Source: Saccharopolyspora gloriosae
GTDB lineage: Bacteria > Actinomycetota > Actinomycetes > Mycobacteriales > Pseudonocardiaceae
Direction of reading: 5' to 3'
Assembly: GCF_014203325.1 (NCBI RefSeq)
Contig: NZ_JACHIV010000001.1
Location: 2,109,501-2,173,500 of the forward strand
Length of the DNA: 64,000 nt
Shown: in pieces, positions 1 to 64,000 of the stretch
Numbering within the stretch: the first letter of the stretch is position 1
Layout of the letters: the number at the start of each line of letters is the position of its first letter
The notes under the pieces: generated by a model
Databases searched by the model: none
Told to the model about the DNA's origin: nothing
Seen by the model: the letters and a program-made list of their open reading frames with translations, nothing else
Made by a program: the position numbers and the translations under genes

Positions 1-370
1 CGATGATGTTGACGTTGAGGTTCGGTTCGGCGATGTCCAGGCACAGGAAGTCGTAGGCCCGCCGCGCCGCGAACACGCTGTAGGTGGAGGCGAACGGCAC
101 CAGGCCGACCTCGGCCATGCCCGCCGCGGCGCCGAACAGCAGCTGCTCGGCCATGCCCATCTGGAAGAAGCGGTCGGGGTGCGCTTCGGCGAACACGTGC
201 ATGTCGGTGTACTTGCCGAGGTCGGCGGTGAGGCCGACGATCCGCTGGTCCTGCTCGGCCAGCGCCGCCAGCGCGTGCCCGAACGGCGCGGAGCTCGTCG
301 GCTGGCCGGGGTCGGCGAAGGACGCGATCATCGCCGAGGTCGTCAGGCGCTTCTTGGTGGGGGTGCTCAT
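1..370 (-). CDS. Transketolase, C-terminal subunit (partial, runs off the window)
   Basis: The first 123 residues are present; the rest lies before base 1. The sequence matches the pyrimidine-binding domain of split transketolases, including GLTADLGKYT and FFQMGMAEQ, the latter carrying the Glu that activates thiamine diphosphate. With the N-terminal subunit next to it, it would form a two-subunit transketolase or related ThDP enzyme moving two-carbon units between sugars in the cytosol. Its ATG overlaps the stop of the N-terminal subunit gene (ATGA, 367-370), so the two are translationally coupled. Split transketolases are common in catabolic operons; the substrate cannot be told from this fragment. 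Confidence 0.88.
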   Translation of the reverse strand, partial: MSTPTKKRLTTSAMIASFADPGQPTSSAPFGHALAALAEQDQRIVGLTADLGKYTDMHVFAEAHPDRFFQMGMAEQLLFGAAAGMAEVGLVPFASTYSVFAARRAYDFLCLDIAEPNLNVNII

Positions 371-1254
371 GCGCTCGCTCCTTCGAAACCGGCGGTGAGC
401 TGGTCGCGGCACTGCTGCCACTCGTGCTCGTCGATCCGCATGAAGTGGGCCTTCTCGCGGGTCTCCAGCAGCGGAACACCGCGGCCGATCTTGGTGTCGC
501 AGAGGATCACCGACGGCGTGCCGTGCGGTTCGGCCTGCTCGGCGGCGGCGTCGAAGGCGGCCAGCAGCGCTTCCACGTCGTTGCCGTCGACGCGCTGGGT
601 GAACCAGCCGCACGCGGCCCACTTCTCCTCGGCGGGTTCGATGCTGAGGACCGACTCCGTCCTGCCGTCGGCCTGCAACGCGTTCATGTCGACCATCGCG
701 GTCAGCCCGCCGAGCCCGTGGTGCTTCGCGCCCATCGCCGCCTCCCAGGTGGAGCCCTCGTCGAGCTCCCCGTCGGAGAGGAAGTTGAAGACCCGCGAGG
801 ACGACGACCGCAGCCGCAACCCCAGCGCCATCCCGACGGCGACGGTGAGCCCGTGGCCGAGCGAGCCGCCGGAGATCTCCATGCCGGGCGTGTAGGAGGC
901 CATGCCGGACATCGGCAGCCGCGAGCCGTCCGAGCCGTAGGTGTCGAGTTCGTCGACGGGGACGATCCCGGCCTCCGCCAGCGCCGCGTACAGCGCGATG
1001 GCGTAGTGGCCGGTGGACAGCAGGAACCGGTCCCGCTGCTCCCAGTGCGGATCCTCCGGCTTCAGCCGCAGCTGGTCCACGTAGGTCACCGCGAGCATGT
1101 CGGCGACGCCGAGCGCCTGGCCGACGTAGCCCTGGCCCTGCACCTCGCCCATGTCGAGCATGTGGTGGCGCATCCGGTACGCGGCTTCGCGCACCCGATC
1201 CGCCCGCGCGGCGAGGTCGAGCCCTTCCGTGCGTGACGCGCTCACAGCGGTCAT
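367..1254 (-). CDS. Transketolase, N-terminal (ThDP pyrophosphate-binding) subunit
   Basis: This 295-residue protein is the N-terminal half of a split transketolase. The ThDP/Mg motif reads SDGELDEGSTWEAAMGAK and closes at VDMN, so Ser replaces the first Gly of the usual GDG. MSGMASYTPGMEISGGSLGHGL is the usual substrate/cofactor loop region. I chose the ATG at 1254 because AAGGAG (1260-1265) lies 5 nt before it; a GTG at 1260 would overlap that ribosome site. It is coupled to the C-terminal subunit downstream. Upstream (1267-1458) lies a structured repeat, whose edge nearly touches the ribosome site. With the MHS transporter, dehydrogenase and GntR gene behind it, it probably belongs to an operon for a sugar, sugar acid or polyol. 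Confidence 0.9.
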   Translation of the reverse strand: MTAVSASRTEGLDLAARADRVREAAYRMRHHMLDMGEVQGQGYVGQALGVADMLAVTYVDQLRLKPEDPHWEQRDRFLLSTGHYAIALYAALAEAGIVPVDELDTYGSDGSRLPMSGMASYTPGMEISGGSLGHGLTVAVGMALGLRLRSSSSRVFNFLSDGELDEGSTWEAAMGAKHHGLGGLTAMVDMNALQADGRTESVLSIEPAEEKWAACGWFTQRVDGNDVEALLAAFDAAAEQAEPHGTPSVILCDTKIGRGVPLLETREKAHFMRIDEHEWQQCRDQLTAGFEGASA

Positions 1255-1266
1255 GTTCACTCCTTA

Positions 1267-1458
1267 CTTGTCTTCGAGCTCGTTCTGCTTGGTGGGGCGG
1301 GTGGCGGAACCTCAGCGGCCTTCTCGCTGCGGGATCGATTTCTTATGTAGGCCCCTACACGGCGAAATCGCTGTCCTCGCGAGAAGGCCGCTGAGAACCC
1401 GCCGCGCTGCCGGTTGCATGCGTGGTCACTGCTCAGCGGCTTCGCCGCTGACAAGACA
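1267..1458 (+). repeat. Structured dispersed repeat, copy 1 (divergent inner hairpin)
   Basis: This non-coding copy is 192 bp in forward orientation. Outer stem arms CTCAGCGGCCTTCTCGC (1311-1327) and GCGAGAAGGCCGCTGAG (1379-1395) pair perfectly over 17 bp. The inner hairpin differs in sequence from all other copies (CGATTTC 1336-1342 with GAAATCG 1364-1370; TGTAGG 1346-1351 with CCTACA 1354-1359) yet is still a hairpin. The terminal hairpin TCAGCGGC-TTC-GCCGCTGA is at 1433-1451. The ends carry TGTCTT (1269-1274) and AAGACA (1453-1458). Unlike the other copies, its left end faces the start of a minus-strand gene (transketolase) and its right end lies 28 nt past the MHS transporter stop. Confidence 0.9.
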
Positions 1459-1486
1459 GAGATCACGATCAACCCGCGCGACCGAC

Positions 1487-2785
1487 TCAGGCCGGAACGC
1501 GGTCCGGCTCGGTGAGCTTCGCGGGGGCGGTCTCGGCGGTGAACGCGGCGGCGACGGTGGAGATCACGCCCAGCAGCACGAACAGCAGCGCGGGCCCGAT
1601 CCAGCCCATACCGCCGTAGAGCGCGGTCGCCAGGAACGGCAGCAGTCCCGCCACCATCGACGCGCCGTTGTAGCCGAGCGAAATCCCCGAGGAACGGACG
1701 TCGCGGGGGAACTGCTCGGAGAACCACGACGACTCCACCGCGAAGATCGGGTCGTGGCTCAGCAGCAGCCCCAGCGACACCGCGACGACCACGGCGATGC
1801 CCGCGCCGGTGTTGACCAGCAGGAACATCGGGACGCCGAAGGCGATGGTGAACACCGCACCCAGCAGGAACACCGGCTTGCGCCCGATCCGGTCCGACAG
1901 CGCGCCGAACAGCAGGTGGCTCAGCAGTCCCAGCGCGGAACCGACGATGGTGCCGATCAGCACGTTCTGCTTGTCGGTCAGCCCGGCGAGCACCACGTAG
2001 GAGAGCATGAAGCTGGTGGTGATGTAGTAGCCGCCGGTCTCCGCCAGCCGCAGCGCCACGATCTTGAGGATGGCCCGCCAGTCGCGGCGCAGCACCTCCA
2101 GCGCCGGGGCCTTGTGGATCTCGCCGCGGTCCTTCATCGCGGTGAAGTCCGGCGACTCGGAGACCTTCATCCGGATGAACATGCCCGCGCCGACCATCAC
2201 GATCGACAGCAGGAACGGCACCCGCCACACCCAGTCGCCCTCGAACACGGCCTCCGAAGCCAGGAACGCGCCGTTGGCCAGCAGCAGCCCGGCGGGGATA
2301 CCGATCTGCGGGACCGCGCCGAACAAGCCCCGCTTGCGTGCGGGCGCGTGCTCCACCGACATCAGCACCGCGCCGCCCCATTCGGCGCCGAACCCGATGC
2401 CCTGCACGATGCGCAGCAGGATCAGCAGCACCGGAGCCAGCAGCCCGGCCTGCGCGTAGGTGGGCAGCACGCCGATCAGCACCGTGCCCAAGCCCATGAT
2501 CGCCAGCGACCACATCAGCACCGTCTTGCGTCCCAGCCGGTCGCCGTAGTGCCCGGCGAGGTATCCGCCCAGCGGGCGGAAGAAGAAGCCCACGGCGAGC
2601 GTGGCGAACGAGGCCAGCACGCCCAGGAGTTCGTTGCCGGTGTGGAAGAACACCGACCCGAAGTACGCCGCGGAAGCGGTGCCGTAGATGAAGAAGTCGT
2701 AGCTCTCGACCGCGGTGCCGATCATCGACGCGACCGACACCTTCGTCGGGTCGTCGCGCCGGGCGGCGGTGGGCGCAGCGGACAT
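1487..2785 (-). CDS. MFS transporter, metabolite:H+ symporter (MHS) family
   Basis: A 432-residue inner-membrane transporter with about 12 predicted membrane segments. SYDFFIYGTASAAYFGSVFF in TM1 and FFFRPLGGYLAGHYGDRLGR, the cytoplasmic loop 2-3 signature with RPLGG, are typical of the MHS branch (ShiA, KgtP, ProP), which imports small organic acids and polar metabolites with protons. AAAGGAG sits 5 nt before the ATG. It lies between the dehydrogenase and the transketolase genes on the same strand and is the probable uptake system for the substrate of this locus. The family is secure; the substrate is unknown. Confidence 0.93.
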   Translation of the reverse strand: MSAAPTAARRDDPTKVSVASMIGTAVESYDFFIYGTASAAYFGSVFFHTGNELLGVLASFATLAVGFFFRPLGGYLAGHYGDRLGRKTVLMWSLAIMGLGTVLIGVLPTYAQAGLLAPVLLILLRIVQGIGFGAEWGGAVLMSVEHAPARKRGLFGAVPQIGIPAGLLLANGAFLASEAVFEGDWVWRVPFLLSIVMVGAGMFIRMKVSESPDFTAMKDRGEIHKAPALEVLRRDWRAILKIVALRLAETGGYYITTSFMLSYVVLAGLTDKQNVLIGTIVGSALGLLSHLLFGALSDRIGRKPVFLLGAVFTIAFGVPMFLLVNTGAGIAVVVAVSLGLLLSHDPIFAVESSWFSEQFPRDVRSSGISLGYNGASMVAGLLPFLATALYGGMGWIGPALLFVLLGVISTVAAAFTAETAPAKLTEPDRVPA

Positions 2786-2860
2786 GTCTGCTCCTTTGCA
2801 GCGACCGCCGGGGCCGGATGACCGGGCGGCGGGATTCCCGCGATGTGCGGGGAGGTTCGG

Positions 2861-3727
2861 TCAGGCGGAGGTGTAGGTCTCGATCACCCGGGAGTCGTCG
2901 CGGGCGCCCAATCCGGCGTCGGCGGCGCGTTCGTAGCGCTCCCGCGCGAGGTCCAGCAGCGGGGTGTCGGCATCGGCCTGGCGGGCGGCGTCGGCGACGA
3001 GGTTGCTGTCCTTGACGAAGATGCCGATGGTGCTGGTGACCTCGACGTCGGTGCCCTGCACCATGCGCGGCCCCCGGTCGGAGAGCATCCACGACCCGGC
3101 CGCGCCGCCCTCGACCAGCGACAGCACCTGCTCGCGGTCCAGTCCGAGCTCACCGGCCAGCGACAGCGCTTCGGCCGCGGCGACGATGTGCACCGAGCAC
3201 AGGTGCTGGTTCACCACCTTGATCGACTGGCCGTCGCCGACCCGCTCGCCGACTTCGCGCACCGAGCCGAAGCAGTCCAGCACCGGGCGCGCGAACTCCA
3301 CTGTGGACCGGTTCCCGGCGGCGAACAGGGTGAGCTCACCGGTGCGGGCCCGCGCGACGCCGCCGGTGACCGGCACGTCCAGCACCAGCGCTCCGGCCGC
3401 CGTGAGGCGGGCGCCCTGCTCGCGGACCGCGTCGGGGCCGACGGTGCTCATCACGATCCAGCGCTGCCCGTCCAGGTCGGCGCGGGTGAGCGCTTCGTCG
3501 ACGAGCGCGGCGAGCTGGTCGGGAGTGGCGACCATGACCACGACGAACTCCGCGCGGGGAGCCTCCGCCATCGACGCGACCGCCGGAATCCCTTGCGCCG
3601 CGGCCCATTCCCGTGCGCTCGGCGTCGGATCCACCGCCGTGGTCGTGCGGCCCGCGGCGACCAGCCTGCTCGCCATGTGCCTGCCGATGGCGCCGATTCC
3701 CACGAACACCACGTCGGGTTCGCCCAT
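2861..3727 (-). CDS. NAD(P)-dependent dehydrogenase, 3-hydroxyisobutyrate/6-phosphogluconate dehydrogenase superfamily
   Basis: The 288-residue protein has an N-terminal Rossmann motif VFVGIGAIGRHMASRL (normally GxGxxG), the substrate motif DVPVTGGVARA (usual DAPVSGG) and the catalytic-lysine segment GDGQSIKVVNQ. These define beta-hydroxyacid dehydrogenases such as 3-hydroxyisobutyrate, tartronate-semialdehyde or 2-hydroxy-3-oxopropionate reductases. The C-terminal all-alpha dimerisation domain follows. A strong GGAGG lies 7 nt before the ATG. It is the second gene of the operon led by the GntR regulator, and likely oxidises or reduces an intermediate made from the imported substrate. Confidence 0.9.
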   Translation of the reverse strand: MGEPDVVFVGIGAIGRHMASRLVAAGRTTTAVDPTPSAREWAAAQGIPAVASMAEAPRAEFVVVMVATPDQLAALVDEALTRADLDGQRWIVMSTVGPDAVREQGARLTAAGALVLDVPVTGGVARARTGELTLFAAGNRSTVEFARPVLDCFGSVREVGERVGDGQSIKVVNQHLCSVHIVAAAEALSLAGELGLDREQVLSLVEGGAAGSWMLSDRGPRMVQGTDVEVTSTIGIFVKDSNLVADAARQADADTPLLDLARERYERAADAGLGARDDSRVIETYTSA

Positions 3728-3837
3728 GAGTCAACCTCCTGCTCCGGCCCGTTTCCGGGCAGCACGCGTCAGCGCCCGGTCGTGCGGGCGCGCATTCCTG
3801 GAGTTCCGGTCCCGGCGGTCGGCCGGGGTGGGTGCGG

Positions 3838-4536
3838 TCAGGCCTCGCCGGTCAGCGAGGACCACACCTCGAAGTGGTGGCGCATCGCCGAGCGAGCGCC
3901 TTCGCCGTCGCGGTTCTCGACGGCGTCGACGATTCCGTAGTGGACGGTGTCGATGACGCGGTTCTCGCCCGGCCGCAGCGGTTCCCGCTCGACGGCGATG
4001 CGGCGGCGGTCCACGACCTCGTCGCGCAGCACGTGGCTGAGCCCGTCGTGCAGCAACGTGAAGATCGGGTTGTTCACCACGGTGCACAGGTGGCGGTGGA
4101 AGTCCAGGTCCGCTTCCAGCGCGCGTTCGTCCTCACCTGCCGCGCTGGCGCGCACCATCTCGTCCACCAGCCCGCGCAGCACGTCCACGTCGTCGGCCGT
4201 CGCCAGGCGGGCGGCGGCCTCCGTCATCGAGATCTCCAGCATCTCGCGCGCCGAGCGGAACTGGCCGCCGCCGAGCTGGCCCAGCTCGCTGGAGAGGTCG
4301 AAGTACAGCTGGATGAAGCTCGAGTCCGGCACGCCCAGGTAGGAACCCCGGCCTTGGGTGCGGGTCAGGAAGCCCAGCATCTCCAGCATCGACAGCTGCT
4401 CGCGCAGCGTGCCGCGGCTGATGTCGAGGGAGGCGACCAGTTCCCGTTCCGTGGGCAGGCGCAGCAGGTCCGTGCCCGGCTCCGGCGTCGCCTGTTCGGC
4501 CAGGCTGCGCACCAGGAACGACAGATCCACACCCAC
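3838..4536 (-). CDS. FadR-type GntR transcriptional regulator (FCD domain)
   Basis: A 232-residue regulator with an N-terminal winged helix (LPTERELVASLDISRGTLREQL) and a C-terminal all-helical FCD ligand domain (DLDFHRHLCTVVNNPIF carries the Asp/His that usually bind metal and an organic acid). I take the GTG at 4536, because AAAGGAGG lies 5 nt before it; the ATG at 4560 falls inside a palindromic operator. The gene heads the transketolase/MHS operon and is divergent from the GMC oxidoreductase. Two TTGGTnnnACC sites upstream suggest that it represses itself and the divergent gene until an acid ligand appears. Confidence 0.92.
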   Translation of the reverse strand: MGVDLSFLVRSLAEQATPEPGTDLLRLPTERELVASLDISRGTLREQLSMLEMLGFLTRTQGRGSYLGVPDSSFIQLYFDLSSELGQLGGGQFRSAREMLEISMTEAAARLATADDVDVLRGLVDEMVRASAAGEDERALEADLDFHRHLCTVVNNPIFTLLHDGLSHVLRDEVVDRRRIAVEREPLRPGENRVIDTVHYGIVDAVENRDGEGARSAMRHHFEVWSSLTGEA

Positions 4537-4547
4537 GGAATCCTCCT

Positions 4548-4614
4548 TTGGTAAAACCAATGTGGCGTACGTTAAGCGGCGGCTACCGAGGTGTCAACGC
4601 TTTGGTTAGACCTT
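4548..4614. promoter_or_regulatory. Two GntR/FadR-type operators
   Basis: TTGGTAAAACCAA (4548-4560) is a palindrome with a 3-nt centre, the same arrangement as PdhR/LldR sites (TTGGTnnnACCAA). It directly abuts the ribosome site of the GntR gene. A second, weaker site TTGGTTAGACCTT lies at 4602-4614, centred 54 bp away (about five helical turns). Both lie between the GntR gene and the divergent GMC oxidoreductase, as expected for autoregulation plus control of the neighbour. Assignment to this GntR protein is inference. Confidence 0.7.
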
Positions 4615-4790
4615 TGCCGCGTTTCCTTGGCTTGCGGACGTGGGCGGGGCGGACTGAAGAGGCTTCGCCGGAGGCCGATGCTGTGACGTGACGCACAATG
4701 GGTTGAGCATGCCGTTGGGGCACGGGTTGTTCTGCTCCGTGCGGCGACCGATCCGATCGGTCGGCCAGGCGGCACGACGGAGGGGACCGG

Positions 4791-6323
4791 ATGTACGACA
4801 CCATCATCATCGGCGCCGGATCGGCGGGGGCCGCGCTCGCGGCCCGGCTGACCGAGGACGAGCAGCGGCGGGTGCTGGTGCTGGAAGCGGGCCCGGACTA
4901 CCGCTCCGCCGAGACGCCGCCGGAGATCCAGGGCGTCGAACCGGGCAAGCACCGCCTCGTCGAACAGCTGGCGCACTCCCACACCTTCCCGCGGCTGCAG
5001 GCGTCGAGGTCCGCCGTGCAGGAACCGGCGAGCTACCCGCGCGGGCGCGGCGTCGGCGGGAGCTCCGCCGTGAACGGGCTGTTCGCGATCCGGCCCACCG
5101 TGGAGGACCTCGACGGCTGGGCGGCGAACGGCTGCACCGGGTGGAGCCACCGCGAGGTGCTACCGCTGCTGCGGAAGCTGGAGGACGACCAGGACTTCGG
5201 CACCGAGGCCCACCACGGCGCCGACGGCCCGATCCCGGTGCTGCGGCCGCGTCGCGAGGACTTCGCCACCGTCGACTCCGCCCTGGATCAGGTCACCGAA
5301 CGCATGGGGCACCCGTGGGCGCCCGACCACAACGCGCCCGGCGCGACCGGGGTGTCGCCCTACGCCTACAACGGCAGCGGCGGGCGCCGGGTCTCCACCA
5401 ACGACGCCTACCTGGAACCGGCCCGCGAACGGCCCGGCCTGCACGTCGTGGGCGGCGCGCTGGTCGACCGGATCCTGATCGGCGGCGGGCGCGCGACGGG
5501 GGTGCGGGCGATCGTCGACGGCGAGGTCACCGAGTTCCACGCCGACGAGGTCGTGGTCTCGGCCGGCGCGGTGCACTCCCCGGCGATCCTGCAGCGCTCC
5601 GGGATCGGTCCGGCCGCGGAGCTGCGTGAACTGGGCATCGAGCCCGTGGTGGACTTGCCCGTGGGGCGCGGGTTGCAGGACCACGCGGCGATGATGCTGG
5701 TCCTCGGCCTGCACGAACCGCCGGACTACCGCGGACTGCCGGCGCGCGGGCAGCTGTTCCTGCGCTTCACCACCGGAGTCGGGGAGGACGTCAACGACGG
5801 TGTGATCGCGACTCCGGGCGCGCTGGGCGAGGGAATCCCGGTCGCCGGGATCGTCGGCTGGAACAACCGGGCGAGCTCGACCGGCCGGGTGCGGCTGACC
5901 TCCACGGACCCGTCGATCGACCCGGCGGTGGAGCTGAACCTGCTCGCCGATTCCGTGGACCTGCGCCGGTTCCGCGTCGTCGTCGACGAGCTGCGCGAGA
6001 TCGCCGCCCAGCCGGAACTGCAGAAGATCTCCGCCGGGATGGGGCTGGGCACGGCCATGGTCCCGCCGGAGACGGCCATGTCCGCCGCGGAGTTCGCCGA
6101 GTTCGCCCTGGCCAACGTCATCGACACCGCGCACGCCTCCGGCACCTGCCGGATGGGCGCGCCGGGAGAACCGGACGTCGTGGTGGACCCGGACGGCCGG
6201 GTGCAGGGCGTCGAAGGGCTGCGGGTGGCCGACGCGAGCGTGTTCCCGTGGGTGCCGCGCGCCAACCCGCACCTGACCGCCGTGCTCGTCGGGGAGAAGA
6301 TCGCCGCCGCGATGCGGGGCTGA
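4791..6323 (+). CDS. GMC-family FAD-dependent oxidoreductase (choline dehydrogenase-like)
   Basis: A 510-residue flavoprotein that oxidises an alcohol group. The N-terminal ADP-binding motif is IIIGAGSAGAALAARL, followed by LEAGPDYR. PRGRGVGGSSAVNG matches GMC signature 1 and VVVSAGAVHSPAILQRSGIG signature 2. The C-terminus has HASGTCRMG and then NPHLT, which holds the catalytic His and Asn/His pair. GGAGGGGACCGG precedes the ATG. It is divergent from the GntR gene and probably under its control, so it likely oxidises a polyol or amino alcohol in the same pathway. Its stop codon abuts the stop of the converging hydroxyacid oxidase with no gap (TGATCA, 6321-6326). Confidence 0.93.
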   Translation: MYDTIIIGAGSAGAALAARLTEDEQRRVLVLEAGPDYRSAETPPEIQGVEPGKHRLVEQLAHSHTFPRLQASRSAVQEPASYPRGRGVGGSSAVNGLFAIRPTVEDLDGWAANGCTGWSHREVLPLLRKLEDDQDFGTEAHHGADGPIPVLRPRREDFATVDSALDQVTERMGHPWAPDHNAPGATGVSPYAYNGSGGRRVSTNDAYLEPARERPGLHVVGGALVDRILIGGGRATGVRAIVDGEVTEFHADEVVVSAGAVHSPAILQRSGIGPAAELRELGIEPVVDLPVGRGLQDHAAMMLVLGLHEPPDYRGLPARGQLFLRFTTGVGEDVNDGVIATPGALGEGIPVAGIVGWNNRASSTGRVRLTSTDPSIDPAVELNLLADSVDLRRFRVVVDELREIAAQPELQKISAGMGLGTAMVPPETAMSAAEFAEFALANVIDTAHASGTCRMGAPGEPDVVVDPDGRVQGVEGLRVADASVFPWVPRANPHLTAVLVGEKIAAAMRG

Positions 6324-7610
6324 TCAGGCCGGGCGGAGGGCGTCGCGGGTGAGCTCGGCGGGGGAGGCGTGGCCGGTGAGCCCGAGGGTGAGGTCGAGCT
6401 CGGCGAGCACGTTCGCCGCGACCGCGCGCACGCCCTCCGCCCCGGCCAGCGCCAGTCCGTAGAGGTACGGGCGGCCCAGGCAGACCGCGTCCGCGCCCAG
6501 GGCCAGCGCCTTGACGACGTCGGCGCCGGACCGGATGCCGCTGTCGAACAGCACGGTGAGCTCGCCGTCGACCACCGGCGCGATCTCGGCCAGCGCGTCG
6601 AGCGCCGCGACGGAACCGTCGACCTGGCGACCGCCGTGGTTGGACACGACGATCCCGTCCACCCCGGCGTCCACCGCCCGGCGCGCGTCGTCGAGGTGCA
6701 GCACGCCCTTGAGCAGGATCGGCAGCGATGTGCGTTCCCGCAGCGTCGCCAGGTCCGACCAGTTCAGCGACGGCCGGGAGTAGGTGTCGAGGAACGTCTG
6801 CACCGCCGCGCGCGGCTCCGGGGAGCGCAGGTTGCGCAGCAGCGAACCGGGGTACCGGCGGCTCATCGACAGCAGCGCCCGGATCGCGGCGACCGTGACG
6901 CGCACGTCGGAGGCCTCGTCCGCGCCGCGCGCGACCCGCTCGCGCACCATCTCGCGGAACCGGGGGTCGGAGGTGTACTGGGCGATGCCCTGGCCGCGCG
7001 CGAACGGCAGCGATCCCAGGTTGAGGTCCTGCGGGCGCCACCCCAGCAGCGTCGTGTCCAGCGTGACCACGATCGCGTCGGCCCCGCAGTGCTGCGCGCG
7101 GGACAGCAGGCTGTCCACCAGCTCCTCGTCGGTGCTCCAGTACAGCTGGAACCAGCGCGGCGACTCGCCCATCGCGGCGGTGCACTCCTCCATCGGGACG
7201 CAGCCCTGGCTGGAGAACACGTACGGCAGGCCGAGCTCCGCAGCGGCCTTCGCGACGGCCAGGTCCGCCTCGGGGTGGATCAGCTCGGCGGCGCCCACGG
7301 GCGCGAACAGCACCGGCGCCGGGATGCGGCGGTCGAACAGCTCCACGCTCAAGTCCCGCCGGGACACGTCCCGCAACATGCGCGGCACGATCGACCAGCG
7401 GTCGAACGCGGCCCGGTTCGCCCGCATCGTCGCGCCGTCGCCCGCGCCACCGGCCACGTAGGCCCAGCCCCGCGCCGAGGACTTCCGCCGCGCGCGGCGC
7501 TCCAGGGTGCGGAAATCGGTGGGCACCGCGGGTTTCCGCCCGGACACGCCGTCCCGGTAGATCGCGGACTGCCGGTCGCGGCCGATTCCGGCGGCGGGTT
7601 CGTCGGGCAT
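6324..7610 (-). CDS. FMN-dependent alpha-hydroxy-acid oxidase (lactate 2-monooxygenase/lactate dehydrogenase-like)
   Basis: The 428-residue protein has the TIM-barrel FMN fold. VVSNHGGRQVDG contains the His that abstracts the substrate proton and the Arg that binds the carboxylate; LFDSGIRSGADVVKALALGA and VCLGRPYLYG form the FMN phosphate site. RGWAYVAGGAGDGATMRAN near residue 50 is typical of the lactate 2-monooxygenase/L-lactate oxidase branch. It oxidises an L-2-hydroxy acid, giving a keto acid and peroxide or, in monooxygenases, the decarboxylated acid. It lies 71 nt downstream of a MarR gene on the same strand, with which it may form an operon. Confidence 0.9.
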   Translation of the reverse strand: MPDEPAAGIGRDRQSAIYRDGVSGRKPAVPTDFRTLERRARRKSSARGWAYVAGGAGDGATMRANRAAFDRWSIVPRMLRDVSRRDLSVELFDRRIPAPVLFAPVGAAELIHPEADLAVAKAAAELGLPYVFSSQGCVPMEECTAAMGESPRWFQLYWSTDEELVDSLLSRAQHCGADAIVVTLDTTLLGWRPQDLNLGSLPFARGQGIAQYTSDPRFREMVRERVARGADEASDVRVTVAAIRALLSMSRRYPGSLLRNLRSPEPRAAVQTFLDTYSRPSLNWSDLATLRERTSLPILLKGVLHLDDARRAVDAGVDGIVVSNHGGRQVDGSVAALDALAEIAPVVDGELTVLFDSGIRSGADVVKALALGADAVCLGRPYLYGLALAGAEGVRAVAANVLAELDLTLGLTGHASPAELTRDALRPA

Positions 7611-7681
7611 GCGAAGTTCCTGTTCGTGGTCGGCTGCGTCCGATCATCTCCGGCGGCGCGCGCCGAGTCCATACCGGACGT

Positions 7682-8173
7682 TCAGCCGCGGTTCCGGCGG
7701 TAGCCCGCGTTGATGACCTCGGTGAGGCGTCCGAGTTCGGTGGCCAGGTGCAGGCGTTCTTCCGGGGTGAACACCGCGTAGCCGCGGGCCTGCGCCCGGC
7801 GCTGCTGGGCGCGGAGTCGTTGCAGCGCCCGGGTTCCCGCGTCGGTGAGGGTGATCAGCACCCGGCGCTCGTCCTCGGGGCTGCGGCGGCGGGACACGAG
7901 CCCTTTGCCTTCGAGCTGCTGGAGCATCCGGGTCGCGGTCGGCAGCGTGACCCCGGCGGCCGCGGCCAGGTCGCCCACCGGAAGTTCCGCGCCGGTCGCC
8001 AGCGGCAGCACCATCGCGAGCTGGGCCAGCGAGAGCCCGCCCACCTCGGCGGCGTGCGCGGCGCGGGCGCGGCGCATGGCCAGGAACAGGGCGTCGGTCG
8101 CCTGCGCGAGCTCGTCGACGCCCGTGTCGTCGGCGGGCTCCTCGGGCTCGGGGCGCTGGTGGCTGCCGGTCAT
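7682..8173 (-). CDS. MarR-family transcriptional regulator
   Basis: A 163-residue regulator with the MarR winged helix: AQLAMVLPLATGAELPVGDL, then AAAGVTLPTATRMLQQLEGK as recognition helix and RRSPEDERRVLITLTDAG as the DxR wing. It binds DNA as a dimer and usually responds to small phenolic or oxidising ligands. It is divergent from an amidohydrolase, with two overlapping palindromes in the short gap (8184-8206), so it probably controls that gene and itself. The FMN-dependent oxidase gene follows on the same strand. Confidence 0.93.
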   Translation of the reverse strand: MTGSHQRPEPEEPADDTGVDELAQATDALFLAMRRARAAHAAEVGGLSLAQLAMVLPLATGAELPVGDLAAAAGVTLPTATRMLQQLEGKGLVSRRRSPEDERRVLITLTDAGTRALQRLRAQQRRAQARGYAVFTPEERLHLATELGRLTEVINAGYRRNRG

Positions 8174-8183
8174 GGGTGCTACC

Positions 8184-8206
8184 TTACCAATTGGTTAGCA
8201 AGCTAA
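8184..8206. promoter_or_regulatory. Overlapping palindromes in the MarR/amidohydrolase intergenic region
   Basis: ACCAATTGGT (8186-8195) is a perfect 10-bp palindrome and overlaps TTAGC-AA-GCTAA (8195-8206). This AT-rich stretch lies in the 48-bp gap between the divergent MarR and amidohydrolase starts and just before the AGGAG ribosome site at 8212-8216. Location and symmetry suit a MarR operator covering both promoters. Confidence 0.65.
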
Positions 8207-8221
8207 TTAATAGGAGCGATC

Positions 8222-9151
8222 ATGGCCTCGGCTCGGCGCATCGACGTCCACCACCACGTGGTTCCGCCCGCGTACCGGGAGCGGCTGCGACGCGACGGCG
8301 TCGATGCCGGAGGACGCGGCACGCCGGACTGGAGCCCGCAGGCCTCGCTGGACCTGATGGGCCGCAACGACATCGAGACCGCGATCCTGTCCGTGACCAC
8401 GCCGGGCGTCGAACCGTGGCCGGGGCAGGACGGCCGAGCGATGGCGCGCACCGTCAACGAGTATTGCGCCGAGCTCGCCGCCGAGCACCCGGGCCGGTTC
8501 GGCTTCTGGGCGACGCTGACGCTGCCCGACGTGGACGGCGCGCTCGCCGAGGCCGCCTACGCGCTCGACGAGCTGGGCGCCGACGGCGTGGTGCTGCTGG
8601 CCAACAGCGGCGGCACCTACCTGGGCGACCCGGCCTTCGAGCCGCTGATGGCCGAGCTGGGCAGGCGGGGCGCGGTCGTGTTCGTGCACCCTTCGGCGTT
8701 GCCCGCCGAGCCGGTGCCCGGCATCCCGCCGTTCGCGGCGGACTTCCTGCTCGACACCGTGCGGGCCGCGACGAACCTGGTGGCCGGCGGCACCGTGCAC
8801 CGCCATCCCGGCCTGAAGGTCGTCCTGTCCCACGCGGGCGGTTTCCTGCCGTACGCGGCGGAGCGCATCGCCGCCTGCCTGGAGATGGCGGGCGGTGAGC
8901 GCGGCACTGCGGAACTGCTGGGCGACCTGCGCCGGTTCTACTTCGACACCGCGCTGTCGGCTTCGCCGTACTCGCTGCCCGGTCTCACGGCGTTCGCCGA
9001 CCCGGAGCGCATCCTGTTCGGCAGCGATTTCCCTTACGCGCCAGCGGAAATCGCCACCTTCATGACGGAGCGCCTGGACGCGGCGCCGGGGATCGACCAC
9101 GCCGCGATCGACCGGACCAACGCCGCCCGCCTGCTGCCTCGCCGGGGCTGA
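8222..9151 (+). CDS. Amidohydrolase-2 family metal-dependent hydrolase/decarboxylase (ACMSD-like)
   Basis: A 309-residue TIM-barrel enzyme. Metal ligands are visible as RIDVHHHVVPP (HxH after strand 1), VFVHPSALP, LSHAGG and the terminal Asp in LFGSDFPYAP. The family (ACMSD, gamma-resorcylate and 5-carboxyvanillate decarboxylases) usually performs non-oxidative decarboxylation or C-C hydrolysis of aromatic or unsaturated acids. AGGAG lies 5 nt before the ATG. The adjacent MarR gene suggests induction by an aromatic compound. The exact substrate is unknown. Confidence 0.88.
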   Translation: MASARRIDVHHHVVPPAYRERLRRDGVDAGGRGTPDWSPQASLDLMGRNDIETAILSVTTPGVEPWPGQDGRAMARTVNEYCAELAAEHPGRFGFWATLTLPDVDGALAEAAYALDELGADGVVLLANSGGTYLGDPAFEPLMAELGRRGAVVFVHPSALPAEPVPGIPPFAADFLLDTVRAATNLVAGGTVHRHPGLKVVLSHAGGFLPYAAERIAACLEMAGGERGTAELLGDLRRFYFDTALSASPYSLPGLTAFADPERILFGSDFPYAPAEIATFMTERLDAAPGIDHAAIDRTNAARLLPRRG

Positions 9152-9281
9152 GCGTCCGGCCAGGTCGGTCCACAGTGGATCGACCTCGACGCGGCTGGCC
9201 CGGCGGAGCGGTGATCACTATCGTTGCTCGTCGATGCCGCAGGTGCTGCGGTGACGGCGCGCGGAAGCAGGTGAGGGTTCA

Positions 9282-10052
9282 GTGGATCTCGGACTGACCG
9301 GCAAGGTCGCGGTCGTGCCCGGTGCGACCTCCGGGTTGGGCGCGGCGGTCGTGCGCGGGCTGGCGGCCGAAGGCGCGCACGTCGCGTTCGGCGGGCGCCG
9401 CGGGGAACTCGCGGCGCAGCAGGCCGCCGAGCTGCCGTCCGCGGTGGGCATCGGAGTGGACATCACCGAACCGGACGGCCCGCGCTCGCTGATCGACGCC
9501 GCCGCCGTGTTCGGGCCGGTGGACGTGCTGGTGCTCAACGGCGGCGGCCCCGCGCCCGGCACCGCCGCCGAGATGAGCGCCGAAGCCGCGCAGGACGCGG
9601 TGCGACTGCTGCTGTCCGCGCACATCCGCCTGGTCGAAGCGGTCCTGCCGGGCATGCGCGAACGCGGCTGGGGCCGGATCGTCGCGATCGGTTCCAGCGG
9701 CGTCCAGCAGCCGATCAACGGGCTCGCCGCCTCCAACGTGGGTCGCGGCGCGCTCGCCGGGTACTTGAAGACCCTCGCCGGTGAGGTCGCCGCCGACGGG
9801 GTCACCGCGAACATGGTGCTGCCCGGCCGGATCGAGACGGAGCGGCTCAACTCGCTCAACGCCGCCATGGCCGAGCGGCGCGGCGTCGCCGCCGACGAGG
9901 TGCGCGACGCGTCCCGCGCGGACATCCCGGCGGGCCGGTTCGGCACGCCCGAGGAGTACGCGGCGGCGGTCGTGTTCCTGGCGAGCGCCCAGGCGTCCTA
10001 CATCACCGGTGAACAGCTCCGCTGCGACGGCGGTCTGATCCGCGCGCACTAG
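9282..10052 (+). CDS. SDR-family protein with a non-canonical active site
   Basis: The 256-residue protein has the SDR fold: GKVAVVPGATSGLGAAVVRG (usual TGxxxGxG, here PGATSGLG), VLVLNGGGPAPG (usual NNAG), AIGSSGVQQPI with the Ser, and YITGEQLRCDGGL at the end. Where the YxxxK dyad should be, the sequence reads SNVGR, so Tyr becomes Ser and Lys becomes Arg. This agrees with the BKR-like SDR subgroup (CDD cd05344) described as lacking a perfect NAD motif and catalytic tetrad. The GTG at 9282 follows a GGTGAGGG stretch. It may be a reductase with altered chemistry or a non-catalytic binding protein. Confidence 0.85.
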   Translation: MDLGLTGKVAVVPGATSGLGAAVVRGLAAEGAHVAFGGRRGELAAQQAAELPSAVGIGVDITEPDGPRSLIDAAAVFGPVDVLVLNGGGPAPGTAAEMSAEAAQDAVRLLLSAHIRLVEAVLPGMRERGWGRIVAIGSSGVQQPINGLAASNVGRGALAGYLKTLAGEVAADGVTANMVLPGRIETERLNSLNAAMAERRGVAADEVRDASRADIPAGRFGTPEEYAAAVVFLASAQASYITGEQLRCDGGLIRAH

Positions 10053-10067
10053 TGGCGTGCGGGTGGT

Positions 10068-10130
10068 GGTGGCTGAGCCGGACCTGGTCGCGCTTCCAGC
10101 GCTCACAGCACCAAGCCCGCCTCAGCCACC
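10068..10130 (+). terminator. Long inverted repeat between convergent SDR and esterase genes
   Basis: GGTGGCTGAG (10068-10077) pairs with CTCAGCCACC (10121-10130). The gap between the convergent genes is only 99 bp, so this is a plausible bidirectional terminator. There is no T-run. Confidence 0.5.
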
Positions 10131-10151
10131 GCCGACGAGGCGGCTACCCGC

Positions 10152-11006
10152 TCACCGGGCACGGCAGGTCCTGAGGTAGCTCAGGAACGACGCCTGCAGG
10201 CCGGTCACGTGCGTTTCGCGCATGATCGCGCTGGTGACGGCTTCGCCGCGCGCGGTGAGGCGGTGCAGGACGGTGGCCGTGTTCTTCGACATGGCCTGGT
10301 AGATCGCCATGTCGCCGAGCAGCTCCTGCTCGTTGAGGGTCACGTGGAGCCGCGCGGCTCGCTGCCCGTCGCCGAGCTCCTGGAGCCGGGCGAAGATCCG
10401 GCTGTCCGCGCCGGCCACGCCGGGGCTGCCCGCCCCGATGCTCTCGAAGAGCGGGCAACCGGTGAGCCAGGTGTAGAGGCCGAACAGGCCGCCGTAGGAG
10501 TAGCCGAAGAGCCCGTGGCCGCTGGTGGCGGTGCCGTAGTCGCGTTCGATCCGCGGGTGCAGTTCCGCGGTGAGGAAGTTCAGGAACGCGTCGGCGTGGG
10601 TGTCGCGCAGTTCGGCGAGGTAGGCGTCGGTTTCCTCGCGCGTCCTCGAACCCGCTCGGAATCCCGCTTCCGCGGCGTCGACGAGCTCCGCGGCGATGGG
10701 CTCGCCGGGTGGCACGAGGTCCCTGTTGCGCAGCCGATCCCAGTGCTGCGCGTCTTCGCCCGCATAGCCGACGCTGACCTGGATGTAGGGCTGGATCCGC
10801 TGCATCGGATCGGCCTGGGCCACGATGAGCGGTGCCGTCATGCCCACGGCCCAGTTGCCGTCGAGCACGTACAGGGCCGGCGCTCGCGTCGTGGCGGGGT
10901 CGTAGCCCGGTGGCGTGGTGACCCACACGCCGTAGTCGTGCCCGCCGCCGGAGCGCATCTCGAAGTAGTCGGTGTCGGCGAGGCAGCCGTGCCACATGGT
11001 GCTCAT
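10152..11006 (-). CDS. Alpha/beta-hydrolase, esterase D/Fes-IroE type
   Basis: The 284-residue protein matches the putative-esterase family (PF00756). The nucleophile is Ser170 in GLFGYSYGG, and a His near residue 264 (MRETHVTGLQ) would complete the triad. PALYVLDGNWAVGM is the usual N-terminal strand of enterochelin-esterase-like proteins. No signal peptide is visible. GAAGGA lies before the ATG at 11006; a second ATG at 10997 is possible. A 42-residue ORF with a strong ribosome site lies upstream on the same strand, and a TetR regulator is divergent. The substrate could be a siderophore ester, a feruloyl ester or an S-formyl thioester. Confidence 0.85.
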   Translation of the reverse strand: MSTMWHGCLADTDYFEMRSGGGHDYGVWVTTPPGYDPATTRAPALYVLDGNWAVGMTAPLIVAQADPMQRIQPYIQVSVGYAGEDAQHWDRLRNRDLVPPGEPIAAELVDAAEAGFRAGSRTREETDAYLAELRDTHADAFLNFLTAELHPRIERDYGTATSGHGLFGYSYGGLFGLYTWLTGCPLFESIGAGSPGVAGADSRIFARLQELGDGQRAARLHVTLNEQELLGDMAIYQAMSKNTATVLHRLTARGEAVTSAIMRETHVTGLQASFLSYLRTCRAR

Positions 11007-11126
11007 CGGGGGTCCTTCACAGCATGTCCGGTTCGGACGGTCGGTACGGCATGGGCGGGGGAGGTGGAGAGTTTCGGATCGTCGTTGCGGAGCACGAGGG
11101 AAAGCTCAGGTGAACGTGGGCGTCGG

Positions 11127-11255
11127 TCAGGCGAAGCCGATGCGCTCGCCGGAGGTGTCGAGCCGGGATGTGCGCCCGTCCTCGACGTCGGCGGGCACGC
11201 GACCCGCCCCGTCGACGACCGCCGCACCGGTGATCTGCAGAACCTCACGAGTCAT
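11127..11255 (-). CDS. Small ORF (42 aa), unknown
   Basis: MTREVLQITG opens a 42-residue reading frame ending SGERIGFA, with GGAGGAGG 3-4 nt before its ATG, one of the best ribosome sites in the window. It is on the same strand as the esterase, 120 nt upstream, and divergent from the TetR gene. GAAVVDGAGRVPADV resembles the first strand of cyclic amidohydrolases (dihydroorotase/D-aminoacylase type), so it could be a remnant of such a gene; equally it could be a genuine small protein. No cysteines, no membrane segment. Confidence 0.5.
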   Translation of the reverse strand: MTREVLQITGAAVVDGAGRVPADVEDGRTSRLDTSGERIGFA

Positions 11256-11339
11256 GTCCTCCTCCGTCGGTGAGCCGACTGCGACCATGGTTCGAGCACC
11301 ACGGCACCGGCTTTCTTTTCCAATGGATAAACTGCGGGA

Positions 11340-11933
11340 GTGACCCTGTCAAGCACGGAACGCACCGGTGACGCACGCGAGCGCCTCCTGGCGCGGCTCC
11401 TCGACGCCTTCGCGGAGGCCCTTCCCACGCCGGAGGTGTCGCTCCGCGAGATCGCCGTCCGCGCCGGGACCAGCCACGCCCTCCTGCGGTACCACTTCGG
11501 TTCCCTGCCGGGCGTGCTCGCGGCCATGCTCGACGCGCAGCGCTCCCGTGACAACGCGGCGCTCGTGCAAGCCGCCGAGCAAGGCACCTTCGACGACCTC
11601 GTCGTGGCGATCTGGCGGACCTACACCGGTCCGGAGCAGCTGTCGCGCGTTCGCGGCTTCTTCCACGTCGCAGGCCTGGCCGCGCACGACCCGGAGAACT
11701 TCCGCGAGTTCATCGACTCGCTCGACGATCTGACCAAGATCCTGGCCGCGCTCGCGGAACGCGAGGGGCTCGATGCCGAGGAAGCGCTGCTGACGGCCTC
11801 CGTCACCATCGCGGCGATTCGCGGCCTGCTCCTGCAGGAGGTCCTCGCTCCGGCGATCCGCTCGGAGGACGCGGTCACCTCGATCCTGCGCCTGAGCAAG
11901 GGGCGATCCGTTCCGCGGTCACATCCGGGGTGA
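11340..11933 (+). CDS. TetR/AcrR-family transcriptional regulator
   Basis: A 197-residue protein with the TetR N-terminal helix-turn-helix (ARERLLARLLDAFAEALPTP, then VSLREIAVRAGTSHALLRYHFGS) and an all-helical ligand domain. It starts at GTG 11340 with GGGA just upstream. TCCAATGGA, a 9-bp inverted repeat, lies a few bases before the start and could be its operator. It is divergent from the 42-aa ORF and esterase, which it likely controls. Confidence 0.9.
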   Translation: MTLSSTERTGDARERLLARLLDAFAEALPTPEVSLREIAVRAGTSHALLRYHFGSLPGVLAAMLDAQRSRDNAALVQAAEQGTFDDLVVAIWRTYTGPEQLSRVRGFFHVAGLAAHDPENFREFIDSLDDLTKILAALAEREGLDAEEALLTASVTIAAIRGLLLQEVLAPAIRSEDAVTSILRLSKGRSVPRSHPG

Positions 11934-11952
11934 CGCGGCACCTGACGGCGGT

Positions 11953-11970
11953 GCTCGCCGCGCGGCGAGC
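11953..11970. terminator. Perfect 18-bp palindrome between convergent TetR and ROK genes
   Basis: GCTCGCCGCGCGGCGAGC is fully self-complementary and is followed by a second GC-rich inverted repeat (AGCGGC...GCCGCT). The convergent gap is 81 bp, so this is likely a bidirectional terminator. Confidence 0.55.
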
Positions 11971-12014
11971 CGAGCGGCGTAGCGCGAGCCGCTGCGCACC
12001 GTCGCGTTACCGGT

Positions 12015-13253
12015 TCACCGGCGCAGGCCCCGGGCGGAGGTCGCGCGGTTCGCGTGGCGCAGCGCGGCGAGCGGATCGGCGTAGAGGAAGTCCAGCGACA
12101 CGGCCGCCGCCGCCTGCTGCTGGATCCCGTTCCCGGCGGCGGTGACCTGGAATTCCCGTTGCGGTACCGCGGAGTTCTCCGCCGCGGACCGCGCCACCTC
12201 GCGCGGCGTCCCGGAGAACTCGGTGAACGCCTGGCCGCCGAGGATGATCCGATCCGGGTTGATCACGTCGGCGACCTGCCCGATGCAGCGCCCCAGCACG
12301 CGGGCCCGCTCGCGCAGCAGCGCCAGCGCCGACCCGTCGCCGGCCTCGCCCCGAGCGGCCAGTTCCGCGGTGGACCCGACGGGCAGGCCTACGGTTCGGG
12401 CGGCCTCGACGACTCCGGTGTCGCTCACGGCGTCGTCGAGCCTGCCGGTGCGGCGCGGATCGAGCAGTTCCGTCGGCCCCGCGGGCAGGTGCCCGATGCC
12501 GCCCGGCCCGGTGCGGGGGTTGTGCACGGCGCCGTCGATGGTCAGCGCGACGCCGATCGTCTCGCGGGCGTAGCAGTACAACGTGCTGCCGTGCGGCTCG
12601 TGGGGCGGTCCGAACGACAGCTCCGCCGCCGCCATCGATTCCACGTGCGGCGCCACGGAGATCGGCAGCCCGAGCCGCGCGCCGATCAGCTCGCCGACCG
12701 GAGCCTCGCGCCAGCCCAGCCGCGAGTGCTCCACCCGCCCGTGCTCGTCCACCCGCCCGCCGAGCGCGACCCCGGCCCACAACGGTCGCCTGCCCGGCCA
12801 GCGCGCCAGGAAGCGCCGAGCGCGATCCCCGACGGCGGCGAGCACGTCGGGCGCGTCGTCGCCGGAGGTGCTCGTCCGGATGCCGCCCAGCACCCGGCCG
12901 TGCAGGTCGTGGGTGGTGATGGTGGTGGTGCGGTAGCCGATGTGGATCCCGACGGTCAGGTGCGGCTCCCGGCGCAGCTCGAACGGCAACCGCGGACGGC
13001 CGACCGCGCCGGAGGGAGCGAGATCGGCCCGCTCGCGCAGCAGCCCGGCCTCGACGAGGGCCACCACGTGCCGGTTGACGGTGGGCAGGCTCAACCCCGT
13101 CCGGGCCGCGGCGGCGTCGCGGAAGATCGGGCCCTCGCGGCGGGCGACCCGCAGCACCGCGGCGGCCGGCGTGTCCGCGATGCGCAGACCTGGCGCTACG
13201 ACGGGGACATCAGCGGTGCGGGCAGGTGCGACGGCGTGCAGGGCTGCGGTCAT
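12015..13253 (-). CDS. ROK-family transcriptional regulator (NagC/XylR type) lacking the zinc motif
   Basis: This 412-residue protein has an N-terminal winged helix (FRDAAAARTGLSLPTVNRHVVALVEAGLL) followed by a ROK sugar-kinase-like domain. The usual GEIGH...CxCGxxGC zinc site reads GGIGHLPAGPTELLDPRR, so the histidine is kept but all cysteines are missing. VINPDRIILGGQ is the C-terminal ROK signature. I start at the ATG 13253, preceded by GCGAGG; a TTG at 13265 overlaps that site. It has no adjacent sugar gene, so its regulon is not evident. Confidence 0.88.
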   Translation of the reverse strand: MTAALHAVAPARTADVPVVAPGLRIADTPAAAVLRVARREGPIFRDAAAARTGLSLPTVNRHVVALVEAGLLRERADLAPSGAVGRPRLPFELRREPHLTVGIHIGYRTTTITTHDLHGRVLGGIRTSTSGDDAPDVLAAVGDRARRFLARWPGRRPLWAGVALGGRVDEHGRVEHSRLGWREAPVGELIGARLGLPISVAPHVESMAAAELSFGPPHEPHGSTLYCYARETIGVALTIDGAVHNPRTGPGGIGHLPAGPTELLDPRRTGRLDDAVSDTGVVEAARTVGLPVGSTAELAARGEAGDGSALALLRERARVLGRCIGQVADVINPDRIILGGQAFTEFSGTPREVARSAAENSAVPQREFQVTAAGNGIQQQAAAAVSLDFLYADPLAALRHANRATSARGLRR

Positions 13254-13702
13254 GGGTCCTCGCAACGTGCGGGGACGGCACCACGAGCGCGAGCGGATCG
13301 GGCCGGGGTGCCGTGCGGTCGGCGGAGTTCGTCAGGAGAGCGGCGACGAACCGCGACAGAGGACCCGGACCAGCGGCAGGCGGCAACCGAGCGCGACGGT
13401 CACGTACGTGACGGTCGGCAGGACGGTCGGATCGCTGGGCACGGCCGAAAACTACCGTGCCAGGACGGGTTTTGACGAACCGTGTGACGCACCTCGCCGA
13501 CCGCTCCGGTGGTGGCCGCACCGGTGCCGAGAGCCCGGCGAGGACGGGCTGCGAGCCCCGGAACTCCGCTCCGAACTGGGAAAAGACCGCCAGCAGCCAC
13601 GTGCCGAGGCGCGCTGCGGAGCGAACCGCCGCGCACGCCGGCGCGGGTTCCGGCCGGGTCGTCGTCCTGGAATGTGGGAGCGGGCGACGCGGGACCCGCC
13701 GC
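13254..13702. other. 449-bp intergenic stretch upstream of the ROK gene
   Basis: No convincing gene: reading frames here are Arg-rich with no family resemblance and lack ribosome sites. The ROK promoter should lie here. ACGGGTT-TTGACG-AACCGT (13465-13483) is an imperfect inverted repeat that could be a regulatory site. Confidence 0.5.
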
Positions 13703-14929
13703 TCAGAAGTAGCCGTTGACCGGCAGCGGCGTCGAGTTGATGAACACGTCGCCGACCGCGGCGGCCTTGTACGACGTCGGGTTGTGCAGGGTGAGGGTGC
13801 GGATGTTGCGCCAGTGCCGGTCCAGGTTCCGGGACCGGGAGGCCGCCGACGCCCCGCCCACTTCGAACAGGGCGTTCGCCGCGCGCAGCCCGACCTCGTC
13901 CACGTGCACCTTCACCTTCGACGCCGCCAGCGACGCCGCGGTGAACAGCGCCGGATCGGGCTCGCCGAGCCGTTCGGAGCGGTAGGCGGCGTCGATCTCG
14001 TCGGCGGCGGCGAGCACCGCGGCCTCGGCGACGTAGGCGGCGCTGGTGATGCGCCCGACCTCGGCGTGCAGGATCGGATCGTCGGCCGGTGAGGCGGTCG
14101 GGGCGTGCTGGAACGAGCGGGTGCGCCCGCGGACCAGCCGCGCGGCGTCCTCGGCCGCGTTGCGCAGGATGCCGGCGATGATCGCCTGGAGGTAGAGCTG
14201 GAGCAGCGCGACATCGTTCGCGCCGCGCGCCGAACCGTCGTTCACGCGCACGTCGAGCACCTCGTGCTCCTCGACGACGACGTCCTCGAAGGTGGTCGTG
14301 CCGGTTCCGGTGCGGGTCTGACCGATGCCGTCCCAGTCGTCGACCACGGTCACGCCCGCCCGGTCGATCGGCACCAGGACCGCCGCGACGGTGTTCAGGT
14401 CGAGCTGCGCCGACACCCCGATCCAATCGGAGAACAGGGTGCCGGTGCTGTAGAACTTCTCGCCGTTGAGCCGGAAACCGTCGCCGGCGCGGGTGAGCCC
14501 GGTCGCGAAGGAGAGCGTTCCGGCGGCTCGGTCGCCGCGTTCGCTGCTGGCGTTGCCGAACAGCTTGCCCGCGCGGATCTCCGCCACCCAGTGCTGGCGC
14601 TGCGGCCCGGGCGGCAGCGCCCGCAGGATCTCGTTGACCTGCCAGAAGTGCGCGCGCAGGATGTGCGCGACGTTCGGGTCGGCTTCGGCGAGGTCGATCA
14701 CCAGCGACAGCAGCGCGCGCACGGAGACGCCGGGGCCACCGTCGGCCGCGGGCAAGGTGATCGCGCCGAGCCGGGCCTGGCGGATCCAGTCGATCTGCTC
14801 GTGCGCGTTGAGGTCGTGCGCCGCGCGGTGCTCGGCTCCGGCGGCGATCTTCGCCACCAGCGCGGAGAACTCCGCCGATCCGGGCGGCACCGGGTCGACG
14901 TGCGGGGCGATCGGGGTTTCGATGCTCAC
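13703..14929 (-). CDS. Acyl-CoA-dehydrogenase-like flavin monooxygenase (SfnB/DszC type)
   Basis: The 408-residue protein has the acyl-CoA dehydrogenase fold but lacks the catalytic Glu region typical of dehydrogenases, and resembles SfnB/DszC, FMNH2-using monooxygenases that attack sulfur compounds. Recognisable parts are LFGNASSERGD, GDGFRLNGEKFYSTGTLFSDWI and LHNPTSYKAAAVGDVFINSTPLP at the C-terminus. GAGGAG lies 5 nt before the GTG at 14929; the reading frame extends further upstream but without family resemblance. It is followed upstream on the same strand by a DszA/NtaA-like monooxygenase, a pairing typical of sulfur-source scavenging. The reductase supplying FMNH2 is not in this neighbourhood. 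Confidence 0.85.
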   Translation of the reverse strand: MSIETPIAPHVDPVPPGSAEFSALVAKIAAGAEHRAAHDLNAHEQIDWIRQARLGAITLPAADGGPGVSVRALLSLVIDLAEADPNVAHILRAHFWQVNEILRALPPGPQRQHWVAEIRAGKLFGNASSERGDRAAGTLSFATGLTRAGDGFRLNGEKFYSTGTLFSDWIGVSAQLDLNTVAAVLVPIDRAGVTVVDDWDGIGQTRTGTGTTTFEDVVVEEHEVLDVRVNDGSARGANDVALLQLYLQAIIAGILRNAAEDAARLVRGRTRSFQHAPTASPADDPILHAEVGRITSAAYVAEAAVLAAADEIDAAYRSERLGEPDPALFTAASLAASKVKVHVDEVGLRAANALFEVGGASAASRSRNLDRHWRNIRTLTLHNPTSYKAAAVGDVFINSTPLPVNGYF

Positions 14930-15187
14930 TGCTGCTCCTCGGGGGTGCTCGGATGTCCGGCGGTTCGGTGGCGGGAACCCCGGCTCCACCGCCGTCGGGC
15001 CGGGGACGGGACGACGCCCCGAGAACTCACGGAGGGGGCGTCCCTGCGGGGTGAACTCCGGAATCACACCGTGACCGCCTCCACGATCGTGATCACGTTT
15101 CCCCTGGTGTCCGGCAACTTCGCGAGAAATCGAACGGGTACGGGTGAAGATCTGAATCCGGGATCGTGCACCGGACGTGAAGCCCGG

Positions 15188-16543
15188 TCAGGAGAACGCG
15201 CCGCGGTAGGCGGCGGCGGGGTGGTGGTCGTCGAGGAGGTCGGCACCGGTGAGCTTGCGGCGGGTCGTGCCGGGGCGGTACTCCCGTTGCGCCAGCCCGC
15301 GTTCCTGCAGCACCGGCGTCACGTGCTCGATGAATTCCAGGTAGCTGCCCGGGATCGTGTAGTTCGTGACGTTGATGCCGTCCACCCCGGCGTCGCGCCA
15401 TTCGGCGAGCCGGTCGGCGATCTGCTCCGGGGTGCCCACGACGCGGCCGTTGCGGGTGCGCAGCCGCGCGAGGTCGCGCACCGTCGGCTCCCGGTCCGGG
15501 ACCGCCTCCCGCAACCACAGCAGGTGGCTGCGCGAACCCTCCGATTCGATGTCGCCGATCGGGGTGTCCAGGTCGTAGTGCCCGAGGTCGACGCCGATAC
15601 CGCCCGCCGCGTGCGCGATGATCGCGTCGTCGTCGATGTACTCGTCCACCTCGTCGGCGCGGCGCCGCGCCTCCGCCTCGGTGCTGCCGATGACGAACGA
15701 GAGGCCCTGGAAGAAGTTCAGGTCCTCCGCCTTGCGCCCGGCTTCGACGACCAGGCGGCGGGTGTCGTCGATCAGCGCCTTCGCGTCCTTCGGGCTGGGC
15801 GACTGGATGAACTGGGCCTCCGCGTTGCGGGCCGCGAACCGGCGCCCGGTGGGGGAGGAACCGGCCTGGAACAGCAGCGGCGTGCGCTGCGGCGAGGGAG
15901 CGACCAGGTGCGGGCCTTCCACGCGGTAGCGCTCACCCGCGTGGTGGATCTTGTGGATCTTGGTGAAGTCGCCGTGCACGGCGCGCTCCTTGTCCTGCAG
16001 CAGCGCGCCGTCGTCCCAGGACCCCTCCCAGAGCTTGTAGACGACGTCGACGTACTCGTCGGCCCACGCGTAGCGGTCCTCGTGCGGGGTGATGTCGTCG
16101 TAGCCGAAGTTGCGCCACGCGTTCGGCGACAGGCTCGTGACGATGTTCCACGCGATCCGCCCGCGCGAGGCGTGGTCCAGCGTGGAGATCTTGCGCGCGA
16201 AGTTGAACGGGTGCTCCTGCAGGATCGAGCTGGTGATCGCGATGCCCAGTTCCGAGGTGGCGTGCGCGATGGCCGAGGCCAGCACCGACGGATCGTTGCT
16301 GGGGATCTGCAACCCGGACTCGACGAACTTCTCCCACGACGAGCGGTGATCGGCGTAGAGCCCCACGACGTCGGCGAAGAAGATGAAGTCGAACCTGCCC
16401 CGCTCCAGCTCCCGCGCCAGCGACACCCAGTGCTCCAGCGAGTTGAACTCGGTCTGCCGCGCCTCCGGCAGCCGCCAGGCCCCGTGGGTGATGTGCGAGG
16501 TCGTGTTCATGACGAACGCGGAGAACTGCAATGGGCGTGGCAT
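15188..16543 (-). CDS. LLM-class FMN-dependent monooxygenase (NtaA/SnaA/DszA family)
   Basis: A 451-residue TIM-barrel flavin monooxygenase. FDFIFFADVVGLYAD, SSILQEHPFNFARKISTLDH and RIAWNIVTSLSPNAWRNFGYD are signatures of the NtaA/DszA family, which uses FMNH2 and O2 to oxidise chelators, sulfones or antibiotics. The C-terminal region with GTPEQIADRLAEW is also typical. GGGAGGG lies before the ATG at 16543; length fits the family (about 450). It is divergent from a peptide-type ABC importer that probably brings in its substrate, with an inverted repeat in the shared promoter region. Confidence 0.9.
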   Translation of the reverse strand: MPRPLQFSAFVMNTTSHITHGAWRLPEARQTEFNSLEHWVSLARELERGRFDFIFFADVVGLYADHRSSWEKFVESGLQIPSNDPSVLASAIAHATSELGIAITSSILQEHPFNFARKISTLDHASRGRIAWNIVTSLSPNAWRNFGYDDITPHEDRYAWADEYVDVVYKLWEGSWDDGALLQDKERAVHGDFTKIHKIHHAGERYRVEGPHLVAPSPQRTPLLFQAGSSPTGRRFAARNAEAQFIQSPSPKDAKALIDDTRRLVVEAGRKAEDLNFFQGLSFVIGSTEAEARRRADEVDEYIDDDAIIAHAAGGIGVDLGHYDLDTPIGDIESEGSRSHLLWLREAVPDREPTVRDLARLRTRNGRVVGTPEQIADRLAEWRDAGVDGINVTNYTIPGSYLEFIEHVTPVLQERGLAQREYRPGTTRRKLTGADLLDDHHPAAAYRGAFS

Positions 16544-16641
16544 CGGATTCCCTCCCGGGCGTCGGGTTCCTCCCGCGTCGCGCGGGCCGGCTCTCGGCTG
16601 TCCGGCTCCGCCGACGCTAGGGCCCGCGCGGTGCCCGGCCG

Positions 16642-16670
16642 AGGGTTGGCATCTCCCTGATCGCAACCCT
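16642..16670. promoter_or_regulatory. Inverted repeat in the monooxygenase/ABC divergent promoter
   Basis: AGGGTTG (16642-16648) and CAACCCT (16664-16670) form a 7-bp perfect inverted repeat with a 15-nt centre in the 205-bp gap between the divergent starts (16543 and 16749). A shared operator is a reasonable guess; no regulator gene is adjacent. Confidence 0.45.
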
Positions 16671-16748
16671 TGGCGCCGCCACCGGCGCTCCTTAACTTCG
16701 GAGCACACCCTCGTCCGGCGGGTGCACCGGTCGCGGAGGAGGAGGGAC

Positions 16749-18395
16749 ATGGGCTTCACATCGCTGCCCGGCCGCGCCGCCCGGTTGCCCGGCCTCGTGG
16801 CCGAGTCCACGGCCGCGCTACTGGTGGTGGCGCTGGCCGCGGGCTGCTCGGCCGCCGACGGCGCGGCACCGGACGACGACGGGGTCATCGAGTACGCCCA
16901 CGAGCAGGAACCGCCCTGCGTGCACGGCGGCTGGGTGCAGAACGCCTACCTGGCGCGGCAGTACCTGGACAACCTGGTGTCGCTGGACTCCGGCGGCGAG
17001 GTCGTGCCGTGGCTGGCGCAGCGCTGGGAGATCTCCCCGGACCAGCGGACCTACACCTTCCACCTCAAGCCGGGCGTGCGCTTCACCGACGGAACGCCGC
17101 TGGACGCGGCGGCGGTGCGGGAGAACTTCGAGCGCTACCTCGACCCGGAGACGCAGAACAGCACCGTGTTCGCCTACATCGGCGAGTACTACGAGCGGGG
17201 CGAGGCCGTCGACGCCCGCACCTTCCGGATGCACCTGACCAAGCCGTACGCGCCGCTGCTGACGGTGCTGACCCAGGGCTACTTCGGCATCCAATCGCCC
17301 ACCGCGCTCGCCCGCGGCACCCGGGCGAACTGCGAGCAACCGGTCGGCAGCGGCCCGTTCCGCATCGAGAGCTGGGAGCGCAACCAGCAGATCACCTTCG
17401 TGCGCAACGAGAACTACACCTCCGCGCCCGCCAACGCCAAGCACCAGGGCCCGGCGTACGCGCGCAAGCTGGAGTGGAAGTTCCTCAAGGACCCCACGTC
17501 GCGCTACGGCTCCCTCAGCGGCGGCGAGTCCGACGTGATCTACAACGTGCCCGCCATCGACTGGGGCGAGGCCCGCGAGCGGTTCGAGGTGCAGCAGTAC
17601 ATCACGCCCGGCAGGCCCGTGGCGCTGAACATCAACGTCTCCCGCGCCCCGTTCGACGACGTGCGGGTGCGCCGGGCGTTCGCGCACTCCGCGGACTGGG
17701 AGTCCGCCGTGCGGGCCGCCTTCTTCGACGTGGTGCCGCACAACGGGAACGGCGCGCTCAGCAGCACTCCGCTGCACGACCCCGAATTCTCCGACGCGCA
17801 CCGCCGCGACGTGCCCAGGGCGAACGCGCTGCTCGACGAAGCGGGCTGGACCGGGCGCAACGAAGCCGGCTACCGCGTGAAGGACGGCGTGGAGCTCCAC
17901 CCGGTGATCGTCTACCCGGCGGGCGCGGTGATCGGGCCGGAAGGCGTGGCGCTGCTGCAGAACATCCAGCAGATGGCGAAGGACACCGGTTTCCACGTCG
18001 AGCTGCTGCCCGCGACGCAGAGCGAGTACTTCGGCGGCAAGTACTCCTCCCCGGACAGCTACAACGCCATCACCGGCTACTGGACGAGCCCCACGCCCGG
18101 CCTGCTCTACATCAACTGGCGGCGCAGGCTGCCGGAACGGCCGAACCCGCAGAACAACACCTTCTACGACAACCCGGAGCTGGAGCGCCTCATCTCGCGC
18201 GCCAACTCCACGCTCGACCCGGCCGAGCAGCGGACGCTGTACTCCGCGGCGCAGCGGATCATCTCCGAGGACGCGGTCGCCATCGGCCTCTACACCCAGA
18301 CCACCTCGCTGGCCGTGCGGCCGGGCCTGCGCGACGTGTGGATCGAGAAGTCCCAGGGAGAACCGGTGTTCCACGACGCGAGGTTCGTCCGATGA
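16749..18395 (+). CDS. ABC transporter substrate-binding lipoprotein, peptide/nickel (DppA/OppA) family
   Basis: The 548-residue protein has a signal peptide ending in the lipobox LAAGC, so it is lipid-anchored outside the membrane. The family-5 solute-binding pattern is clear: LAQRWEISPDQRTYTFHLKPGVRFTDGTPLDA and later PFDDVRVRRAFAHSADWE. GGAGGAGGAGGG lies before the ATG. It is the first gene of a four-gene importer (binding protein, two permeases, fused ATPases) with 4-11 nt overlaps between genes. Its divergence from flavin monooxygenases suggests that the ligand is a sulfur- or nitrogen-containing small molecule rather than peptides. Confidence 0.92.
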   Translation: MGFTSLPGRAARLPGLVAESTAALLVVALAAGCSAADGAAPDDDGVIEYAHEQEPPCVHGGWVQNAYLARQYLDNLVSLDSGGEVVPWLAQRWEISPDQRTYTFHLKPGVRFTDGTPLDAAAVRENFERYLDPETQNSTVFAYIGEYYERGEAVDARTFRMHLTKPYAPLLTVLTQGYFGIQSPTALARGTRANCEQPVGSGPFRIESWERNQQITFVRNENYTSAPANAKHQGPAYARKLEWKFLKDPTSRYGSLSGGESDVIYNVPAIDWGEARERFEVQQYITPGRPVALNINVSRAPFDDVRVRRAFAHSADWESAVRAAFFDVVPHNGNGALSSTPLHDPEFSDAHRRDVPRANALLDEAGWTGRNEAGYRVKDGVELHPVIVYPAGAVIGPEGVALLQNIQQMAKDTGFHVELLPATQSEYFGGKYSSPDSYNAITGYWTSPTPGLLYINWRRRLPERPNPQNNTFYDNPELERLISRANSTLDPAEQRTLYSAAQRIISEDAVAIGLYTQTTSLAVRPGLRDVWIEKSQGEPVFHDARFVR

Positions 18396-19375
18396 CCGCG
18401 GTCGAACTCCCCGAGCCGAGGACCGGGTCCGGGCGGCGCGTCGCGCGCTGGATCGCCGCCCGCGCGGCAGGCGCGCTGATCGTGCTGTGGGCGGCGGCCT
18501 CGGGCACCTTCCTGATCCAGGCGCTGATGCCGGGGGACCGGGCCACGCTGCTGCTCAACCAGTCCAGCGGGGAGAACCGCGAACGCACGCCGGAGGAGCT
18601 CGCGCCGGTCAACGCGCAGTACGGCTTCGACGATCCGCTGCCGGTGCAGTACTGGAACTACTTCGCCGGGCTGCTGCGCGGCGACCTCGGCACCTCCTAC
18701 CAGCTGCACCGCCCGGTGCTCGGGCTGATCCTCGAACAGATCACCCCGACGCTGGTGCTGGCGTGCGCGGCGCTCGTGCTGGCGTGGGCGTTCGCGGTGG
18801 TGATCACGGTGCTCACCGCGGGACGCGGCCGGTGGCTCACGGCGATCGGCTCCGGCCTGGAGACGGTGGCCGCCGCGCTCCCGCACTACTGGCTGGCCGC
18901 GATCCTGCTGGTGGTGTTCGCCATCGAGCTCCCGCTGCTGCCCGTCGAAGGCCGGGGCGGTGCGCTGGGACTGGTGCTGCCCGCGCTGACCTTGGCGCTG
19001 CCGCTGTCCGGGTTCCTCGGCCAGGTCACCCGCGACGAGTTCACCGCCGTGCTGGACCGCCCGTTCGTGCTCTCCGCCCGTGCCCGCGGCATGAGCGACC
19101 TGCGGGTGCGGGTGCGCCACGTGCTGCGGCACTCGCTGTTGCCCGCGGTGTCGCTGTCCGGCTGGGCGATCGGCGCGCTGTTCTCCGGCGCGGTGATCGC
19201 CGAGACGGTGTTCGTGCGCCCCGGCATCGGGCAGGTGCTGGTGCAGGCCGCGAACAGCCGGGACATCCCGCTTGTGGGCGGCATCGTGCTGTTCGTCGCC
19301 GTCGTGTACGTGCTGGCGAACCTGATCGTCGACGCGCTGTACGCGCTCATCGACCCGACGTTGGGCGACTCATGA
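18392..19375 (+). CDS. ABC transporter permease (DppB-like)
   Basis: A 327-residue integral membrane protein with six predicted helices. The first helix is followed by a large external loop with YGFDDPLPVQYWNYFAGLLRGDLGTSY, typical of DppB/OppB. The coupling (EAA) loop is SARARGMSDLRVRVRHVLRHSLLPA. Its ATG overlaps the binding-protein stop (ATGA). Confidence 0.92.
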   Translation: MTAVELPEPRTGSGRRVARWIAARAAGALIVLWAAASGTFLIQALMPGDRATLLLNQSSGENRERTPEELAPVNAQYGFDDPLPVQYWNYFAGLLRGDLGTSYQLHRPVLGLILEQITPTLVLACAALVLAWAFAVVITVLTAGRGRWLTAIGSGLETVAAALPHYWLAAILLVVFAIELPLLPVEGRGGALGLVLPALTLALPLSGFLGQVTRDEFTAVLDRPFVLSARARGMSDLRVRVRHVLRHSLLPAVSLSGWAIGALFSGAVIAETVFVRPGIGQVLVQAANSRDIPLVGGIVLFVAVVYVLANLIVDALYALIDPTLGDS

Positions 19376-20220
19376 CCGCACTCGCTCCCGCACCTTCCCG
19401 GCCGGTCGTGCGGCTGCGCCCCGGCCTGCTGCTCGCCGCCGTCGCCGTGGCCTTCTTCGCCGCCGCGGCCCTCTGGCCCGCGCTGGTGACCGCTCGCGAC
19501 CCGCTCGCGATCGACCTCACCCGCGTCCTGGAGCCGCCGTCGTGGCGGCACCCGCTCGGCACCGACCCCTCCGGGCGCGACCTGTACGCGCGGATCGTGC
19601 ACGGCGCGCGGGATTCGCTGCTGATCGGGGTGGGCGCGACCGCGCTGGGCATGTCGGCGGCGGTGGTGCTGGGCGTGCTCTCCGGGCTGTCCGGGCGATT
19701 CCTGGACGGGGCGATCAACCGGTTCATCGAGGTGCTGTTCGCGTTCCCCGTGCTGCTGCTGGCCCTGCTGTTCGTGGCGGTGTTCGGGCCGGGGCCGGTG
19801 ACGCTCGTCGTCGCGGTCGGCGTCGGCACCGCGCCCGGCTACGCGCGGATGATCCGCGGCCAGGTGCTCGCCGCGCGGGATTCCGGCTACGTCGAGGCCG
19901 CGACCGCGTTCGGGCACTCCTACCCGCGCGTGGTCGTCCAGCACATCTTCCCGAACGCGATGCGCCCGCTGGCGGTGGCCACGACGCTGGGCGTCGGCCA
20001 GTCGATCGTGTGGGCCTCCGGACTGGCGTTCCTCGGCCTGGGCGCGGCGCCGCCGTCCTCGGAGTGGGGCGCGCTGCTGGACGCGGGCCGCGCCTACATG
20101 ACCCACGCGTGGTGGCTGGAGGTGTTCCCCGGCGTGGCCGTGGTGGGGCTGGCGCTGTCGGTGACCGCGTTGGGCCGGGCTTTGCAGCGACGACTGGAAG
20201 GAACGCACCATGACGGCTGA
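19372..20220 (+). CDS. ABC transporter permease (DppC-like)
   Basis: A 282-residue permease. HPLGTDPSGRDLYARIVHGARDSL is the hallmark N-terminal region of DppC/OppC, and YVEAATAFGHSYPRVVVQHIFPNA is the EAA coupling loop. About six membrane helices. The start overlaps the preceding stop by 4 nt (ATGA), and the ATPase gene begins 11 nt before this gene ends. Confidence 0.92.
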   Translation: MTALAPAPSRPVVRLRPGLLLAAVAVAFFAAAALWPALVTARDPLAIDLTRVLEPPSWRHPLGTDPSGRDLYARIVHGARDSLLIGVGATALGMSAAVVLGVLSGLSGRFLDGAINRFIEVLFAFPVLLLALLFVAVFGPGPVTLVVAVGVGTAPGYARMIRGQVLAARDSGYVEAATAFGHSYPRVVVQHIFPNAMRPLAVATTLGVGQSIVWASGLAFLGLGAAPPSSEWGALLDAGRAYMTHAWWLEVFPGVAVVGLALSVTALGRALQRRLEGTHHDG

Positions 20221-21859
20221 ACCGCTGCTGCGGGTGGAGGACCTGCGAGTCGGCTTCGGCGCGCGCGAGGTCGTGCGCGGGGCGTCGTTCGAGCTGCACG
20301 CCGGTCGGTGCCTGGCCGTCGTCGGGGAATCCGGCTCCGGCAAGAGCGTCACCGCGCGCACCCTCGTCGGGCTCACCGGCGCCGGTTCGCACGTGTCGGC
20401 GCGGCGCCTCGAATTCGCGGGCACCGACCTGCGCGGGCTCGGCGACCGGCAGTGGCGGCGGATCCGGGGGCGCGACATCGGGTTCGTGCTCCAGGACGCG
20501 CTGGTCTCGCTGGACCGCCTGCGTCCCGTGGGCCGCGAAGTCGCCGAAGCCCTGTCGCTGCACGGCCGGGGGAACCGCGCGCAGCGCGCCGAGCGGGTGC
20601 ACGCGCTGCTGGAGGAGGTGGGCGTGCCGGAACCGCGGGTGCGCGCTCGCCAGCTGCCGCACGAGCTCTCCGGCGGACTGCGGCAGCGGGTGCTCATCGC
20701 GCAGGCCATCGCGCTGGATCCGGCGCTGCTCATCGCCGACGAACCGACCACCGCGCTCGACGCGACCGTGCAGGTCCGCATCCTCGACCTGCTCGCGGAG
20801 CGCAAGCGCGCGGGGCAGGGCCTCATCCTCGTGAGCCACGACCTCGCGGTGGTGTCCCGGCTGGCCGACGAGGTCGCCGTGATCCGGCAGGGCGAGATCG
20901 TCGAGCAGGGTCCGGTCGGCGAGGTGCTGGGAGCTCCCCGCCACGAGTACACCAAGGCGCTGCTGGACGCCGTGCCCTCGAACCACCCGAAGGGCACCTT
21001 GCTGTCCCCGCATCCCGACCGACCGGCCGGAACGGTGCTGCCCGACCGCGGCACCACCCGGACGCAGGCCCCGGTGCTGCGCGCCTCGGGTCTGGTCAAG
21101 CGCTTCCGCGGCCCCGACCGGCGGGTGCGCACCGCCGTCGACGACGTGTCCTTCGAGCTGCGGGCAGGCGAAACCCTCGGCGTGGTGGGGGAATCCGGCT
21201 CCGGCAAGACCACCACCGCCCGGATGGCGCTGGCACTGGAGGCGCCGGACGAGGGCACCGTCGAGCTCCTCGACGGCCCGTGGACGACGCTGAGCCCGCG
21301 CCGGCGCAGGCCGCTGCGCAAGCGGATCACCGTGATCTACCAGGACCCGCTGAGCTCCTTCGACCCCCGTTGGAGCGTGGAGCACGTGCTGCGCGACAGC
21401 CTCGATCCGGCGGAGTTCAGCACCTCACGCGCTCGCTCGCGACGGGTCGGCGAGCTGCTGGAGCAGGTCGGGCTCGGTGACGAGCACCGGCGGCGGCGAC
21501 CGCTGCACCTGTCCGGCGGGCAGCGGCAGCGCGTCGCCATCGCCCGCGCGCTCGCGCCCCGGCCATCGGTGATCGTGTGCGACGAACCGGTGTCCGCGCT
21601 CGACGTGTCGATCCAGGCCCAAGTGCTCGACCTGCTCACCACCGTGCAGGCCGAACTGGGCGTGGCGTACCTGTTCATCTCGCACGACCTCGGCGTGGTG
21701 CACCACATGAGCGATCACGTGCTGGTGATGAAGGACGGCCGCGTCGTCGAGCAGGGCCCGGAAGAGGAGGTCTTCACCGCACCCCGCGACCCGTACACCC
21801 GGAGCCTGCTCAACGCGCTCCCCGCCCTCCCCCCGAGACGAGAACCGGCCGTCCTCTGA
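20210..21859 (+). CDS. ABC transporter ATP-binding protein with two fused ATPase domains (DppD-DppF type)
   Basis: The 549-residue protein contains two complete ABC domains. Domain 1: Walker A GESGSGKS, signature LSGGLRQR, Walker [13 protein letters not shown]. Domain 2: GESGSGKT, LSGGQRQR, VIVCDEPVSALD. Fused DppDF proteins energise peptide-type importers. The ATG overlaps the end of the second permease gene. The C-terminus lacks the long Cys-rich tail of oligopeptide ATPases. Confidence 0.93.
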   Translation: MTAEPLLRVEDLRVGFGAREVVRGASFELHAGRCLAVVGESGSGKSVTARTLVGLTGAGSHVSARRLEFAGTDLRGLGDRQWRRIRGRDIGFVLQDALVSLDRLRPVGREVAEALSLHGRGNRAQRAERVHALLEEVGVPEPRVRARQLPHELSGGLRQRVLIAQAIALDPALLIADEPTTALDATVQVRILDLLAERKRAGQGLILVSHDLAVVSRLADEVAVIRQGEIVEQGPVGEVLGAPRHEYTKALLDAVPSNHPKGTLLSPHPDRPAGTVLPDRGTTRTQAPVLRASGLVKRFRGPDRRVRTAVDDVSFELRAGETLGVVGESGSGKTTTARMALALEAPDEGTVELLDGPWTTLSPRRRRPLRKRITVIYQDPLSSFDPRWSVEHVLRDSLDPAEFSTSRARSRRVGELLEQVGLGDEHRRRRPLHLSGGQRQRVAIARALAPRPSVIVCDEPVSALDVSIQAQVLDLLTTVQAELGVAYLFISHDLGVVHHMSDHVLVMKDGRVVEQGPEEEVFTAPRDPYTRSLLNALPALPPRREPAVL

Positions 21860-21872
21860 CTCCGCGCGGAGT
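21859..21872. terminator. 14-bp palindrome at the end of the ABC operon
   Basis: ACTCCGCGCGGAGT begins on the last base of the stop codon. It lies between this operon and the convergent PAS-GGDEF-EAL gene; probable terminator, no T-run. Confidence 0.4.
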
Positions 21873-21967
21873 GCTTCAAGGACGACCCGGCGGCGGTGGA
21901 AGCCTGATCGTCGCGTTCGAGCCGTGGCGTCGGCGCCCGCGGGCGCCCGGACGGCACGACCGACCGC

Positions 21968-24739
21968 TCAGCGCGAGGCGATGCTGCGGAGGCTCGCGAA
22001 ATCGTTGAGGGGGGCGGGTTTGCCGAACAGGAAGCCCTGGCCCAGGTCGCAGCCGATCCGCTGGAGGATCTCCAGCTGCTCGGCGGTCTCCACGCCCTCG
22101 CCGACCACGCTGAGCCCGACGGCGTGCGCCATCGCCACGATGCTCGTCACGATGGCCTGCACGTCCTCCGACTCGCCCAGGTCGGACACGAACGAGCGGT
22201 CGATCTTGAGGGTGTCCAGCGGCAACCGCCGCAACTGGGCCAGCGAGGAGTAGCCGGTGCCGAAGTCGTCGATGGCCAGGAACGCGCCCAGCTTGCGCAG
22301 GTCGCGCAACGCCCGCACCGCCGAGGTCGCGTCCTGCATCAGCGCGTTCTCGGTGACCTCCAGGCACAGCGCCTCCGGCGGCATCCCCGCGTCGTCGAGC
22401 GCGTTGCGCACGATGTCGTGCAACCGCGGAGCACCCAGCTGGCGCGGGGAGAGGTTCGCGTTGATCTGCAGCGCGGCGCCGTGCTCCCGGCGCAGCTCGG
22501 CGAACTCCCTCGTGACCGTGCGCAGCATGAACTCGCCGATCTCGTTGATGAGGTCGCTCTCCTCGGCCAGCGGGATGAACTCGGCGGGGGAGATCGAGCC
22601 GTGCTCCGGGTGCGTCCAGCGCAGCAGCCCCTCGGCGCCGATCACCTGCTCGGACTTGAGGTCCACCACCGGCTGGTAGGCGACCCACAGCTGCTGCTGC
22701 GACACGGCGTGGCGCAGGTCCTGCTCCAGCAGCATGTGCCGCTGCACCCGCTCGCGGAGCTCCACGTCGAAGAACGTGTAGCGCCCGCGCCCCTGCGCCT
22801 TCGCCCGGTACATCGCCACGTCGGCGTCGCGCAGCAGGTCCTGGGCGGAGCGGGTGTCACCGGGCCGGGAGACGACGATGCCGATGCTGGCGTCCACGTG
22901 CAGCCGGATGCCCTCCACGTGCGTCGGTTCGGTGAGGGTGCGCAGCAGCTGGTCGGCGCGGACGCTCAGCTCCTCCTGGTCGAAGGGGTTCTGGGTGGCG
23001 ATCACGAACTCGTCGCCGCCGAGCCTGCCCACGAACTCGCGGTCGTCGGTGGCGCGCACCAGCCGCTGCCCGATGTTGCGCAGCACCTCGTCGCCCACGC
23101 CGTGGCCGAGCGAATCGTTGACGATCTTGAAGTTGTCCAGGTCCACGAACAGCACCGTCAGCGCCTGCTCGCGGTGCGGGGAGTTCACCGCCGCGTCCAG
23201 GTGCCGCAGCACCAGCGTCCGGTTCGCGAGCCCGGTCAGCGGATCGTGGGTGGCCTCGTGCTCCAGCCGTTCGCGAGCGGCCCGGCTCTCGGTGATGTCG
23301 CTGAACGACACCAGCACCCGGTACGGCGGCCGGTCGTCCGGGTTCAGCGCCCGCGCAGTCACCGCCAGCCACACGCTCTGCCCGTCGCCGCGCTGCACGC
23401 GCAGCACCCGCGAGTTCACCGGCTGCCCGGTGCGCAGCGTGGTCGCCGACGGGCGGGTCTGCTCGGTGACGCGGTCGCCGTTCTCGTCGAACATCGGCCA
23501 CGCGTCGGCGTTCACCCCGACGATCTCCGTGGGCTGGGCGCCGAGGATGCGCTGGGCCGCCGGGTTCGCCGACTCGACGATCGCCGTCGGGTTGATCACC
23601 AGCACGCCCTCGTCGAGCGCGTCGATGACGGTGGCGAAGGTGCGCTCGGCGTGGCGGCGGGCCGTCTCGTCCGCGCACACCAGCACGTAGCCGCCGTCCA
23701 TCTCCGCGGCCGAGACCCGCACGACCAGCGCGCTGCCGTCGCCGCGGCGGTGCAGCGCTTCGCTGACCCCGCCGGTGGCCAGCAGCTCCGCCGGGCGCAG
23801 CGCGGCGCCGACGAGCTCCTCCACGGGCCTGCCCAGCGCGTGCTTCGCGGAGATCCCGTAGACCGCTTCGGCGGCCGGGTTCCAGCTGGTGACCACCGCG
23901 TCGTGGTCGATCGCGATGATGGCGTTGCTGACGTGCTGCACCAGCGCCGCCTGGTAGCGCAGGCTCGCCTCGGCCGCCTTCTTGTCGGTGATGTCGCGCA
24001 GGATCACCTGCAGCGCGGGGCGGCCCTCCCACGTGGTGAGCACCGAGACGACTTCGACGGGAACCGTGGTGCCGTCGAACCGGTTGAGGTCGGCCTCGGC
24101 GGGTTTCGTCCGCGAACCGGGCAGCGTCAGCGAGCGGAGCCGTTCGTTCATCTTCGGCACCGAACGCGTCTCCACGAAGTCGGTGATGGGCCGGCCGATC
24201 ACGCGTTCGGGGCTGTCGATGCCGAGGATGCTCAGGGTCGCGGAGTTGGCGTAGCGGACCAGGCCGTCCTGGTGCACGCAGATCGCGTCCGGGCTGAGCT
24301 CGACCAGCAGCCGGTACCGGTCGGCGAGGTCGGTGAGCGTCTGGCGGTCCTGGTGCACGCGGGTGACGTCGGCGGCCACGCCGATGAGGTGGTCACCGGC
24401 GTCGTGGTCGCGGAACCGGCGCGCGTGGAAGTGGATGAACCGGGGCTCGCCCGCGTCGTCATCGCCGAGCGGCTGTTCCAGGTCGAGGTCGTGCCATGCG
24501 GCGGAGGCGCGCGCCGAGACCGCCATCGGAGCGATGAGGTCGACCAGGCGGTCGCGCAGCGCTTCGTCGCTCTCTCCGGGAACGCCGAGCAGCGCGTCCA
24601 TGCCCCGGGTCCAGGTGATGGTGTCGTCCTTGAGGGACAGCGACCAGCGGACCGCGCCGTTGGCGGTCAGTGCGAGGTCCAGGAACTCGCGGTCCAGTTC
24701 GGGGCCTATCGAGTGCTCGGCCACTGGGTCAACTTCCAT
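21968..24739 (-). CDS. Cyclic-di-GMP turnover protein: four PAS-like domains, GGDEF and EAL
   Basis: A 923-residue cytosolic signalling protein with no clear membrane segment. PAS-like domains occupy roughly 20-135, 140-255, 265-365 and 370-485. The GGDEF motif is intact (RLGGDEF, 573-578 region), preceded by HDPLTGLANR. The EAL domain has EGLLRW at 703 (EAL becomes EGL, the catalytic Glu is kept), LCLEVTENALM and DDFGTGYSSL, so both synthesis and hydrolysis are possible. Layout resembles streptomycete RmdA/CdgA-type proteins that set c-di-GMP for development. The ATG at 24739 has no good ribosome site; a GTG at 24724 preceded by GGAAG is an alternative start. Confidence 0.92.
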   Translation of the reverse strand: MEVDPVAEHSIGPELDREFLDLALTANGAVRWSLSLKDDTITWTRGMDALLGVPGESDEALRDRLVDLIAPMAVSARASAAWHDLDLEQPLGDDDAGEPRFIHFHARRFRDHDAGDHLIGVAADVTRVHQDRQTLTDLADRYRLLVELSPDAICVHQDGLVRYANSATLSILGIDSPERVIGRPITDFVETRSVPKMNERLRSLTLPGSRTKPAEADLNRFDGTTVPVEVVSVLTTWEGRPALQVILRDITDKKAAEASLRYQAALVQHVSNAIIAIDHDAVVTSWNPAAEAVYGISAKHALGRPVEELVGAALRPAELLATGGVSEALHRRGDGSALVVRVSAAEMDGGYVLVCADETARRHAERTFATVIDALDEGVLVINPTAIVESANPAAQRILGAQPTEIVGVNADAWPMFDENGDRVTEQTRPSATTLRTGQPVNSRVLRVQRGDGQSVWLAVTARALNPDDRPPYRVLVSFSDITESRAARERLEHEATHDPLTGLANRTLVLRHLDAAVNSPHREQALTVLFVDLDNFKIVNDSLGHGVGDEVLRNIGQRLVRATDDREFVGRLGGDEFVIATQNPFDQEELSVRADQLLRTLTEPTHVEGIRLHVDASIGIVVSRPGDTRSAQDLLRDADVAMYRAKAQGRGRYTFFDVELRERVQRHMLLEQDLRHAVSQQQLWVAYQPVVDLKSEQVIGAEGLLRWTHPEHGSISPAEFIPLAEESDLINEIGEFMLRTVTREFAELRREHGAALQINANLSPRQLGAPRLHDIVRNALDDAGMPPEALCLEVTENALMQDATSAVRALRDLRKLGAFLAIDDFGTGYSSLAQLRRLPLDTLKIDRSFVSDLGESEDVQAIVTSIVAMAHAVGLSVVGEGVETAEQLEILQRIGCDLGQGFLFGKPAPLNDFASLRSIASR

Positions 24740-25288
24740 CGAACATCCACGGGACAGATCTGGTGCACGCCATCCGCATTAACGAACCACCACCGTTCAC
24801 GGCCTTGGCGTTCCGGCGCCGAGCCTTGGAGCGTCCCTTCCTCGCGGTCGGACGGATCGGTATCCGAACGCTCGTAGTTTCCCATGCGTGCTGCTCACGA
24901 ACCGTCCTGAGTGGCCGGGCGGCCGGGGAGCCCGGCTGATCATAAGCCCGTGCCGTCGCGGCGGCGAACACGGGATGTGATGTCGCGGGATGTGTTCGTA
25001 GCGATCTCTTGGACCATTCGCGTGGTAAATCGAGGCTCAAAGCACTATTGGTATCCATTGCTCGCCTTCTCGCTTCACTCTAAAGAGGATTTCGTTGTCG
25101 CAGTTCACAGGAATGGGTGACTGCGCGTAGTTCGATCTCGATGTCGGCGACCCGCTTCTCGATCGGGACCGGTGGAAATTCCGCCCGGCTCTCGGCGAGT
25201 GATTTCCGGCGCCGTCGAACGCGAATCGCGGCGAACCGACGCGGCGACGCGAAATCGATCGATCACAAAAGCGAGAAAGGGATGAGCG
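24740..25288. other. 549-bp intergenic region, locally AT-rich
   Basis: It separates the divergent c-di-GMP gene and ketosynthase gene. No ORF here resembles a known family. The part from about 25010 to 25110 is clearly less GC-rich than the surroundings and probably holds the ketosynthase promoter. I see no strong palindrome. Confidence 0.5.
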
Positions 25289-26455
25289 ATGATCTCCCAG
25301 CACTCTGAAATCGAAATCGGCGGCATCGGTGCCGTGACCGGCTACGGCTGGGGACGCGAGGCCCTGTGGGAGGGGCTGGCGGCCTCCGAGCTCGCCGCCT
25401 CGCTCGTCGACGGGCACGGGCCCGATCAGGACCGGCCCGCCTGGGTGGCGCGGGTGCCCGAGGGCGGCGACCCGGCCGACGGGCCGAGCCGCTTCGCCAG
25501 GTCGATGCGCGCCGCGGCCCGCGAAGCGATCAGCGACGCCGAGGACCGGGGATGGACACCGGGGCGGCGCGTGGGGCTCCTGCACGCGGTGGTGCTCGGT
25601 GAAGTGGACCTGTGGCGGGAGTTCTACCAGGCCCGCGAAGGCCGGGTGACGATCCGCGAGTACCTGGCCCTGATGCCGTCCACGCCCATGTCGACGTTCA
25701 TGAAGGAGTTCGGCTTCCACGGGCCCGCCATGAACGTCTCCGCGATGTGCGCCTCCGGCAACGCCGGGCTGCTCACCGCGAAGGCCTGGCTGGACGCGGG
25801 CATCGTCGACGACGTGGTGTTCGTGGCCACCGACCTGTCGGCGAGCCCGGAGAACCTGCTGCACTTCGAGCGCCTCGGCGTCACGATCACCGACACCGAG
25901 CCGCTGGACGCGTGCCGCCCGTTCCAGGAGGGCAGCCGTGGCTTCATCATGGGCGAGGCCTCCGTCGGCATGGTGCTCTCGCGCGGCTTGAGCACCCCGT
26001 ACGCGCAGGTGCTCGGCGGGGCGATGTCGCACGACGCCCACCACGTCACCTCGATCGAACCGAGCCTGACCGAGGTGACGGGCTGCGTCGCCGACGCCCT
26101 GGACAACTCCGGGGTGAAGGGCGGTGACATCCGCTACCTCAACGCGCACGGACCGGGCACCGCGCAGTGCGACCGCGCCGAGGCGCGGTTCTGCGAGGAC
26201 CTGCTGGCGGCGGAGACCGAGATCTACTCGGTGAAGCCGCTGGTCGGGCACTGCCAGGGCGCCGCGTCGGCGGTCGAGGTCGCCGTCGCCGCGCTCGGCT
26301 ACCGGCACGGGTTCATCCCGGCCCCGCCACGGCGGGCACCGGGCAACCCGCGGCTGCTAGACGGGCCAACCCCGCTGACCGGAGGGCTCACCTTGAAGTC
26401 CTCCATCGGCATGGGCGGCCACAACTCGGCGGTCGTCCTGGCACCCCCGCAGTGA
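25289..26455 (+). CDS. Stand-alone beta-ketoacyl synthase (thiolase-fold condensing enzyme)
   Basis: This 388-residue enzyme has a full Cys-His-His triad: Cys154 in NVSAMCASGNAG, His287 in LNAHGPGTAQCDRAE and His321 in SVKPLVGHCQGAAS, with the conserved Lys316. The second His motif reads GHCQGAA instead of GHTLGAAG, and the protein is shorter than FabF (about 410). No ACP, ketoreductase, acyltransferase or other fatty-acid/polyketide gene is nearby, so this is an orphan. AAAGGG precedes the ATG by 8 nt; a strong terminator hairpin follows 25 nt after the stop, so it is probably monocistronic. It may condense with an ACP encoded elsewhere. Confidence 0.85.
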   Translation: MISQHSEIEIGGIGAVTGYGWGREALWEGLAASELAASLVDGHGPDQDRPAWVARVPEGGDPADGPSRFARSMRAAAREAISDAEDRGWTPGRRVGLLHAVVLGEVDLWREFYQAREGRVTIREYLALMPSTPMSTFMKEFGFHGPAMNVSAMCASGNAGLLTAKAWLDAGIVDDVVFVATDLSASPENLLHFERLGVTITDTEPLDACRPFQEGSRGFIMGEASVGMVLSRGLSTPYAQVLGGAMSHDAHHVTSIEPSLTEVTGCVADALDNSGVKGGDIRYLNAHGPGTAQCDRAEARFCEDLLAAETEIYSVKPLVGHCQGAASAVEVAVAALGYRHGFIPAPPRRAPGNPRLLDGPTPLTGGLTLKSSIGMGGHNSAVVLAPPQ

Positions 26456-26480
26456 GCAACCCGGCTCCGAGGTGAACAGC

Positions 26481-26513
26481 GGTGCCCGGAACTCCACCGG
26501 AGTTCCGGGCACC
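26481..26513 (+). terminator. Terminator hairpin after the ketosynthase gene
   Basis: GGTGCCCGGAACTCC (26481-26495) and GGAGTTCCGGGCACC (26499-26513) form a perfect 15-bp stem with loop ACC, 25 nt past the stop codon. No U-tract, as usual for actinobacterial terminators. Confidence 0.75.
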
Positions 26514-26559
26514 CACCGGAGACCAGCCTCGGTTGAGGCTGACGACCGCTCTTGATCTG

Positions 26560-26750
26560 TGTCCTGTCAGCGGCGGAGCCGCTGAGCAGTGACCACGCAC
26601 GCAGATGGACCACCCGCGGGTTCTCAGGTGTCTTCTCGCGAGGACAGCTTTTTCCCTCGTGGCGGAGCCACTTGGGAAAAAGATCCCGCAGCGAGAAGAC
26701 ACCTGAGGTTCCGCCACCCGACCCCTACGCAGACCGAGGCCAGAGAGGTC
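26560..26750 (-). repeat. Structured dispersed repeat, copy 2
   Basis: This 191-bp copy is in reverse orientation. Outer stem arms CTCAGGTGTCTTCTCGC (26623-26639) and GCGAGAAGACACCTGAG (26691-26707) pair perfectly. The inner hairpin uses TTTTTCCC (26649-26656) and GGGAAAAA (26674-26681) plus GTGGC/GCCAC. The terminal hairpin TCAGCGGC-GGA-GCCGCTGA is at 26567-26585. Its forward start lies 6 nt beyond the stop of the deaminase gene, so in that transcript it is the 3' UTR. Confidence 0.92.
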
Positions 26751-26756
26751 AGTCCC

Positions 26757-27731
26757 TCACGGAGTCCAGGCTTCGACCTCCGCGAGGAAGGCTGCTTTGC
26801 CGTCCTCGTCGAGGAAGGAGGCGCGGAAGGAGTTCGCCGCCAGCGTCCGCAGCTGCTCGGGGGTCAAGCCAAGCTCGCGGCGCACCGCGTCGAAGTTCTC
26901 GTCGGCGTAGCCGCCGAAGTAGGCCGGATCGTCGGAGTTCACCGTCACCAGCAGCCCGTGCTCCAGCAGCCGCGGCAAGGTGTGGTGCCCCAGCTCCGCG
27001 AACGCTCCCAGCCGCACGTTCGACAGCGGGCACACCGTCAGCGGGATCTGCTCCCGTCGCAGCCGTTCGACCAGCTCCGGGTCCTCCAGGGCGCGGATCC
27101 CGTGGTCGATGCGCTGCACCCCGAGCAGGTCCAGCGCTTCCCGCACGTACTCCGGCGGTCCTTCTTCGCCGGCGTGCGCGACCGCGCGCAGCCCGAGCTC
27201 GTGGGCTCGCCGGAACACCTCGGTGAACTTCGACGGCGGGTGCCCGACTTCGGCGGAGTCCAGGCCGACGCCGACGATCCGGTCCAAGAACGGCTCGGCG
27301 AGGCGCAGCGCTTCGGCGGCGGACTCGGCGGATTCGTCGCGCAGGAAGCACAGGATGAGCGAGGCCGACACCTCGCTGTCGTCGAGCGCCGCGCAGAGCC
27401 CGCCGATCACGGTCTCCATCGCGACGCCGCGCTTGAGGTGCGCCTGCGGGTCGAAGAAGATCTCCGCGTGCCGCACGCCGTGGGCGGCGCAGCGGTCCAG
27501 GTAGGCGGCGGCCAGGTCGCGGAAGTCCGCGGCGGTGCGCAGCACGGCCATGTTCGCGTAGTAGATGTCCAGGAACGACTGCAGGTCGGCGAACTCGTAC
27601 TTCGCCCGCAGGTCGGCGACCGACTCGTGCGGCAGCGCGATGTCGTTGCGCCGCGCCAGCGCGAAGACCATCTCGGGTTCGAGGGTGCCTTCGATGTGCA
27701 CGTGCAGTTCGGCCTTGGGCGGAGTGTTCAT
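26757..27731 (-). CDS. add: Adenosine deaminase-family protein, probably adenine deaminase (Aah1-like)
   Basis: The 324-residue protein has the zinc amidohydrolase motifs of the ADA family: AELHVHIEGTLEP (HxH), HAGEEG, RIDHGIRALED and VTVNSDDPAYF (the Asp pair). Two segments, AEIFFDPQAHLKRGV and GLDSAEVGHPPSKF, resemble the fungal/bacterial adenine deaminase branch, where SEVGNPPSKF is characteristic. It deaminates adenine to hypoxanthine or adenosine to inosine in purine salvage. The symbol add is given for the family; ade-type specificity is my preferred reading. A structured repeat begins 6 nt after its stop codon. Confidence 0.9.
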   Translation of the reverse strand: MNTPPKAELHVHIEGTLEPEMVFALARRNDIALPHESVADLRAKYEFADLQSFLDIYYANMAVLRTAADFRDLAAAYLDRCAAHGVRHAEIFFDPQAHLKRGVAMETVIGGLCAALDDSEVSASLILCFLRDESAESAAEALRLAEPFLDRIVGVGLDSAEVGHPPSKFTEVFRRAHELGLRAVAHAGEEGPPEYVREALDLLGVQRIDHGIRALEDPELVERLRREQIPLTVCPLSNVRLGAFAELGHHTLPRLLEHGLLVTVNSDDPAYFGGYADENFDAVRRELGLTPEQLRTLAANSFRASFLDEDGKAAFLAEVEAWTP

Positions 27732-27793
27732 CCCGCGAGACTAGCGAGGCGATCGCGCGGGACCGCGGGTCCGGCGGCCGGGGGAGACGGCGC

Positions 27794-28294
27794 TCACCGT
27801 CCGGCTGGCGCGGCCTTCGCCCGCTGGGCGGCGGCCATGACCTCGCGCAGCGCGGTGTTCAACGACTCCAGCTCGCCGATCGGCATTCCGAGGCGTTCGA
27901 CGATCTGCTGCGGGATCTTCTCGGCTTCCGCGCGCAGCTCGCGGCCTGCGGGGGTCAGCGCCGCGGTCACCAGCCGTTCGTCGCCCGCGCTGCGGCTGCG
28001 GGTGAGGTAGCCGACCGATTCGAGCCGTTTGAGCAGCGGCGACAGCGTCGCCGGCTCGGCCTGCACGGTGTGGCTGAGGTCCTTGACCGAGCGCGGATCC
28101 GATTCCCACAGCGCCAGCATCACCAGGTATTGCGGGTGGGTCAGGTTCAACGGTTCCAGCAGCGGCCGGTACAGCGCGATCACGCCGCGGGAGGCGACGG
28201 ACAGCGCGAAGCAGACCTGCCGATCCAGCGCCAGCGGGTCCTCGCCGAGGTCGACCCGGCCCGGGGACTGATCCGCTGGTTCGACGGGGTTCAT
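27794..28294 (-). CDS. MarR-family regulator, OhrR-like with a conserved N-terminal cysteine
   Basis: A 166-residue winged-helix regulator. DRQVCFALSVASRGVIALYRPLLEPLNLTHPQYLVMLAL closely follows the OhrR pattern, in which the Cys of QVCFAL senses organic hydroperoxides; ARG SAGDERLVTAALTPAG is the wing. GAGAGG lies before the ATG at 28294 (the reading frame runs further upstream without family resemblance). No ohr peroxiredoxin gene is adjacent; a DUF5313 gene is divergent, with a 7-bp inverted repeat between them. Redox sensing is therefore inferred from the Cys only. Confidence 0.87.
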   Translation of the reverse strand: MNPVEPADQSPGRVDLGEDPLALDRQVCFALSVASRGVIALYRPLLEPLNLTHPQYLVMLALWESDPRSVKDLSHTVQAEPATLSPLLKRLESVGYLTRSRSAGDERLVTAALTPAGRELRAEAEKIPQQIVERLGMPIGELESLNTALREVMAAAQRAKAAPAGR

Positions 28295-28317
28295 CACGTT
28301 CCTCTCGACAGGCCTGG

Positions 28318-28357
28318 AACGCACGTTAACATATCGCGTGCATATGATTGGTGCGTT
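28318..28357. promoter_or_regulatory. Inverted repeat between OhrR-like gene and DUF5313 gene
   Basis: AACGCAC (28318-28324) and GTGCGTT (28351-28357) are perfect 7-bp arms around an AT-rich centre containing two ATAT motifs, in a 117-bp divergent gap. Candidate operator for the OhrR-like regulator. Confidence 0.5.
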
Positions 28358-28411
28358 AAACATTCGCGCGTGAGGCCGTCCGCGCGGGCGGCGGGTGGAA
28401 GGCGGTGTGCG

Positions 28412-28834
28412 GTGGCCGAGGCGAAGCGGGTGCGGCCCGACCCGGTGCGCTGGATCTGGTACTCCTTCGGCGGCAAACTGCCGTCGCGCTACGACGAGTG
28501 GGTGCTGCACGACGTCACGGCGCGCACCTGGCAGCTGCGCCACGGCGTGCGCAGCCTCGTGCAGATCTCGCCGGGGCTGTTGTTCCTGCTGGTCCCGGGC
28601 CCGATGTGGATCAAGGCGATGGCGATCCTCGGCGGCGCGATCCTGGCGGTCTGGTACGGCATGGCCTACGCCGAGTTCACCTGCGAGCACCGCGCCTTCA
28701 AGCAGGGCTACCCGCTCGGCATCGCGCGGCAGCGCCGCAAGGAGGCCTCGGAGCAGATGAGCGCGGAGCAGCAGGCCCGCTACGCGGCGCTCTACCGGTC
28801 GGAACCGGAGCGCCCCGAGGGCGACGCGAACTGA
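28412..28834 (+). CDS. DUF5313 small membrane protein
   Basis: A 140-residue protein with the DUF5313 pattern: DPVRWIWYSFGGKLPSRYDEW, VLHDVTARTWQLRHGVRSLVQ, then two membrane segments (about 55-72 and 78-95) and a charged C-terminus. I use the GTG at 28412 preceded by GGAAGG. Function is unknown; in mycobacteria and relatives such proteins are small membrane proteins of the envelope. It is divergent from the OhrR-like gene and ends in a short palindrome. Confidence 0.8.
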   Translation: MAEAKRVRPDPVRWIWYSFGGKLPSRYDEWVLHDVTARTWQLRHGVRSLVQISPGLLFLLVPGPMWIKAMAILGGAILAVWYGMAYAEFTCEHRAFKQGYPLGIARQRRKEASEQMSAEQQARYAALYRSEPERPEGDAN

Positions 28835-28848
28835 CCGGATCATCCGGT
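28834..28848 (+). terminator. Short palindrome at the DUF5313 stop
   Basis: ACCGGAT-C-ATCCGGT overlaps the last base of the stop codon. Possible weak terminator. Confidence 0.3.
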
Positions 28849-29168
28849 TCCGCGCTCGGTGCCGAATTCCGCGTTCGGCTCGCCAGGATGGTTGCGATGA
28901 ACCGGAAGCCGTTGTGCCGCAACGGGATACGCTGCCGTCGGGCACCCTCGTCGCACCGGCCGCCGCGGATGATTCATGCTGATGACACCCGTCCACACAG
29001 CGAAGTGCCCGGAACGCGGCACCCTGGGACGGTGGTCGATACCGATGCGCCGGAACCGGTGCGCGTCCCGCGGAGCGCTCCGCGAGCGGCGGCCGGGTGG
29101 TTCCGGCGGTCCGGACCTCTCCGGCGCCGGAATCGGCCGAAGGCACAGACATGAAGGAAGGCAGCGCC
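28849..29168. other. 320-bp intergenic region upstream of dapA
   Basis: No gene seen. It contains a 16-bp palindrome CGCGGAGCGCTCCGCG near 29068-29084 and must hold the dapA promoter; I cannot place the -35/-10 with confidence. Confidence 0.4.
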
Positions 29169-30023
29169 ATGACGACGACACTCGGAACCCTGCTCACCGC
29201 GATCGTCACCCCGTTCGACGACGAGCTGAAAGTCGATGAGGACGCCTTCGTCGCGCTGCTGCACCACGTCATCGACAGCGGTTCCGACGGCATCGTCGTC
29301 TGCGGCACCACCGGCGAGGCGGCGACGCTCACCAACGAGGAGCACCTGCGCCTCGTCGAGATCGCCTGCGCCGAGCGCCCCGAAGGCGTCACGATCCTCG
29401 GCTCCACCGGTTCCAACGACACCGCCCAGGCGTGCGCGATGACCGAGCGGGTCACCGAGCTCGGGGTGGACGGCGTGCTGTCGGTGACCCCGTACTACAA
29501 CCGCCCGAACCGGCGCGGCCTGGTGCGGCACTACGCCGAGATCGCGAACGCCACCGACAAGCCGATCGTGCTCTACAACATCCCGGCCCGGACCGCGACG
29601 GACATGCCCAACGACCTGCTCGCCGAGCTCGCGCAGATCGAGCGGGTGGACTACGTCAAGCAGGCCAACGACGACAACCTGGCCCTGGTGGACGGGCTCG
29701 GCGTCTACGCGGGCAACAACGAGACGTTCGCCCGCACGCTGGACATGGGCGGTGCGGGCGGCATCGTCGTGGCCAGCCACATCGCGGGCCCGCAGATGCG
29801 GCGGATGGTCGAGGAGCCGGAGCACCGCGCGGAGCTCGACGCCTCGCTCAAGGACCTGTACTCGGCGCTGTCGGTGACGACGAACCCGATCCCGGTGAAG
29901 GCCGCGCTGAACCTGCTCGGACACCCCGTCGGAGGCCCGCGCCTGCCGCTGGCGGAGGCCGACGAGGCCGAGATCGAGGTGGTCCGCGCAGCCCTCGTCT
30001 CCGGCGGCTTCCTGGCCGCCTGA
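29169..30023 (+). CDS. dapA: 4-hydroxy-tetrahydrodipicolinate synthase family protein
   Basis: This 284-residue protein is of the DapA/N-acetylneuraminate lyase family. Key residues are present: VCGTTGEAATL, VTPYYNRPNRRG (active-site Tyr), LYNIPARTA and the Schiff-base lysine in VDYVKQANDDN. DapA condenses pyruvate with aspartate semialdehyde at the first committed step to lysine. I start at ATG 29169 with GGAAGG upstream; an ATG at 29151 is less likely. No other lysine gene is adjacent, so it may be a second dapA copy. It converges on an operon with an amino-acid-type oxygenase, methyltransferase and carnitine-acyltransferase homologue. Confidence 0.9.
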   Translation: MTTTLGTLLTAIVTPFDDELKVDEDAFVALLHHVIDSGSDGIVVCGTTGEAATLTNEEHLRLVEIACAERPEGVTILGSTGSNDTAQACAMTERVTELGVDGVLSVTPYYNRPNRRGLVRHYAEIANATDKPIVLYNIPARTATDMPNDLLAELAQIERVDYVKQANDDNLALVDGLGVYAGNNETFARTLDMGGAGGIVVASHIAGPQMRRMVEEPEHRAELDASLKDLYSALSVTTNPIPVKAALNLLGHPVGGPRLPLAEADEAEIEVVRAALVSGGFLAA

Positions 30024-30036
30024 CCTACCGCGAACC

Positions 30037-30075
30037 GAGCGAGCCCCGGACGACCACGTCGTCCGGGGCTCGCTC
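30037..30075 (+). terminator. Terminator hairpin after dapA
   Basis: GAGCGAGCCCCGGACGAC (30037-30054) pairs with GTCGTCCGGGGCTCGCTC (30058-30075): 18 bp, loop CAC, 13 nt after the stop codon. Confidence 0.8.
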
Positions 30076-30155
30076 CGTCCAGAACAACCGCCTCGCGCGC
30101 CTGCTCGCGCCGAGCGGAGCAAGCGATTACCTCAGCGTCTGCGTTTCTTGATCCT

Positions 30156-30345
30156 TGTCTTGTCAGCGGCGGAGCCGCTGAGCAGCGACCCAGCACGCAG
30201 CCGCACCACCCGCGGGTTCTCAGCTGCTTCCTCGCGAGGACGGCTTTTTCCCTCGTGGCGGAGCCACTCGGGAAAAAGATCCCGCAGTGAGGAAGCAGCT
30301 GAGGTTCCGCCACCCGACCACCCGAGCAACAAGACCAAAGACAGG
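30156..30345 (-). repeat. Structured dispersed repeat, copy 3
   Basis: This 190-bp copy is in reverse orientation. Outer arms are CTCAGCTGCTTCCTCGC (30219-30235) and GTGAGGAAGCAGCTGAG (30287-30303): 16 Watson-Crick pairs and one G.T on the plus strand. Inner hairpin TTTTTCCC (30245-30252) with GGGAAAAA (30270-30277). Terminal hairpin at 30163-30181. Forward end CCTGTCTTTG (30336-30345) lies 4 nt beyond the stop of the acyltransferase gene; the other end is separated from dapA by that gene's own terminator. Confidence 0.92.
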
Positions 30346-30349
30346 CTCC

Positions 30350-32173
30350 TCAGCCCTCGGACTTCTCCGTGATCAGCAGGTCCTCCAGCTCGCGCATCGC
30401 GGTGCGGAGGTTGTCGGCGAACGCGTACATGCCGCCCGAGACCGGCAGCGGCGTGCTCAGGTAGATGTGCAGCCGGTCGGGCAGCAGCACGTAGGCCACG
30501 CCGATGCACTTCCCGCTCGTGGAGCCGAATCCGAAGTACTGGATGTTCGTCGACGGCGCCGAGCTGGTGCTCAGGTAGTCGTCGCGCATGATGTTCCAGC
30601 CCGGCGTGTCGTAGAGCGCCAGCGGTTCGGTCGCGCCCAGCTCGGCGCCGCGGCGGCGCTGGATGAGCTGCAGCTCCCACAGGTGCTGCTCCGGCGCGTC
30701 CCCGGCCTGGCACTGCTTGGCCCGCGCCACGTGCTTGTCGGCCGCCGCCCGGAACGCCGCGGTGCGCTTCGCCGCGTCCGCAGCCGGATCGTCCATCGCG
30801 GTCACGAACTCGACGATCTCCGGGGTCACCACCCGCATCGCCTCGGTGCGGCCGTGCCGCCACTGCCGGGTCGCGATCGACTCGTAGGTGGCGCCGATGC
30901 CCTTGGTGCGCTTGTGGGCGAGCTGGTAGGCCATCTGCACGAACGCGTCCGGGGACATGCCCAGCCGCTTCGCCCGGTCCGAGCCGAAGTCCTCGAACGC
31001 GAGGATCTTGTTGGAGGTCTCGGCGGCGAAGGTGGCGAACGCGCCCGCCGCGGCACGCACCTCGGCCCGCAGCGCGTCGTCGAGGGTGAACTCGACGCCC
31101 GCGACCTCCGGGGTGCCCTGCGAGCGCGCGCCGGAGTTCGCGGCGTGCTGCTCGGGCGCGGAGTTCAGCAGCGAGTCGACGAAGGTGAGGATCGTGGTGC
31201 CGTCCAGGCCGCAGTGCTCCACGTTGATGCCGGCCCGGCCGTCCTCGAAGACGATGAGCGACACGGCCTTGTCGAACCAGCGGTTGCCGCTGTCGCCGTG
31301 CAGCAGCTGGTCGCAGGCCTCCTGGGTGTCGGTGGGCGCGAAGTCCTCCAGGCACACGCAGAACAACGCCGATTCCACGGTGTCGAGCTCGTCGGCGTTG
31401 CCGAGGTCGAGCAGCCGCTGCCGCGTGCGGGCCCAGTCCGCGCGGGCCTTCGTGGTGAGGTTGCCGACGGCGTCGTCGACGGCGGCGCGGGAGGTTCCGG
31501 CCTTGCGGACCTCCTCCAGCCCGGCCGCCAGGTCCGCGAGGTCGTGCGGCGTGCCGTCGGGGGCGATCACGTCGAGGCGGAACAGGTTCCCGCGGAAGAA
31601 CACCACGATGTGCCGGGCGGGCGACGGCCCGGGGTGGTCGGCGGAGTACGGGGTCCGCACGGTGTCCTGCTGCTCGCCGGGAATCCTGGTGGTGGAGAAC
31701 AGGAACTTGTTCTGCTCCATCGAGGACGCCTGGCCGCGCTGGATCAGCGGCGGCAGCGACTCGTCGTCGAGGGCCTTCTTGTAGGCCACCGCACCGGCGA
31801 TGAGCCCCGCGGCGCGGTCGATCTGCCCCAGCTCGGAATCCTGGAACAGGAAGAAGAAGTTCGCGTTCAGCGCGATCCGGTCCCGCCTGCCGAGGTAGCG
31901 CGACGGCCAGAACTCGTCGAGCCAGCTGTGCGCGTCCTCGCTCGCGTCGAAGCGCTCCAGGTCGGCGTGCAGCGCGCGGGCCGGGCTCTCGGGGCGCAGG
32001 TACTCGGCGACGGCCTGCTCGGTGCGGGCGAGCTCGTCGGCGGTCAGCAGCGGTGCGCACCATTCGAGGAAGCGCGCGCAACTGTTCTCCAGCGTGGGCA
32101 CCGGCACGCGCGGCAGCCGGTCCTCGTTGCCGAAGGTTCGGGGGGACCATTGCTGTGTGTCGTTCACGGTCAT
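30350..32173 (-). CDS. Choline/carnitine O-acyltransferase family protein
   Basis: This 607-residue enzyme has the whole carnitine-acyltransferase architecture: N-terminal LPRVPVPTLENSCARFLEW, FFRGNLFRLDV, the catalytic His320 in INVEHCGLDGTT, and the C-terminal IQYFGFGSTSGKCIGVAYVL. The family moves acyl groups between CoA and a hydroxylated trimethylammonium zwitterion (carnitine) or choline. Bacterial members are uncommon. It is the last gene of an operon with a SAM methyltransferase (43-nt gap) and a Fe/2OG oxygenase, which could provide N-methylation and hydroxylation of its acceptor. Ordinary carnitine shuttling is the alternative role. A structured repeat follows 4 nt after the stop. 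Confidence 0.92.
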   Translation of the reverse strand: MTVNDTQQWSPRTFGNEDRLPRVPVPTLENSCARFLEWCAPLLTADELARTEQAVAEYLRPESPARALHADLERFDASEDAHSWLDEFWPSRYLGRRDRIALNANFFFLFQDSELGQIDRAAGLIAGAVAYKKALDDESLPPLIQRGQASSMEQNKFLFSTTRIPGEQQDTVRTPYSADHPGPSPARHIVVFFRGNLFRLDVIAPDGTPHDLADLAAGLEEVRKAGTSRAAVDDAVGNLTTKARADWARTRQRLLDLGNADELDTVESALFCVCLEDFAPTDTQEACDQLLHGDSGNRWFDKAVSLIVFEDGRAGINVEHCGLDGTTILTFVDSLLNSAPEQHAANSGARSQGTPEVAGVEFTLDDALRAEVRAAAGAFATFAAETSNKILAFEDFGSDRAKRLGMSPDAFVQMAYQLAHKRTKGIGATYESIATRQWRHGRTEAMRVVTPEIVEFVTAMDDPAADAAKRTAAFRAAADKHVARAKQCQAGDAPEQHLWELQLIQRRRGAELGATEPLALYDTPGWNIMRDDYLSTSSAPSTNIQYFGFGSTSGKCIGVAYVLLPDRLHIYLSTPLPVSGGMYAFADNLRTAMRELEDLLITEKSEG

Positions 32174-32216
32174 CCTTGCGAAATGGGGGTCGGGTGTTCG
32201 GCGGTGCTTCGCGATG

Positions 32217-33026
32217 TCATTCGCGGGGGCGGGACAAGAACAGTTCCGCGTAGAGCCAGCCCTCGCTTTCCAAGCCGTCCGGGGACACTCCGGCGCCGGC
32301 CAGCGTGTCCAGCATCAGGGCCCGTTCTTGCGGCGAGGCGAATCGGCGTTGTTCGAAGGCGCCTTCGACGTGCACGGTTTCGTAGCCTAGCTCCGCGAGG
32401 CTCGCGGCCACTTCGGTGAACGGGAACATGCGCAGCACGAAGTGCGCCATCCACGGCTTGCGCGGTCCCGCGGCGTCGGCGATGCGGCGGACGGTGCGTT
32501 CCCCGACGTAGCCGAGGCATCCGGTGGACACGACCACGTCTGCGGTGGCGAGCCGCTGTCGCTGCTGCTCGTCCGGTTCCCGCGCCTCCAGGTCGGCGTG
32601 CACGACGTCGTCGAGGAACCCGGCGTCGAGCGCGTAGTCCAGGGCGGCCCGCGAGGTGTCGAGGCCGATGAACCGCGCGTCGCGTCCACCGCCGCGCGCC
32701 CGCAGCCAATCCCGGTCGCGGGTCAGCATCTCCTCGTGCGCCAGCGCATCGGCGGCCGGGTCGGTGTAGTGCGCGTAGAGCTCGTCCAGCGTCGCGTCGC
32801 ACTTCAGCAGCGCGGCGTTGATGCCGTAGGAACTGCCGATGTCGACGACCGTCGGCACCGCCACCTGGCGGGCCTGCCGGTATTCGTCGAGGAATTTGCC
32901 GAAGTACGGTTTCGCCAGTTGCGGAATCCGGTAGTCGAGCGTCCGCAAGGTGCGGAAGTAATCGCGCGGATCGGGACGGGTGTAGATGTGGTCCAGCGTG
33001 ACTTTTCCGGTGGAATCGAACTGCAC
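32217..33026 (-). CDS. Class I SAM-dependent methyltransferase
   Basis: A 269-residue protein with SAM-binding motif I TVVDIGSSYGINAALL (59-74) and motif-II-like FIGLDTSRAALDYAL, then TADVVVSTGCLGYV at the motif-IV position. The substrate class (N-, O- or C-) is not visible in the sequence. It starts at GTG 33026 with AGAGGAG upstream. It sits between the 2OG oxygenase (32-nt gap) and the carnitine-acyltransferase homologue, which makes N-methylation of an amino-acid-derived amine an attractive but unproven idea. Confidence 0.85.
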   Translation of the reverse strand: MQFDSTGKVTLDHIYTRPDPRDYFRTLRTLDYRIPQLAKPYFGKFLDEYRQARQVAVPTVVDIGSSYGINAALLKCDATLDELYAHYTDPAADALAHEEMLTRDRDWLRARGGGRDARFIGLDTSRAALDYALDAGFLDDVVHADLEAREPDEQQRQRLATADVVVSTGCLGYVGERTVRRIADAAGPRKPWMAHFVLRMFPFTEVAASLAELGYETVHVEGAFEQRRFASPQERALMLDTLAGAGVSPDGLESEGWLYAELFLSRPRE

Positions 33027-33058
33027 GGGCCGGTGCTCCTCTGCGAGGGGGGACGTGG

Positions 33059-33928
33059 TCAGTCGAGCAGCGCGTCGCCGCGCACGGCGTTGCCCTCGGC
33101 GGCCACGTGCTCGGGCAGGACCCGGCCGAAGATCTGCTTGGTGCGCGAGACGCTGCCGATGACTCCGGGACGCTCGCTGTAGGCGAAGATCGCCGAGTAG
33201 CGCGCCGTCGACCCGCCGACCTCGGTGACCCGGTGCAGCGAGTAGCGCCCCTTGAACAGCTGCAGATCACCGGGGCGCAGCGTCAACCGCCGGACGAGGT
33301 GCTCGCCGTCGCCGTCGAGCACGGCCCGCACGTCGTCGAAGTTCTCCTCGTCGCCGGAGCGGATGTCCTGGCAGTACTCGAATCCGCCGCCGGACTCCGG
33401 TTCCTGGGTCAGCATGCTGACCGCGAACTCGTTGGTGTCGAAGTGCCACGGGTGCGCCATGCCGGGGTTGACGACGTTGAGCGTGAGCCCGGCCAGCGGA
33501 TCGGCGAGCGGGTGGATCCGCGGCAGCTGCACGCAGTCGGCGAGGAACCGCTGGAACAACGGGTCCGCGTAGAGCCGGTGGATGATCGCCTCGGCGGGGA
33601 TCTGGTCGCGCGCCACGAACGCGTTGCCGCGCTCCAGGGTCTTGCGGCCGGGGTGCTCCGGGGGCAGCTCGGTGCTGGTGTCGATGTTGTAGGCGTTGAC
33701 GACCTCGACGTCGTAGTGCGCTTCCGGCGCGATCTCCGCGCACTCCCGGCGCAGTTCCTCCTGCAGCGCGGGCCGGATGAAGTCGGGCAGCACGCTGCAG
33801 CCGTGCTCGGCGAGATCCCGGCGGGCACGGGCGACCACCTCGGTCCAGCCGGGGCCGTCCGGTTCCGCGAGGGGGTAGCGGGTCGTGTCGACCACTCGCT
33901 CGATCAGTGGGGACTCGGATGCGCTCAT
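33059..33928 (-). CDS. Fe(II)/2-oxoglutarate-dependent oxygenase of the BesD/HalD (ArpA-like) family, hydroxylase-type
   Basis: The 289-residue protein has the double-stranded beta-helix facial triad: His162-x-Asp164 in HPWHFDTNEFAVSML, distal His232 in RYSLHRVTE, and Arg243 (TARYS) for 2-oxoglutarate. The context HFxxNEFxV...ESGGGFEY belongs to the BesD/HalD family of free-amino-acid radical halogenases and hydroxylases. Halogenases replace the Asp by Gly; here Asp is present, so hydroxylation is predicted. GGAGAGG lies before the ATG at 33928; frame upstream is unrelated. It is the first gene of the operon with the methyltransferase and the carnitine-acyltransferase homologue. Substrate (lysine or similar) is inference. 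Confidence 0.88.
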   Translation of the reverse strand: MSASESPLIERVVDTTRYPLAEPDGPGWTEVVARARRDLAEHGCSVLPDFIRPALQEELRRECAEIAPEAHYDVEVVNAYNIDTSTELPPEHPGRKTLERGNAFVARDQIPAEAIIHRLYADPLFQRFLADCVQLPRIHPLADPLAGLTLNVVNPGMAHPWHFDTNEFAVSMLTQEPESGGGFEYCQDIRSGDEENFDDVRAVLDGDGEHLVRRLTLRPGDLQLFKGRYSLHRVTEVGGSTARYSAIFAYSERPGVIGSVSRTKQIFGRVLPEHVAAEGNAVRGDALLD

Positions 33929-34106
33929 GTGGTCCTCTCCGCACGTCGAGTTCACCGACCCGAGCGAAGCGGGCCCGGTGCACGCGATCCGCGCCGCTGC
34001 GGTGTACTCCGGCTCCAACGAATCTGGCACGGCGCGGTTACTGGCGGGTGCCCGCCGCGTCGGGGAATCCGGCCGGTTTTTCTCGCGAAGATCAAATTAG
34101 CGGATT

Positions 34107-34132
34107 TGCTGCGAGCGCAGCAGGTTCGCGAA
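34107..34132. promoter_or_regulatory. Adjacent palindromes upstream of the oxygenase operon
   Basis: TGCTGCG-AG-CGCAGCA (34107-34122) is a perfect 7-bp inverted repeat, followed by TTCGCGAA (34125-34132). They lie in the 255-bp region upstream of the oxygenase start at 33928, next to an AT-rich patch (about 34091-34107). Candidate operator; the cognate regulator is not adjacent. Confidence 0.4.
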
Positions 34133-34183
34133 CGCGGATCGTGTGATCGGGATCGCTTTGTGCGGCCGGTGTCGCGACGTGTA

Positions 34184-34215
34184 GAGGGGCGTGGCCCGGA
34201 TCGGCCACGCCCCTC
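34184..34215 (-). terminator. Terminator hairpin after the YhgE-like gene
   Basis: GAGGGGCGTGGCC (34184-34196) and GGCCACGCCCCTC (34203-34215) form a 13-bp perfect stem, 11 nt past the stop of the membrane protein gene. Confidence 0.75.
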
Positions 34216-34226
34216 GGGAGGTCGGC

Positions 34227-35549
34227 TCAGCGCGCAGCGGGCTCCGAGAGCGGCACGAGCACGAAGTCGTGACCGCTGCGCCCGTTCGGCACCGAGACGC
34301 GGCTCGCCGCGGGAGCCGCTCCGCGCGCGGCGGCGACGACGGTGACGAACCGGTCCGGAAGGTCGTGCACCTCGTAGCCGCCGTCGGCGTCGGCGTCGAC
34401 CCGCGCGAGCTGGTTGCCGGCCGAGTCCGTCACGGTCACCACGGCGCCCGCCGCGGGCACGTCGCCGCGCAGCCGGACGCTGCCGGCCAGCGTCCGGTGG
34501 TGCGCGGGCTGCGGGGGCTCGAAGAGGGGGTCGACGACGGTGCCGCCGTCGTCCTCGTGCTCGTAGGAACCGGCTTCGGCCACGGCCTCCGGGTCTTGGT
34601 CCTGCTTGCGCTTCGCGTACCACTGGGTCGCGGCCGTGAGCGCCACCCCGGCCGCGCACCAGGACACGAGCCCGATGATCCCCGGCCACGACCCGGCGCC
34701 GTCGAAGTAGAGGATGCCGCGGATCGAATCGGCGGCCTCGCCCAGCGGCAGCAGCAGGTGGAAGAACTGGAAGAAGGGATGCACCAGCTCCTTCGGGATC
34801 GCACCGCCGCTCGAAGGCATGCTCAGCAGCACGAACAGCGTCATCGCGACACCGGGGATGAACTGCTTCACCAGCGGCACCAGGCCGAACGTCGTCCACC
34901 CGACGGCCTGGGTGAGCAGGAAGCCCAGCAGCAGCACCACCGGGTGCGCGGGGATCACGTCGAGCAGTCGGCCCGCCGCGTAGCAGACGATCGCGGCGAA
35001 CGCCCCGACGCCGACCAGCGACAGCAGCTTCTGGCGGGTCGTGAGCTCGGCGCGCAGCAGCACCATGACCGTGACGTACGGCGGGATGTTCATCGCCAGC
35101 AGCAGGTAGAACAGCCCGGTTCCCAGCACGTCGCCCGGCGCGGTGGGGGCGAGGTCGACGGTGGTCAGCGCGTGCCCGCCCGCGGCGGCGACGGGCGCGA
35201 ACATCTGCTGCAGGAACTGCACCAGCGCGGCGCCGTTGGCCTTGGCGTAGAACAGCTCGCCCGTGGCCGGGTCGTAGGCGGCGACGGCCTCCCGGTCGGT
35301 GATCGCCGCGCGGGCCGCCGCCGCGTCGGGCACGGGAGCCACCTCGACGCCGCCGGGCAGCGCCGCGGCGAACTTCGCGTCGAGCTGCTGGGCGACCTGC
35401 TCGCCGACGGCCACCACCGGCAGGTGGTGCGGCGTCGGCGCGTGGAACGGCAGCAGGTAGCACAGCACGAAGCCGAGGATGAAGAAGATCGGGAACCACA
35501 GCGACGATGCCAGGGTGCGCACCAGCGATGCCGGCTGCTGCTCGGGCAC
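34227..35549 (-). CDS. YhgE/Pip-like (ABC-2 type) membrane protein with a C-terminal carboxypeptidase-regulatory-like domain
   Basis: A 440-residue protein: one membrane helix (15-35), an extracytoplasmic domain (about 40-140), five or six further helices (about 145-320), then a charged linker and a beta-sandwich resembling CarboxypepD_reg (LAGSVRLRGDVPAAGAVVTV, then GGYEVHDLPDRFVTV). The helix layout resembles YhgE/Pip and ABC-2 permeases; the fused sandwich on the C-terminal side is unusual. It starts at GTG 35549 with AAGGAG upstream. It is divergent from a TetR gene with a 13/14-bp palindrome between them, the typical arrangement of a repressor-controlled export or envelope protein. Confidence 0.8.
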   Translation of the reverse strand: MPEQQPASLVRTLASSLWFPIFFILGFVLCYLLPFHAPTPHHLPVVAVGEQVAQQLDAKFAAALPGGVEVAPVPDAAAARAAITDREAVAAYDPATGELFYAKANGAALVQFLQQMFAPVAAAGGHALTTVDLAPTAPGDVLGTGLFYLLLAMNIPPYVTVMVLLRAELTTRQKLLSLVGVGAFAAIVCYAAGRLLDVIPAHPVVLLLGFLLTQAVGWTTFGLVPLVKQFIPGVAMTLFVLLSMPSSGGAIPKELVHPFFQFFHLLLPLGEAADSIRGILYFDGAGSWPGIIGLVSWCAAGVALTAATQWYAKRKQDQDPEAVAEAGSYEHEDDGGTVVDPLFEPPQPAHHRTLAGSVRLRGDVPAAGAVVTVTDSAGNQLARVDADADGGYEVHDLPDRFVTVVAAARGAAPAASRVSVPNGRSGHDFVLVPLSEPAAR

Positions 35550-35734
35550 GACTTGCTCCTTGTCTCGGTGGCGGCGCGAGCGGACGAGCTCGGGCCGGGC
35601 TGCTGATCGAGTGCGGCGGACGTCCCGGGACGGCTCGCTGCGCGGAGTCGAGTGCGGGGCGGTGTCGGCGATGCGGGACTCCGGGCGCGGCGACGATGCC
35701 TGCTGCCCCGGTGGCCCGGGCTCTGGAACGGTAT

Positions 35735-35769
35735 CAGTACCTGCATTCGATGCAAGAATGCACGTACTG
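35735..35769. promoter_or_regulatory. Long palindrome, probable TetR operator
   Basis: CAGTACCTGCATTC (35735-35748) and GAATGCACGTACTG (35756-35769) are complementary at 13 of 14 positions with a 7-nt centre. It lies in the 344-bp gap between the TetR gene and the divergent membrane protein gene, in the only AT-richer stretch of that gap. Confidence 0.8.
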
Positions 35770-35893
35770 CAATTTTTGCGGGTGCGTGCTTTGTCCGATC
35801 AGGGCGGAGCCGGAGGCGCGGGGACGCCGCGCACTACGATGGACGGCCCGACGTGCATCCGGCCGCGACGGATCCGTGAACGGGAGCCCCAGG

Positions 35894-36529
35894 ATGTCCA
35901 GAACCACGATGCCCCGAGCGTCCGGCGACGTCCCGCCGCGCGAGCAAGGGGGCCTGCGCGAGCGCAAGAAGCGCGCCACCAGGCAGGCCCTGCAGCAGGC
36001 CGCGGTCCGGTTGTTCCGGGAGCACGGCCCGGTGTCGGTCACCGTGGAGGACATCTGCGCCGCGGCGGACGTGTCCGCGCGCACCTTCTTCAACTACTTC
36101 GCCTCGAAGGAAGAGGTGCTGGTCCCCTGGGACCCGCCGACCGTCGCGAGCACCGCGCGGCGCATCGTGGACGGCCCCGCCGCGGAATCCCTGCTGAGCG
36201 TCGTGCACCGGGTGCTGGGGGAGACGATCGACACCGCGATGGCCGCGCCCACCTGGCGAGATCAGGCCGTGGTGCTGCGCGATCACCCCGAGCTGGTGAG
36301 CCGGGTGGCGCTGGCCTCGTGGGACTTGGAGCAGGCGCTGGCCGACGGGGTGGCCCGCCGCACGGGGGGCGAGCAGGAGGACCCGTACGTGCGGCAGCTG
36401 GCGGCGACCGCGGTGACGACGCTGCGGGTGGCGATCCAGTGCTGGCACCGGGCCGACCCGGACTCCGACCTGCACGACCACCTCGACTCGGCGTTCACCC
36501 GCTTGGCCGACGGCCTCCGCCCGGACTGA
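35894..36529 (+). CDS. TetR/AcrR-family transcriptional regulator
   Basis: A 211-residue regulator: RERKKRATRQALQQAAVRLF followed by VSVTVEDICAAADVSARTFFNYFASKEE, the helix-turn-helix with the TFFNYF motif typical of MftR-like TetRs. The ligand domain has no close recognisable type. ATG 35894 is preceded by CCAGG only, a weak site. It probably represses itself and the divergent YhgE-like gene through the palindrome at 35735-35769. A structured repeat starts 3 nt after its stop codon. Confidence 0.9.
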   Translation: MSRTTMPRASGDVPPREQGGLRERKKRATRQALQQAAVRLFREHGPVSVTVEDICAAADVSARTFFNYFASKEEVLVPWDPPTVASTARRIVDGPAAESLLSVVHRVLGETIDTAMAAPTWRDQAVVLRDHPELVSRVALASWDLEQALADGVARRTGGEQEDPYVRQLAATAVTTLRVAIQCWHRADPDSDLHDHLDSAFTRLADGLRPD

Positions 36530-36532
36530 TTG

Positions 36533-36723
36533 CCTGTCTTTGTTCTTGGCCTGAGTAGGGGTCGGGTGGCGGAACCTCAGGTGCTTCCTCGCTGCGGGAT
36601 CTTTTTCCCGAGTGGCTCCGCCACGAGGGAAAAAGCCGTCCTCGCGAGGAAGCACCTGAGAACCCGCGGGTCGTCGGCCTGCTTTGATGGTCACTGCTCA
36701 GCGGCTTCGCCGCTGACAGGACA
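36533..36723 (+). repeat. Structured dispersed repeat, copy 4
   Basis: This 191-bp forward copy starts 3 nt past the TetR stop codon. Outer arms CTCAGGTGCTTCCTCGC (36576-36592) and GCGAGGAAGCACCTGAG (36644-36660) pair perfectly. Inner hairpin TTTTTCCC (36602-36609) with GGGAAAAA (36627-36634), closed by GTGGC-TCC-GCCAC. Terminal hairpin TCAGCGGC-TTC-GCCGCTGA at 36698-36716. Ends: CCTGTCTTTG (36533-36542) and GACAGGACA (36715-36723). Confidence 0.93.
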
Positions 36724-37057
36724 ACGACCGCCGGCGCCGTGCGTTCGGGAAGCCGAGGTCGATGGTGCGCACCCGACGGTGCTGCGGTCTCCCCCTTCGA
36801 GAACCATGCCGGACCTGGTTCGTTCCGGCGGGATTTCGGGAGAGGTCGAACTGCCGACTTGAGCAGTTGCCTCGCCGAGTTCGCGGGTGGGTTTCGAGTC
36901 TGGTCGGGGCTGAGCAATTTCCGCGGAATTGTGGAAGTTGTCCGTGGATGGGCGGTTCGTGCATCGGGTGGGGTGGCGGGTTCGGGCGTTCGTCGTATTG
37001 TTCGTCCGTCTTATTGGCCCTTGTAGGTGATCTCTGGATACGTATGGTCACCTGATC
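36724..37057. other. 334-bp intergenic region upstream of the AftA-like gene
   Basis: No gene seen. Just before the start codon, AGGTGA (37025-37030) and TCACCT (37048-37053) form a 6-bp inverted repeat around an AT-richer centre; this could be an operator or hairpin in the leader. There is no good Shine-Dalgarno before the ATG at 37058. Confidence 0.45.
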
Positions 37058-38974
37058 ATGAGTTCGGCTGCGGGTGGCGCAGGGAATGCGCACGGGTGCT
37101 CACTTCGGATGTCGCCGGGGCGGTTGGCGGGTGAACTCCCGGTCGTCGTGGTGGTGGCCGTCGGCGTGAGTCTCGCGGTGCAGTTCCCCATCGCCCGGCT
37201 CGGGCTCAGCGTCCCCACCGAGCTCCCCGCGATCGCCGCCACCGCCTGCGCCGCGCTGCTGCTGGCGCTGCTGCTCGGCGGCGCCCGCTGGGCGGACCGG
37301 GTCCCCGCGGCGCTGCGGCTGCCCGCGGTGTGGGTGGCGCTGCCCGCGCTGGCGACCACCGTGCTGGCGTGGCCGCTGGAGCCGACGCGGCTGTACTACG
37401 GCGGCGTCTCGGTCGACCAGATGTTCCGGATGCAGTACCTGACGCGGTTCGCCGATTCGCCCGCGCTCGCCGACATGAACTACCCCGGCCTGGCGCCGTA
37501 CTACCCGGCGGGCTGGTTCTGGCTCGGAGGACGTTTCGCGGAGCTGACCGGGATGCCGGGGTGGGCCGCGTTCAAACCGTTCGCGCTGCTGACGATCGCG
37601 GTGACCGCGGGAGTCGCGTTCACGTTGTGGAGCGCCGTGGTCCGCAGGCGGATCGCCGTGCTGTGCGCGGTCGCCACCACGCTCAGCGGGTTCCTGCACG
37701 GCTTCGACGAGCCGTACGCGTGGATGTCGGTGGCGTGGCTGGTGCCGGTCGCGGTCGCGGCCTGGCACGTGCTGCGCTGCCGCGAACATCCGCACCGGGC
37801 CGCGACGGTGGGCATCGGGCTGTACCTGGGCTTCGCGGCGATCACCTACGCGCTGTACCTGGCGTTCGCGGCGATGGTGCTGGTGGTGATGGCGGCCGTG
37901 GTCGCCGCGCGGCGGCTGCGGGCGGGTGGCGCGTGGCGCCGCGTGGTCGGCGGACCGGTGCTGCGGCTCGCGGTGATCGGCGCGGTCGCGGCGGCGGTGG
38001 CGCTGCTGGTGTGGGCGCCGTTCGTGCTGGCGAAGCTGGACGGTGCCGCATCGGCCGGCGCTGCGAACCGGTACCTGCCCGCGGAGTCGGTGCCGCCGTT
38101 CCCGTTCCTCGAACCGACCTTGTTCGGCGCGTTGTGCCTGGCCGGTTTCTGCTGGCTGGTGCTGGCGTTCCGGCGCAGCGAGGCCGCGGCGGCGCTGCTG
38201 GTGCTGACGGCCTCGGTGTACGCGTGGTTCGGCTTGTCGACGCTGGCGGTGGCGGCGCAGACGACGTTGCTGGCGTTCCGGACCACGGCCGCGCTGGAGG
38301 TGCTGCTGGCGGTGGCCGGAGTGCTGGGGCTGCTCGACCTGTGGGGCTGGGCCAGCACCCGGCTGGACGCCCGGTTCCGGCGGCAGGTCGCGGCGCTCGG
38401 TCTCCTGCTGCCGCTGGCGGGTGCGGTGAGCACCGTCGAAACCGCGCTCGCGTCCACTGTGGACGAATCGGCGGCTCCGGCTTACCAGGACTACTACCCG
38501 ACGGGGGCCAACGCGCAGCGTCGAACCGACCCGGCGCTGCCCGGCTCCTGGAACGACGAGCTCACGGCCGCGCTCGGCGAGCTCACCGGCCGCGCACCTG
38601 CGGAAATCACGGTGCTCACGACCTACCACCCGATCATGTCGTTCGCCCCGTACTGGGGTTTCCAGCAGGAGACGCCGCACTACGCGAACCCGCTGTCGGC
38701 CTACGAGGACCGCGCCGCCGTGATCCGCGAGTGGGCGGCGGCGCGCGGTCCCGGCGAGCTGTCCGCGCTGCTGCGGCGCAGTCCGTTCCCCGCTCCGGAC
38801 GCGTTCCTGCTGCGCCGCGAGAGCGACGGGCTGCACCTGACGCTGTCGCACGACGCGTTCCCGCACCAGCCCAACGTCCAGGTCTACGACGTGCGGTTCG
38901 ACCCGGCGCTGTTCGACTCGCCCGCCTTCGTCCGGCGTGACGCGGGCCCGTTCGCGGTGATCGCTACGCGCTGA
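37058..38974 (+). CDS. aftA: Galactan 5-O-arabinofuranosyltransferase, AftA-like
   Basis: A 638-residue GT-C membrane glycosyltransferase with about 11-13 helices and a C-terminal extracytoplasmic domain. VSVDQMFRMQYLTRFADSPA and DMNYPGLAPYYPAGWFWLGG are characteristic of AftA, which transfers the first arabinofuranosyl residues from decaprenyl-phosphoarabinose onto galactan in arabinogalactan synthesis. It supports a mycolata/Pseudonocardiaceae-type wall. The start is uncertain because no ribosome site precedes ATG 37058; a later ATG near 37109 is possible. Confidence 0.88.
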   Translation: MSSAAGGAGNAHGCSLRMSPGRLAGELPVVVVVAVGVSLAVQFPIARLGLSVPTELPAIAATACAALLLALLLGGARWADRVPAALRLPAVWVALPALATTVLAWPLEPTRLYYGGVSVDQMFRMQYLTRFADSPALADMNYPGLAPYYPAGWFWLGGRFAELTGMPGWAAFKPFALLTIAVTAGVAFTLWSAVVRRRIAVLCAVATTLSGFLHGFDEPYAWMSVAWLVPVAVAAWHVLRCREHPHRAATVGIGLYLGFAAITYALYLAFAAMVLVVMAAVVAARRLRAGGAWRRVVGGPVLRLAVIGAVAAAVALLVWAPFVLAKLDGAASAGAANRYLPAESVPPFPFLEPTLFGALCLAGFCWLVLAFRRSEAAAALLVLTASVYAWFGLSTLAVAAQTTLLAFRTTAALEVLLAVAGVLGLLDLWGWASTRLDARFRRQVAALGLLLPLAGAVSTVETALASTVDESAAPAYQDYYPTGANAQRRTDPALPGSWNDELTAALGELTGRAPAEITVLTTYHPIMSFAPYWGFQQETPHYANPLSAYEDRAAVIREWAAARGPGELSALLRRSPFPAPDAFLLRRESDGLHLTLSHDAFPHQPNVQVYDVRFDPALFDSPAFVRRDAGPFAVIATR

Positions 38975-39020
38975 TCGTTTCGGGCGGTCCTGCCCGGGTG
39001 AGGTGAAGCGGACCCCATCA

Positions 39021-39039
39021 TCAGGTTAGCCTTGCCTCA
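39021..39039 (+). promoter_or_regulatory. IdeR/DtxR iron box
   Basis: TCAGGTTAGCCTTGCCTCA agrees at about 15 of 19 positions with the IdeR/DtxR consensus TTAGGTTAGSCTAACCTAA. It lies 28 bp before the start of the siderophore-interacting protein gene, so iron-replete IdeR should repress that gene. Confidence 0.85.
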
Positions 39040-39066
39040 GAGAACCAGTCGCGATGAGGAGAGCTG

Positions 39067-39885
39067 ATGGCTCAAGCGGGCAAGTCCAGGCCGGTCAAGC
39101 GGCTGCGAGTGCTGCGCAAGGAACAACTCACCCCGCACATGATCCGCATCGTCGCGGGCGGGGACGGGCTGCGCGCCTTCCAGGCCAACGAGTTCACCGA
39201 CGCGTACGTGAAAGTGGTCTTCCCCGTCGACGGCGTGGCCTACCCGGAGCCGTTCGACCTGGGCGTGATCAACGCCGAACTGCCCCGCGAGCAGTGGCCC
39301 AGCACCCGCACCTACACGGTGCGCCACTACGACCGGCAGGCCGGCGAGCTCACCTTGGACTTCGTCCACCACGGAGACACCGGGCTCGCCGGGCCGTGGG
39401 CGGCGAACGCCGCGCCCGGCGACGAACTGCTGCTGGCCGGACCCGGCGGGGCGTACGCGCCGGACGCCGCCGCGGACTGGCACCTGCTGGTCGGGGACGA
39501 GAGCGCGCTGCCCGCGATCGCCGCGTCCCTGGAAGCGATGCCCGCCGGAGCCCAGGTCCGGGCGTTCGTCCTGATCGACGGCGCCGAGGAGCAGCAGTCG
39601 CTGTCCACCAAGGCCGACGCGGAGGTCCGCTGGCTGCACCGCTCGTCGGGCGACGACCTCGTCGGCGCCGTGCGGGACGCGGAGTTCCCGGCCGGTGACG
39701 TGCACGCCTTCGTGCACGGCGAGGCCGGATTCGTGCGGGAGCTGCGCCGTTACCTGCTCAACGAGTGCGGAGTGGCCAAGGATCGCCTGTCGATCTCCGG
39801 CTACTGGCGCGAAGGCAAGAACGACGAGCAGTGGCGCAAGGAAAAAGCAGCCGAACGAGCAGCGGAAGAGGCCCGTCCGGCTTGA
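39067..39885 (+). CDS. Siderophore-interacting protein (SIP), FAD-dependent ferric-siderophore reductase
   Basis: The 272-residue protein is of the ViuB/SIP family. RLRVLRKEQLTPHMIRIV starts the FAD-binding barrel; PSTRTYTVRHYD is the FAD motif (RxYTxR); PWAANAAPGDELLLAGPGG and WHLLVGDESALPAIAA form the NAD(P)H part; SISGYWREGKNDEQW is the usual C-terminus. It reduces ferric siderophores in the cytosol to release iron. An iron box at 39021-39039 predicts IdeR control. A structured repeat begins 7 nt after the stop codon. No siderophore importer is adjacent. Confidence 0.93.
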   Translation: MAQAGKSRPVKRLRVLRKEQLTPHMIRIVAGGDGLRAFQANEFTDAYVKVVFPVDGVAYPEPFDLGVINAELPREQWPSTRTYTVRHYDRQAGELTLDFVHHGDTGLAGPWAANAAPGDELLLAGPGGAYAPDAAADWHLLVGDESALPAIAASLEAMPAGAQVRAFVLIDGAEEQQSLSTKADAEVRWLHRSSGDDLVGAVRDAEFPAGDVHAFVHGEAGFVRELRRYLLNECGVAKDRLSISGYWREGKNDEQWRKEKAAERAAEEARPA

Positions 39886-39892
39886 GCGGGGA

Positions 39893-40083
39893 CTGGCCCT
39901 GGGCTCGTTTTGCTCGGGTGGTCAGGTGGCGGAACCTCAGCGTTCTTCTCGCTGCGGGATCTTTTTCCCGAGTGGCTCCGCCACGAGGGAGAAAGCCGTC
40001 CTCGCGAGAAGGGCGCTGAGAACCCGCTGCGGTGCCGGTTGCTCTGGTGGTCGCTGCTCAGCGGCTTCGCCGCTGACAGGAAA
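39893..40083 (+). repeat. Structured dispersed repeat, copy 5 (with G.U wobbles)
   Basis: This 191-bp forward copy lies 7 nt past the siderophore-interacting protein stop. Outer arms CTCAGCGTTCTTCTCGC (39936-39952) and GCGAGAAGGGCGCTGAG (40004-40020) pair with two adjacent T.G wobbles. The inner pair TTTTTCCC (39962-39969) with GGGAGAAA also uses one T.G. All three become G.U if the plus strand is transcribed. Terminal hairpin TCAGCGGC-TTC-GCCGCTGA at 40058-40076. Confidence 0.92.
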
Positions 40084-40138
40084 ACGACCGAAGGCGTCGC
40101 TCACCGGGCGACAAGATCATGGCGCCTGGTTCTTGGTG

Positions 40139-41062
40139 TCACATGCGGTCGGTCGGGGTTTGGCCGGGGATGACCCGGACGACCTCGCGGAGTGCGATGA
40201 CGAGGGCTTCGACGGCGGGTGACGGTGGGCCGCCGCGGATCGCGACGGCGATGGTGCGGGTGACGGCGGGGCTGACGGGGATCAGCCGGACGCCGGGGAA
40301 TCCTTCGACGGCGGCGCGCGGTGCCAGTGACACCGCCAGGCCGCCCGCGACGATCGTCATCTGGGTGGGGAAGTCGTCGGCGACGAACCGGACGTCCACT
40401 TCGACGTCGTGGCGGCGCATGATCTGCAACTGCGCCTCGTGGTGGTCCGTTCCGGGCGGGCACGCGGCCCAGGCCTGGTCGCGCACGTCGGCCAGGTCGA
40501 TGTGCTCGCGGGAGGCGAGCGGGTGCTCGGAACCGACGGCGAGCACCACGTCGTGGTCGACGAGCGGGTGCAGCTGGACCCGCGGCGGCACCCGCATCGG
40601 CAGCGACGACCAGTTCTCGATGATCACCGCGTCGAGGTCGTGGCTGAGCAGCAGCGGGATCATGTCGATCGCCCCGCCGCCGCTGCGCGCGCTGGGCACG
40701 ATGTCGGGATGGCGCTGCGCGAGCGCGTGCAGGGCGGGCGCCAGCAGCAGCCGGAAGCTGCTGTGCAGGGCGCCGATGCGCAGCGGTCCGACGGCGCGGC
40801 CGTCGAGCTCGGTCAGCGCGTGCTCGGCCGCGGCGATCTTGCCGCCCGCCGCGCCTGCGGCCTCCGCGACGATCCAGCCGGCCGTGGTCAGGCGCATCCC
40901 GCGCCCCTCCGGCTCGACCAGCGCGGTACCGGCCTCGCGTTCCAGCTTGCGGATCTGCTGCGTGATGGCGGGGCCGGTGACGTGCAGCGCGGCGGCCGCC
41001 GCTCCGACCGAGCCGTGCTCGGCGACCGCGGCCAGCACGCGGAGGCGCTCCCAGTTCAACAC
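40139..41062 (-). CDS. LysR-family transcriptional regulator
   Basis: A 307-residue regulator beginning MLNWERLRVLAAVAEHGSVG with the winged helix AAAAALHVTGPAITQQIRKLEREAG. The co-inducer domain begins near VGPLRIGALHSSFRLLLAPAL. It starts at GTG 41062 and is divergent from an EamA-family exporter 65 bp away, a very common pairing in which the LysR protein activates export of its ligand. Confidence 0.93.
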   Translation of the reverse strand: MLNWERLRVLAAVAEHGSVGAAAAALHVTGPAITQQIRKLEREAGTALVEPEGRGMRLTTAGWIVAEAAGAAGGKIAAAEHALTELDGRAVGPLRIGALHSSFRLLLAPALHALAQRHPDIVPSARSGGGAIDMIPLLLSHDLDAVIIENWSSLPMRVPPRVQLHPLVDHDVVLAVGSEHPLASREHIDLADVRDQAWAACPPGTDHHEAQLQIMRRHDVEVDVRFVADDFPTQMTIVAGGLAVSLAPRAAVEGFPGVRLIPVSPAVTRTIAVAIRGGPPSPAVEALVIALREVVRVIPGQTPTDRM

Positions 41063-41127
41063 CTTAGCGATCCTAATCTGATCATCGGAGAAATAGTAAC
41101 TAGTGCTGAGCAGTCTGCGGCGGCAGA

Positions 41128-42117
41128 GTGAAAGCCGTGAATGCTGATGGGGGGAAGTCCGCCGCGACGGGGTCGACGGCGCCCGTGGTGTGGGTCGTGC
41201 TGGGGGCGTTGTCGCTGTCGATGTCGGCGACGCTGATCGCGCTGGCCGGTACGTCCTCGGTGACCACGGCGTTCTACCGGTGTTCGCTGGCGCTGCTCAT
41301 GCTGCTGCCGCTGCTGATCCGCGAGGTGCGCAGGCACGGCCTGCCGGACCGGTGCTTCGTCGTGATGGCGCTGCTCGGCGGCGCGTTTCTCGGCGCGGAT
41401 TACCTGCTGTGGAACGTGAGCATCGGCGACGTCGGCCCGGGGATCGCGACCGTCCTGGTGAACATGCAGATCGTGCTGTTCCCCGTCGTGGTGCGGGTGA
41501 TCACCGGAACGCCGCTCGCCCGCCGGTTCGTCGTCGCGATCCCGGTGCTGCTGGTGGCGGTGACGTTGGCGGGCGGAGTCGTCGGCCCCGCCCCGGAGGG
41601 AGGCGCGCCGTTGCGGGGCACGCTGCTCGCGCTGGCCGCGGCGCTCGGCTACTCCGGGTACCTCTACTTCACCAGGGATTGCGGTGTGCGGTCGCCGGAG
41701 TACCTGGTCGCCCCGGTGTTCCTGGCGACGTTCGCCGCCGCCGCGATGGCCGCGATCACCGGCTTGTTCACGTCCGGCATCGAGGTCGACCTCGCGCCGC
41801 GGACGTGGGTCTGCCTGGTGCTGGTCGCGCTGTTCGGGCAGGCGGTCGGCTGGCTCCTGGTGGGCGCGGCGCTGCCCAGGTTGGCTCCGGCGCTGTCGTC
41901 GACGTTGCTGCTGCTGCAGCCGATCGGCGCGGTGCTGATCGGGATCATCTGGCTCGGCGACGTTCCCACGCCGCTGCAATCCGCGGGCTGCGCGATCGTG
42001 CTGGCCACCGTCTGGGTGCTGACCGCGGGGAGGGCGCGCTCGAAACGACCCGCACGGCGTTCCGAAGGCGACCTCGCGCTGGAGGCGGAACGCGAGGTCG
42101 AAGGGGCGAAGTCCTGA
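41128..42117 (+). CDS. EamA/DMT-family metabolite exporter
   Basis: A 329-residue protein with ten predicted helices in two EamA repeats (about 20-150 and 165-300), for example TTAFYRCSLALLMLLPLLI in repeat 1 and LVGAALPRLAPALSSTLLLL in repeat 2 before the last helices. Family members export amino acids or other metabolites. The GTG at 41128 is the likely start (second GTG at 41137). It is divergent from the LysR gene; the gap has T-N11-A-type elements and the stretch TAGTAACTAG. A terminator follows. Confidence 0.9.
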   Translation: MKAVNADGGKSAATGSTAPVVWVVLGALSLSMSATLIALAGTSSVTTAFYRCSLALLMLLPLLIREVRRHGLPDRCFVVMALLGGAFLGADYLLWNVSIGDVGPGIATVLVNMQIVLFPVVVRVITGTPLARRFVVAIPVLLVAVTLAGGVVGPAPEGGAPLRGTLLALAAALGYSGYLYFTRDCGVRSPEYLVAPVFLATFAAAAMAAITGLFTSGIEVDLAPRTWVCLVLVALFGQAVGWLLVGAALPRLAPALSSTLLLLQPIGAVLIGIIWLGDVPTPLQSAGCAIVLATVWVLTAGRARSKRPARRSEGDLALEAEREVEGAKS

Positions 42118-42140
42118 CGCGGCCCGCGCACCGCCGCCGA

Positions 42141-42176
42141 CCGGCCGGGCCGCCCTCAGGGCAGCGGCCCGGCCGG
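42141..42176 (+). terminator. Terminator hairpin after the EamA gene
   Basis: CCGGCCGGGCCGC (42141-42153) pairs with GCGGCCCGGCCGG (42164-42176), 23 nt past the stop codon. It also serves the convergent lipase side poorly, as that stop is 78 bp away. Confidence 0.7.
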
Positions 42177-42253
42177 GTGTCCCGGAAGCCGTCTTCGATC
42201 TCGGCCTGCGCAGCGGGTCGCTCGCCCGGCGCGACGAGATCAAGGACGGGCGG

Positions 42254-43459
42254 TCAGCAGTCGGATTCCGGTGCTTCGCCGTCGAAGCGGTCGGCGAGGT
42301 AGTCGATCGCGGAGCCCGCGCCGGTGAGCAGCGTGCTCACGTGCTCACCGGGGAAGGTGCGCCAGGTGACCTCGGAGCCCGCCGCGCAGTACTGGTCGCG
42401 GAGTTCTTCGGCCTGGTCGCGCGGGAGGATCTCGTCGTGCGTGCCGTGGAACAGGTAGATCGGCGCCTGCTGCGGGCGCGACCCGAGCGAGTTCTCCGCC
42501 AGCCGCGCCTGCCAGCGCGGATCCTCCAGCGGGCTGTGCGTCGTGTAGTCCTCCAAGCGCTCGAAGGCGTGCCCGAACACCGCGTCCACGCAGGCGTCCT
42601 GCTCCTTCTCGAAGGTCTCCTTCCCCTTGTCGTTGAGGAACGACATCAGGTCCAGCTCCGAGTACGCCGCGTCGAAACCGGCGGCGGTGAGCATCGCGAA
42701 ACCGAACCCGACGCCGCCGTCCAAGAAGGTCGACACCGCCGCCAGATCGGCCGGGTTCCCGCCCGCGGCCACGCCCACGACATCCATGTTCGGCGCGTAC
42801 TCCGGCGCCAGCTCACCGGCCCAGGCCGCGGCGCCGCCGCCCTGCGAGTACCCGGAGAACGCGACCGGACCGTCCGGGCTCAACCCGGCGGCGGGCAGCC
42901 TGGTGGCGGCGCGCGCCGCGTCGATCACGCTGCGGCCTTCGGATCGTCCGACCACGTAAGGATGCGTCCCCGGAGTGCCGAGCCCTTCGTAGTCGGTGAT
43001 CGCCACCGCCCAGCCCCGCTGGAGCATCGGCTCCACCAGCGGACGTTCGTAGTCCGGTTGGAACTTCGACGGCGCGCAATCGTCCCCGATCCCGCGCGTT
43101 CCGCTCCCGATCGACACGACCGGCCGCTCGCCCTCGCCGCTCCACTCGGCGGTCGGGACGAGGACGCGGCCGGTGACGGCGATGGGCTGCCCGGTCGCGG
43201 ATTCGGAGCGGTAGAGCACCAGGTACACCTTGGTGCCCAGCTGCCGCGGCAGTTCCCGCCACCAGATCACGTCGCCGTTCACGCCGTCGGGCAGGGGAGC
43301 GGGCGGTTGGTAGAACTCGTCGCCGGGTGGGCCCTGCGGCGGTTCGGCGGTGGCCGCGGCGGCTCCGGAGGGAGCGGCCAGCGCCAGCGCCGCGGCGACC
43401 GCGAGCGTGCGCCAGCCGAACGCGCGGACCGGAGTGCGGGGAGAGGGGATCGGTGGCAC
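42254..43459 (-). CDS. Secreted lipase of the LIP family (PF03583)
   Basis: A 401-residue protein with a signal peptide (AFGWRTLAVAAALALAAPSG, cleavage after AAA/ATA). The triad is Ser in FSGYSQGGGAA, Asp in FHGTHDEILP and His in FPGEHVSTL. Two cysteine pairs (DDCAPSK, DACVDA, YCAAG, SDC at the C-terminus) suit a secreted disulfide-bonded enzyme. GAGGAG lies 5 nt before the GTG at 43459. Related actinobacterial lipases hydrolyse triglycerides or long esters outside the cell. Confidence 0.9.
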   Translation of the reverse strand: MPPIPSPRTPVRAFGWRTLAVAAALALAAPSGAAAATAEPPQGPPGDEFYQPPAPLPDGVNGDVIWWRELPRQLGTKVYLVLYRSESATGQPIAVTGRVLVPTAEWSGEGERPVVSIGSGTRGIGDDCAPSKFQPDYERPLVEPMLQRGWAVAITDYEGLGTPGTHPYVVGRSEGRSVIDAARAATRLPAAGLSPDGPVAFSGYSQGGGAAAWAGELAPEYAPNMDVVGVAAGGNPADLAAVSTFLDGGVGFGFAMLTAAGFDAAYSELDLMSFLNDKGKETFEKEQDACVDAVFGHAFERLEDYTTHSPLEDPRWQARLAENSLGSRPQQAPIYLFHGTHDEILPRDQAEELRDQYCAAGSEVTWRTFPGEHVSTLLTGAGSAIDYLADRFDGEAPESDC

Positions 43460-43803
43460 GGGGACTCCTCGTTGAGCGCGCACGCCGTCGTGCGCCTTCC
43501 TGACCGATGTGGACGGTCGCGAATCCCGGTGGGTGCGGGGTTCGGGATCGTCGGTGCGAGCCGGGCCGTCTCCGGCGTGGGAGGCAACGGGCGGTGGGTC
43601 GGAACAGGTGCCGTGTCGGCGAGATCGTCGCTGATCACAGCCGTGCGAGGACGGAAGTGTAGATCGCCGAAACGGGACGTGGAACTCCTCGACGATCTCA
43701 TTACGCACGAGTAACCTGTTCGGTCTGCGCGATGGCGAGACCGAGCGATTTCCGCTGCGCAGCGGGGTTTTCGCGCGCTCGGCCCACCATCGGGGCCGTC
43801 AGG
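43460..43803. other. 344-bp intergenic region upstream of the lipase
   Basis: No gene. CCGCTGCGCAGCGG (43752-43765) is a 14-bp palindrome followed by GGTTTTC on the plus strand; TTAC-gcacga-GTAA (43700-43713) is a short inverted repeat that may mark the lipase promoter. Confidence 0.45.
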
Positions 43804-44710
43804 TCAGCGGGCCAGGACGTCCCGGATCGCGCGCACGACCGCGTCCGGCAGGCTCCAGGTGAGGTTCGAATGCCCGGCGTCGTCCAGCCGCCGGATCTCG
43901 GCTCGGGGGCGTGCCGCGGCCAGGTCCGAGTAGAGCCGGTGCTTGGCCCGGCCGGATTCGGCGGCGTCCCGCGATCCGGGCGGTGCGAGCTCGTCGGCGA
44001 TCGGATCGGGTCCCATGGCGGACAGGACGATCAGCGGCACGTCGGGCTCGGGACCGGCCGCGCGGACTTCGTCGAAGAGCAGCGGCAGGTTCCTCGGCTC
44101 CCGCAGCGATCGCCGGTAGCCCTCGTCGCCGAATCCCCGGTCCAGCAGCGGTTCCCGGATCGCGGCGGGGCCAATCGGCGAGCGCGCGCTCGAACGCCGC
44201 CCGGTACGCGGAGCGCATCGCGGACACCTGCTCGGCGGGCGGATCCGGGACGTCCGGATTCCGGTTCCGCAGCCGCCGGGCCTGCTGCTCCGGCAGGTAG
44301 TCGGCGATGTCCTCGTGCGTGGGGTCCAGCAGGACCAGCCCGGCGATCTCAGCGGGGAAGCGCTTCGCGTAGAGCCGCGCGTGCAGACCGCCGAGCGAGT
44401 GCCCGACCAGCACGTACGGGCCGGGCACGTTCGCCGCGCGCAGCAGTTCGCGCAGGTCGTCGGTCACCTGCGCGCCGGTGCGCGGGAGCTCGACCGCGTC
44501 GCTCCAACCCAGGCCGAGCCGGTCGTGGAGCACGCTGGTGGTGAACTCCGCGACGAGGTCGTGCACGTTCCAGTAGTACAGCCCGGACATCCCGCCACCG
44601 GCGAGGAACACCACGGGCGGGCCGCCGGTGCCGGACCGGTGCAGCAGCATCGCGCCGCCCGGGACGACGAAGCGCTCTCCCCGGGGAGCCGTGCTCGCGG
44701 TGTCGTCCAC
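43804..44710 (-). pseudogene. Alpha/beta-hydrolase with a +1 frameshift in a G4/C4 run
   Basis: The N-terminal part (GPPVVFLAGGGMSGLYYW, nucleophile Ser in VLVGHSLGG, VLLDPTHED) is a normal alpha/beta-hydrolase. After ALADWP the frame becomes Arg-rich nonsense. One base removed from the run at 44167-44170 restores DWPAAIREPLLDRGFGDEGY and then the C-terminal part ending with the triad His in DDAGHSNLTW and the stop at 43804. So an intact product of about 301 residues needs a frameshift correction: either a recent inactivating mutation or a sequencing error. GAGGAG precedes the GTG start. Confidence 0.85.
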
Positions 44711-44782
44711 GGGACTCCTCGGCCGGAGGGCTCGTCGGTGCTTTCGCTTCGCAGCGTATCGGGCGAGGGGCGCTCGGCCCCG

Positions 44783-45499
44783 CTACGTGAGCTGCTGGGC
44801 GGTGAGGGTGGCGGCGCCCGCGAGGGACAGCAGCATCGCGAGGTTCCGGGTGCGGGCCAGGTCGAGGTGCGCGGCCAGCGGGCGGGCCAGCAGCACGCCC
44901 ACCGCCGCGGCGGGAGCGAGCAGCACCGCGTAGCGCAGGCTCTCCGCGGTCACCACCCCGGCCAGGCACAGCCCGGCGAAGGTCATCATCGAACCGAGCA
45001 GGAAGTACGCGCTCATCGTGCTGCGCAGCCGCGGGCCGGCCAACCGCTGCCACACCATCGCCATCGGCGGCCCGCCGATGGCCGTGGTGGTCGCCATCAG
45101 GCCGGAAGCCAGGCCCGCCACCATCACCGCGCGCCGCGTCGGGTGCGGGGTGAAGCCCCACCAGGACGCGAGCACGCCGAGCGCCACCACGGCCGCCACG
45201 CACAGCGCGAGGGCGCGCGCGGGCAGCAGCGCCACCAGGACGGCCCCGGCGGCCACTCCGGGAACGCGGCCGAGCAGTGCCCACGCGGTGCCGCGCACGT
45301 CGAGGTGCTCGCCTTCCAGCAGCACCACCGCCCCGGTCACCGCCGCCGCGAGCAGCACCACCACCGCGGGCAGCAGCTCCGGCGCGAGCAGCGCGAGGAC
45401 GGGGGCCGCGAGCATGCCCAGCCCGAACCCGATCGACACCTGCAGCAGCGCGCCGACGAGCACCACGACGCACAGCGCCGCGAACACGCCGCCGCTCAT
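44783..45499 (-). CDS. TauE/SafE (TSUP)-family transporter
   Basis: A 238-residue protein with about eight helices and the two TSUP repeats: VSIGFGLGMLAAPVLALLAP in repeat 1 and GLMATTTAIGGPPMAMV in repeat 2. TSUP proteins export sulfite, sulfoacetate or related organosulfur anions. Its ATG overlaps the stop of the preceding ABC ATPase gene (ATGA, 45496-45499), so it is the last gene of the peptide-type importer operon. Export of sulfite released from an imported organosulfur compound would fit, but is inference. Confidence 0.88.
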   Translation of the reverse strand: MSGGVFAALCVVVLVGALLQVSIGFGLGMLAAPVLALLAPELLPAVVVLLAAAVTGAVVLLEGEHLDVRGTAWALLGRVPGVAAGAVLVALLPARALALCVAAVVALGVLASWWGFTPHPTRRAVMVAGLASGLMATTTAIGGPPMAMVWQRLAGPRLRSTMSAYFLLGSMMTFAGLCLAGVVTAESLRYAVLLAPAAAVGVLLARPLAAHLDLARTRNLAMLLSLAGAATLTAQQLT

Positions 45500-46473
45500 G
45501 CGGGCGTCAGCGGGAAGTGGCACCGGCCTTCGTGCGGTTCGCAGCCCACGCCGCCGCGGCGCACCACGGCGGGCGCTTCGGCCGCGCAGCGGTCGGTGGC
45601 GTGGTGGCAGCGGGTGCGGAACCGGCAGCCCGAGGGCGGGTTCAGCGGGGACGGGATCTCGCCGCCGAGCAAGATCCGCTCGGATCCCGGCGCAGGGCTG
45701 AGCTTCGGTGCCGCGGACATCAACGCGGCAGTGTACGGGTGCAGCGGCCGGTCGAAGACGTCCGAGGTGCGGCCCTGCTCGATGATCTTGCCGAGGTACA
45801 TCACCGACACCCGGTCGGCGACGTGGCGCACCACCGACAGGTCGTGCGAGATGAACACGTACGACACGCCGAGCCACTGCTGCAGCTCCGCCAGCAGGTT
45901 CAGCACCTGGGCCTGCACCGACAGGTCCAGCGCGGAGACCGGTTCGTCGCACACGATCAGGTCCGGGCCGAGCGCCAGCGCGCGGGCGATGCCGAGGCGC
46001 TGCCGCTGGCCGCCGGAGAACTCGTTCGGGTAGCGGTGGGCGTCGCCCGCGCGTAACCCCACCAGGTCCAGCAGTTCCCGGATCCGGGCGTCCTTCGCGG
46101 GGCCGGTGGGCGCGGCGTCGCGGTGCGTGCGCCACGGCTCGCCGATGAGGTCGGCGGCCGTCATCCGCGAGTTCAGCGAGGCGAACGGGTCCTGGAACAC
46201 CATCTGCACCCGTCGCCGCCACGCCAGCAACTCCTTGCCGCGCAACGAGAACGGGTCCGTCCCGGCGAAGCGCACCGCACCCTCGTCGGGGCGCTCCAGC
46301 ATCAGCAGCACCCGGGCGAGCGTCGACTTGCCGCAGCCGGACTCGCCGACCAGGCCGAGCGTCTCGCCGCGCCCCACCCGGAGGTCCACGCCGTCGAGCG
46401 CGGTGAGCCGGGCCCCGCGCGCCACCCGGAACGTCTTGCGCAGCCTGGAAACCTCCAGCAGCGGCTCAGGCAT
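45496..46473 (-). CDS. ABC transporter ATP-binding protein (DppF-like)
   Basis: A 325-residue ATPase: Walker [10 protein letters not shown], signature FSGGQRQRLG, Walker B LIVCDEPVSALD. The C-terminal oligopeptide-type extension has the Cys cluster CRFRTRCHHATDRCAAE, which in this family can hold an iron-sulfur centre. It overlaps the fusion gene upstream by 8 nt and the TSUP gene downstream by 4 nt. Confidence 0.92.
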   Translation of the reverse strand: MPEPLLEVSRLRKTFRVARGARLTALDGVDLRVGRGETLGLVGESGCGKSTLARVLLMLERPDEGAVRFAGTDPFSLRGKELLAWRRRVQMVFQDPFASLNSRMTAADLIGEPWRTHRDAAPTGPAKDARIRELLDLVGLRAGDAHRYPNEFSGGQRQRLGIARALALGPDLIVCDEPVSALDLSVQAQVLNLLAELQQWLGVSYVFISHDLSVVRHVADRVSVMYLGKIIEQGRTSDVFDRPLHPYTAALMSAAPKLSPAPGSERILLGGEIPSPLNPPSGCRFRTRCHHATDRCAAEAPAVVRRGGVGCEPHEGRCHFPLTPA

Positions 46474-48517
46474 GGGTGAGCTCCTCGGTGAAGTGGCAGG
46501 CGGCGGCGCGGGAGTCGCCGATGGCGGTCAGGACGGGGCGCTGCTCGGTGCAGCGGTCGCGGGTCATCGGGCAGCGGGCCTGGAACGCGCAGCCCGCGGG
46601 GATGGCGCCGAGCTCCGGCGGGCTGCCGGGCACGGCGGGCAGCGGACCGCCCTTCTCGGCGTGCTCGGGCACCGAGTCGAGCAGGCCCTTGGTGTACGGG
46701 TGGCGCGGGTGCGCGAAGACCTCGGCGACCGGGCCGGTCTCCACCACGGTGCCCGCGTACATGATCGCCACGTCGTCGGCGTGCTCGGCGACGACGGCCA
46801 GGTCGTGCGTGATGAGCACCAGCGCCATGTCGTGGCGCACCTGCAGATCCCGCAGCAGCCGCATGATCTGAGCCTGCACCGTCACGTCGAGCGCCGTGGT
46901 CGGCTCGTCGGCCAGCAGCACGTCCGGCTCCAGGGCCACGGCCATCGCGATGAGCAGCCGCTGCCGCATCCCACCGGAGAACTGGTGCGGGTAGGAGCGC
47001 GCGCGGGCGCGCGGCTCGGGGATGCCGACGACCTCCATCAGCTCCACGGCCTTCTCCCGGGCCTCGCGCCGCGACAGGCCCCGGTGGATCCGGAACGGTT
47101 CGGCGAGCTGCCTGCCGACCGGCTGCACGGGGTTGAGCGCGGTGAGCGCGTCCTGGAACACGATGGACAGCGTCGGCCCGGCGAGCTTGCGGCGGGCGGC
47201 GGCGTCGAGCCGGAGCACGTCGGTCCCGGCGATCCGCACGGAACCGCCGGCGACCCGCGCGACCGGGTCGAGCAGGCCGACGATCGCCTGCGCGGTCATC
47301 GACTTCCCGCAGCCGGACTCGCCGAGCAGCGCCAACGTTCGTCCCTTGTGGACGGAGAATCCGACGTGGTCGACGGCGCGCACCGTCGCGTGCGGGGTGC
47401 GCAGGTCCACGGTGAGGTCCTCGACCGCCAGCGCGGCCTGCGGGCCGCCGTCCGCCGTACCGTGCTCCGCCGTCCGCCCCGCGCTCGTCCCCGGGGCCGA
47501 GTCCGCCACGTCGGACTCCGCCGCGATGCGTTGGCCACCGGCGTTCCCGAGGGCCGAAGTCGTTGCGCGGGAAGGATTTCCGCCGGATTTCGATCCCCGC
47601 GCAGATCGGTCCTCCTTCGCGCGCGGCAGCGTGAGCCGCCAGCGCTGCGCCGGATCCGTCGCCAGCCGCACCCACGCCGCCAGCACCGTCGCCGACACCG
47701 TGGTCACCACGATCGCCAGGCCCGGCAGCACCGCGATCCACCAGGCCGTCTGCAGGTATTGACGGCCCTGCGCCACCATCAGGCCCCAGCTGACCTCCGG
47801 CGGCTGGATGCCGATGCCGAGGAAGCTCAGCGACGACTCGGTGAGCATCACGAAGCAGAAGTCGGTGGCGGCCACCGTGAGCAGCGTCGGCATCGCGATC
47901 GGCAGGACGTGCCGGTAGATCGTCGGGCCGCTGCCGGTGCCGAACGTGCGCGCCGCGTCCACGAACAACCGGCTCTTGAGCTCCGCGGCCTCGGCGCGGG
48001 CGGTGCGCAGGTACACGGGGATGCGGGCCAGCGCGATGATGAGCACGATGTTCGCCGCGCTCGGCGCGAACACGTACAGCACCACCACCGCCAGCAGCAG
48101 CGACGGGAAGCTCAGGATCACGTCGGCGACGCGCATCGCGACGTTCTCCCGCCTGCCGCCGTGGAATCCCGCCCACATGCCTACCGCGGAACCCAGCAGC
48201 AACGAGCACAGCACCGCTGGCACGGCGATGGACAACGTGGTCCCGGCGGCCTCGACGAGCCGGGCGAGCACGCTGCGCCCCAGCACGTCGGTGCCGAGCA
48301 GGCCGGTGACACCGTGGTCGAACGACGGCGCCAGCAGCGACGCGCGCAGGTCCTGGCGCACGGCCGCGTCGCCCAGCAGCAGCGGCCCGAACACGGCGGT
48401 GACCAGCACGAGCCCCAGGAGCGCGGCGGCCACGGCCGCCGTCCGGTCCTTGCCCAGCAGCGTCCACCAGCGCGGCGGTCGCCGGGACGCGGCGGCCGGG
48501 ATTTCGGCAGTGGTCAT
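46466..48517 (-). CDS. ABC transporter permease-ATPase fusion (DppC-DppD)
   Basis: The 683-residue protein joins a DppC-type permease (about 1-300; [20 protein letters not shown] and the coupling loop [21 protein letters not shown]) to a complete ATPase (about 375-683; Walker [10 protein letters not shown], signature [10 protein letters not shown], Walker [13 protein letters not shown]) through a Ser/Ala/Gly-rich linker. The C-terminal Cys cluster [14 protein letters not shown] is retained. GGAGG lies 8 nt before ATG 48517. Fusions of these two subunits occur in some actinobacteria. There is a 235-bp gap to the preceding permease gene. Confidence 0.9.
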
Positions 48518-48752
48518 CGTCGTTTCCTCCGACTCGGCGGTGCTGCGGCGGCCAGGTGGGCGTGCGCACGGGATGACGCTGCTCGTGGTCCCGCCGGTGG
48601 CGGGGACGCCGAGCGGTGGCCGCGCACGCGGCCGGAGCACCGGCGGGGCCTCGGCGGCTTCCCCGTGCGGACGGCGGGGCCGCAGGTGAAGCCGATCCTG
48701 CGGCGGGGGAGTTCTGCTTCCCGGGCACTCGTGCAGGTCATTGCGGAACTCC
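48518..48752 (-). other. Intra-operon gap with a hairpin
   Basis: GGCCGCG-CA-CGCGGCC (48618-48633) forms a compact hairpin in this 235-bp non-coding gap, long for an otherwise overlapping operon. It could lower downstream expression or stabilise the upstream mRNA. No ORF with family resemblance. Confidence 0.4.
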
Positions 48753-49682
48753 TCACGCCGGTGCGGTCTGGCGCACGCGCGGGTCGAGCAGCGCGTAGCA
48801 GACGTCGATGAGGATGTTCAGGGCGAAGATCGTCACGGCGGTCAGCAGCACGGCCGCCTGCAGCACCGCGAAGTCGCGCTGCAGGATCGAGTCGATCATC
48901 AGCTTGCCGATGCCCGGCCAGCCGAAGATCGTCTCCACCACGACGGCGCCATTGACGAGGCCGATCGTCAGGTCGCCCGCCACGGTCAGCGCGGGCACCG
49001 TCGCGTTGCGCAGCGCGTGTCCGAACACGACGCGCCGCTCGCCGGCTCCCTTGCTGCGCGCCAGCTTCACGTAGGGCGCGGACAGCGCCGCCACCATCGC
49101 CCCGCGCACCACCTGCACCAGCACGCCGAACGGCCGGATCAGCAGCGTCGCGATGGGCAGCACCCACACCTCGGCGCCACCGTCGACGCCGGAGGTCGGC
49201 AGCAGCGCCAGGCTCACCCCGAACACGAGCACGCCCATGATCGCGAACCAGAAGTCCGGGATGCTGGCGGCGGTCATCGACAGGAAGCTCGCGGTCCGGT
49301 CGGCGGGCGAGTTCGGCCGGTACGCGGCGAGGCTGCCGATCAGCACCGCCCCCGCGATCGCGATGAGCATCGTGACGGCCGCGAGCTGCAAGGTCGCGGG
49401 GAACGCGGCGAGCACCATCTCGCCGGCGCCCTGCCCGGTGCGCAGCGACTCGCCGAAGTCCAGCCGTAGCGCTCCGAGCACGTAGTCCCACAGCTGCACC
49501 AGGACCGGCTGGTCGAAGCCGTGCTCGGCGGCGAACTCGGCGCGCTGCTCGGCGGTCGCGCTCAGCGGCAGGTACAGGTTCACCGGACTGCCGGTGAGCC
49601 GGGCCAGGCAGAACACGCCCAGCACCACCACGACCAGCGGGATCGCGCTGGAGACGATGCGCTTGCGCAGGAAGGTCGTCAT
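48753..49682 (-). CDS. ABC transporter permease (DppB-like)
   Basis: A 309-residue permease with six helices. HGFDQPVLVQLWDYVLGALRLDFGESL is the typical external loop after TM1, and LARSKGAGERRVVFGHALRNATVPAL is the coupling loop. The start (ATG 49682) is 1 nt after the binding-protein stop. Confidence 0.92.
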   Translation of the reverse strand: MTTFLRKRIVSSAIPLVVVVLGVFCLARLTGSPVNLYLPLSATAEQRAEFAAEHGFDQPVLVQLWDYVLGALRLDFGESLRTGQGAGEMVLAAFPATLQLAAVTMLIAIAGAVLIGSLAAYRPNSPADRTASFLSMTAASIPDFWFAIMGVLVFGVSLALLPTSGVDGGAEVWVLPIATLLIRPFGVLVQVVRGAMVAALSAPYVKLARSKGAGERRVVFGHALRNATVPALTVAGDLTIGLVNGAVVVETIFGWPGIGKLMIDSILQRDFAVLQAAVLLTAVTIFALNILIDVCYALLDPRVRQTAPA

Positions 49683-49683
49683 A

Positions 49684-51309
49684 TCAGCGGACCTGCCCGT
49701 CGGCGGGGGTGACGGCGGCGAGCCGCAGTTCGTCACCGGTGGCGGAGTTCGGTTCGTAGCGCACGGACTTCGCGATGCCCAGCAGTCCGCGCATGTGCGC
49801 GAGGTAGGCGTACTGCGCCACCGTCTCCCGCTCGGCGGCGAAGATCGCGGCGAACGCGTCCTGCCGGGCTCGGCCGGAGAGCCCGTCGGCGCGGGCGATG
49901 CGCTCGTCGAGCTCGGGCGTGCCGAAGTTGGACTGCGGCCCGTCGCTGATCAGGTACTGGCTGGTGGTGAACGCGGCGTCCCCGGCCTGGTTGCCGTGCA
50001 TGATCAGCAGCGCCACCGGTCCGGCGTCCACCGGCATCGGGCGCAGCTGGTACTGGAGGTGCTCGGCGGTGTCGGCCAGCTGGATCCGCACCCGCAGGCC
50101 GACCTGGTTGAGCTGGTACTGCAGCGCTTCGGCCGTTTCGGAGACCCGGGGGAACTGGGCGTTGCGGGCGATGAGCGTGATCGGTCGGTCCACCGGCACG
50201 CCGTCGGCGGCGGCCTCGGCGACCAGGCGCCGCGCGGCCTCCGGGTCGGGCGGTGGCGCGGTCATCGCCGGGTTGAAGCCGACGACGCCTTCGGGCACCA
50301 GTTGCGCGGCGGGCTCGGCGAGGCCGTCGAGCAGCGCGTCGGTGATCCCCCGCCGGTCGATGGCGAGCCCGATCGCGGTGCGCACCCGGATGTCGTCGAG
50401 CGGTGCCTCCCGGCCGTCGAGGCGCAGCGCGGTGGTCTCGTTGTTCGGGTACGCGACGGAGTGGTCCGCGTCGGCGTCCTCCGGGTCGAGTCCGGCGGCG
50501 ATGTCGGCCTCGCCCTTCGTGATCATCGCGGCGCGCACGCTCGACTCGCCGCGCCACACGTAGCGCGCGGCGGGGAACGCGGGCCGCGGGCCCCAGTAGT
50601 CGTCGTTGCGGCGCAACGAGATGGACACGCCGGTCTGCCAGTCGGCGATCGAGTAGGGGCCGGTGCCGACGGGCTCGCGCACCTTCGCCGCGGTGCTGGT
50701 GCCGCGCGGCACGATCTTTACGAAGCTCAGCCGCAGCGGCAGGATCGGGTCCGGTTCGGCCGTGGTGACGGTGAGGGTGTTCGCGTCGTCGGCCCGCGCG
50801 CCGAGGTCGCGGCCCTCGAAGACGTAACCGTCCACATTGCACGCCAGGTCGGAGTTCACGGCGCGGTCGATGGAGAACGCGGCGTCCTCCGCGGTGAACG
50901 GGCGCCCGTCGTGGAACCGCACTCCGGGGCGGGTGGTGAACGTCCACGTGGTTGGGGAGCTCTGACGCCAGCCGGTCGACAGCAGTGGCCGCAGCGCGCC
51001 GGAGGTCGGGTCGCGCTCGATCAGCGGTTCGCTGATGTTGGAGCGCACCACCACTCCGGTGGAGGTCAGCGAGGACTCGCACGGTTCGAGCGTCGGCGGT
51101 TCCTGGGTGAGCACGATGCGCAGCGTGGCGCCGTCGGCCGCACCCGCGTCGCCGGTGGAGCCGCTGTTGGCGACCGCGCACCCCGACAGCGTCGCCGCGG
51201 CGGTGGTGAGCACGACGGCGCGGCGCAGGAACTTCCGGAGGGGCGCGCGCCGGGGGCGGTCGGGTGAGCCGGGGCGATGCCCGGTCGCGGCAGGTGCGGA
51301 AGACAGCAT
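49684..51309 (-). CDS. ABC transporter substrate-binding lipoprotein (family 5)
   Basis: A 541-residue lipoprotein with lipobox TLSGC after an Arg-rich n-region. LLSTGWRQSSPTTWTFTTRPGVRFHDGRPFTAEDA is the family-5 pattern, and APLDDIRVRTAIGLAIDRRG the second. GGAGAG lies before ATG 51309. It is the first gene of the operon (binding protein, permease, permease-ATPase, ATPase, TSUP). A palindrome upstream (51376-51414) may regulate it. Substrate unknown. Confidence 0.92.
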   Translation of the reverse strand: MLSSAPAATGHRPGSPDRPRRAPLRKFLRRAVVLTTAAATLSGCAVANSGSTGDAGAADGATLRIVLTQEPPTLEPCESSLTSTGVVVRSNISEPLIERDPTSGALRPLLSTGWRQSSPTTWTFTTRPGVRFHDGRPFTAEDAAFSIDRAVNSDLACNVDGYVFEGRDLGARADDANTLTVTTAEPDPILPLRLSFVKIVPRGTSTAAKVREPVGTGPYSIADWQTGVSISLRRNDDYWGPRPAFPAARYVWRGESSVRAAMITKGEADIAAGLDPEDADADHSVAYPNNETTALRLDGREAPLDDIRVRTAIGLAIDRRGITDALLDGLAEPAAQLVPEGVVGFNPAMTAPPPDPEAARRLVAEAAADGVPVDRPITLIARNAQFPRVSETAEALQYQLNQVGLRVRIQLADTAEHLQYQLRPMPVDAGPVALLIMHGNQAGDAAFTTSQYLISDGPQSNFGTPELDERIARADGLSGRARQDAFAAIFAAERETVAQYAYLAHMRGLLGIAKSVRYEPNSATGDELRLAAVTPADGQVR

Positions 51310-51375
51310 CGTCTCTCCGGGGTCCTCTGGTCGTTCGCTCCCGGCGACACGTTCACCCGGTGCTGGAACGCCGAG

Positions 51376-51414
51376 CCGTCTATAAACGTGCAATCGGTCT
51401 GCATGTGTAGACGG
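51376..51414. promoter_or_regulatory. Extended palindrome upstream of the second peptide-type ABC operon
   Basis: CCGTCTA (51376-51382) and TAGACGG (51408-51414) are perfect 7-bp arms; inside them ACGTGCA and TGCATGT extend the symmetry imperfectly. It is AT-richer than its surroundings and 67 bp upstream of the start codon. Probable operator; no regulator gene is adjacent. Confidence 0.6.
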
Positions 51415-51691
51415 AACTTAGGCGTGTCGAACGTGACCGTCAATACACCCGCGACGCCGCTCCGGGTCCGCTTCCGCAGCGGCCGGCGCGAGTTTCCGGA
51501 GTGCTGCGATCCTGCCTGGCTGCCTGCATTCCTGATCGTTCGCCGAGCGGTATCAGTGGAGGTCAAGGCCCGTCCGTCGACGCCCCCGCGCGGTGCGGGA
51601 CCGCGTGATCGGCGGGCCGGGCGTCGATCCGGGCCGCCTCCGGCCGCCAGGCATCGAACCCACCGGACGAAGTCAGAAAAGGTATCGGCGG

Positions 51692-51718
51692 ATGCCGGAT
51701 CGGTGTTAGATCCGGCAT
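51692..51718. promoter_or_regulatory. 10-bp inverted repeat upstream of the 2-hydroxyacid dehydrogenase
   Basis: ATGCCGGATC (51692-51701) and GATCCGGCAT (51709-51718) are perfect arms around GGTGTTA, 86 bp before the gene, flanked by GGCGG and CCGCC. Either an operator or a leader hairpin. The rest of 51415-51804 shows no gene. Confidence 0.5.
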
Positions 51719-51804
51719 CACCGCCGACCTAGGCTCGCCAGCAGCCGCCCACCTCCCGGCGAAGCGCGAGCACCACGAGCGCCGGGCAGCACGAGGAGTT
51801 CCGC

Positions 51805-52767
51805 ATGCCCCAGTCCGCCCCGCACGGCACCGTCCTGCAGGTCTGCCCGCTGCTGCCGTCGCTGGAGGAGTCCCTCGCGGCCCACTACGAGGTGGTGCGC
51901 CTCGCCGAGCAGCCCGACTCGGCCCGCTACCTCGCCGAACACGGCTCCGAGGTGGTGGCCGCGGTGACCAGCGCGCGCGTCGGGGTGAGCCGTGAACTCA
52001 TGGACGCGCTGCCGAAGCTCGGCGCGATCGTCCACTTCGGAGTCGGCTACGAGACCACCGACGTGGCGCGCGCCCGCGCCCGCGGCATCGACGTGAGCAA
52101 CACGCCCGACGTCCTCACCGACTGCGTCGCCGACCTCGCCGTGGGCGGGCTCATCGACGTGCTGCGCGGTCTCGCCGCGGCCGACCGCTACGTGCGCGCG
52201 GGCGAGTGGGTGCCGAACGGGTTCGGACTGCGCACCAAGGTCAGCGGCAAGCGCGTCGGCATCCTCGGGCTCGGCCGCATCGGGCAGGCCATCGCCCGCC
52301 GGTTGGAAGGCTTCGACGCCGAGATCAGCTACCACTCGCGGCGTCCCGTCGACGGTGTCCGCCACCGCTACGCCGACTCGCCCCGTGCGTTGGCCGACGG
52401 CGCCGACGTGCTGGTGGTCGCCACCTCCGGCGGCGCCGGGACGCGGAACCTGGTCTCCGCCGACGTGCTCGACGCGCTCGGACCGCGCGGCTACCTCGTC
52501 AACATCGCCCGCGGCAGCGTCGTCGACGAACCGGCCCTGGTCTCGGCGCTCGCCGAAGGCCGGATCGCGGGCGCCGCCCTGGACGTCTTCGCCGACGAGC
52601 CGAACGTGCCCGCCCCGCTGCTGGAGCTGGACAACGTCCTGCTGCTCCCGCACATCGCCAGCGCCACCCACGAGACCCGGCAGGCCATGGGCGAGCTCAC
52701 CTTCCACAACCTCGACCGCTTCATGACCGACGGCACCCTCGCCACCCCCGTGCCCCCGCTCACCTGA
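51805..52767 (+). CDS. D-isomer-specific 2-hydroxyacid dehydrogenase (hydroxypyruvate/glyoxylate reductase-like)
   Basis: A 320-residue NAD(P)-dependent enzyme with GILGLGRIGQAIARRL as the nucleotide motif, catalytic Arg in VNIARGSVVDE, Glu in DVFADEPNVP and His in LLPHIASATHET. The family reduces 2-keto acids to D-2-hydroxy acids or the reverse. GAGGAG lies 8 nt before the ATG. It is monocistronic, followed by two hairpins (52782-52884). Confidence 0.92.
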   Translation: MPQSAPHGTVLQVCPLLPSLEESLAAHYEVVRLAEQPDSARYLAEHGSEVVAAVTSARVGVSRELMDALPKLGAIVHFGVGYETTDVARARARGIDVSNTPDVLTDCVADLAVGGLIDVLRGLAAADRYVRAGEWVPNGFGLRTKVSGKRVGILGLGRIGQAIARRLEGFDAEISYHSRRPVDGVRHRYADSPRALADGADVLVVATSGGAGTRNLVSADVLDALGPRGYLVNIARGSVVDEPALVSALAEGRIAGAALDVFADEPNVPAPLLELDNVLLLPHIASATHETRQAMGELTFHNLDRFMTDGTLATPVPPLT

Positions 52768-52781
52768 CACCACCCCGAGCG

Positions 52782-52822
52782 AACGGACCGCTTGTCCAAG
52801 GGGATTGGTCGGAGGGTCCGTT
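52782..52822. repeat. Imperfect palindrome, unit 1 of a tandem pair
   Basis: AACGGACC (52782-52789) and GGTCCGTT (52815-52822), with inner TCCAAGGGGATTGG shared with the second unit. Lies 15 nt past the dehydrogenase stop; with unit 2 it probably forms a double terminator. Confidence 0.65.
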
Positions 52823-52844
52823 GACTCGGTTGGTTCGTGGGTGA

Positions 52845-52884
52845 GCGGACCGTTCGTCCAAGGGGATTGGACGGACGGTCCGTT
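52845..52884. repeat. Imperfect palindrome, unit 2 of a tandem pair
   Basis: GCGGACCGTTCGTCCAA (52845-52861) faces TTGGACGGACGGTCCGT (from 52866) across GGGGA. It shares the CGGACCG and TCCAAGGGGATTGG parts with unit 1, so the pair looks like a duplicated hairpin. The remaining bases to 53038 hold no gene. Confidence 0.65.
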
Positions 52885-53038
52885 CGCTTCGCGGGGGCGG
52901 GCGTGTGCGGCGTTACTCGTGCGGGCCGTGGAAGGGCGTTGCCTCCGGGGGCCGGGGTTCTTAGCGTGTCCTGCGCAGGGTGTCCGCTCGACCCGCGACG
53001 ATCGCGGGCGGGAACGGTCACCTGCCTAGGAGGCTGAC

Positions 53039-53116
53039 GTGAGCGGACAGGGTGGGAGCGGGCCGTCGCCCGGGATGAGTCGGGTCGATCGCGACCGAGG
53101 GCGAGGTCGTCGATGA
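53039..53116 (+). CDS. Short ORF (25 aa) translationally coupled to the DUF3311 gene
   Basis: It starts at GTG 53039 with TAGGAGG 5 nt upstream, encodes a Gly/Arg-rich peptide (ending DRDRGRGRR) and its TGA (53114-53116) overlaps the DUF3311 ATG (53113). The DUF3311 gene has no ribosome site as good as this one. It may be a leader ORF feeding ribosomes onto the symporter genes; the peptide itself has no recognisable function. Confidence 0.5.
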   Translation: MSGQGGSGPSPGMSRVDRDRGRGRR

Positions 53117-53379
53117 GGCCCTTCCACGTGGTGCTGCTGTTACCGGTCGTCGCGCTGCTCGGGACGCCGTTCTTCCCGTTCGTCAACGCCGCGACGCCGT
53201 GGTTCGGGCTGCCGTCGGTGGTGGTGTGGGTGTGCGCGTGGTGCGTGCTCACCAGCCTGCTGCTGGCGTGGGTGCTGCGCCGCGAGGAACGCGCCGGGCT
53301 GATCGGCGACGACGACCCGGCCGAGGCCGACGTCCCGGATCCTGCCGCCGACCCCGCGGGACGGGAGGGCCGGGCATGA
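53113..53379 (+). CDS. DUF3311 small membrane protein (symporter partner)
   Basis: An 88-residue protein with two membrane helices (FHVVLLLPVVALLGTPFF and VVVWVCAWCVLTSLLLAWVL) and an acidic tail. DUF3311 proteins are regularly encoded just before sodium:solute symporters of the MctP/actP type and probably act as a small accessory subunit. Its stop overlaps the symporter ATG (ATGA, 53376-53379). Confidence 0.88.
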   Translation: MRPFHVVLLLPVVALLGTPFFPFVNAATPWFGLPSVVVWVCAWCVLTSLLLAWVLRREERAGLIGDDDPAEADVPDPAADPAGREGRA

Positions 53380-54797
53380 TCGCGATCGCGTTGATCGGCC
53401 TGGTGCTGATCGCCGTCGTCGGCCTGCTCGGCAGGCGCGGCGGCGGGTTCGACCTGGCGGCCTGGACCGTCGGCGGGCGCCGCTTCGGTGCCGTGGCCAC
53501 GTTCTTCCTGCAGGCCGGGGAGATCTTCACGACCTTCACGTTCCTCGGCATGTCCGGGATGGTGCTCGGCGGCGGGGTCGCCGCGATGTACATGCCGTCG
53601 TACCTGGTGCTCGGCTACGTGGGGATGTTCCTGGTGGGCCCGCTGGTGTGGCGGCTGGGCAAGCGCCACGGCTACCGGACGAACTCGGACTTCCTGCGCC
53701 ACCGCTTCGGCAGCCCGCTGCTGGGCGGGTTGACGGCGGTGCTGGCGATCGTGTTCTTCATGCCCGTCATCCAGGTTCAGCTGGTGGGGCTGGGCACGAT
53801 CGTGTCGTTCATGACCGGCGACGAGTCGTCGGGAACGGTGAGCATCGTGGTGGCGATGCTGCTGATCCTGCTGTTCGTGCTGTGGTCGGGCCTGCACGGG
53901 GTGGCGGCGACGTCCTACTTGAAGGACGTGCTGATGGTGGTCGCGCTCGTCGTCATCGCCGGTGGGGTGCTGCTGGCGCGGCAGCCGGAGGGCGGGCTGT
54001 TCACCGCCGTGTTCCAGGGCGCGCGGGAGCTGCTCGTCATCCAGCCGTCCGGCACCTACGGAACGGCCTGGTACGTGACGAGCATCCTGGTCAGCGCGGC
54101 CGGTTTCGGGTGCATGACGTTGCCGTCGAGCTGGCCCGCGGTGCTGTCCGGCCGGTCCTCGAAGGCGGTGGCGTCCAACCACGTGTTCCTGCCGCTGTAC
54201 ACGATGGCCGTCGCGATCCCCGTCATGGTGGGCTTCTACGCCGTCGCGGACGCCACGACCCGGGCCGGGGACGAGAACGCCGCGCTGCTGAGCTTGGCGC
54301 AGGCGACGTTGCCGCCGTGGTTGCTGGCGGTGGTGCTCATCGGCGGCGCGGCCTGCGCGATGGTGCCCGCGGCGGGCGGCTTGATCTGCGTGGCGACGCT
54401 GGTGTCGAGCAACCTGGTGCCCAGCGGAGTGCCGGAGCAGGCGCGGCTGCGGGCGAGCCGGATCACCGCGGCGGTGGTGTCGGTGCTGGTGCTGGCGTTG
54501 ACGCTGGGGCGGCCCGACCTGATGGCCGACCTGTACCTGCTGACCTACAGCGGCATGATCCAGCTGGCGCCGGCGAACCTGCTGGCGTTGCGCGAACCGG
54601 TCCCGGTGCGGTCGTCGGCGGTGCTGGCCGGGTTGATCGCGGGGGAGTGCGTCGTGCTGGGCGCGGCGCTGCTCGGCGTGAGCCCGTTCGGCGTCAACTC
54701 GGGCCTGACGGGCCTGGCGGTGAACCTGCTGGTGCTGGGCGCGGCCGTCGCGCTGCGGCGCCGTGCTCCCGCGCCGCGCGAGCCGATCGGGGCGTGA
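53376..54797 (+). CDS. Sodium:solute symporter (SSS family, monocarboxylate-type)
   Basis: A 473-residue transporter with about 13 helices. FDLAAWTVGGRRFGAVATFFLQAGE near the start and ATSYLKDVLMVVALVVIAGGV are typical of SSS proteins that carry pyruvate, acetate, lactate or other carboxylates with Na+. It pairs with DUF3311. A strong terminator follows. The 2-hydroxyacid dehydrogenase lies upstream, which would suit a hydroxy/keto acid substrate, but the genes are separated by two hairpins. Confidence 0.9.
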   Translation: MIAIALIGLVLIAVVGLLGRRGGGFDLAAWTVGGRRFGAVATFFLQAGEIFTTFTFLGMSGMVLGGGVAAMYMPSYLVLGYVGMFLVGPLVWRLGKRHGYRTNSDFLRHRFGSPLLGGLTAVLAIVFFMPVIQVQLVGLGTIVSFMTGDESSGTVSIVVAMLLILLFVLWSGLHGVAATSYLKDVLMVVALVVIAGGVLLARQPEGGLFTAVFQGARELLVIQPSGTYGTAWYVTSILVSAAGFGCMTLPSSWPAVLSGRSSKAVASNHVFLPLYTMAVAIPVMVGFYAVADATTRAGDENAALLSLAQATLPPWLLAVVLIGGAACAMVPAAGGLICVATLVSSNLVPSGVPEQARLRASRITAAVVSVLVLALTLGRPDLMADLYLLTYSGMIQLAPANLLALREPVPVRSSAVLAGLIAGECVVLGAALLGVSPFGVNSGLTGLAVNLLVLGAAVALRRRAPAPREPIGA

Positions 54798-54798
54798 C

Positions 54799-54840
54799 CG
54801 TCCGGCGCGGAGCCCGCTGCGGTGGGTTCCGCGCCGGACG
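54799..54840 (+). terminator. Terminator hairpin after the symporter gene
   Basis: CGTCCGGCGCGGA (from 54799) pairs with TCCGCGCCGGACG (54828-54840), immediately after the stop codon. Confidence 0.75.
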
Positions 54841-56568
<1,728 letters not shown>

Positions 56569-56582
56569 CGAACACCTGAGGT

Positions 56583-56617
56583 GACACGCCTCCGTCCCGA
56601 TGGGACGGAGGCGTGTC
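56583..56617 (+). terminator. Terminator hairpin after gdhA
   Basis: GACACGCCTCCGTCCC (56583-56598) pairs perfectly with GGGACGGAGGCGTGTC (56602-56617), loop GAT, 14 nt past the stop. Confidence 0.8.
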
Positions 56618-56805
56618 GCGTCCATGGCCGGGGTTCGCGGGCGGTGAGCCCCTGTTCCTCTTGCGCGGACCGACCTGCTGCCGTGCTGCCCCGGTCCGAG
56701 ATGACTGGTCGAGCCGGTACGCGGCGGCGCGTGCCCCTGATCGCGGGGCGGCGATCGGCCGCACCGGGGCCTGCGACGGCAGGGCGGGTTCCGCGCTCCG
56801 TTCGC

Positions 56806-58338
56806 TCACATGAGGGGGCTCACCGCGGCCAGCGGCCAGCCGAGGAGCACGCCGCCCACGACGGCGGGGAGCCACCACGGGGCGCTGCTCCTGGCGAGGA
56901 GCGCGGCCCAGGCGAGGTGCCAGAGCAGCAACGCCCCGAGCAGCGGCGCGATCAGCAGCACGAAGCTCGGCAGGACGCCCGCGATCGCCGCGGCCCCGAT
57001 GCCGAGCAGCGCGGCGCCCAGCGCCGCCGCTCGCGCGCCGTCCCGCCGCCACCCGTGCAGGCCGCGGACCAGGAACTCCGCCGCCGCGCAGGCGACACCG
57101 CAGCAGGCGACGACCAGCGGTGCCCACCACCAGCGCGGACCGTGCGGGATCGGCTCGGCCAGGCCGAATCCGATGGGCACGGCGACCGCGAGCACCGCGT
57201 AGCAGGTGACCGCCGCCGACCTCCACGGCGTGCGCGGTCGTCCACATCGGACAGGTTCCGGTGCGACCAGTGTGAACGCGAGTCCGCTGCCGAGCCCGAA
57301 CAGCGCGAGGAACCAGCCGATCTCGCCGCCGACCGCCAGCGGCGACCATCCGACCGGGACCAGCGCGGAACCGGCGACGGCGATGGCGGTTCCGGCCGCG
57401 ACCGCACCGGCGATCCGAGTCGGCCCAGCCGCACGCGCTCCATCCGAAGGCGCCGGGCGGAAGAGCATGCGCGCGAAGGGCAGGAAGCCGATCGCGAAAG
57501 CCCCCCAGAGCAGCGCGGCGGCGAGCACCCGTTCACCGGCCGCGTTCCCGACCGGTGCGGTGGTGGCGTGCAGCGACGCGCGCAGCCAACTCGCGGCTTC
57601 CGCATGCGCCTGAGGCGCGAAGAGGATCGTGATGTGCTCGGTGCCGTCGACGGTGCGGGCCCGCCGAGCGTTGTCCACCGCGGGATCTCCGCCGAGCGAG
57701 CCGGGAAAAGGGTGCCGCCGCGCGTCCTCGGACGCCCGGTGGAACGCCGGGAACTCGTACCGTCCGGTGAGCAGGAGCAGGTCCTCCGGCAGCGCCGGGT
57801 CCTGGGGCGGGGCGCCGGCGCCGGGCAGCGAGATCGCCACCGTCGCCGCGATCTCCGGATGTTCCGCGGCGAACCGGTGCACCGCCCCCGCTCCCATGGA
57901 ATGCCCGGCGAGTCCGATCCGGCCCGGATCGACCTCCGGCGTCCGGCGCAGCAGGCCCACGGTCGCCGTCAGGTCCGCCGCTAACCGGGGTTCCCGCGCG
58001 GCGCCGTCGGGCAGCGGCGTCCGGTTCGCCCCGTGCCCGGCGAAGTCCGGCAGCGCGACGACGAATCCCGACCGGGCCAGCGTCGTGCCCCAGTCGGCCA
58101 TCAGCCGACGGCTCCCGGCGTACCCGTGCGCCACGACCACCGCCGGAGCCTTCCCGGCGCTCAGATCGGCGGGACGCACCAGGTCGACCGGCACGCCGTC
58201 GACGACGGTCGTCGTGCGGACCACGCCCGAATCCACCCGAGCCGGCCCGAGCCCCGCTCCGAGCAGCAGCACCACCACGACGACGTACGACCACCGCAGC
58301 AGCCCCGATCCTGCGCCCCGCCACGAAGACCTGGTCAT
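56806..58338 (-). CDS. Membrane-anchored alpha/beta-hydrolase with C-terminal helices
   Basis: A 510-residue protein: an N-terminal membrane helix (LLRWSYVVVVVLLLGAGLG), an extracytoplasmic alpha/beta-hydrolase domain (about 45-260; AVVVAHGYAGSRRLMADWG, nucleophile in IGLAGHSMGAGAVHRF, His near APQAHAEAA) and about seven more helices to the C-terminus. The organisation resembles hydrolases of unknown substrate in the actinobacterial envelope. ATG 58338 has a weak ribosome site; an in-frame ATG at 58386 would add 16 residues. No operon partner. Confidence 0.82.
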   Translation of the reverse strand: MTRSSWRGAGSGLLRWSYVVVVVLLLGAGLGPARVDSGVVRTTTVVDGVPVDLVRPADLSAGKAPAVVVAHGYAGSRRLMADWGTTLARSGFVVALPDFAGHGANRTPLPDGAAREPRLAADLTATVGLLRRTPEVDPGRIGLAGHSMGAGAVHRFAAEHPEIAATVAISLPGAGAPPQDPALPEDLLLLTGRYEFPAFHRASEDARRHPFPGSLGGDPAVDNARRARTVDGTEHITILFAPQAHAEAASWLRASLHATTAPVGNAAGERVLAAALLWGAFAIGFLPFARMLFRPAPSDGARAAGPTRIAGAVAAGTAIAVAGSALVPVGWSPLAVGGEIGWFLALFGLGSGLAFTLVAPEPVRCGRPRTPWRSAAVTCYAVLAVAVPIGFGLAEPIPHGPRWWWAPLVVACCGVACAAAEFLVRGLHGWRRDGARAAALGAALLGIGAAAIAGVLPSFVLLIAPLLGALLLWHLAWAALLARSSAPWWLPAVVGGVLLGWPLAAVSPLM

Positions 58339-58547
58339 TCCGAGATCGTCCCACGCCACCGCGCCCGCGCGAACACCGAAGATCATCGGATGGCCGGGGA
58401 ACGGATCAGCTCGACGTGCGCGCGGTCCGGCCGGTGGGCGCAGTCGGCCCGGATCGGATGGGGCGTGCGCTCCCGCGACGGCGTCTCGTGCGCGGCGGCG
58501 ACGGACTCGACGGCGGCGCGCGACCTCCAGGAGACGCCGCCCCGCGA

Positions 58548-59351
58548 TCAGCCCCGCCGGGGGCGCAGGACGGTGCGGGCGAGGGCGTCGAGGGCGTAGC
58601 CGAGCACGCCGATCACCAGGATCACCGCCATCACCTGGTCGTAGGCGAGCTGATCGCGGGAGTTCAGGATCTGGTAGCCCAGCCCGGAATCCACGCCCAG
58701 CATCTCCGCGGGCACCAGCACGACCCACGCGATGCCCAGCGCCAGCCGCAGCCCGGTCAGCACGTGGCCGCGCGCGGTCGGCAGCACCACGCTGGTGAGC
58801 ACTTCGAACCGGCTCGCGCCGAGCGAGCGCGCCACCTGGAGGTGGCCGGGGGACACGGCGTGCACGCCCGCCGCCGTGTTGAGCACGATCGGCCACACGG
58901 CCGCCGCCGCGACCAGGAACGTCACCGGCCGGTGGCCGATGCCGAACACGGCCACCGCGATCGGCGCCCAGGACAGCGGCGAGATCATCCGCAGGAACTG
59001 GAACACCGGGCGGGTGGCGCGTTCCACCACGTCCAGCGACCCCACCAGCAGCCCCACCGGGATGCCGATGACGGCGGCGATGAGCATGCCCAGCAGCAGC
59101 CGCCACAGGCTCGCCGCCACGTCCGGCAGCAGCACGCCCCGCGCCAGCAGCTCGCCCACGGCGGGCACCGCGTGCTGCGGGGCGAACGAGGACAGCAACC
59201 GGTCGCCGGTGAGCACGTCGGTCACCAGCCACCACAGCGCGACGGCGACCAGGACCGCGACCAGCGGCGGGCCGGCGCGGTGCAGCAGCCGCCCGTCGGT
59301 CGAGGACTGCGGGGCGGTCTCCTCGGCTCCGCGCGGGGAGGTCGCGGTCAT
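58548..59351 (-). CDS. ABC transporter permease, nitrate/sulfonate/taurine type (SsuC-like)
   Basis: A 267-residue permease with six helices. VARSLGASRFEVLTSVVLPTARGHVLTGLRLALGIAW is the EAA coupling loop with the following helix, typical of SsuC/TauC/NrtB. The ATG overlaps the binding-protein stop (59348-59351). Last gene of the operon that begins with the leader peptide. Confidence 0.9.
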   Translation of the reverse strand: MTATSPRGAEETAPQSSTDGRLLHRAGPPLVAVLVAVALWWLVTDVLTGDRLLSSFAPQHAVPAVGELLARGVLLPDVAASLWRLLLGMLIAAVIGIPVGLLVGSLDVVERATRPVFQFLRMISPLSWAPIAVAVFGIGHRPVTFLVAAAAVWPIVLNTAAGVHAVSPGHLQVARSLGASRFEVLTSVVLPTARGHVLTGLRLALGIAWVVLVPAEMLGVDSGLGYQILNSRDQLAYDQVMAVILVIGVLGYALDALARTVLRPRRG

Positions 59352-60529
59352 GCGGGGTTCACCTCTTCGCGGCGGAGTAGGGAGTCGGGCAGGCCGAACG
59401 CGCCGGGACCGCCGAAGCGGTCCAGGCTGCTGCGCACGAACCGGTCGTCGACGAGCTGCCCGTGCACCTCCTCGGGGCGGAGGCCGGTGAGGAACCCGGT
59501 GTCGCCGTCGACGACCGTGTCCCGCATGGACGCGACGAGCTCGGCGGTGAAACCGGGGAACGGGAACGGCTGGAACCCGATGCGCTGACCGGCCCAGCCC
59601 GGGTGGCGCAGCGCGCCGCGCTCGACGTAGTCGGTGGGCGGGTAGTTCAACGCCTTCGTCACCGCCTTCAGCGGCTGCGGCAGGTACTTGCCGCCGGTGA
59701 GCGCCTTCGCCCCGGCCTGCCGGTCCCGCGCGAGCCCCAGTTGCGACAGCGCCAGCGCGTCGACCAACCCCTGCACCCGATCCGGGGCGGCGCGCACGAA
59801 GTCCTCGTGGGCGAGCACCACGCAGCAGGCGTGATCGCGCCACACGTCGCCGACGAAGCGCAGGATGCGCCCGACGCCCTTGATCTCCGCGATCGCGTTG
59901 AACGGGTCGGCGACGATGAAGCCGCCGACGGAACCGTTGTCCAGCGCGGGAACCATGTCCGACGGGCTCATCACCACCAGCTCCACCGTCCCGTCCGAGA
60001 CCGAGGGCTGGCGGCGCACGACGGGGGTGAGCCCGGCGGCGCGCAGCATCCGCTGCAGCACGATGTTGTGGATGGACCACCAGAACGGGATGGCGACCTT
60101 GCGCCCGGCGAGCTGCTCGATCCGGTCGAGGGAGCGGTGCACGGTCAGCGCGGAGCCGTTGGTGTGGTTCCACGCCAGCACCCGGCACGCGGTACCCATC
60201 GAGTAGCGCAGCTGCACCGCGAACGGCAGCAGCAGGTGCACCACGTCGACCTGGCGGGTCAGGAACGCTTCGGCCAGCGAGGCCCAGCTGCGGAACTTCA
60301 CGGGACGTTGCGCCCCGGTGCCGTGGGCGTCGAGCAGTCCGCTGCCGTGCGCGACGAGCAGCGGCGCGGCGTCGGTGATCGGCAGGTAGCCGATCCGCAT
60401 GGCCGCCGACGAGGCGTCGCGGTGCTGGGCTGCGTGCAGACCGAGGTCCGCGGTGGCGCCGATCCCGGCCGCCGCCCCGAGCGCGCCCGCGCCGAGCAGC
60501 AGCGAGCGACGGCTCCACGACGAGCTCAT
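59348..60529 (-). CDS. ABC transporter substrate-binding protein, nitrate/sulfonate type, with a Tat-like signal
   Basis: A 393-residue protein. The N-terminus SRRSLLLGAGALGAAAGIGA has a twin-arginine-like pattern. MRIGYLPITDAAPLLVAHGSG begins the NMT1/SsuA-type domain, and FIVADPFNAIAEIKGVGRIL and DDRFVRSSLDRFG follow. The fold binds sulfonates, nitrate or pyrimidine precursors. Overlaps both flanking ABC genes by 4 nt. No lipobox Cys is seen. Confidence 0.88.
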   Translation of the reverse strand: MSSSWSRRSLLLGAGALGAAAGIGATADLGLHAAQHRDASSAAMRIGYLPITDAAPLLVAHGSGLLDAHGTGAQRPVKFRSWASLAEAFLTRQVDVVHLLLPFAVQLRYSMGTACRVLAWNHTNGSALTVHRSLDRIEQLAGRKVAIPFWWSIHNIVLQRMLRAAGLTPVVRRQPSVSDGTVELVVMSPSDMVPALDNGSVGGFIVADPFNAIAEIKGVGRILRFVGDVWRDHACCVVLAHEDFVRAAPDRVQGLVDALALSQLGLARDRQAGAKALTGGKYLPQPLKAVTKALNYPPTDYVERGALRHPGWAGQRIGFQPFPFPGFTAELVASMRDTVVDGDTGFLTGLRPEEVHGQLVDDRFVRSSLDRFGGPGAFGLPDSLLRREEVNPA

Positions 60530-61269
60530 CGGATCGCCCCCGCGGTGACCGGGCCCGCCGGGTACCGCGCCAGCAGCTCGTCGCGCAGCGCTCCGTCGAT
60601 GCTGCCCGGCGCGTTCGACCACTCCTGGGCCACGCCGCCGGAGCCGTCGAGCATCGCGATGCGGTCGCCGACCAGCAGCGCCTCGTCCACGTCGTGGGTC
60701 ACCAGCACCGAGGTCAGCGCCAAGTCGTCGGTGGTCGACCGCACCCAGCGCCGCAGGTCGTCGCGCGCGGCCGGGTCGAGCGCGCTGAACGGCTCGTCGA
60801 GCAGCAGCAACGCCGGTTCGATCGCCGCGGCCCGCGCCACCGCGACGCGCTGCGCCTGCCCGCCCGAGAGCTGGTCCGGGTAGGAGTCCGCGAGCTCGGC
60901 CAGGCCGAGCCGGGACACGAGCTCGTCGGCCCAGGCGGGGGCGAAGCGGTCCCGGTTGGCGCGGTAGCGCCCGCCGAGCAGCACGTTGTCCCGCACGGTC
61001 AGCCACGGCATCAGGTGCGGCTGCTGGAACACGGCGCCGATCGGCGGCCGGACGTCACCGCCGGACCACTGCACGGAGCCGCCGTCGAGGGATTCCAGCC
61101 CGGCCAGCACCCGCAGCAAGGTGGACTTGCCGCAGCCGCTTGGCCCGAGGATCACCAGGAACTCCCCGTCCCGCACCGCCAGTTCGAGTCCGCTGAGGAC
61201 GCTGCGTCGTCGCGGGCCGTGGCCGTAGGACTTGTCCGCTCCGGTCAGGCGGACCGTGAAAGTTCCCAC
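60526..61269 (-). CDS. ABC transporter ATP-binding protein, nitrate/sulfonate type (SsuB-like)
   Basis: A 247-residue ATPase: Walker A LGPSGCGKSTLL, signature LSGGQAQRVAVARA, Walker B LLLLDEPFSALD, and VLVTHDVDEALLVGDRI. The GTG start (61269) lies inside the end of the acyl-CoA-dehydrogenase-like gene, 25 nt before its stop, so translation is coupled. Family fits sulfonate/taurine/nitrate import. Confidence 0.92.
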   Translation of the reverse strand: MGTFTVRLTGADKSYGHGPRRRSVLSGLELAVRDGEFLVILGPSGCGKSTLLRVLAGLESLDGGSVQWSGGDVRPPIGAVFQQPHLMPWLTVRDNVLLGGRYRANRDRFAPAWADELVSRLGLAELADSYPDQLSGGQAQRVAVARAAAIEPALLLLDEPFSALDPAARDDLRRWVRSTTDDLALTSVLVTHDVDEALLVGDRIAMLDGSGGVAQEWSNAPGSIDGALRDELLARYPAGPVTAGAIR

Positions 61270-62324
61270 CGCAGTTGCCCTTCCGTCGGAGCCTGGATCG
61301 GGAGGAAGGCCGCTTCGCGCAGCCGGCGGCTCGTCGCGCTCGTCGCGACGTAGCCGCGACCGCCGGTGACGGCGGACTCCAGCCTGGTCGCCGCGCCCGC
61401 GACGCGCGCGGCGTCCAGGCGCAGCCGCAGCAGGTCCGCGGCGGACGGGCGGTGCGGCGCGCGGGCGAAGTCGAACAGCCGGGCGCGCACCGAGTCGTGA
61501 TCGGTGGCGAGCTCGGCGAAGTCCGCACCGAACTCGGCGTTCAAACCGTCCAGCAGTTCCGCCGAACACCGCCGGGACGCTCCGGCGAGCCCGGCGCAGA
61601 ACGCGCTCTGCACCAGCAGGAACGTCGGGCGCACCGAGCGCACGAACCCGGTGAGGTCCTCGCTGAGCACGTGCTCGGCGGGCACCTCGACCCCCGTGAG
61701 CGTCGCCGAGGACGACCGCGTGCCGCCCAGGGCCAGCAGCTCCGGCGCGTCGTGGACGGTCACGCCGGGATCGTCGATGCGCAGCACCGCGATCAGCCCG
61801 CCGCCGTCGGCGAACCGGGCGGGCACCACGACCAGCGCGTCGTCGAAGAGGTTCGACGCCCAGCGGATCGGACCGTCGAGCCGCACGCCGTCCGCGGTGC
61901 GCTCGGCGATCACCGGGACGGGTTCGAGCCCGGCGACGTGCTTCATCGCCGGGGCCATCGCGGTGACGCCGATCCGGGAACCGTCCCGCAGCGCCGCGAG
62001 CTCGCCGTCCAGCTCCGGGCCGGTGGCCCCGCGAGCGAGGTACTCGACGACCATGCGCTGCGCCCACAACGAGAAACCGGAGCTCATGCAGCTCGCGGCG
62101 ACGTCCTCGACCACCAGCAGCATGGTCGCCAGTTCGTCGCCCGCGTTGTCCGGGGCGCCGAGTCCGAGCAGCCCGAGTTCGCCGAGGAAGCGCAGCCCGG
62201 GGCGGACGTCGCAGCCGCCCCGGTCCAGCTCACCGGCCTGCGCGGTGAAGAACTCCGCGACGGCCGCGCGCTCCGGGTAGCCGGTGGGCGCCGCGACGCG
62301 CGCGGCGGTGTGCGCGGAGGTCAT
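61245..62324 (-). CDS. Acyl-CoA-dehydrogenase-like flavoprotein
   Basis: A 359-residue protein with the acyl-CoA dehydrogenase fold, shorter than usual (about 380-400). ELGLLGLGAPDNAGDEL, MAPAMKHVAGLEPVPV and RSSSATLTGVEVPAEHVL are recognisable, but the catalytic base region is not conserved. As in SfnB/DszC proteins it may be an FMNH2-dependent oxygenase of sulfur compounds, which suits the following sulfonate-type ABC genes. It starts 3 nt after the DUF4242 stop and overlaps the ATPase gene by 25 nt. Confidence 0.8.
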   Translation of the reverse strand: MTSAHTAARVAAPTGYPERAAVAEFFTAQAGELDRGGCDVRPGLRFLGELGLLGLGAPDNAGDELATMLLVVEDVAASCMSSGFSLWAQRMVVEYLARGATGPELDGELAALRDGSRIGVTAMAPAMKHVAGLEPVPVIAERTADGVRLDGPIRWASNLFDDALVVVPARFADGGGLIAVLRIDDPGVTVHDAPELLALGGTRSSSATLTGVEVPAEHVLSEDLTGFVRSVRPTFLLVQSAFCAGLAGASRRCSAELLDGLNAEFGADFAELATDHDSVRARLFDFARAPHRPSAADLLRLRLDAARVAGAATRLESAVTGGRGYVATSATSRRLREAAFLPIQAPTEGQLRWELSRSA

Positions 62325-62327
62325 GGT

Positions 62328-62864
62328 TCAGCCCCGATCCAGGGTGTGCAGGCGGTCGATGGGGGTGCTCACGACGTCGCGGGCCTTGCGGACGACGTCT
62401 TCGTCGGGGGCGTCGTAGAAGCACAGGCACTTCGCCATGTCCTCGCGCACGTAGGTGCGCAGGAACGTGACCTCGGGGACCTCGGCGTACTTCGGCGCCT
62501 TGGCCTTCTTGTTCGCCAGGTAGGTGTCCATGTCCAGGTCGGCGGGGAAGTCCCACTCGACGAGGTAACCGGCCTCCGGGCGGGCGGCCTTCACGTCGGC
62601 GAGCTCGGCGCCGACCAGGCGGACCAGGTGCGGGCCGGAGAGCTCCGCGACCTCGGGGAGGCGCTCGGTGTTCAGCGCGCTGCCGAGATCGGCGTCGTCG
62701 GCGGCCTCCACCACGACGAACACCCGGTCCAGCGAGCCGGTCACCTGGGACTCGATCACTTCGCCGCCTGCGGTGCGGGCGGCGGCGTCGAAGGCGCTGA
62801 GCAGCTTCTCCGTCTCCGGGCGGGCGCTGTCGGTGGGCACGATCTCGTACAGGTACAAGGACAT
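62328..62864 (-). CDS. DUF4242-domain protein (nickel-binding ferredoxin-like fold), two halves
   Basis: A 178-residue protein starting MSLYLYEIVPTDSARP. The C-terminal half (LVEWDFPADLDMDTYLANK, FLRTYVREDMAKCLCFYDAP, VVRKARDVVSTPIDRLHTL) matches DUF4242, the family of the nickel-binding S. coelicolor protein SCO4226. The N-terminal half has a similar beta-alpha-beta pattern, so the protein may be an internal duplication. GGAGG lies 8 nt before ATG 62864. First structural gene after the leader peptide. Function in this operon is unknown. Confidence 0.8.
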   Translation of the reverse strand: MSLYLYEIVPTDSARPETEKLLSAFDAAARTAGGEVIESQVTGSLDRVFVVVEAADDADLGSALNTERLPEVAELSGPHLVRLVGAELADVKAARPEAGYLVEWDFPADLDMDTYLANKKAKAPKYAEVPEVTFLRTYVREDMAKCLCFYDAPDEDVVRKARDVVSTPIDRLHTLDRG

Positions 62865-62903
62865 GGCGAAGCCTCCGGAACTGGCTCGGGACATGCGGCG
62901 GCG

Positions 62904-62920
62904 GACGGCTCTCAGCCGTC
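62904..62920 (-). promoter_or_regulatory. Hairpin between the leader peptide and the DUF4242 gene
   Basis: GACGGCT (62904-62910) and AGCCGTC (62914-62920) form a 7-bp stem with a 3-nt loop, 28 nt after the leader stop. Its place suits an attenuator or translational switch. Confidence 0.5.
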
Positions 62921-62947
62921 GCGGAACTGCCGCGGAAAAGGGGAGAT

Positions 62948-63031
62948 TCAGGCCAGGGGAGCAGGACAGACCGCGCTGGCGACGCGAAGCAGGTCCACCT
63001 GCAGTCGCCGCACGAGCTCCGAACGTGGCAT
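62948..63031 (-). CDS. Leader peptide (27 aa) with a C-terminal Cys, actinobacterial sulfur-operon type
   Basis: The short reading frame encodes RRLQVDLLRVASAVC followed by PAPLA. This is the pattern (RRHxDLxRVxSAxC) of short actinobacterial ORFs annotated as putative leader peptides and often found before sulfur-metabolism genes, where ribosome stalling at the Cys codon is thought to sense cysteine supply. GGTGGGG precedes the ATG. It lies 83 nt upstream of the DUF4242 gene, with a hairpin between (62904-62920), and 16 nt downstream of a TetR-type palindrome. It supports a sulfur-related role for the whole operon. Confidence 0.8.
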   Translation of the reverse strand: MPRSELVRRLQVDLLRVASAVCPAPLA

Positions 63032-63047
63032 GGCCCCACCCTAGGAC

Positions 63048-63063
63048 CAGACGGATCGGTCTG
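63048..63063. promoter_or_regulatory. TetR-type operator between the leader peptide and the TetR gene
   Basis: CAGAC-GGATCG-GTCTG is an inverted repeat with 5-bp arms; the pattern AGACnnnnnnGTCT is usual for TetR proteins. It lies in the 49-bp gap between divergent starts, so it could control both the TetR gene and the sulfonate-type operon. Confidence 0.7.
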
Positions 63064-63080
63064 TCTATTGGTGTTACGGT

Positions 63081-63692
63081 GTGGCCATGGCCACCACGCG
63101 ATCAGGCGGGACCGCGCCCGCCCAGCGGCTGCTGGAGGCGGCAGGCGATCTGTTCGTGCGGGAGGGGATCCGGGCGGTCGGGATCGACCGGGTGATCGCG
63201 GAGGCGGGTGTCGCGCGGGCCAGCCTGTACCACGCGTTCGGTTCCAAGGACGCGCTCGTCGCGGCGTACCTCGACGACCAGGACGACGCCGACCGCCGGA
63301 AGTGGGAGAAGGCCACCGCGGGCCTCGACACTCCGCGCGACAAGATCCTCGCCCTGTTCGACCTGGCGCACGGAGCGGCGGTCGCCCGGCGGTTCCGGGG
63401 CTGCCTGTACCTCAACGCCGCCACTGAGTTCCCCGACCCGGGACATCCCGCCCGCGCCGCCGTGGACCGGCACCGCGCCTGGTTGCACGCGCTGCTGGTG
63501 GACCTCGTCGAGCAGACCGGCGCCTCGGACGTCGAGGGCGTGGCCGAACGCGTCCGGTTGCTCTACGACGGCGCGGTCGCGGGCTCGAAGTTCAGCCGCA
63601 GCACCGCCCCGATCGAGCTCGGCAAAGAACTCGCGGCGAGCCTGCTGGACGGCGCGCAGGGCTGGACCGCGTCGCGCGGCCGGGCCCGGTGA
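63081..63692 (+). CDS. TetR/AcrR-family transcriptional regulator
   Basis: A 203-residue (or 201 from ATG 63087) regulator: AQRLLEAAGDLFVREGIRAVGIDRVIAEAGVARASLYHAFGSKD is a textbook TetR DNA-binding domain. The C-terminal domain has FRGCLYLNAATEFPDPGHPA, common in the YcdC/AcrR-like group with a Cys-containing RGC motif. Divergent from the leader peptide and operon, with a palindrome (63048-63063) in between. Confidence 0.92.
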   Translation: MAMATTRSGGTAPAQRLLEAAGDLFVREGIRAVGIDRVIAEAGVARASLYHAFGSKDALVAAYLDDQDDADRRKWEKATAGLDTPRDKILALFDLAHGAAVARRFRGCLYLNAATEFPDPGHPARAAVDRHRAWLHALLVDLVEQTGASDVEGVAERVRLLYDGAVAGSKFSRSTAPIELGKELAASLLDGAQGWTASRGRAR

Positions 63693-63874
63693 ATTGTCCC
63701 CGGCCGCGCGGTGAAGAATTCCGCCGCCGGTTCTTCTGGTAAATGTGTGAGCGTCTCGCCGGGATTGCCCTGAACGGATGGAAAAGCCGCGAGAAACGGC
63801 TGGTCCGGACCATTCGGCGGGAATCGGCATTGCCGCCTCCGCGCTCGATCGGTACCGTCGTGATCACCGCATTG

Positions 63875-63886
63875 GACAACGTTGTC
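63875..63886 (+). promoter_or_regulatory. LacI/GalR-type operator
   Basis: GACAACGTTGTC is a perfect 12-bp palindrome with the central CG step typical of LacI-family sites, extended by TG...CA-like flanks. It lies about 12-20 bp before possible start codons of a gene that leaves the window, so that gene is probably sugar-regulated. Confidence 0.65.
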
Positions 63887-63888
63887 AT

Positions 63889-64000
63889 GGGGGATCTGTG
63901 CGCGTTTCGGGCTCTTCTTCCCGCTGCCGGCGGAGATTCCTCGTGGCGTTGCCGCGGCCGGAGCAGGGTTCGCGTCCGCTCCGGCGAGAACGGAATCCGC
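63889..64000 (+). CDS. Possible start of a gene running off the window
   Basis: After the LacI-type palindrome there are candidate starts (ATG 63887, GTG 63899). The GTG frame reads MRVSGSSSRCRRRFLVAL, with basic residues and then a hydrophobic patch like a signal peptide; a third frame without a start contains RGVAAAGAGFASAPA, which looks like a secretion-signal end. The frame is unresolved. The rest of 63693-63874 holds no gene that I can support. Confidence 0.3.

What the first reader, a model, noticed from the sequence alone, without database searches (positions are those of the whole stretch)
1267..40083. Family of five ~191-bp structured, non-coding dispersed repeats
Five copies (1267-1458 +, 26560-26750 -, 30156-30345 -, 36533-36723 +, 39893-40083 +) of 190-192 bp share the same architecture: an end with TGTCTT, a GGTGGCGGAACC block, a long nested stem-loop (17-bp outer stem, conserved asymmetric internal loop TGCGGGATC/GTCCTC, inner hairpin), a variable linker of about 30-40 nt, and a terminal TCAGCGGC/GCCGCTGA hairpin ending near AAGACA. 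None encodes a plausible protein. Five in 64 kb implies hundreds if the genome is uniform. I do not recognise it as a described REP, MITE or RNA family. It could be a mobile MITE with 6-bp terminal repeats (TGTCTT...AAGACA) or a structured RNA element.
Basis: partly seen in the sequence, partly recalled or inferred. Interest (0 to 1): 0.88.

Follow-up and report, generated by a model that had tools for sequence, protein, structure and literature searches.

The report
Mobile structured repeats behind stop codons
A bacterium and many of its relatives carry a short, non-coding, hairpin-forming DNA element (hundreds of copies in this genome) that appears to move around the genome, usually sits right behind the end of a gene, and keeps a matched stem although the stem's sequence differs from copy to copy.

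Summary
In detail: the five copies are real, and the genome has 187 exact copies of a 16-base core (0 in the reversed control). A covariance model finds the core in 66 of 249 genomes and 14 of 46 genera of the family, own genome included; Rfam has no match. The stem covaries (385 double-change cells against 124 shuffled). In 45 of 63 copies a co-oriented stop codon lies 15-45 nt before the core; random placement gives 2.8%. Of 30 orthologous stop codons in a sister species, 14 hold a copy by the model, 3 more by eye, 13 show none; in the 10 pairs compared the stem arms differ. Twelve pairs of inverted-repeat ends exist in this genome; they match the ends of an IS5-family insertion sequence in three related genera. 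In 7 of 19 such copies the target trinucleotide is the stop codon. Best reading: a MITE-like element with a conserved structured core, moved at least partly by an IS5-type transposase. Against it: most copies show no end pair, and no close relative of that transposase was found in this genome.

The parts
1267..1458 (+). copy c1: core hairpin 1297-1402, terminal hairpin 1430-1451; lies between two minus-strand genes (called 367-1254 and 1487-2785), so this copy is not behind a co-oriented stop
26560..26750 (-). copy c2: core hairpin 26616-26721, terminal hairpin 26567-26588; begins 6 nt behind the stop of minus gene 26757-27731; the orthologous place in G001 holds a different copy
30156..30345 (-). 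copy c3: core hairpin 30212-30317, terminal hairpin 30163-30184; begins 4 nt behind the stop of minus gene 30350-32173; no copy there in G001; another copy there in G003
30328..30346 (-). degenerate 5' inverted-repeat end of c3 (3 mismatches to GCCTGTCTTTGATCTYGGC)
   Evidence: G000:2139828-2139846
36533..36723 (+). copy c4: core hairpin 36562-36667, terminal hairpin 36695-36716; begins 3 nt behind the stop of plus gene 35909-36529; no copy there in G001, G002 and G003
36532..36550 (+). 5' inverted-repeat end of c4 (1 mismatch)
   Evidence: G000:2146032-2146050
39893..40083 (+). copy c5: core hairpin 39922-40027, terminal hairpin 40055-40076; begins 7 nt behind the stop of plus gene 39109-39885; no copy there in G001 and G002

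Best explanation
These are copies of a non-autonomous, MITE-like mobile element with a conserved two-hairpin core. At least one form of it is mobilised in trans by an IS5-family transposase that recognises the 17-22 bp end CYGCCTGTCTTTGATCTTG and duplicates a TNA trinucleotide. A TGA stop codon (TCA on the other strand) is such a target, and inserting there regenerates the stop, so the gene is unharmed. That would explain why copies sit immediately behind stop codons. Once there the element would be carried as a hairpin-rich 3' untranslated region of the upstream gene. Recombination between copies swaps halves, ends and the inner hairpin. Shown: copy number, taxonomic spread, covariation, position behind stop codons, orthologous sites that lack the element or hold a different copy, ends shared with an IS, TNA duplications at the IS and at some element copies. 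Inferred: that the transposase acts on the element, and that the stop-codon bias comes from target choice plus tolerance. Not shown: transcription, and any function of the core.
For: Copies and spread: 187 exact cores; 150 model hits, the cap; 66/249 genomes and 14/46 genera, own included. Turnover: no copy at c3, c4 and c5 in G001, which is 94-96% identical over the aligned blocks. Of 30 further orthologous stop codons in G001, 14 have a model match, all co-oriented behind the stop; 3 more look like derivatives by eye; 13 have no model match. In the 10 pairs whose arms could be read, the left arm differs in 9 and only the right in 1. Ends: 80 TIR-like sites against 0 in the reversed control; 12 inward pairs 65-246 bp apart. 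IS: at least 10 pairs about 958 bp apart in G240; a 964-bp IS with 22-bp perfect ends and a 277-aa transposase matching NF033580 (IS5) at 199.5 bits, cut-off 110, PF13340 and PF01609. Relatives in G018 (7 loci, 64% aa) and G017 (3 loci, 77-78% aa). Duplications read by eye: TNA, exact in 10 of 11 IS loci. In 7 of 19 TIR-bounded elements the trinucleotide at one end is the abutting gene's stop codon (3 of these 7 with an exact duplication). Position: 45 of 63 own copies; 36 of 47 loci from other genomes, sister species included.
Against: Most copies have no detectable pair of inverted repeats: end pairing is at control level in G223, G189, G176, G018, G005 and G072, and in this genome 5' and 3' type I ends do not go together (4 both, 10 only 5', 8 only 3', 45 neither; p = 0.26). 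No close relative of the transposase was found in this genome: its 5 PF13340 hits are about 31% identical over 111 aa and have other ends. Duplications are exact in only 5 of 19 TIR-bounded elements. In other genomes copies also follow TAG (6) and TAA (3) stops, and TAG is not a TNA target. The orientation bias is not explained by a near-symmetric target.
Confidence: 0.6

Rival explanations
1. The core is a selected cis-acting 3'-UTR module (terminator, mRNA-end stabiliser or processing signal). Positions behind stop codons are kept because it works there, and it spreads mainly by recombination between copies; inverted-repeat ends are occasional passengers.
For: Tight distance and sense orientation behind stops in many genomes; covariation across genera with a nearly invariant internal loop; half-chimeras and end mixtures; a T-rich spacer between stop and core (30% T against 12.8% in post-stop DNA without an element); 14 of 30 orthologous stops occupied in G001 by the model against 5 copies per 51 called genes in the window.
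Against: 13 of 30 orthologous stops have no copy in a close relative, so no given site seems to need it; antisense folds more stably in 59 of 63; no expression data.
Confidence: 0.25
2. A REP/BIME-like palindromic repeat moved by a RAYT (Y1) transposase acting on single-stranded hairpins.
For: Hundreds of intergenic palindromic copies, proximity to stop codons, compensatory stems. Four element carriers do have a Y1 domain: G004, G005, G010 and G017.
Against: No Y1 transposase domain was found in G000, G001, G002, G003, G018 or G019, all of which carry the element; element-free G012, G030 and G035 do have one.
Confidence: 0.04
3. Integron-attC-like folded recombination sites (sense orientation behind stop codons, conserved fold with variable stems, asymmetric extra-helical bases) used by a tyrosine recombinase.
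For: Analogy in placement and in structure conserved over sequence. The attC features are recalled, not tested.
Against: The element is present or absent while its upstream gene stays, so genes are not cassettes; no integrase was searched for.
Confidence: 0.04

Closest known systems
RUP of Streptococcus pneumoniae (thought to be mobilised by IS630-Spn1; passages of review PMC2229807)
   Same: 107 bp, 108 intergenic copies, ends like those of an IS, inserts into other mobile elements
   Different: TA target and IS630 ends; here IS5-type ends with TNA on some copies, a larger covarying nested stem, several end types on one core, and the matching IS was not found in this genome
ERIC/IRU of enterobacteria (passages of PMC2229807)
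   Same: 127-bp structured repeat between genes, reported as co-transcribed with an orientation-dependent effect on mRNA
   Different: sequence not compared here; tight tethering behind stop codons and copy-specific stem arms here; co-transcription not tested here
Correia/NEMIS of Neisseria (passages of PMC2229807)
   Same: 105-155 bp MITE-like repeat, RNA stem proposed to be cut by RNase III
   Different: TA at the ends; here TNA and IS5-type ends on some copies only, G+C-rich
REP/BIME with RAYT (start of abstract of PMC2817692 seen)
   Same: more than 100 palindromic extragenic copies per genome; closeness to stop codons (recalled)
   Different: no Y1 domain found in G000-G003; much longer unit
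IS5-family insertion sequences, e.g. the plasmid SCP2 gene annotated as putative Tn5714 transposase (62% aa)
   Same: transposase family and DDE domain; TNA duplication read at the IS copies here
   Different: the element has no transposase and its interior shows no similarity to the IS interior at E up to 1e-3

Membership tests
MITE | short, non-coding, many dispersed copies | tested here: met
   about 190-246 bp, 187 exact cores; 1 of 64 copies overlapped a called gene
MITE | terminal inverted repeats | tested here: inconclusive
   12 inward pairs in this genome; absent or undetectable in most copies
MITE | target-site duplication | tested here: inconclusive
   exact TNA in 5 of 19 TIR-bounded elements; 10 of 11 for the matching IS, by eye
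MITE | ends shared with an autonomous transposon | tested here: met
   IS5-family IS in G240, G017 and G018 with the same or nearly the same ends; not found in the window's own genome
MITE | orthologous sites without the element | tested here: met
   c3, c4, c5 and 13 of 30 further sites in G001
MITE | transposition in trans observed | not testable with these tools
   needs a bench assay
REP/RAYT | Y1 transposase in the genome | tested here: not met
   0 hits in G000-G003
Any Rfam family | score at or above gathering threshold | tested here: not met
   0 matches in the window; sub-threshold matches only, miRNA-type for copy c4 and one snoRNA-type away from the element in L194
Integron attC | IntI-type integrase and R'/R'' core sites | not tested
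   no search made

The most novel reading that the evidence does not exclude
The two-hairpin core itself, not the transposon ends, is the mobile and selected unit: a structured element that is placed in sense just behind stop codons of any kind by a mechanism that reads its fold (or its transcript). Its stem arms are free to diversify as long as they stay complementary, and it borrows ends of different transposons in different lineages.
Probability: 0.22. Interest if true: 0.85.

Novelty: new variant of a known kind. Interest (0 to 1): 0.6.

Why it matters
If right, stop codons are a safe harbour for a mobile element, and many gene 3' ends in one bacterial family (by inference Pseudonocardiaceae, a family with antibiotic producers, recalled) are rewritten between close species by a structured insert. 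The copy-specific but mostly complementary stem arms are a natural covariation experiment, and orthologous genes with and without the element make effects on mRNA ends directly testable.

Tried and rejected
IS5 transposases of the own genome as the mover: 5 PF13340 and 5 PF01609 hits, but no type I end pair lies beside them; an inverted repeat CTAAGAGCGCGTCTC flanks two. RAYT: absent from G000-G003. Plasmid and phage relatives of copy c4: none. A 40-nt end sequence against plasmids gave, in the 15 rows shown of 23, only relaxase or mobilisation genes, taken as chance. General inverted-repeat search at the ends of six relatives (40 copies) and 58 own copies: control level on average; the high scores include three true type I copies, L017, L006 and L028. 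A second kind of end ('type III', TTTCRGAATGA) was seen by eye, but both ends occurred together in only 1 of 67 own copies and 2 of 7 from G004/G005, so it is only suggestive. Sense-strand RNA stability: not supported, antisense energy lower in 59 of 63, so the conserved G-U pairs are not used as an argument. Strand bias along the chromosome: 39+/19- against 39+/53- either side of about 3.2 Mb among 150 model hits (Fisher p about 0.004, not adjusted for trying many cuts); gene orientation could explain it. Literature searches listed no report of this element (open-access library only; listings and abstract starts seen, passages read only of PMC2229807).
Full report
Observation. The five copies are present as stated and far above chance. 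Copy c4 folds with z = -7.45 against shuffles. In the own genome (one contig, 6,825,909 bp; window = 2,109,501-2,173,500) the 16-base core occurs 187 times exactly, 0 times in the reversed control. A covariance model R1 of the core (58 copies) reports 150 hits, its cap. These lie in every half-megabase bin of the chromosome.

Spread. The 16 genomes of other families have no match. The only record hit by an exact long pattern in the named collection is Saccharopolyspora sp. NFXS83 (records near the window's genome may be left out there). Its copy is up to about 90% identical to own copies, and that genus is in Pseudonocardiaceae. That the window's family is Pseudonocardiaceae is therefore an inference. 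No plasmid or phage in the collections matches copy c4, and no Rfam family reaches threshold (weak hits).

Structure. Within the genome, 137 cells change on both sides of a pair against 45 in shuffles. Across 74 copies from other genomes it is 385 against 124, at most 72 with slid partners, and 95.2% of cells are paired. That alignment (A4) was fitted to the model, which leans towards the structure. The bases around the internal loop hardly vary, while about 8 positions of the outer stem vary but mostly stay complementary. Among 91 own copies there are 27 different left 9-mers, with 0.54 mismatches per 13-bp arm against 3.5 when arms are shuffled among copies; 69 of 91 have none. Four copies look like half-chimeras (L019, L039, L044, L054); two other rows with many mismatches, L015 and L150, are effects of a small deletion or insertion. 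Two of 75 have the inner hairpin inverted, and 8 of 63 typed copies mix 5' and 3' flank types. Recombination between copies is the simplest account.

Position. With a gene finder trained on the window, 63 own copies have both neighbours called; one more overlapped a gene call and was dropped. In 45 of 63 the upstream gene is co-oriented with its stop 15-45 nt before the core; the matching null, a random 5' end within 13 nt of a co-oriented stop in the window's gaps, is 2.8%. The sample is best BLAST hits, first copies on the contig, best model hits and TIR sites, not a random draw. In 47 loci from other genomes, sister species included, 40 have a co-oriented upstream gene and 36 of these have its stop within -4 to 45 nt (27 TGA, 6 TAG, 3 TAA); one short locus was left out.

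Mobility. In the region of c2-c5, G001 (94-96% identical blocks) lacks c3, c4 and c5 and has a different copy at c2; G003 has another copy near c3. I then took 30 of 41 eligible own copies, chosen for a stop close upstream. All 30 orthologous stops were found in G001. R1 matches in 14, all co-oriented just behind the stop; sites 11, 22 and 27 look like derivatives by eye; 13 have no model match, one of these (site 2) with a terminal-hairpin-like stretch 208 nt in. In the 10 pairs whose arms could be read, the left arm differs in 9 and only the right in 1. In G002, 27 of 30 stretches were fetched; 12 have a model match, of which 7 are co-oriented just behind the same stop and 5 are reversed or farther off. 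Occupancy of the same stop is more frequent than the window's 5 copies per 51 called genes would suggest; no formal test was made. Nested insertions of one element into another are visible by eye.

Mover. Some copies have ends CYGCCTGTCTTTGATCTTG: 80 sites at up to 3 mismatches, 0 in control, and 12 inward pairs of 65-246 bp. In G240 the end occurs 98 times forward and 102 reverse, and at least 10 pairs in the truncated list lie about 958 bp apart. One of these, read out, is a 964-bp IS with 22-bp perfect ends encoding an IS5-family transposase. Relatives lie in G018 and G017; TNA duplications, read by eye, are exact in 10 of 11 loci. The IS sits inside the element's stem base (CTCAG/CTGAG) in G240 and G017. 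Of 19 TIR-bounded elements (14 own, 5 from relatives), 5 have exact duplications, and in 7 the trinucleotide at one end is the stop codon of the abutting gene, 3 of them with an exact duplication.

Against. The end pair is missing from most copies and from whole genomes, and no close relative of the transposase was found in the own genome. So the IS5 route is supported for a subset only. Stops other than TGA and the sense orientation are not explained by it. Nothing here shows transcription, termination or any benefit to the host.

Known kinds. By what it works like, the nearest are RUP, ERIC and Correia/NEMIS (passages of a review, PMC2229807) and REP/RAYT (start of abstract only, PMC2817692). 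RAYT membership fails for this genome. MITE membership is met on size, copy number, sites without the element and a partner IS, and is inconclusive on ends and duplications. Eight literature searches listed no report of it in an open-access library.

Noticed in passing
G000 sites orthologous to G001 stops without a copy: Within 12 nt before the stop codon, G001-to-G000 differences are 10 C>T against 1 T>C at the 13 sites; further upstream 3 against 7. Small numbers, direction assumed; could hint at single-strand exposure at insertion or at selection for a T-rich 3' end.
   Followed up: partly
L032, L070, L079, L055 and other type II copies, 3' of the core: Type II copies continue into a chain of small TTCG-loop hairpins (GGCACGGCCTTCGGCCGC and similar units), in L079 as a near-tandem array.
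   Followed up: no
L291, L288, L280, L292: The IS5-family IS is nested in the CTCAG/CTGAG base of the element's big stem, so the element itself serves as a landing site.
   Followed up: partly
L006 about 25 nt behind its 3' end: A run of more than 20 G; possibly slippage or an assembly artefact.
   Followed up: no
genus g50 (G054, G087, G114, G134: 1 core each; G150 3, G165 2, G179 4): These genomes carry only one to four cores; their context was not read and might show a founder or non-mobile form.
   Followed up: no
window 26455-26560 and 30023-30156: c2 and c3 lie beside ordinary GC-rich inverted repeats between convergent genes, likely native terminators that the relatives share.
   Followed up: no
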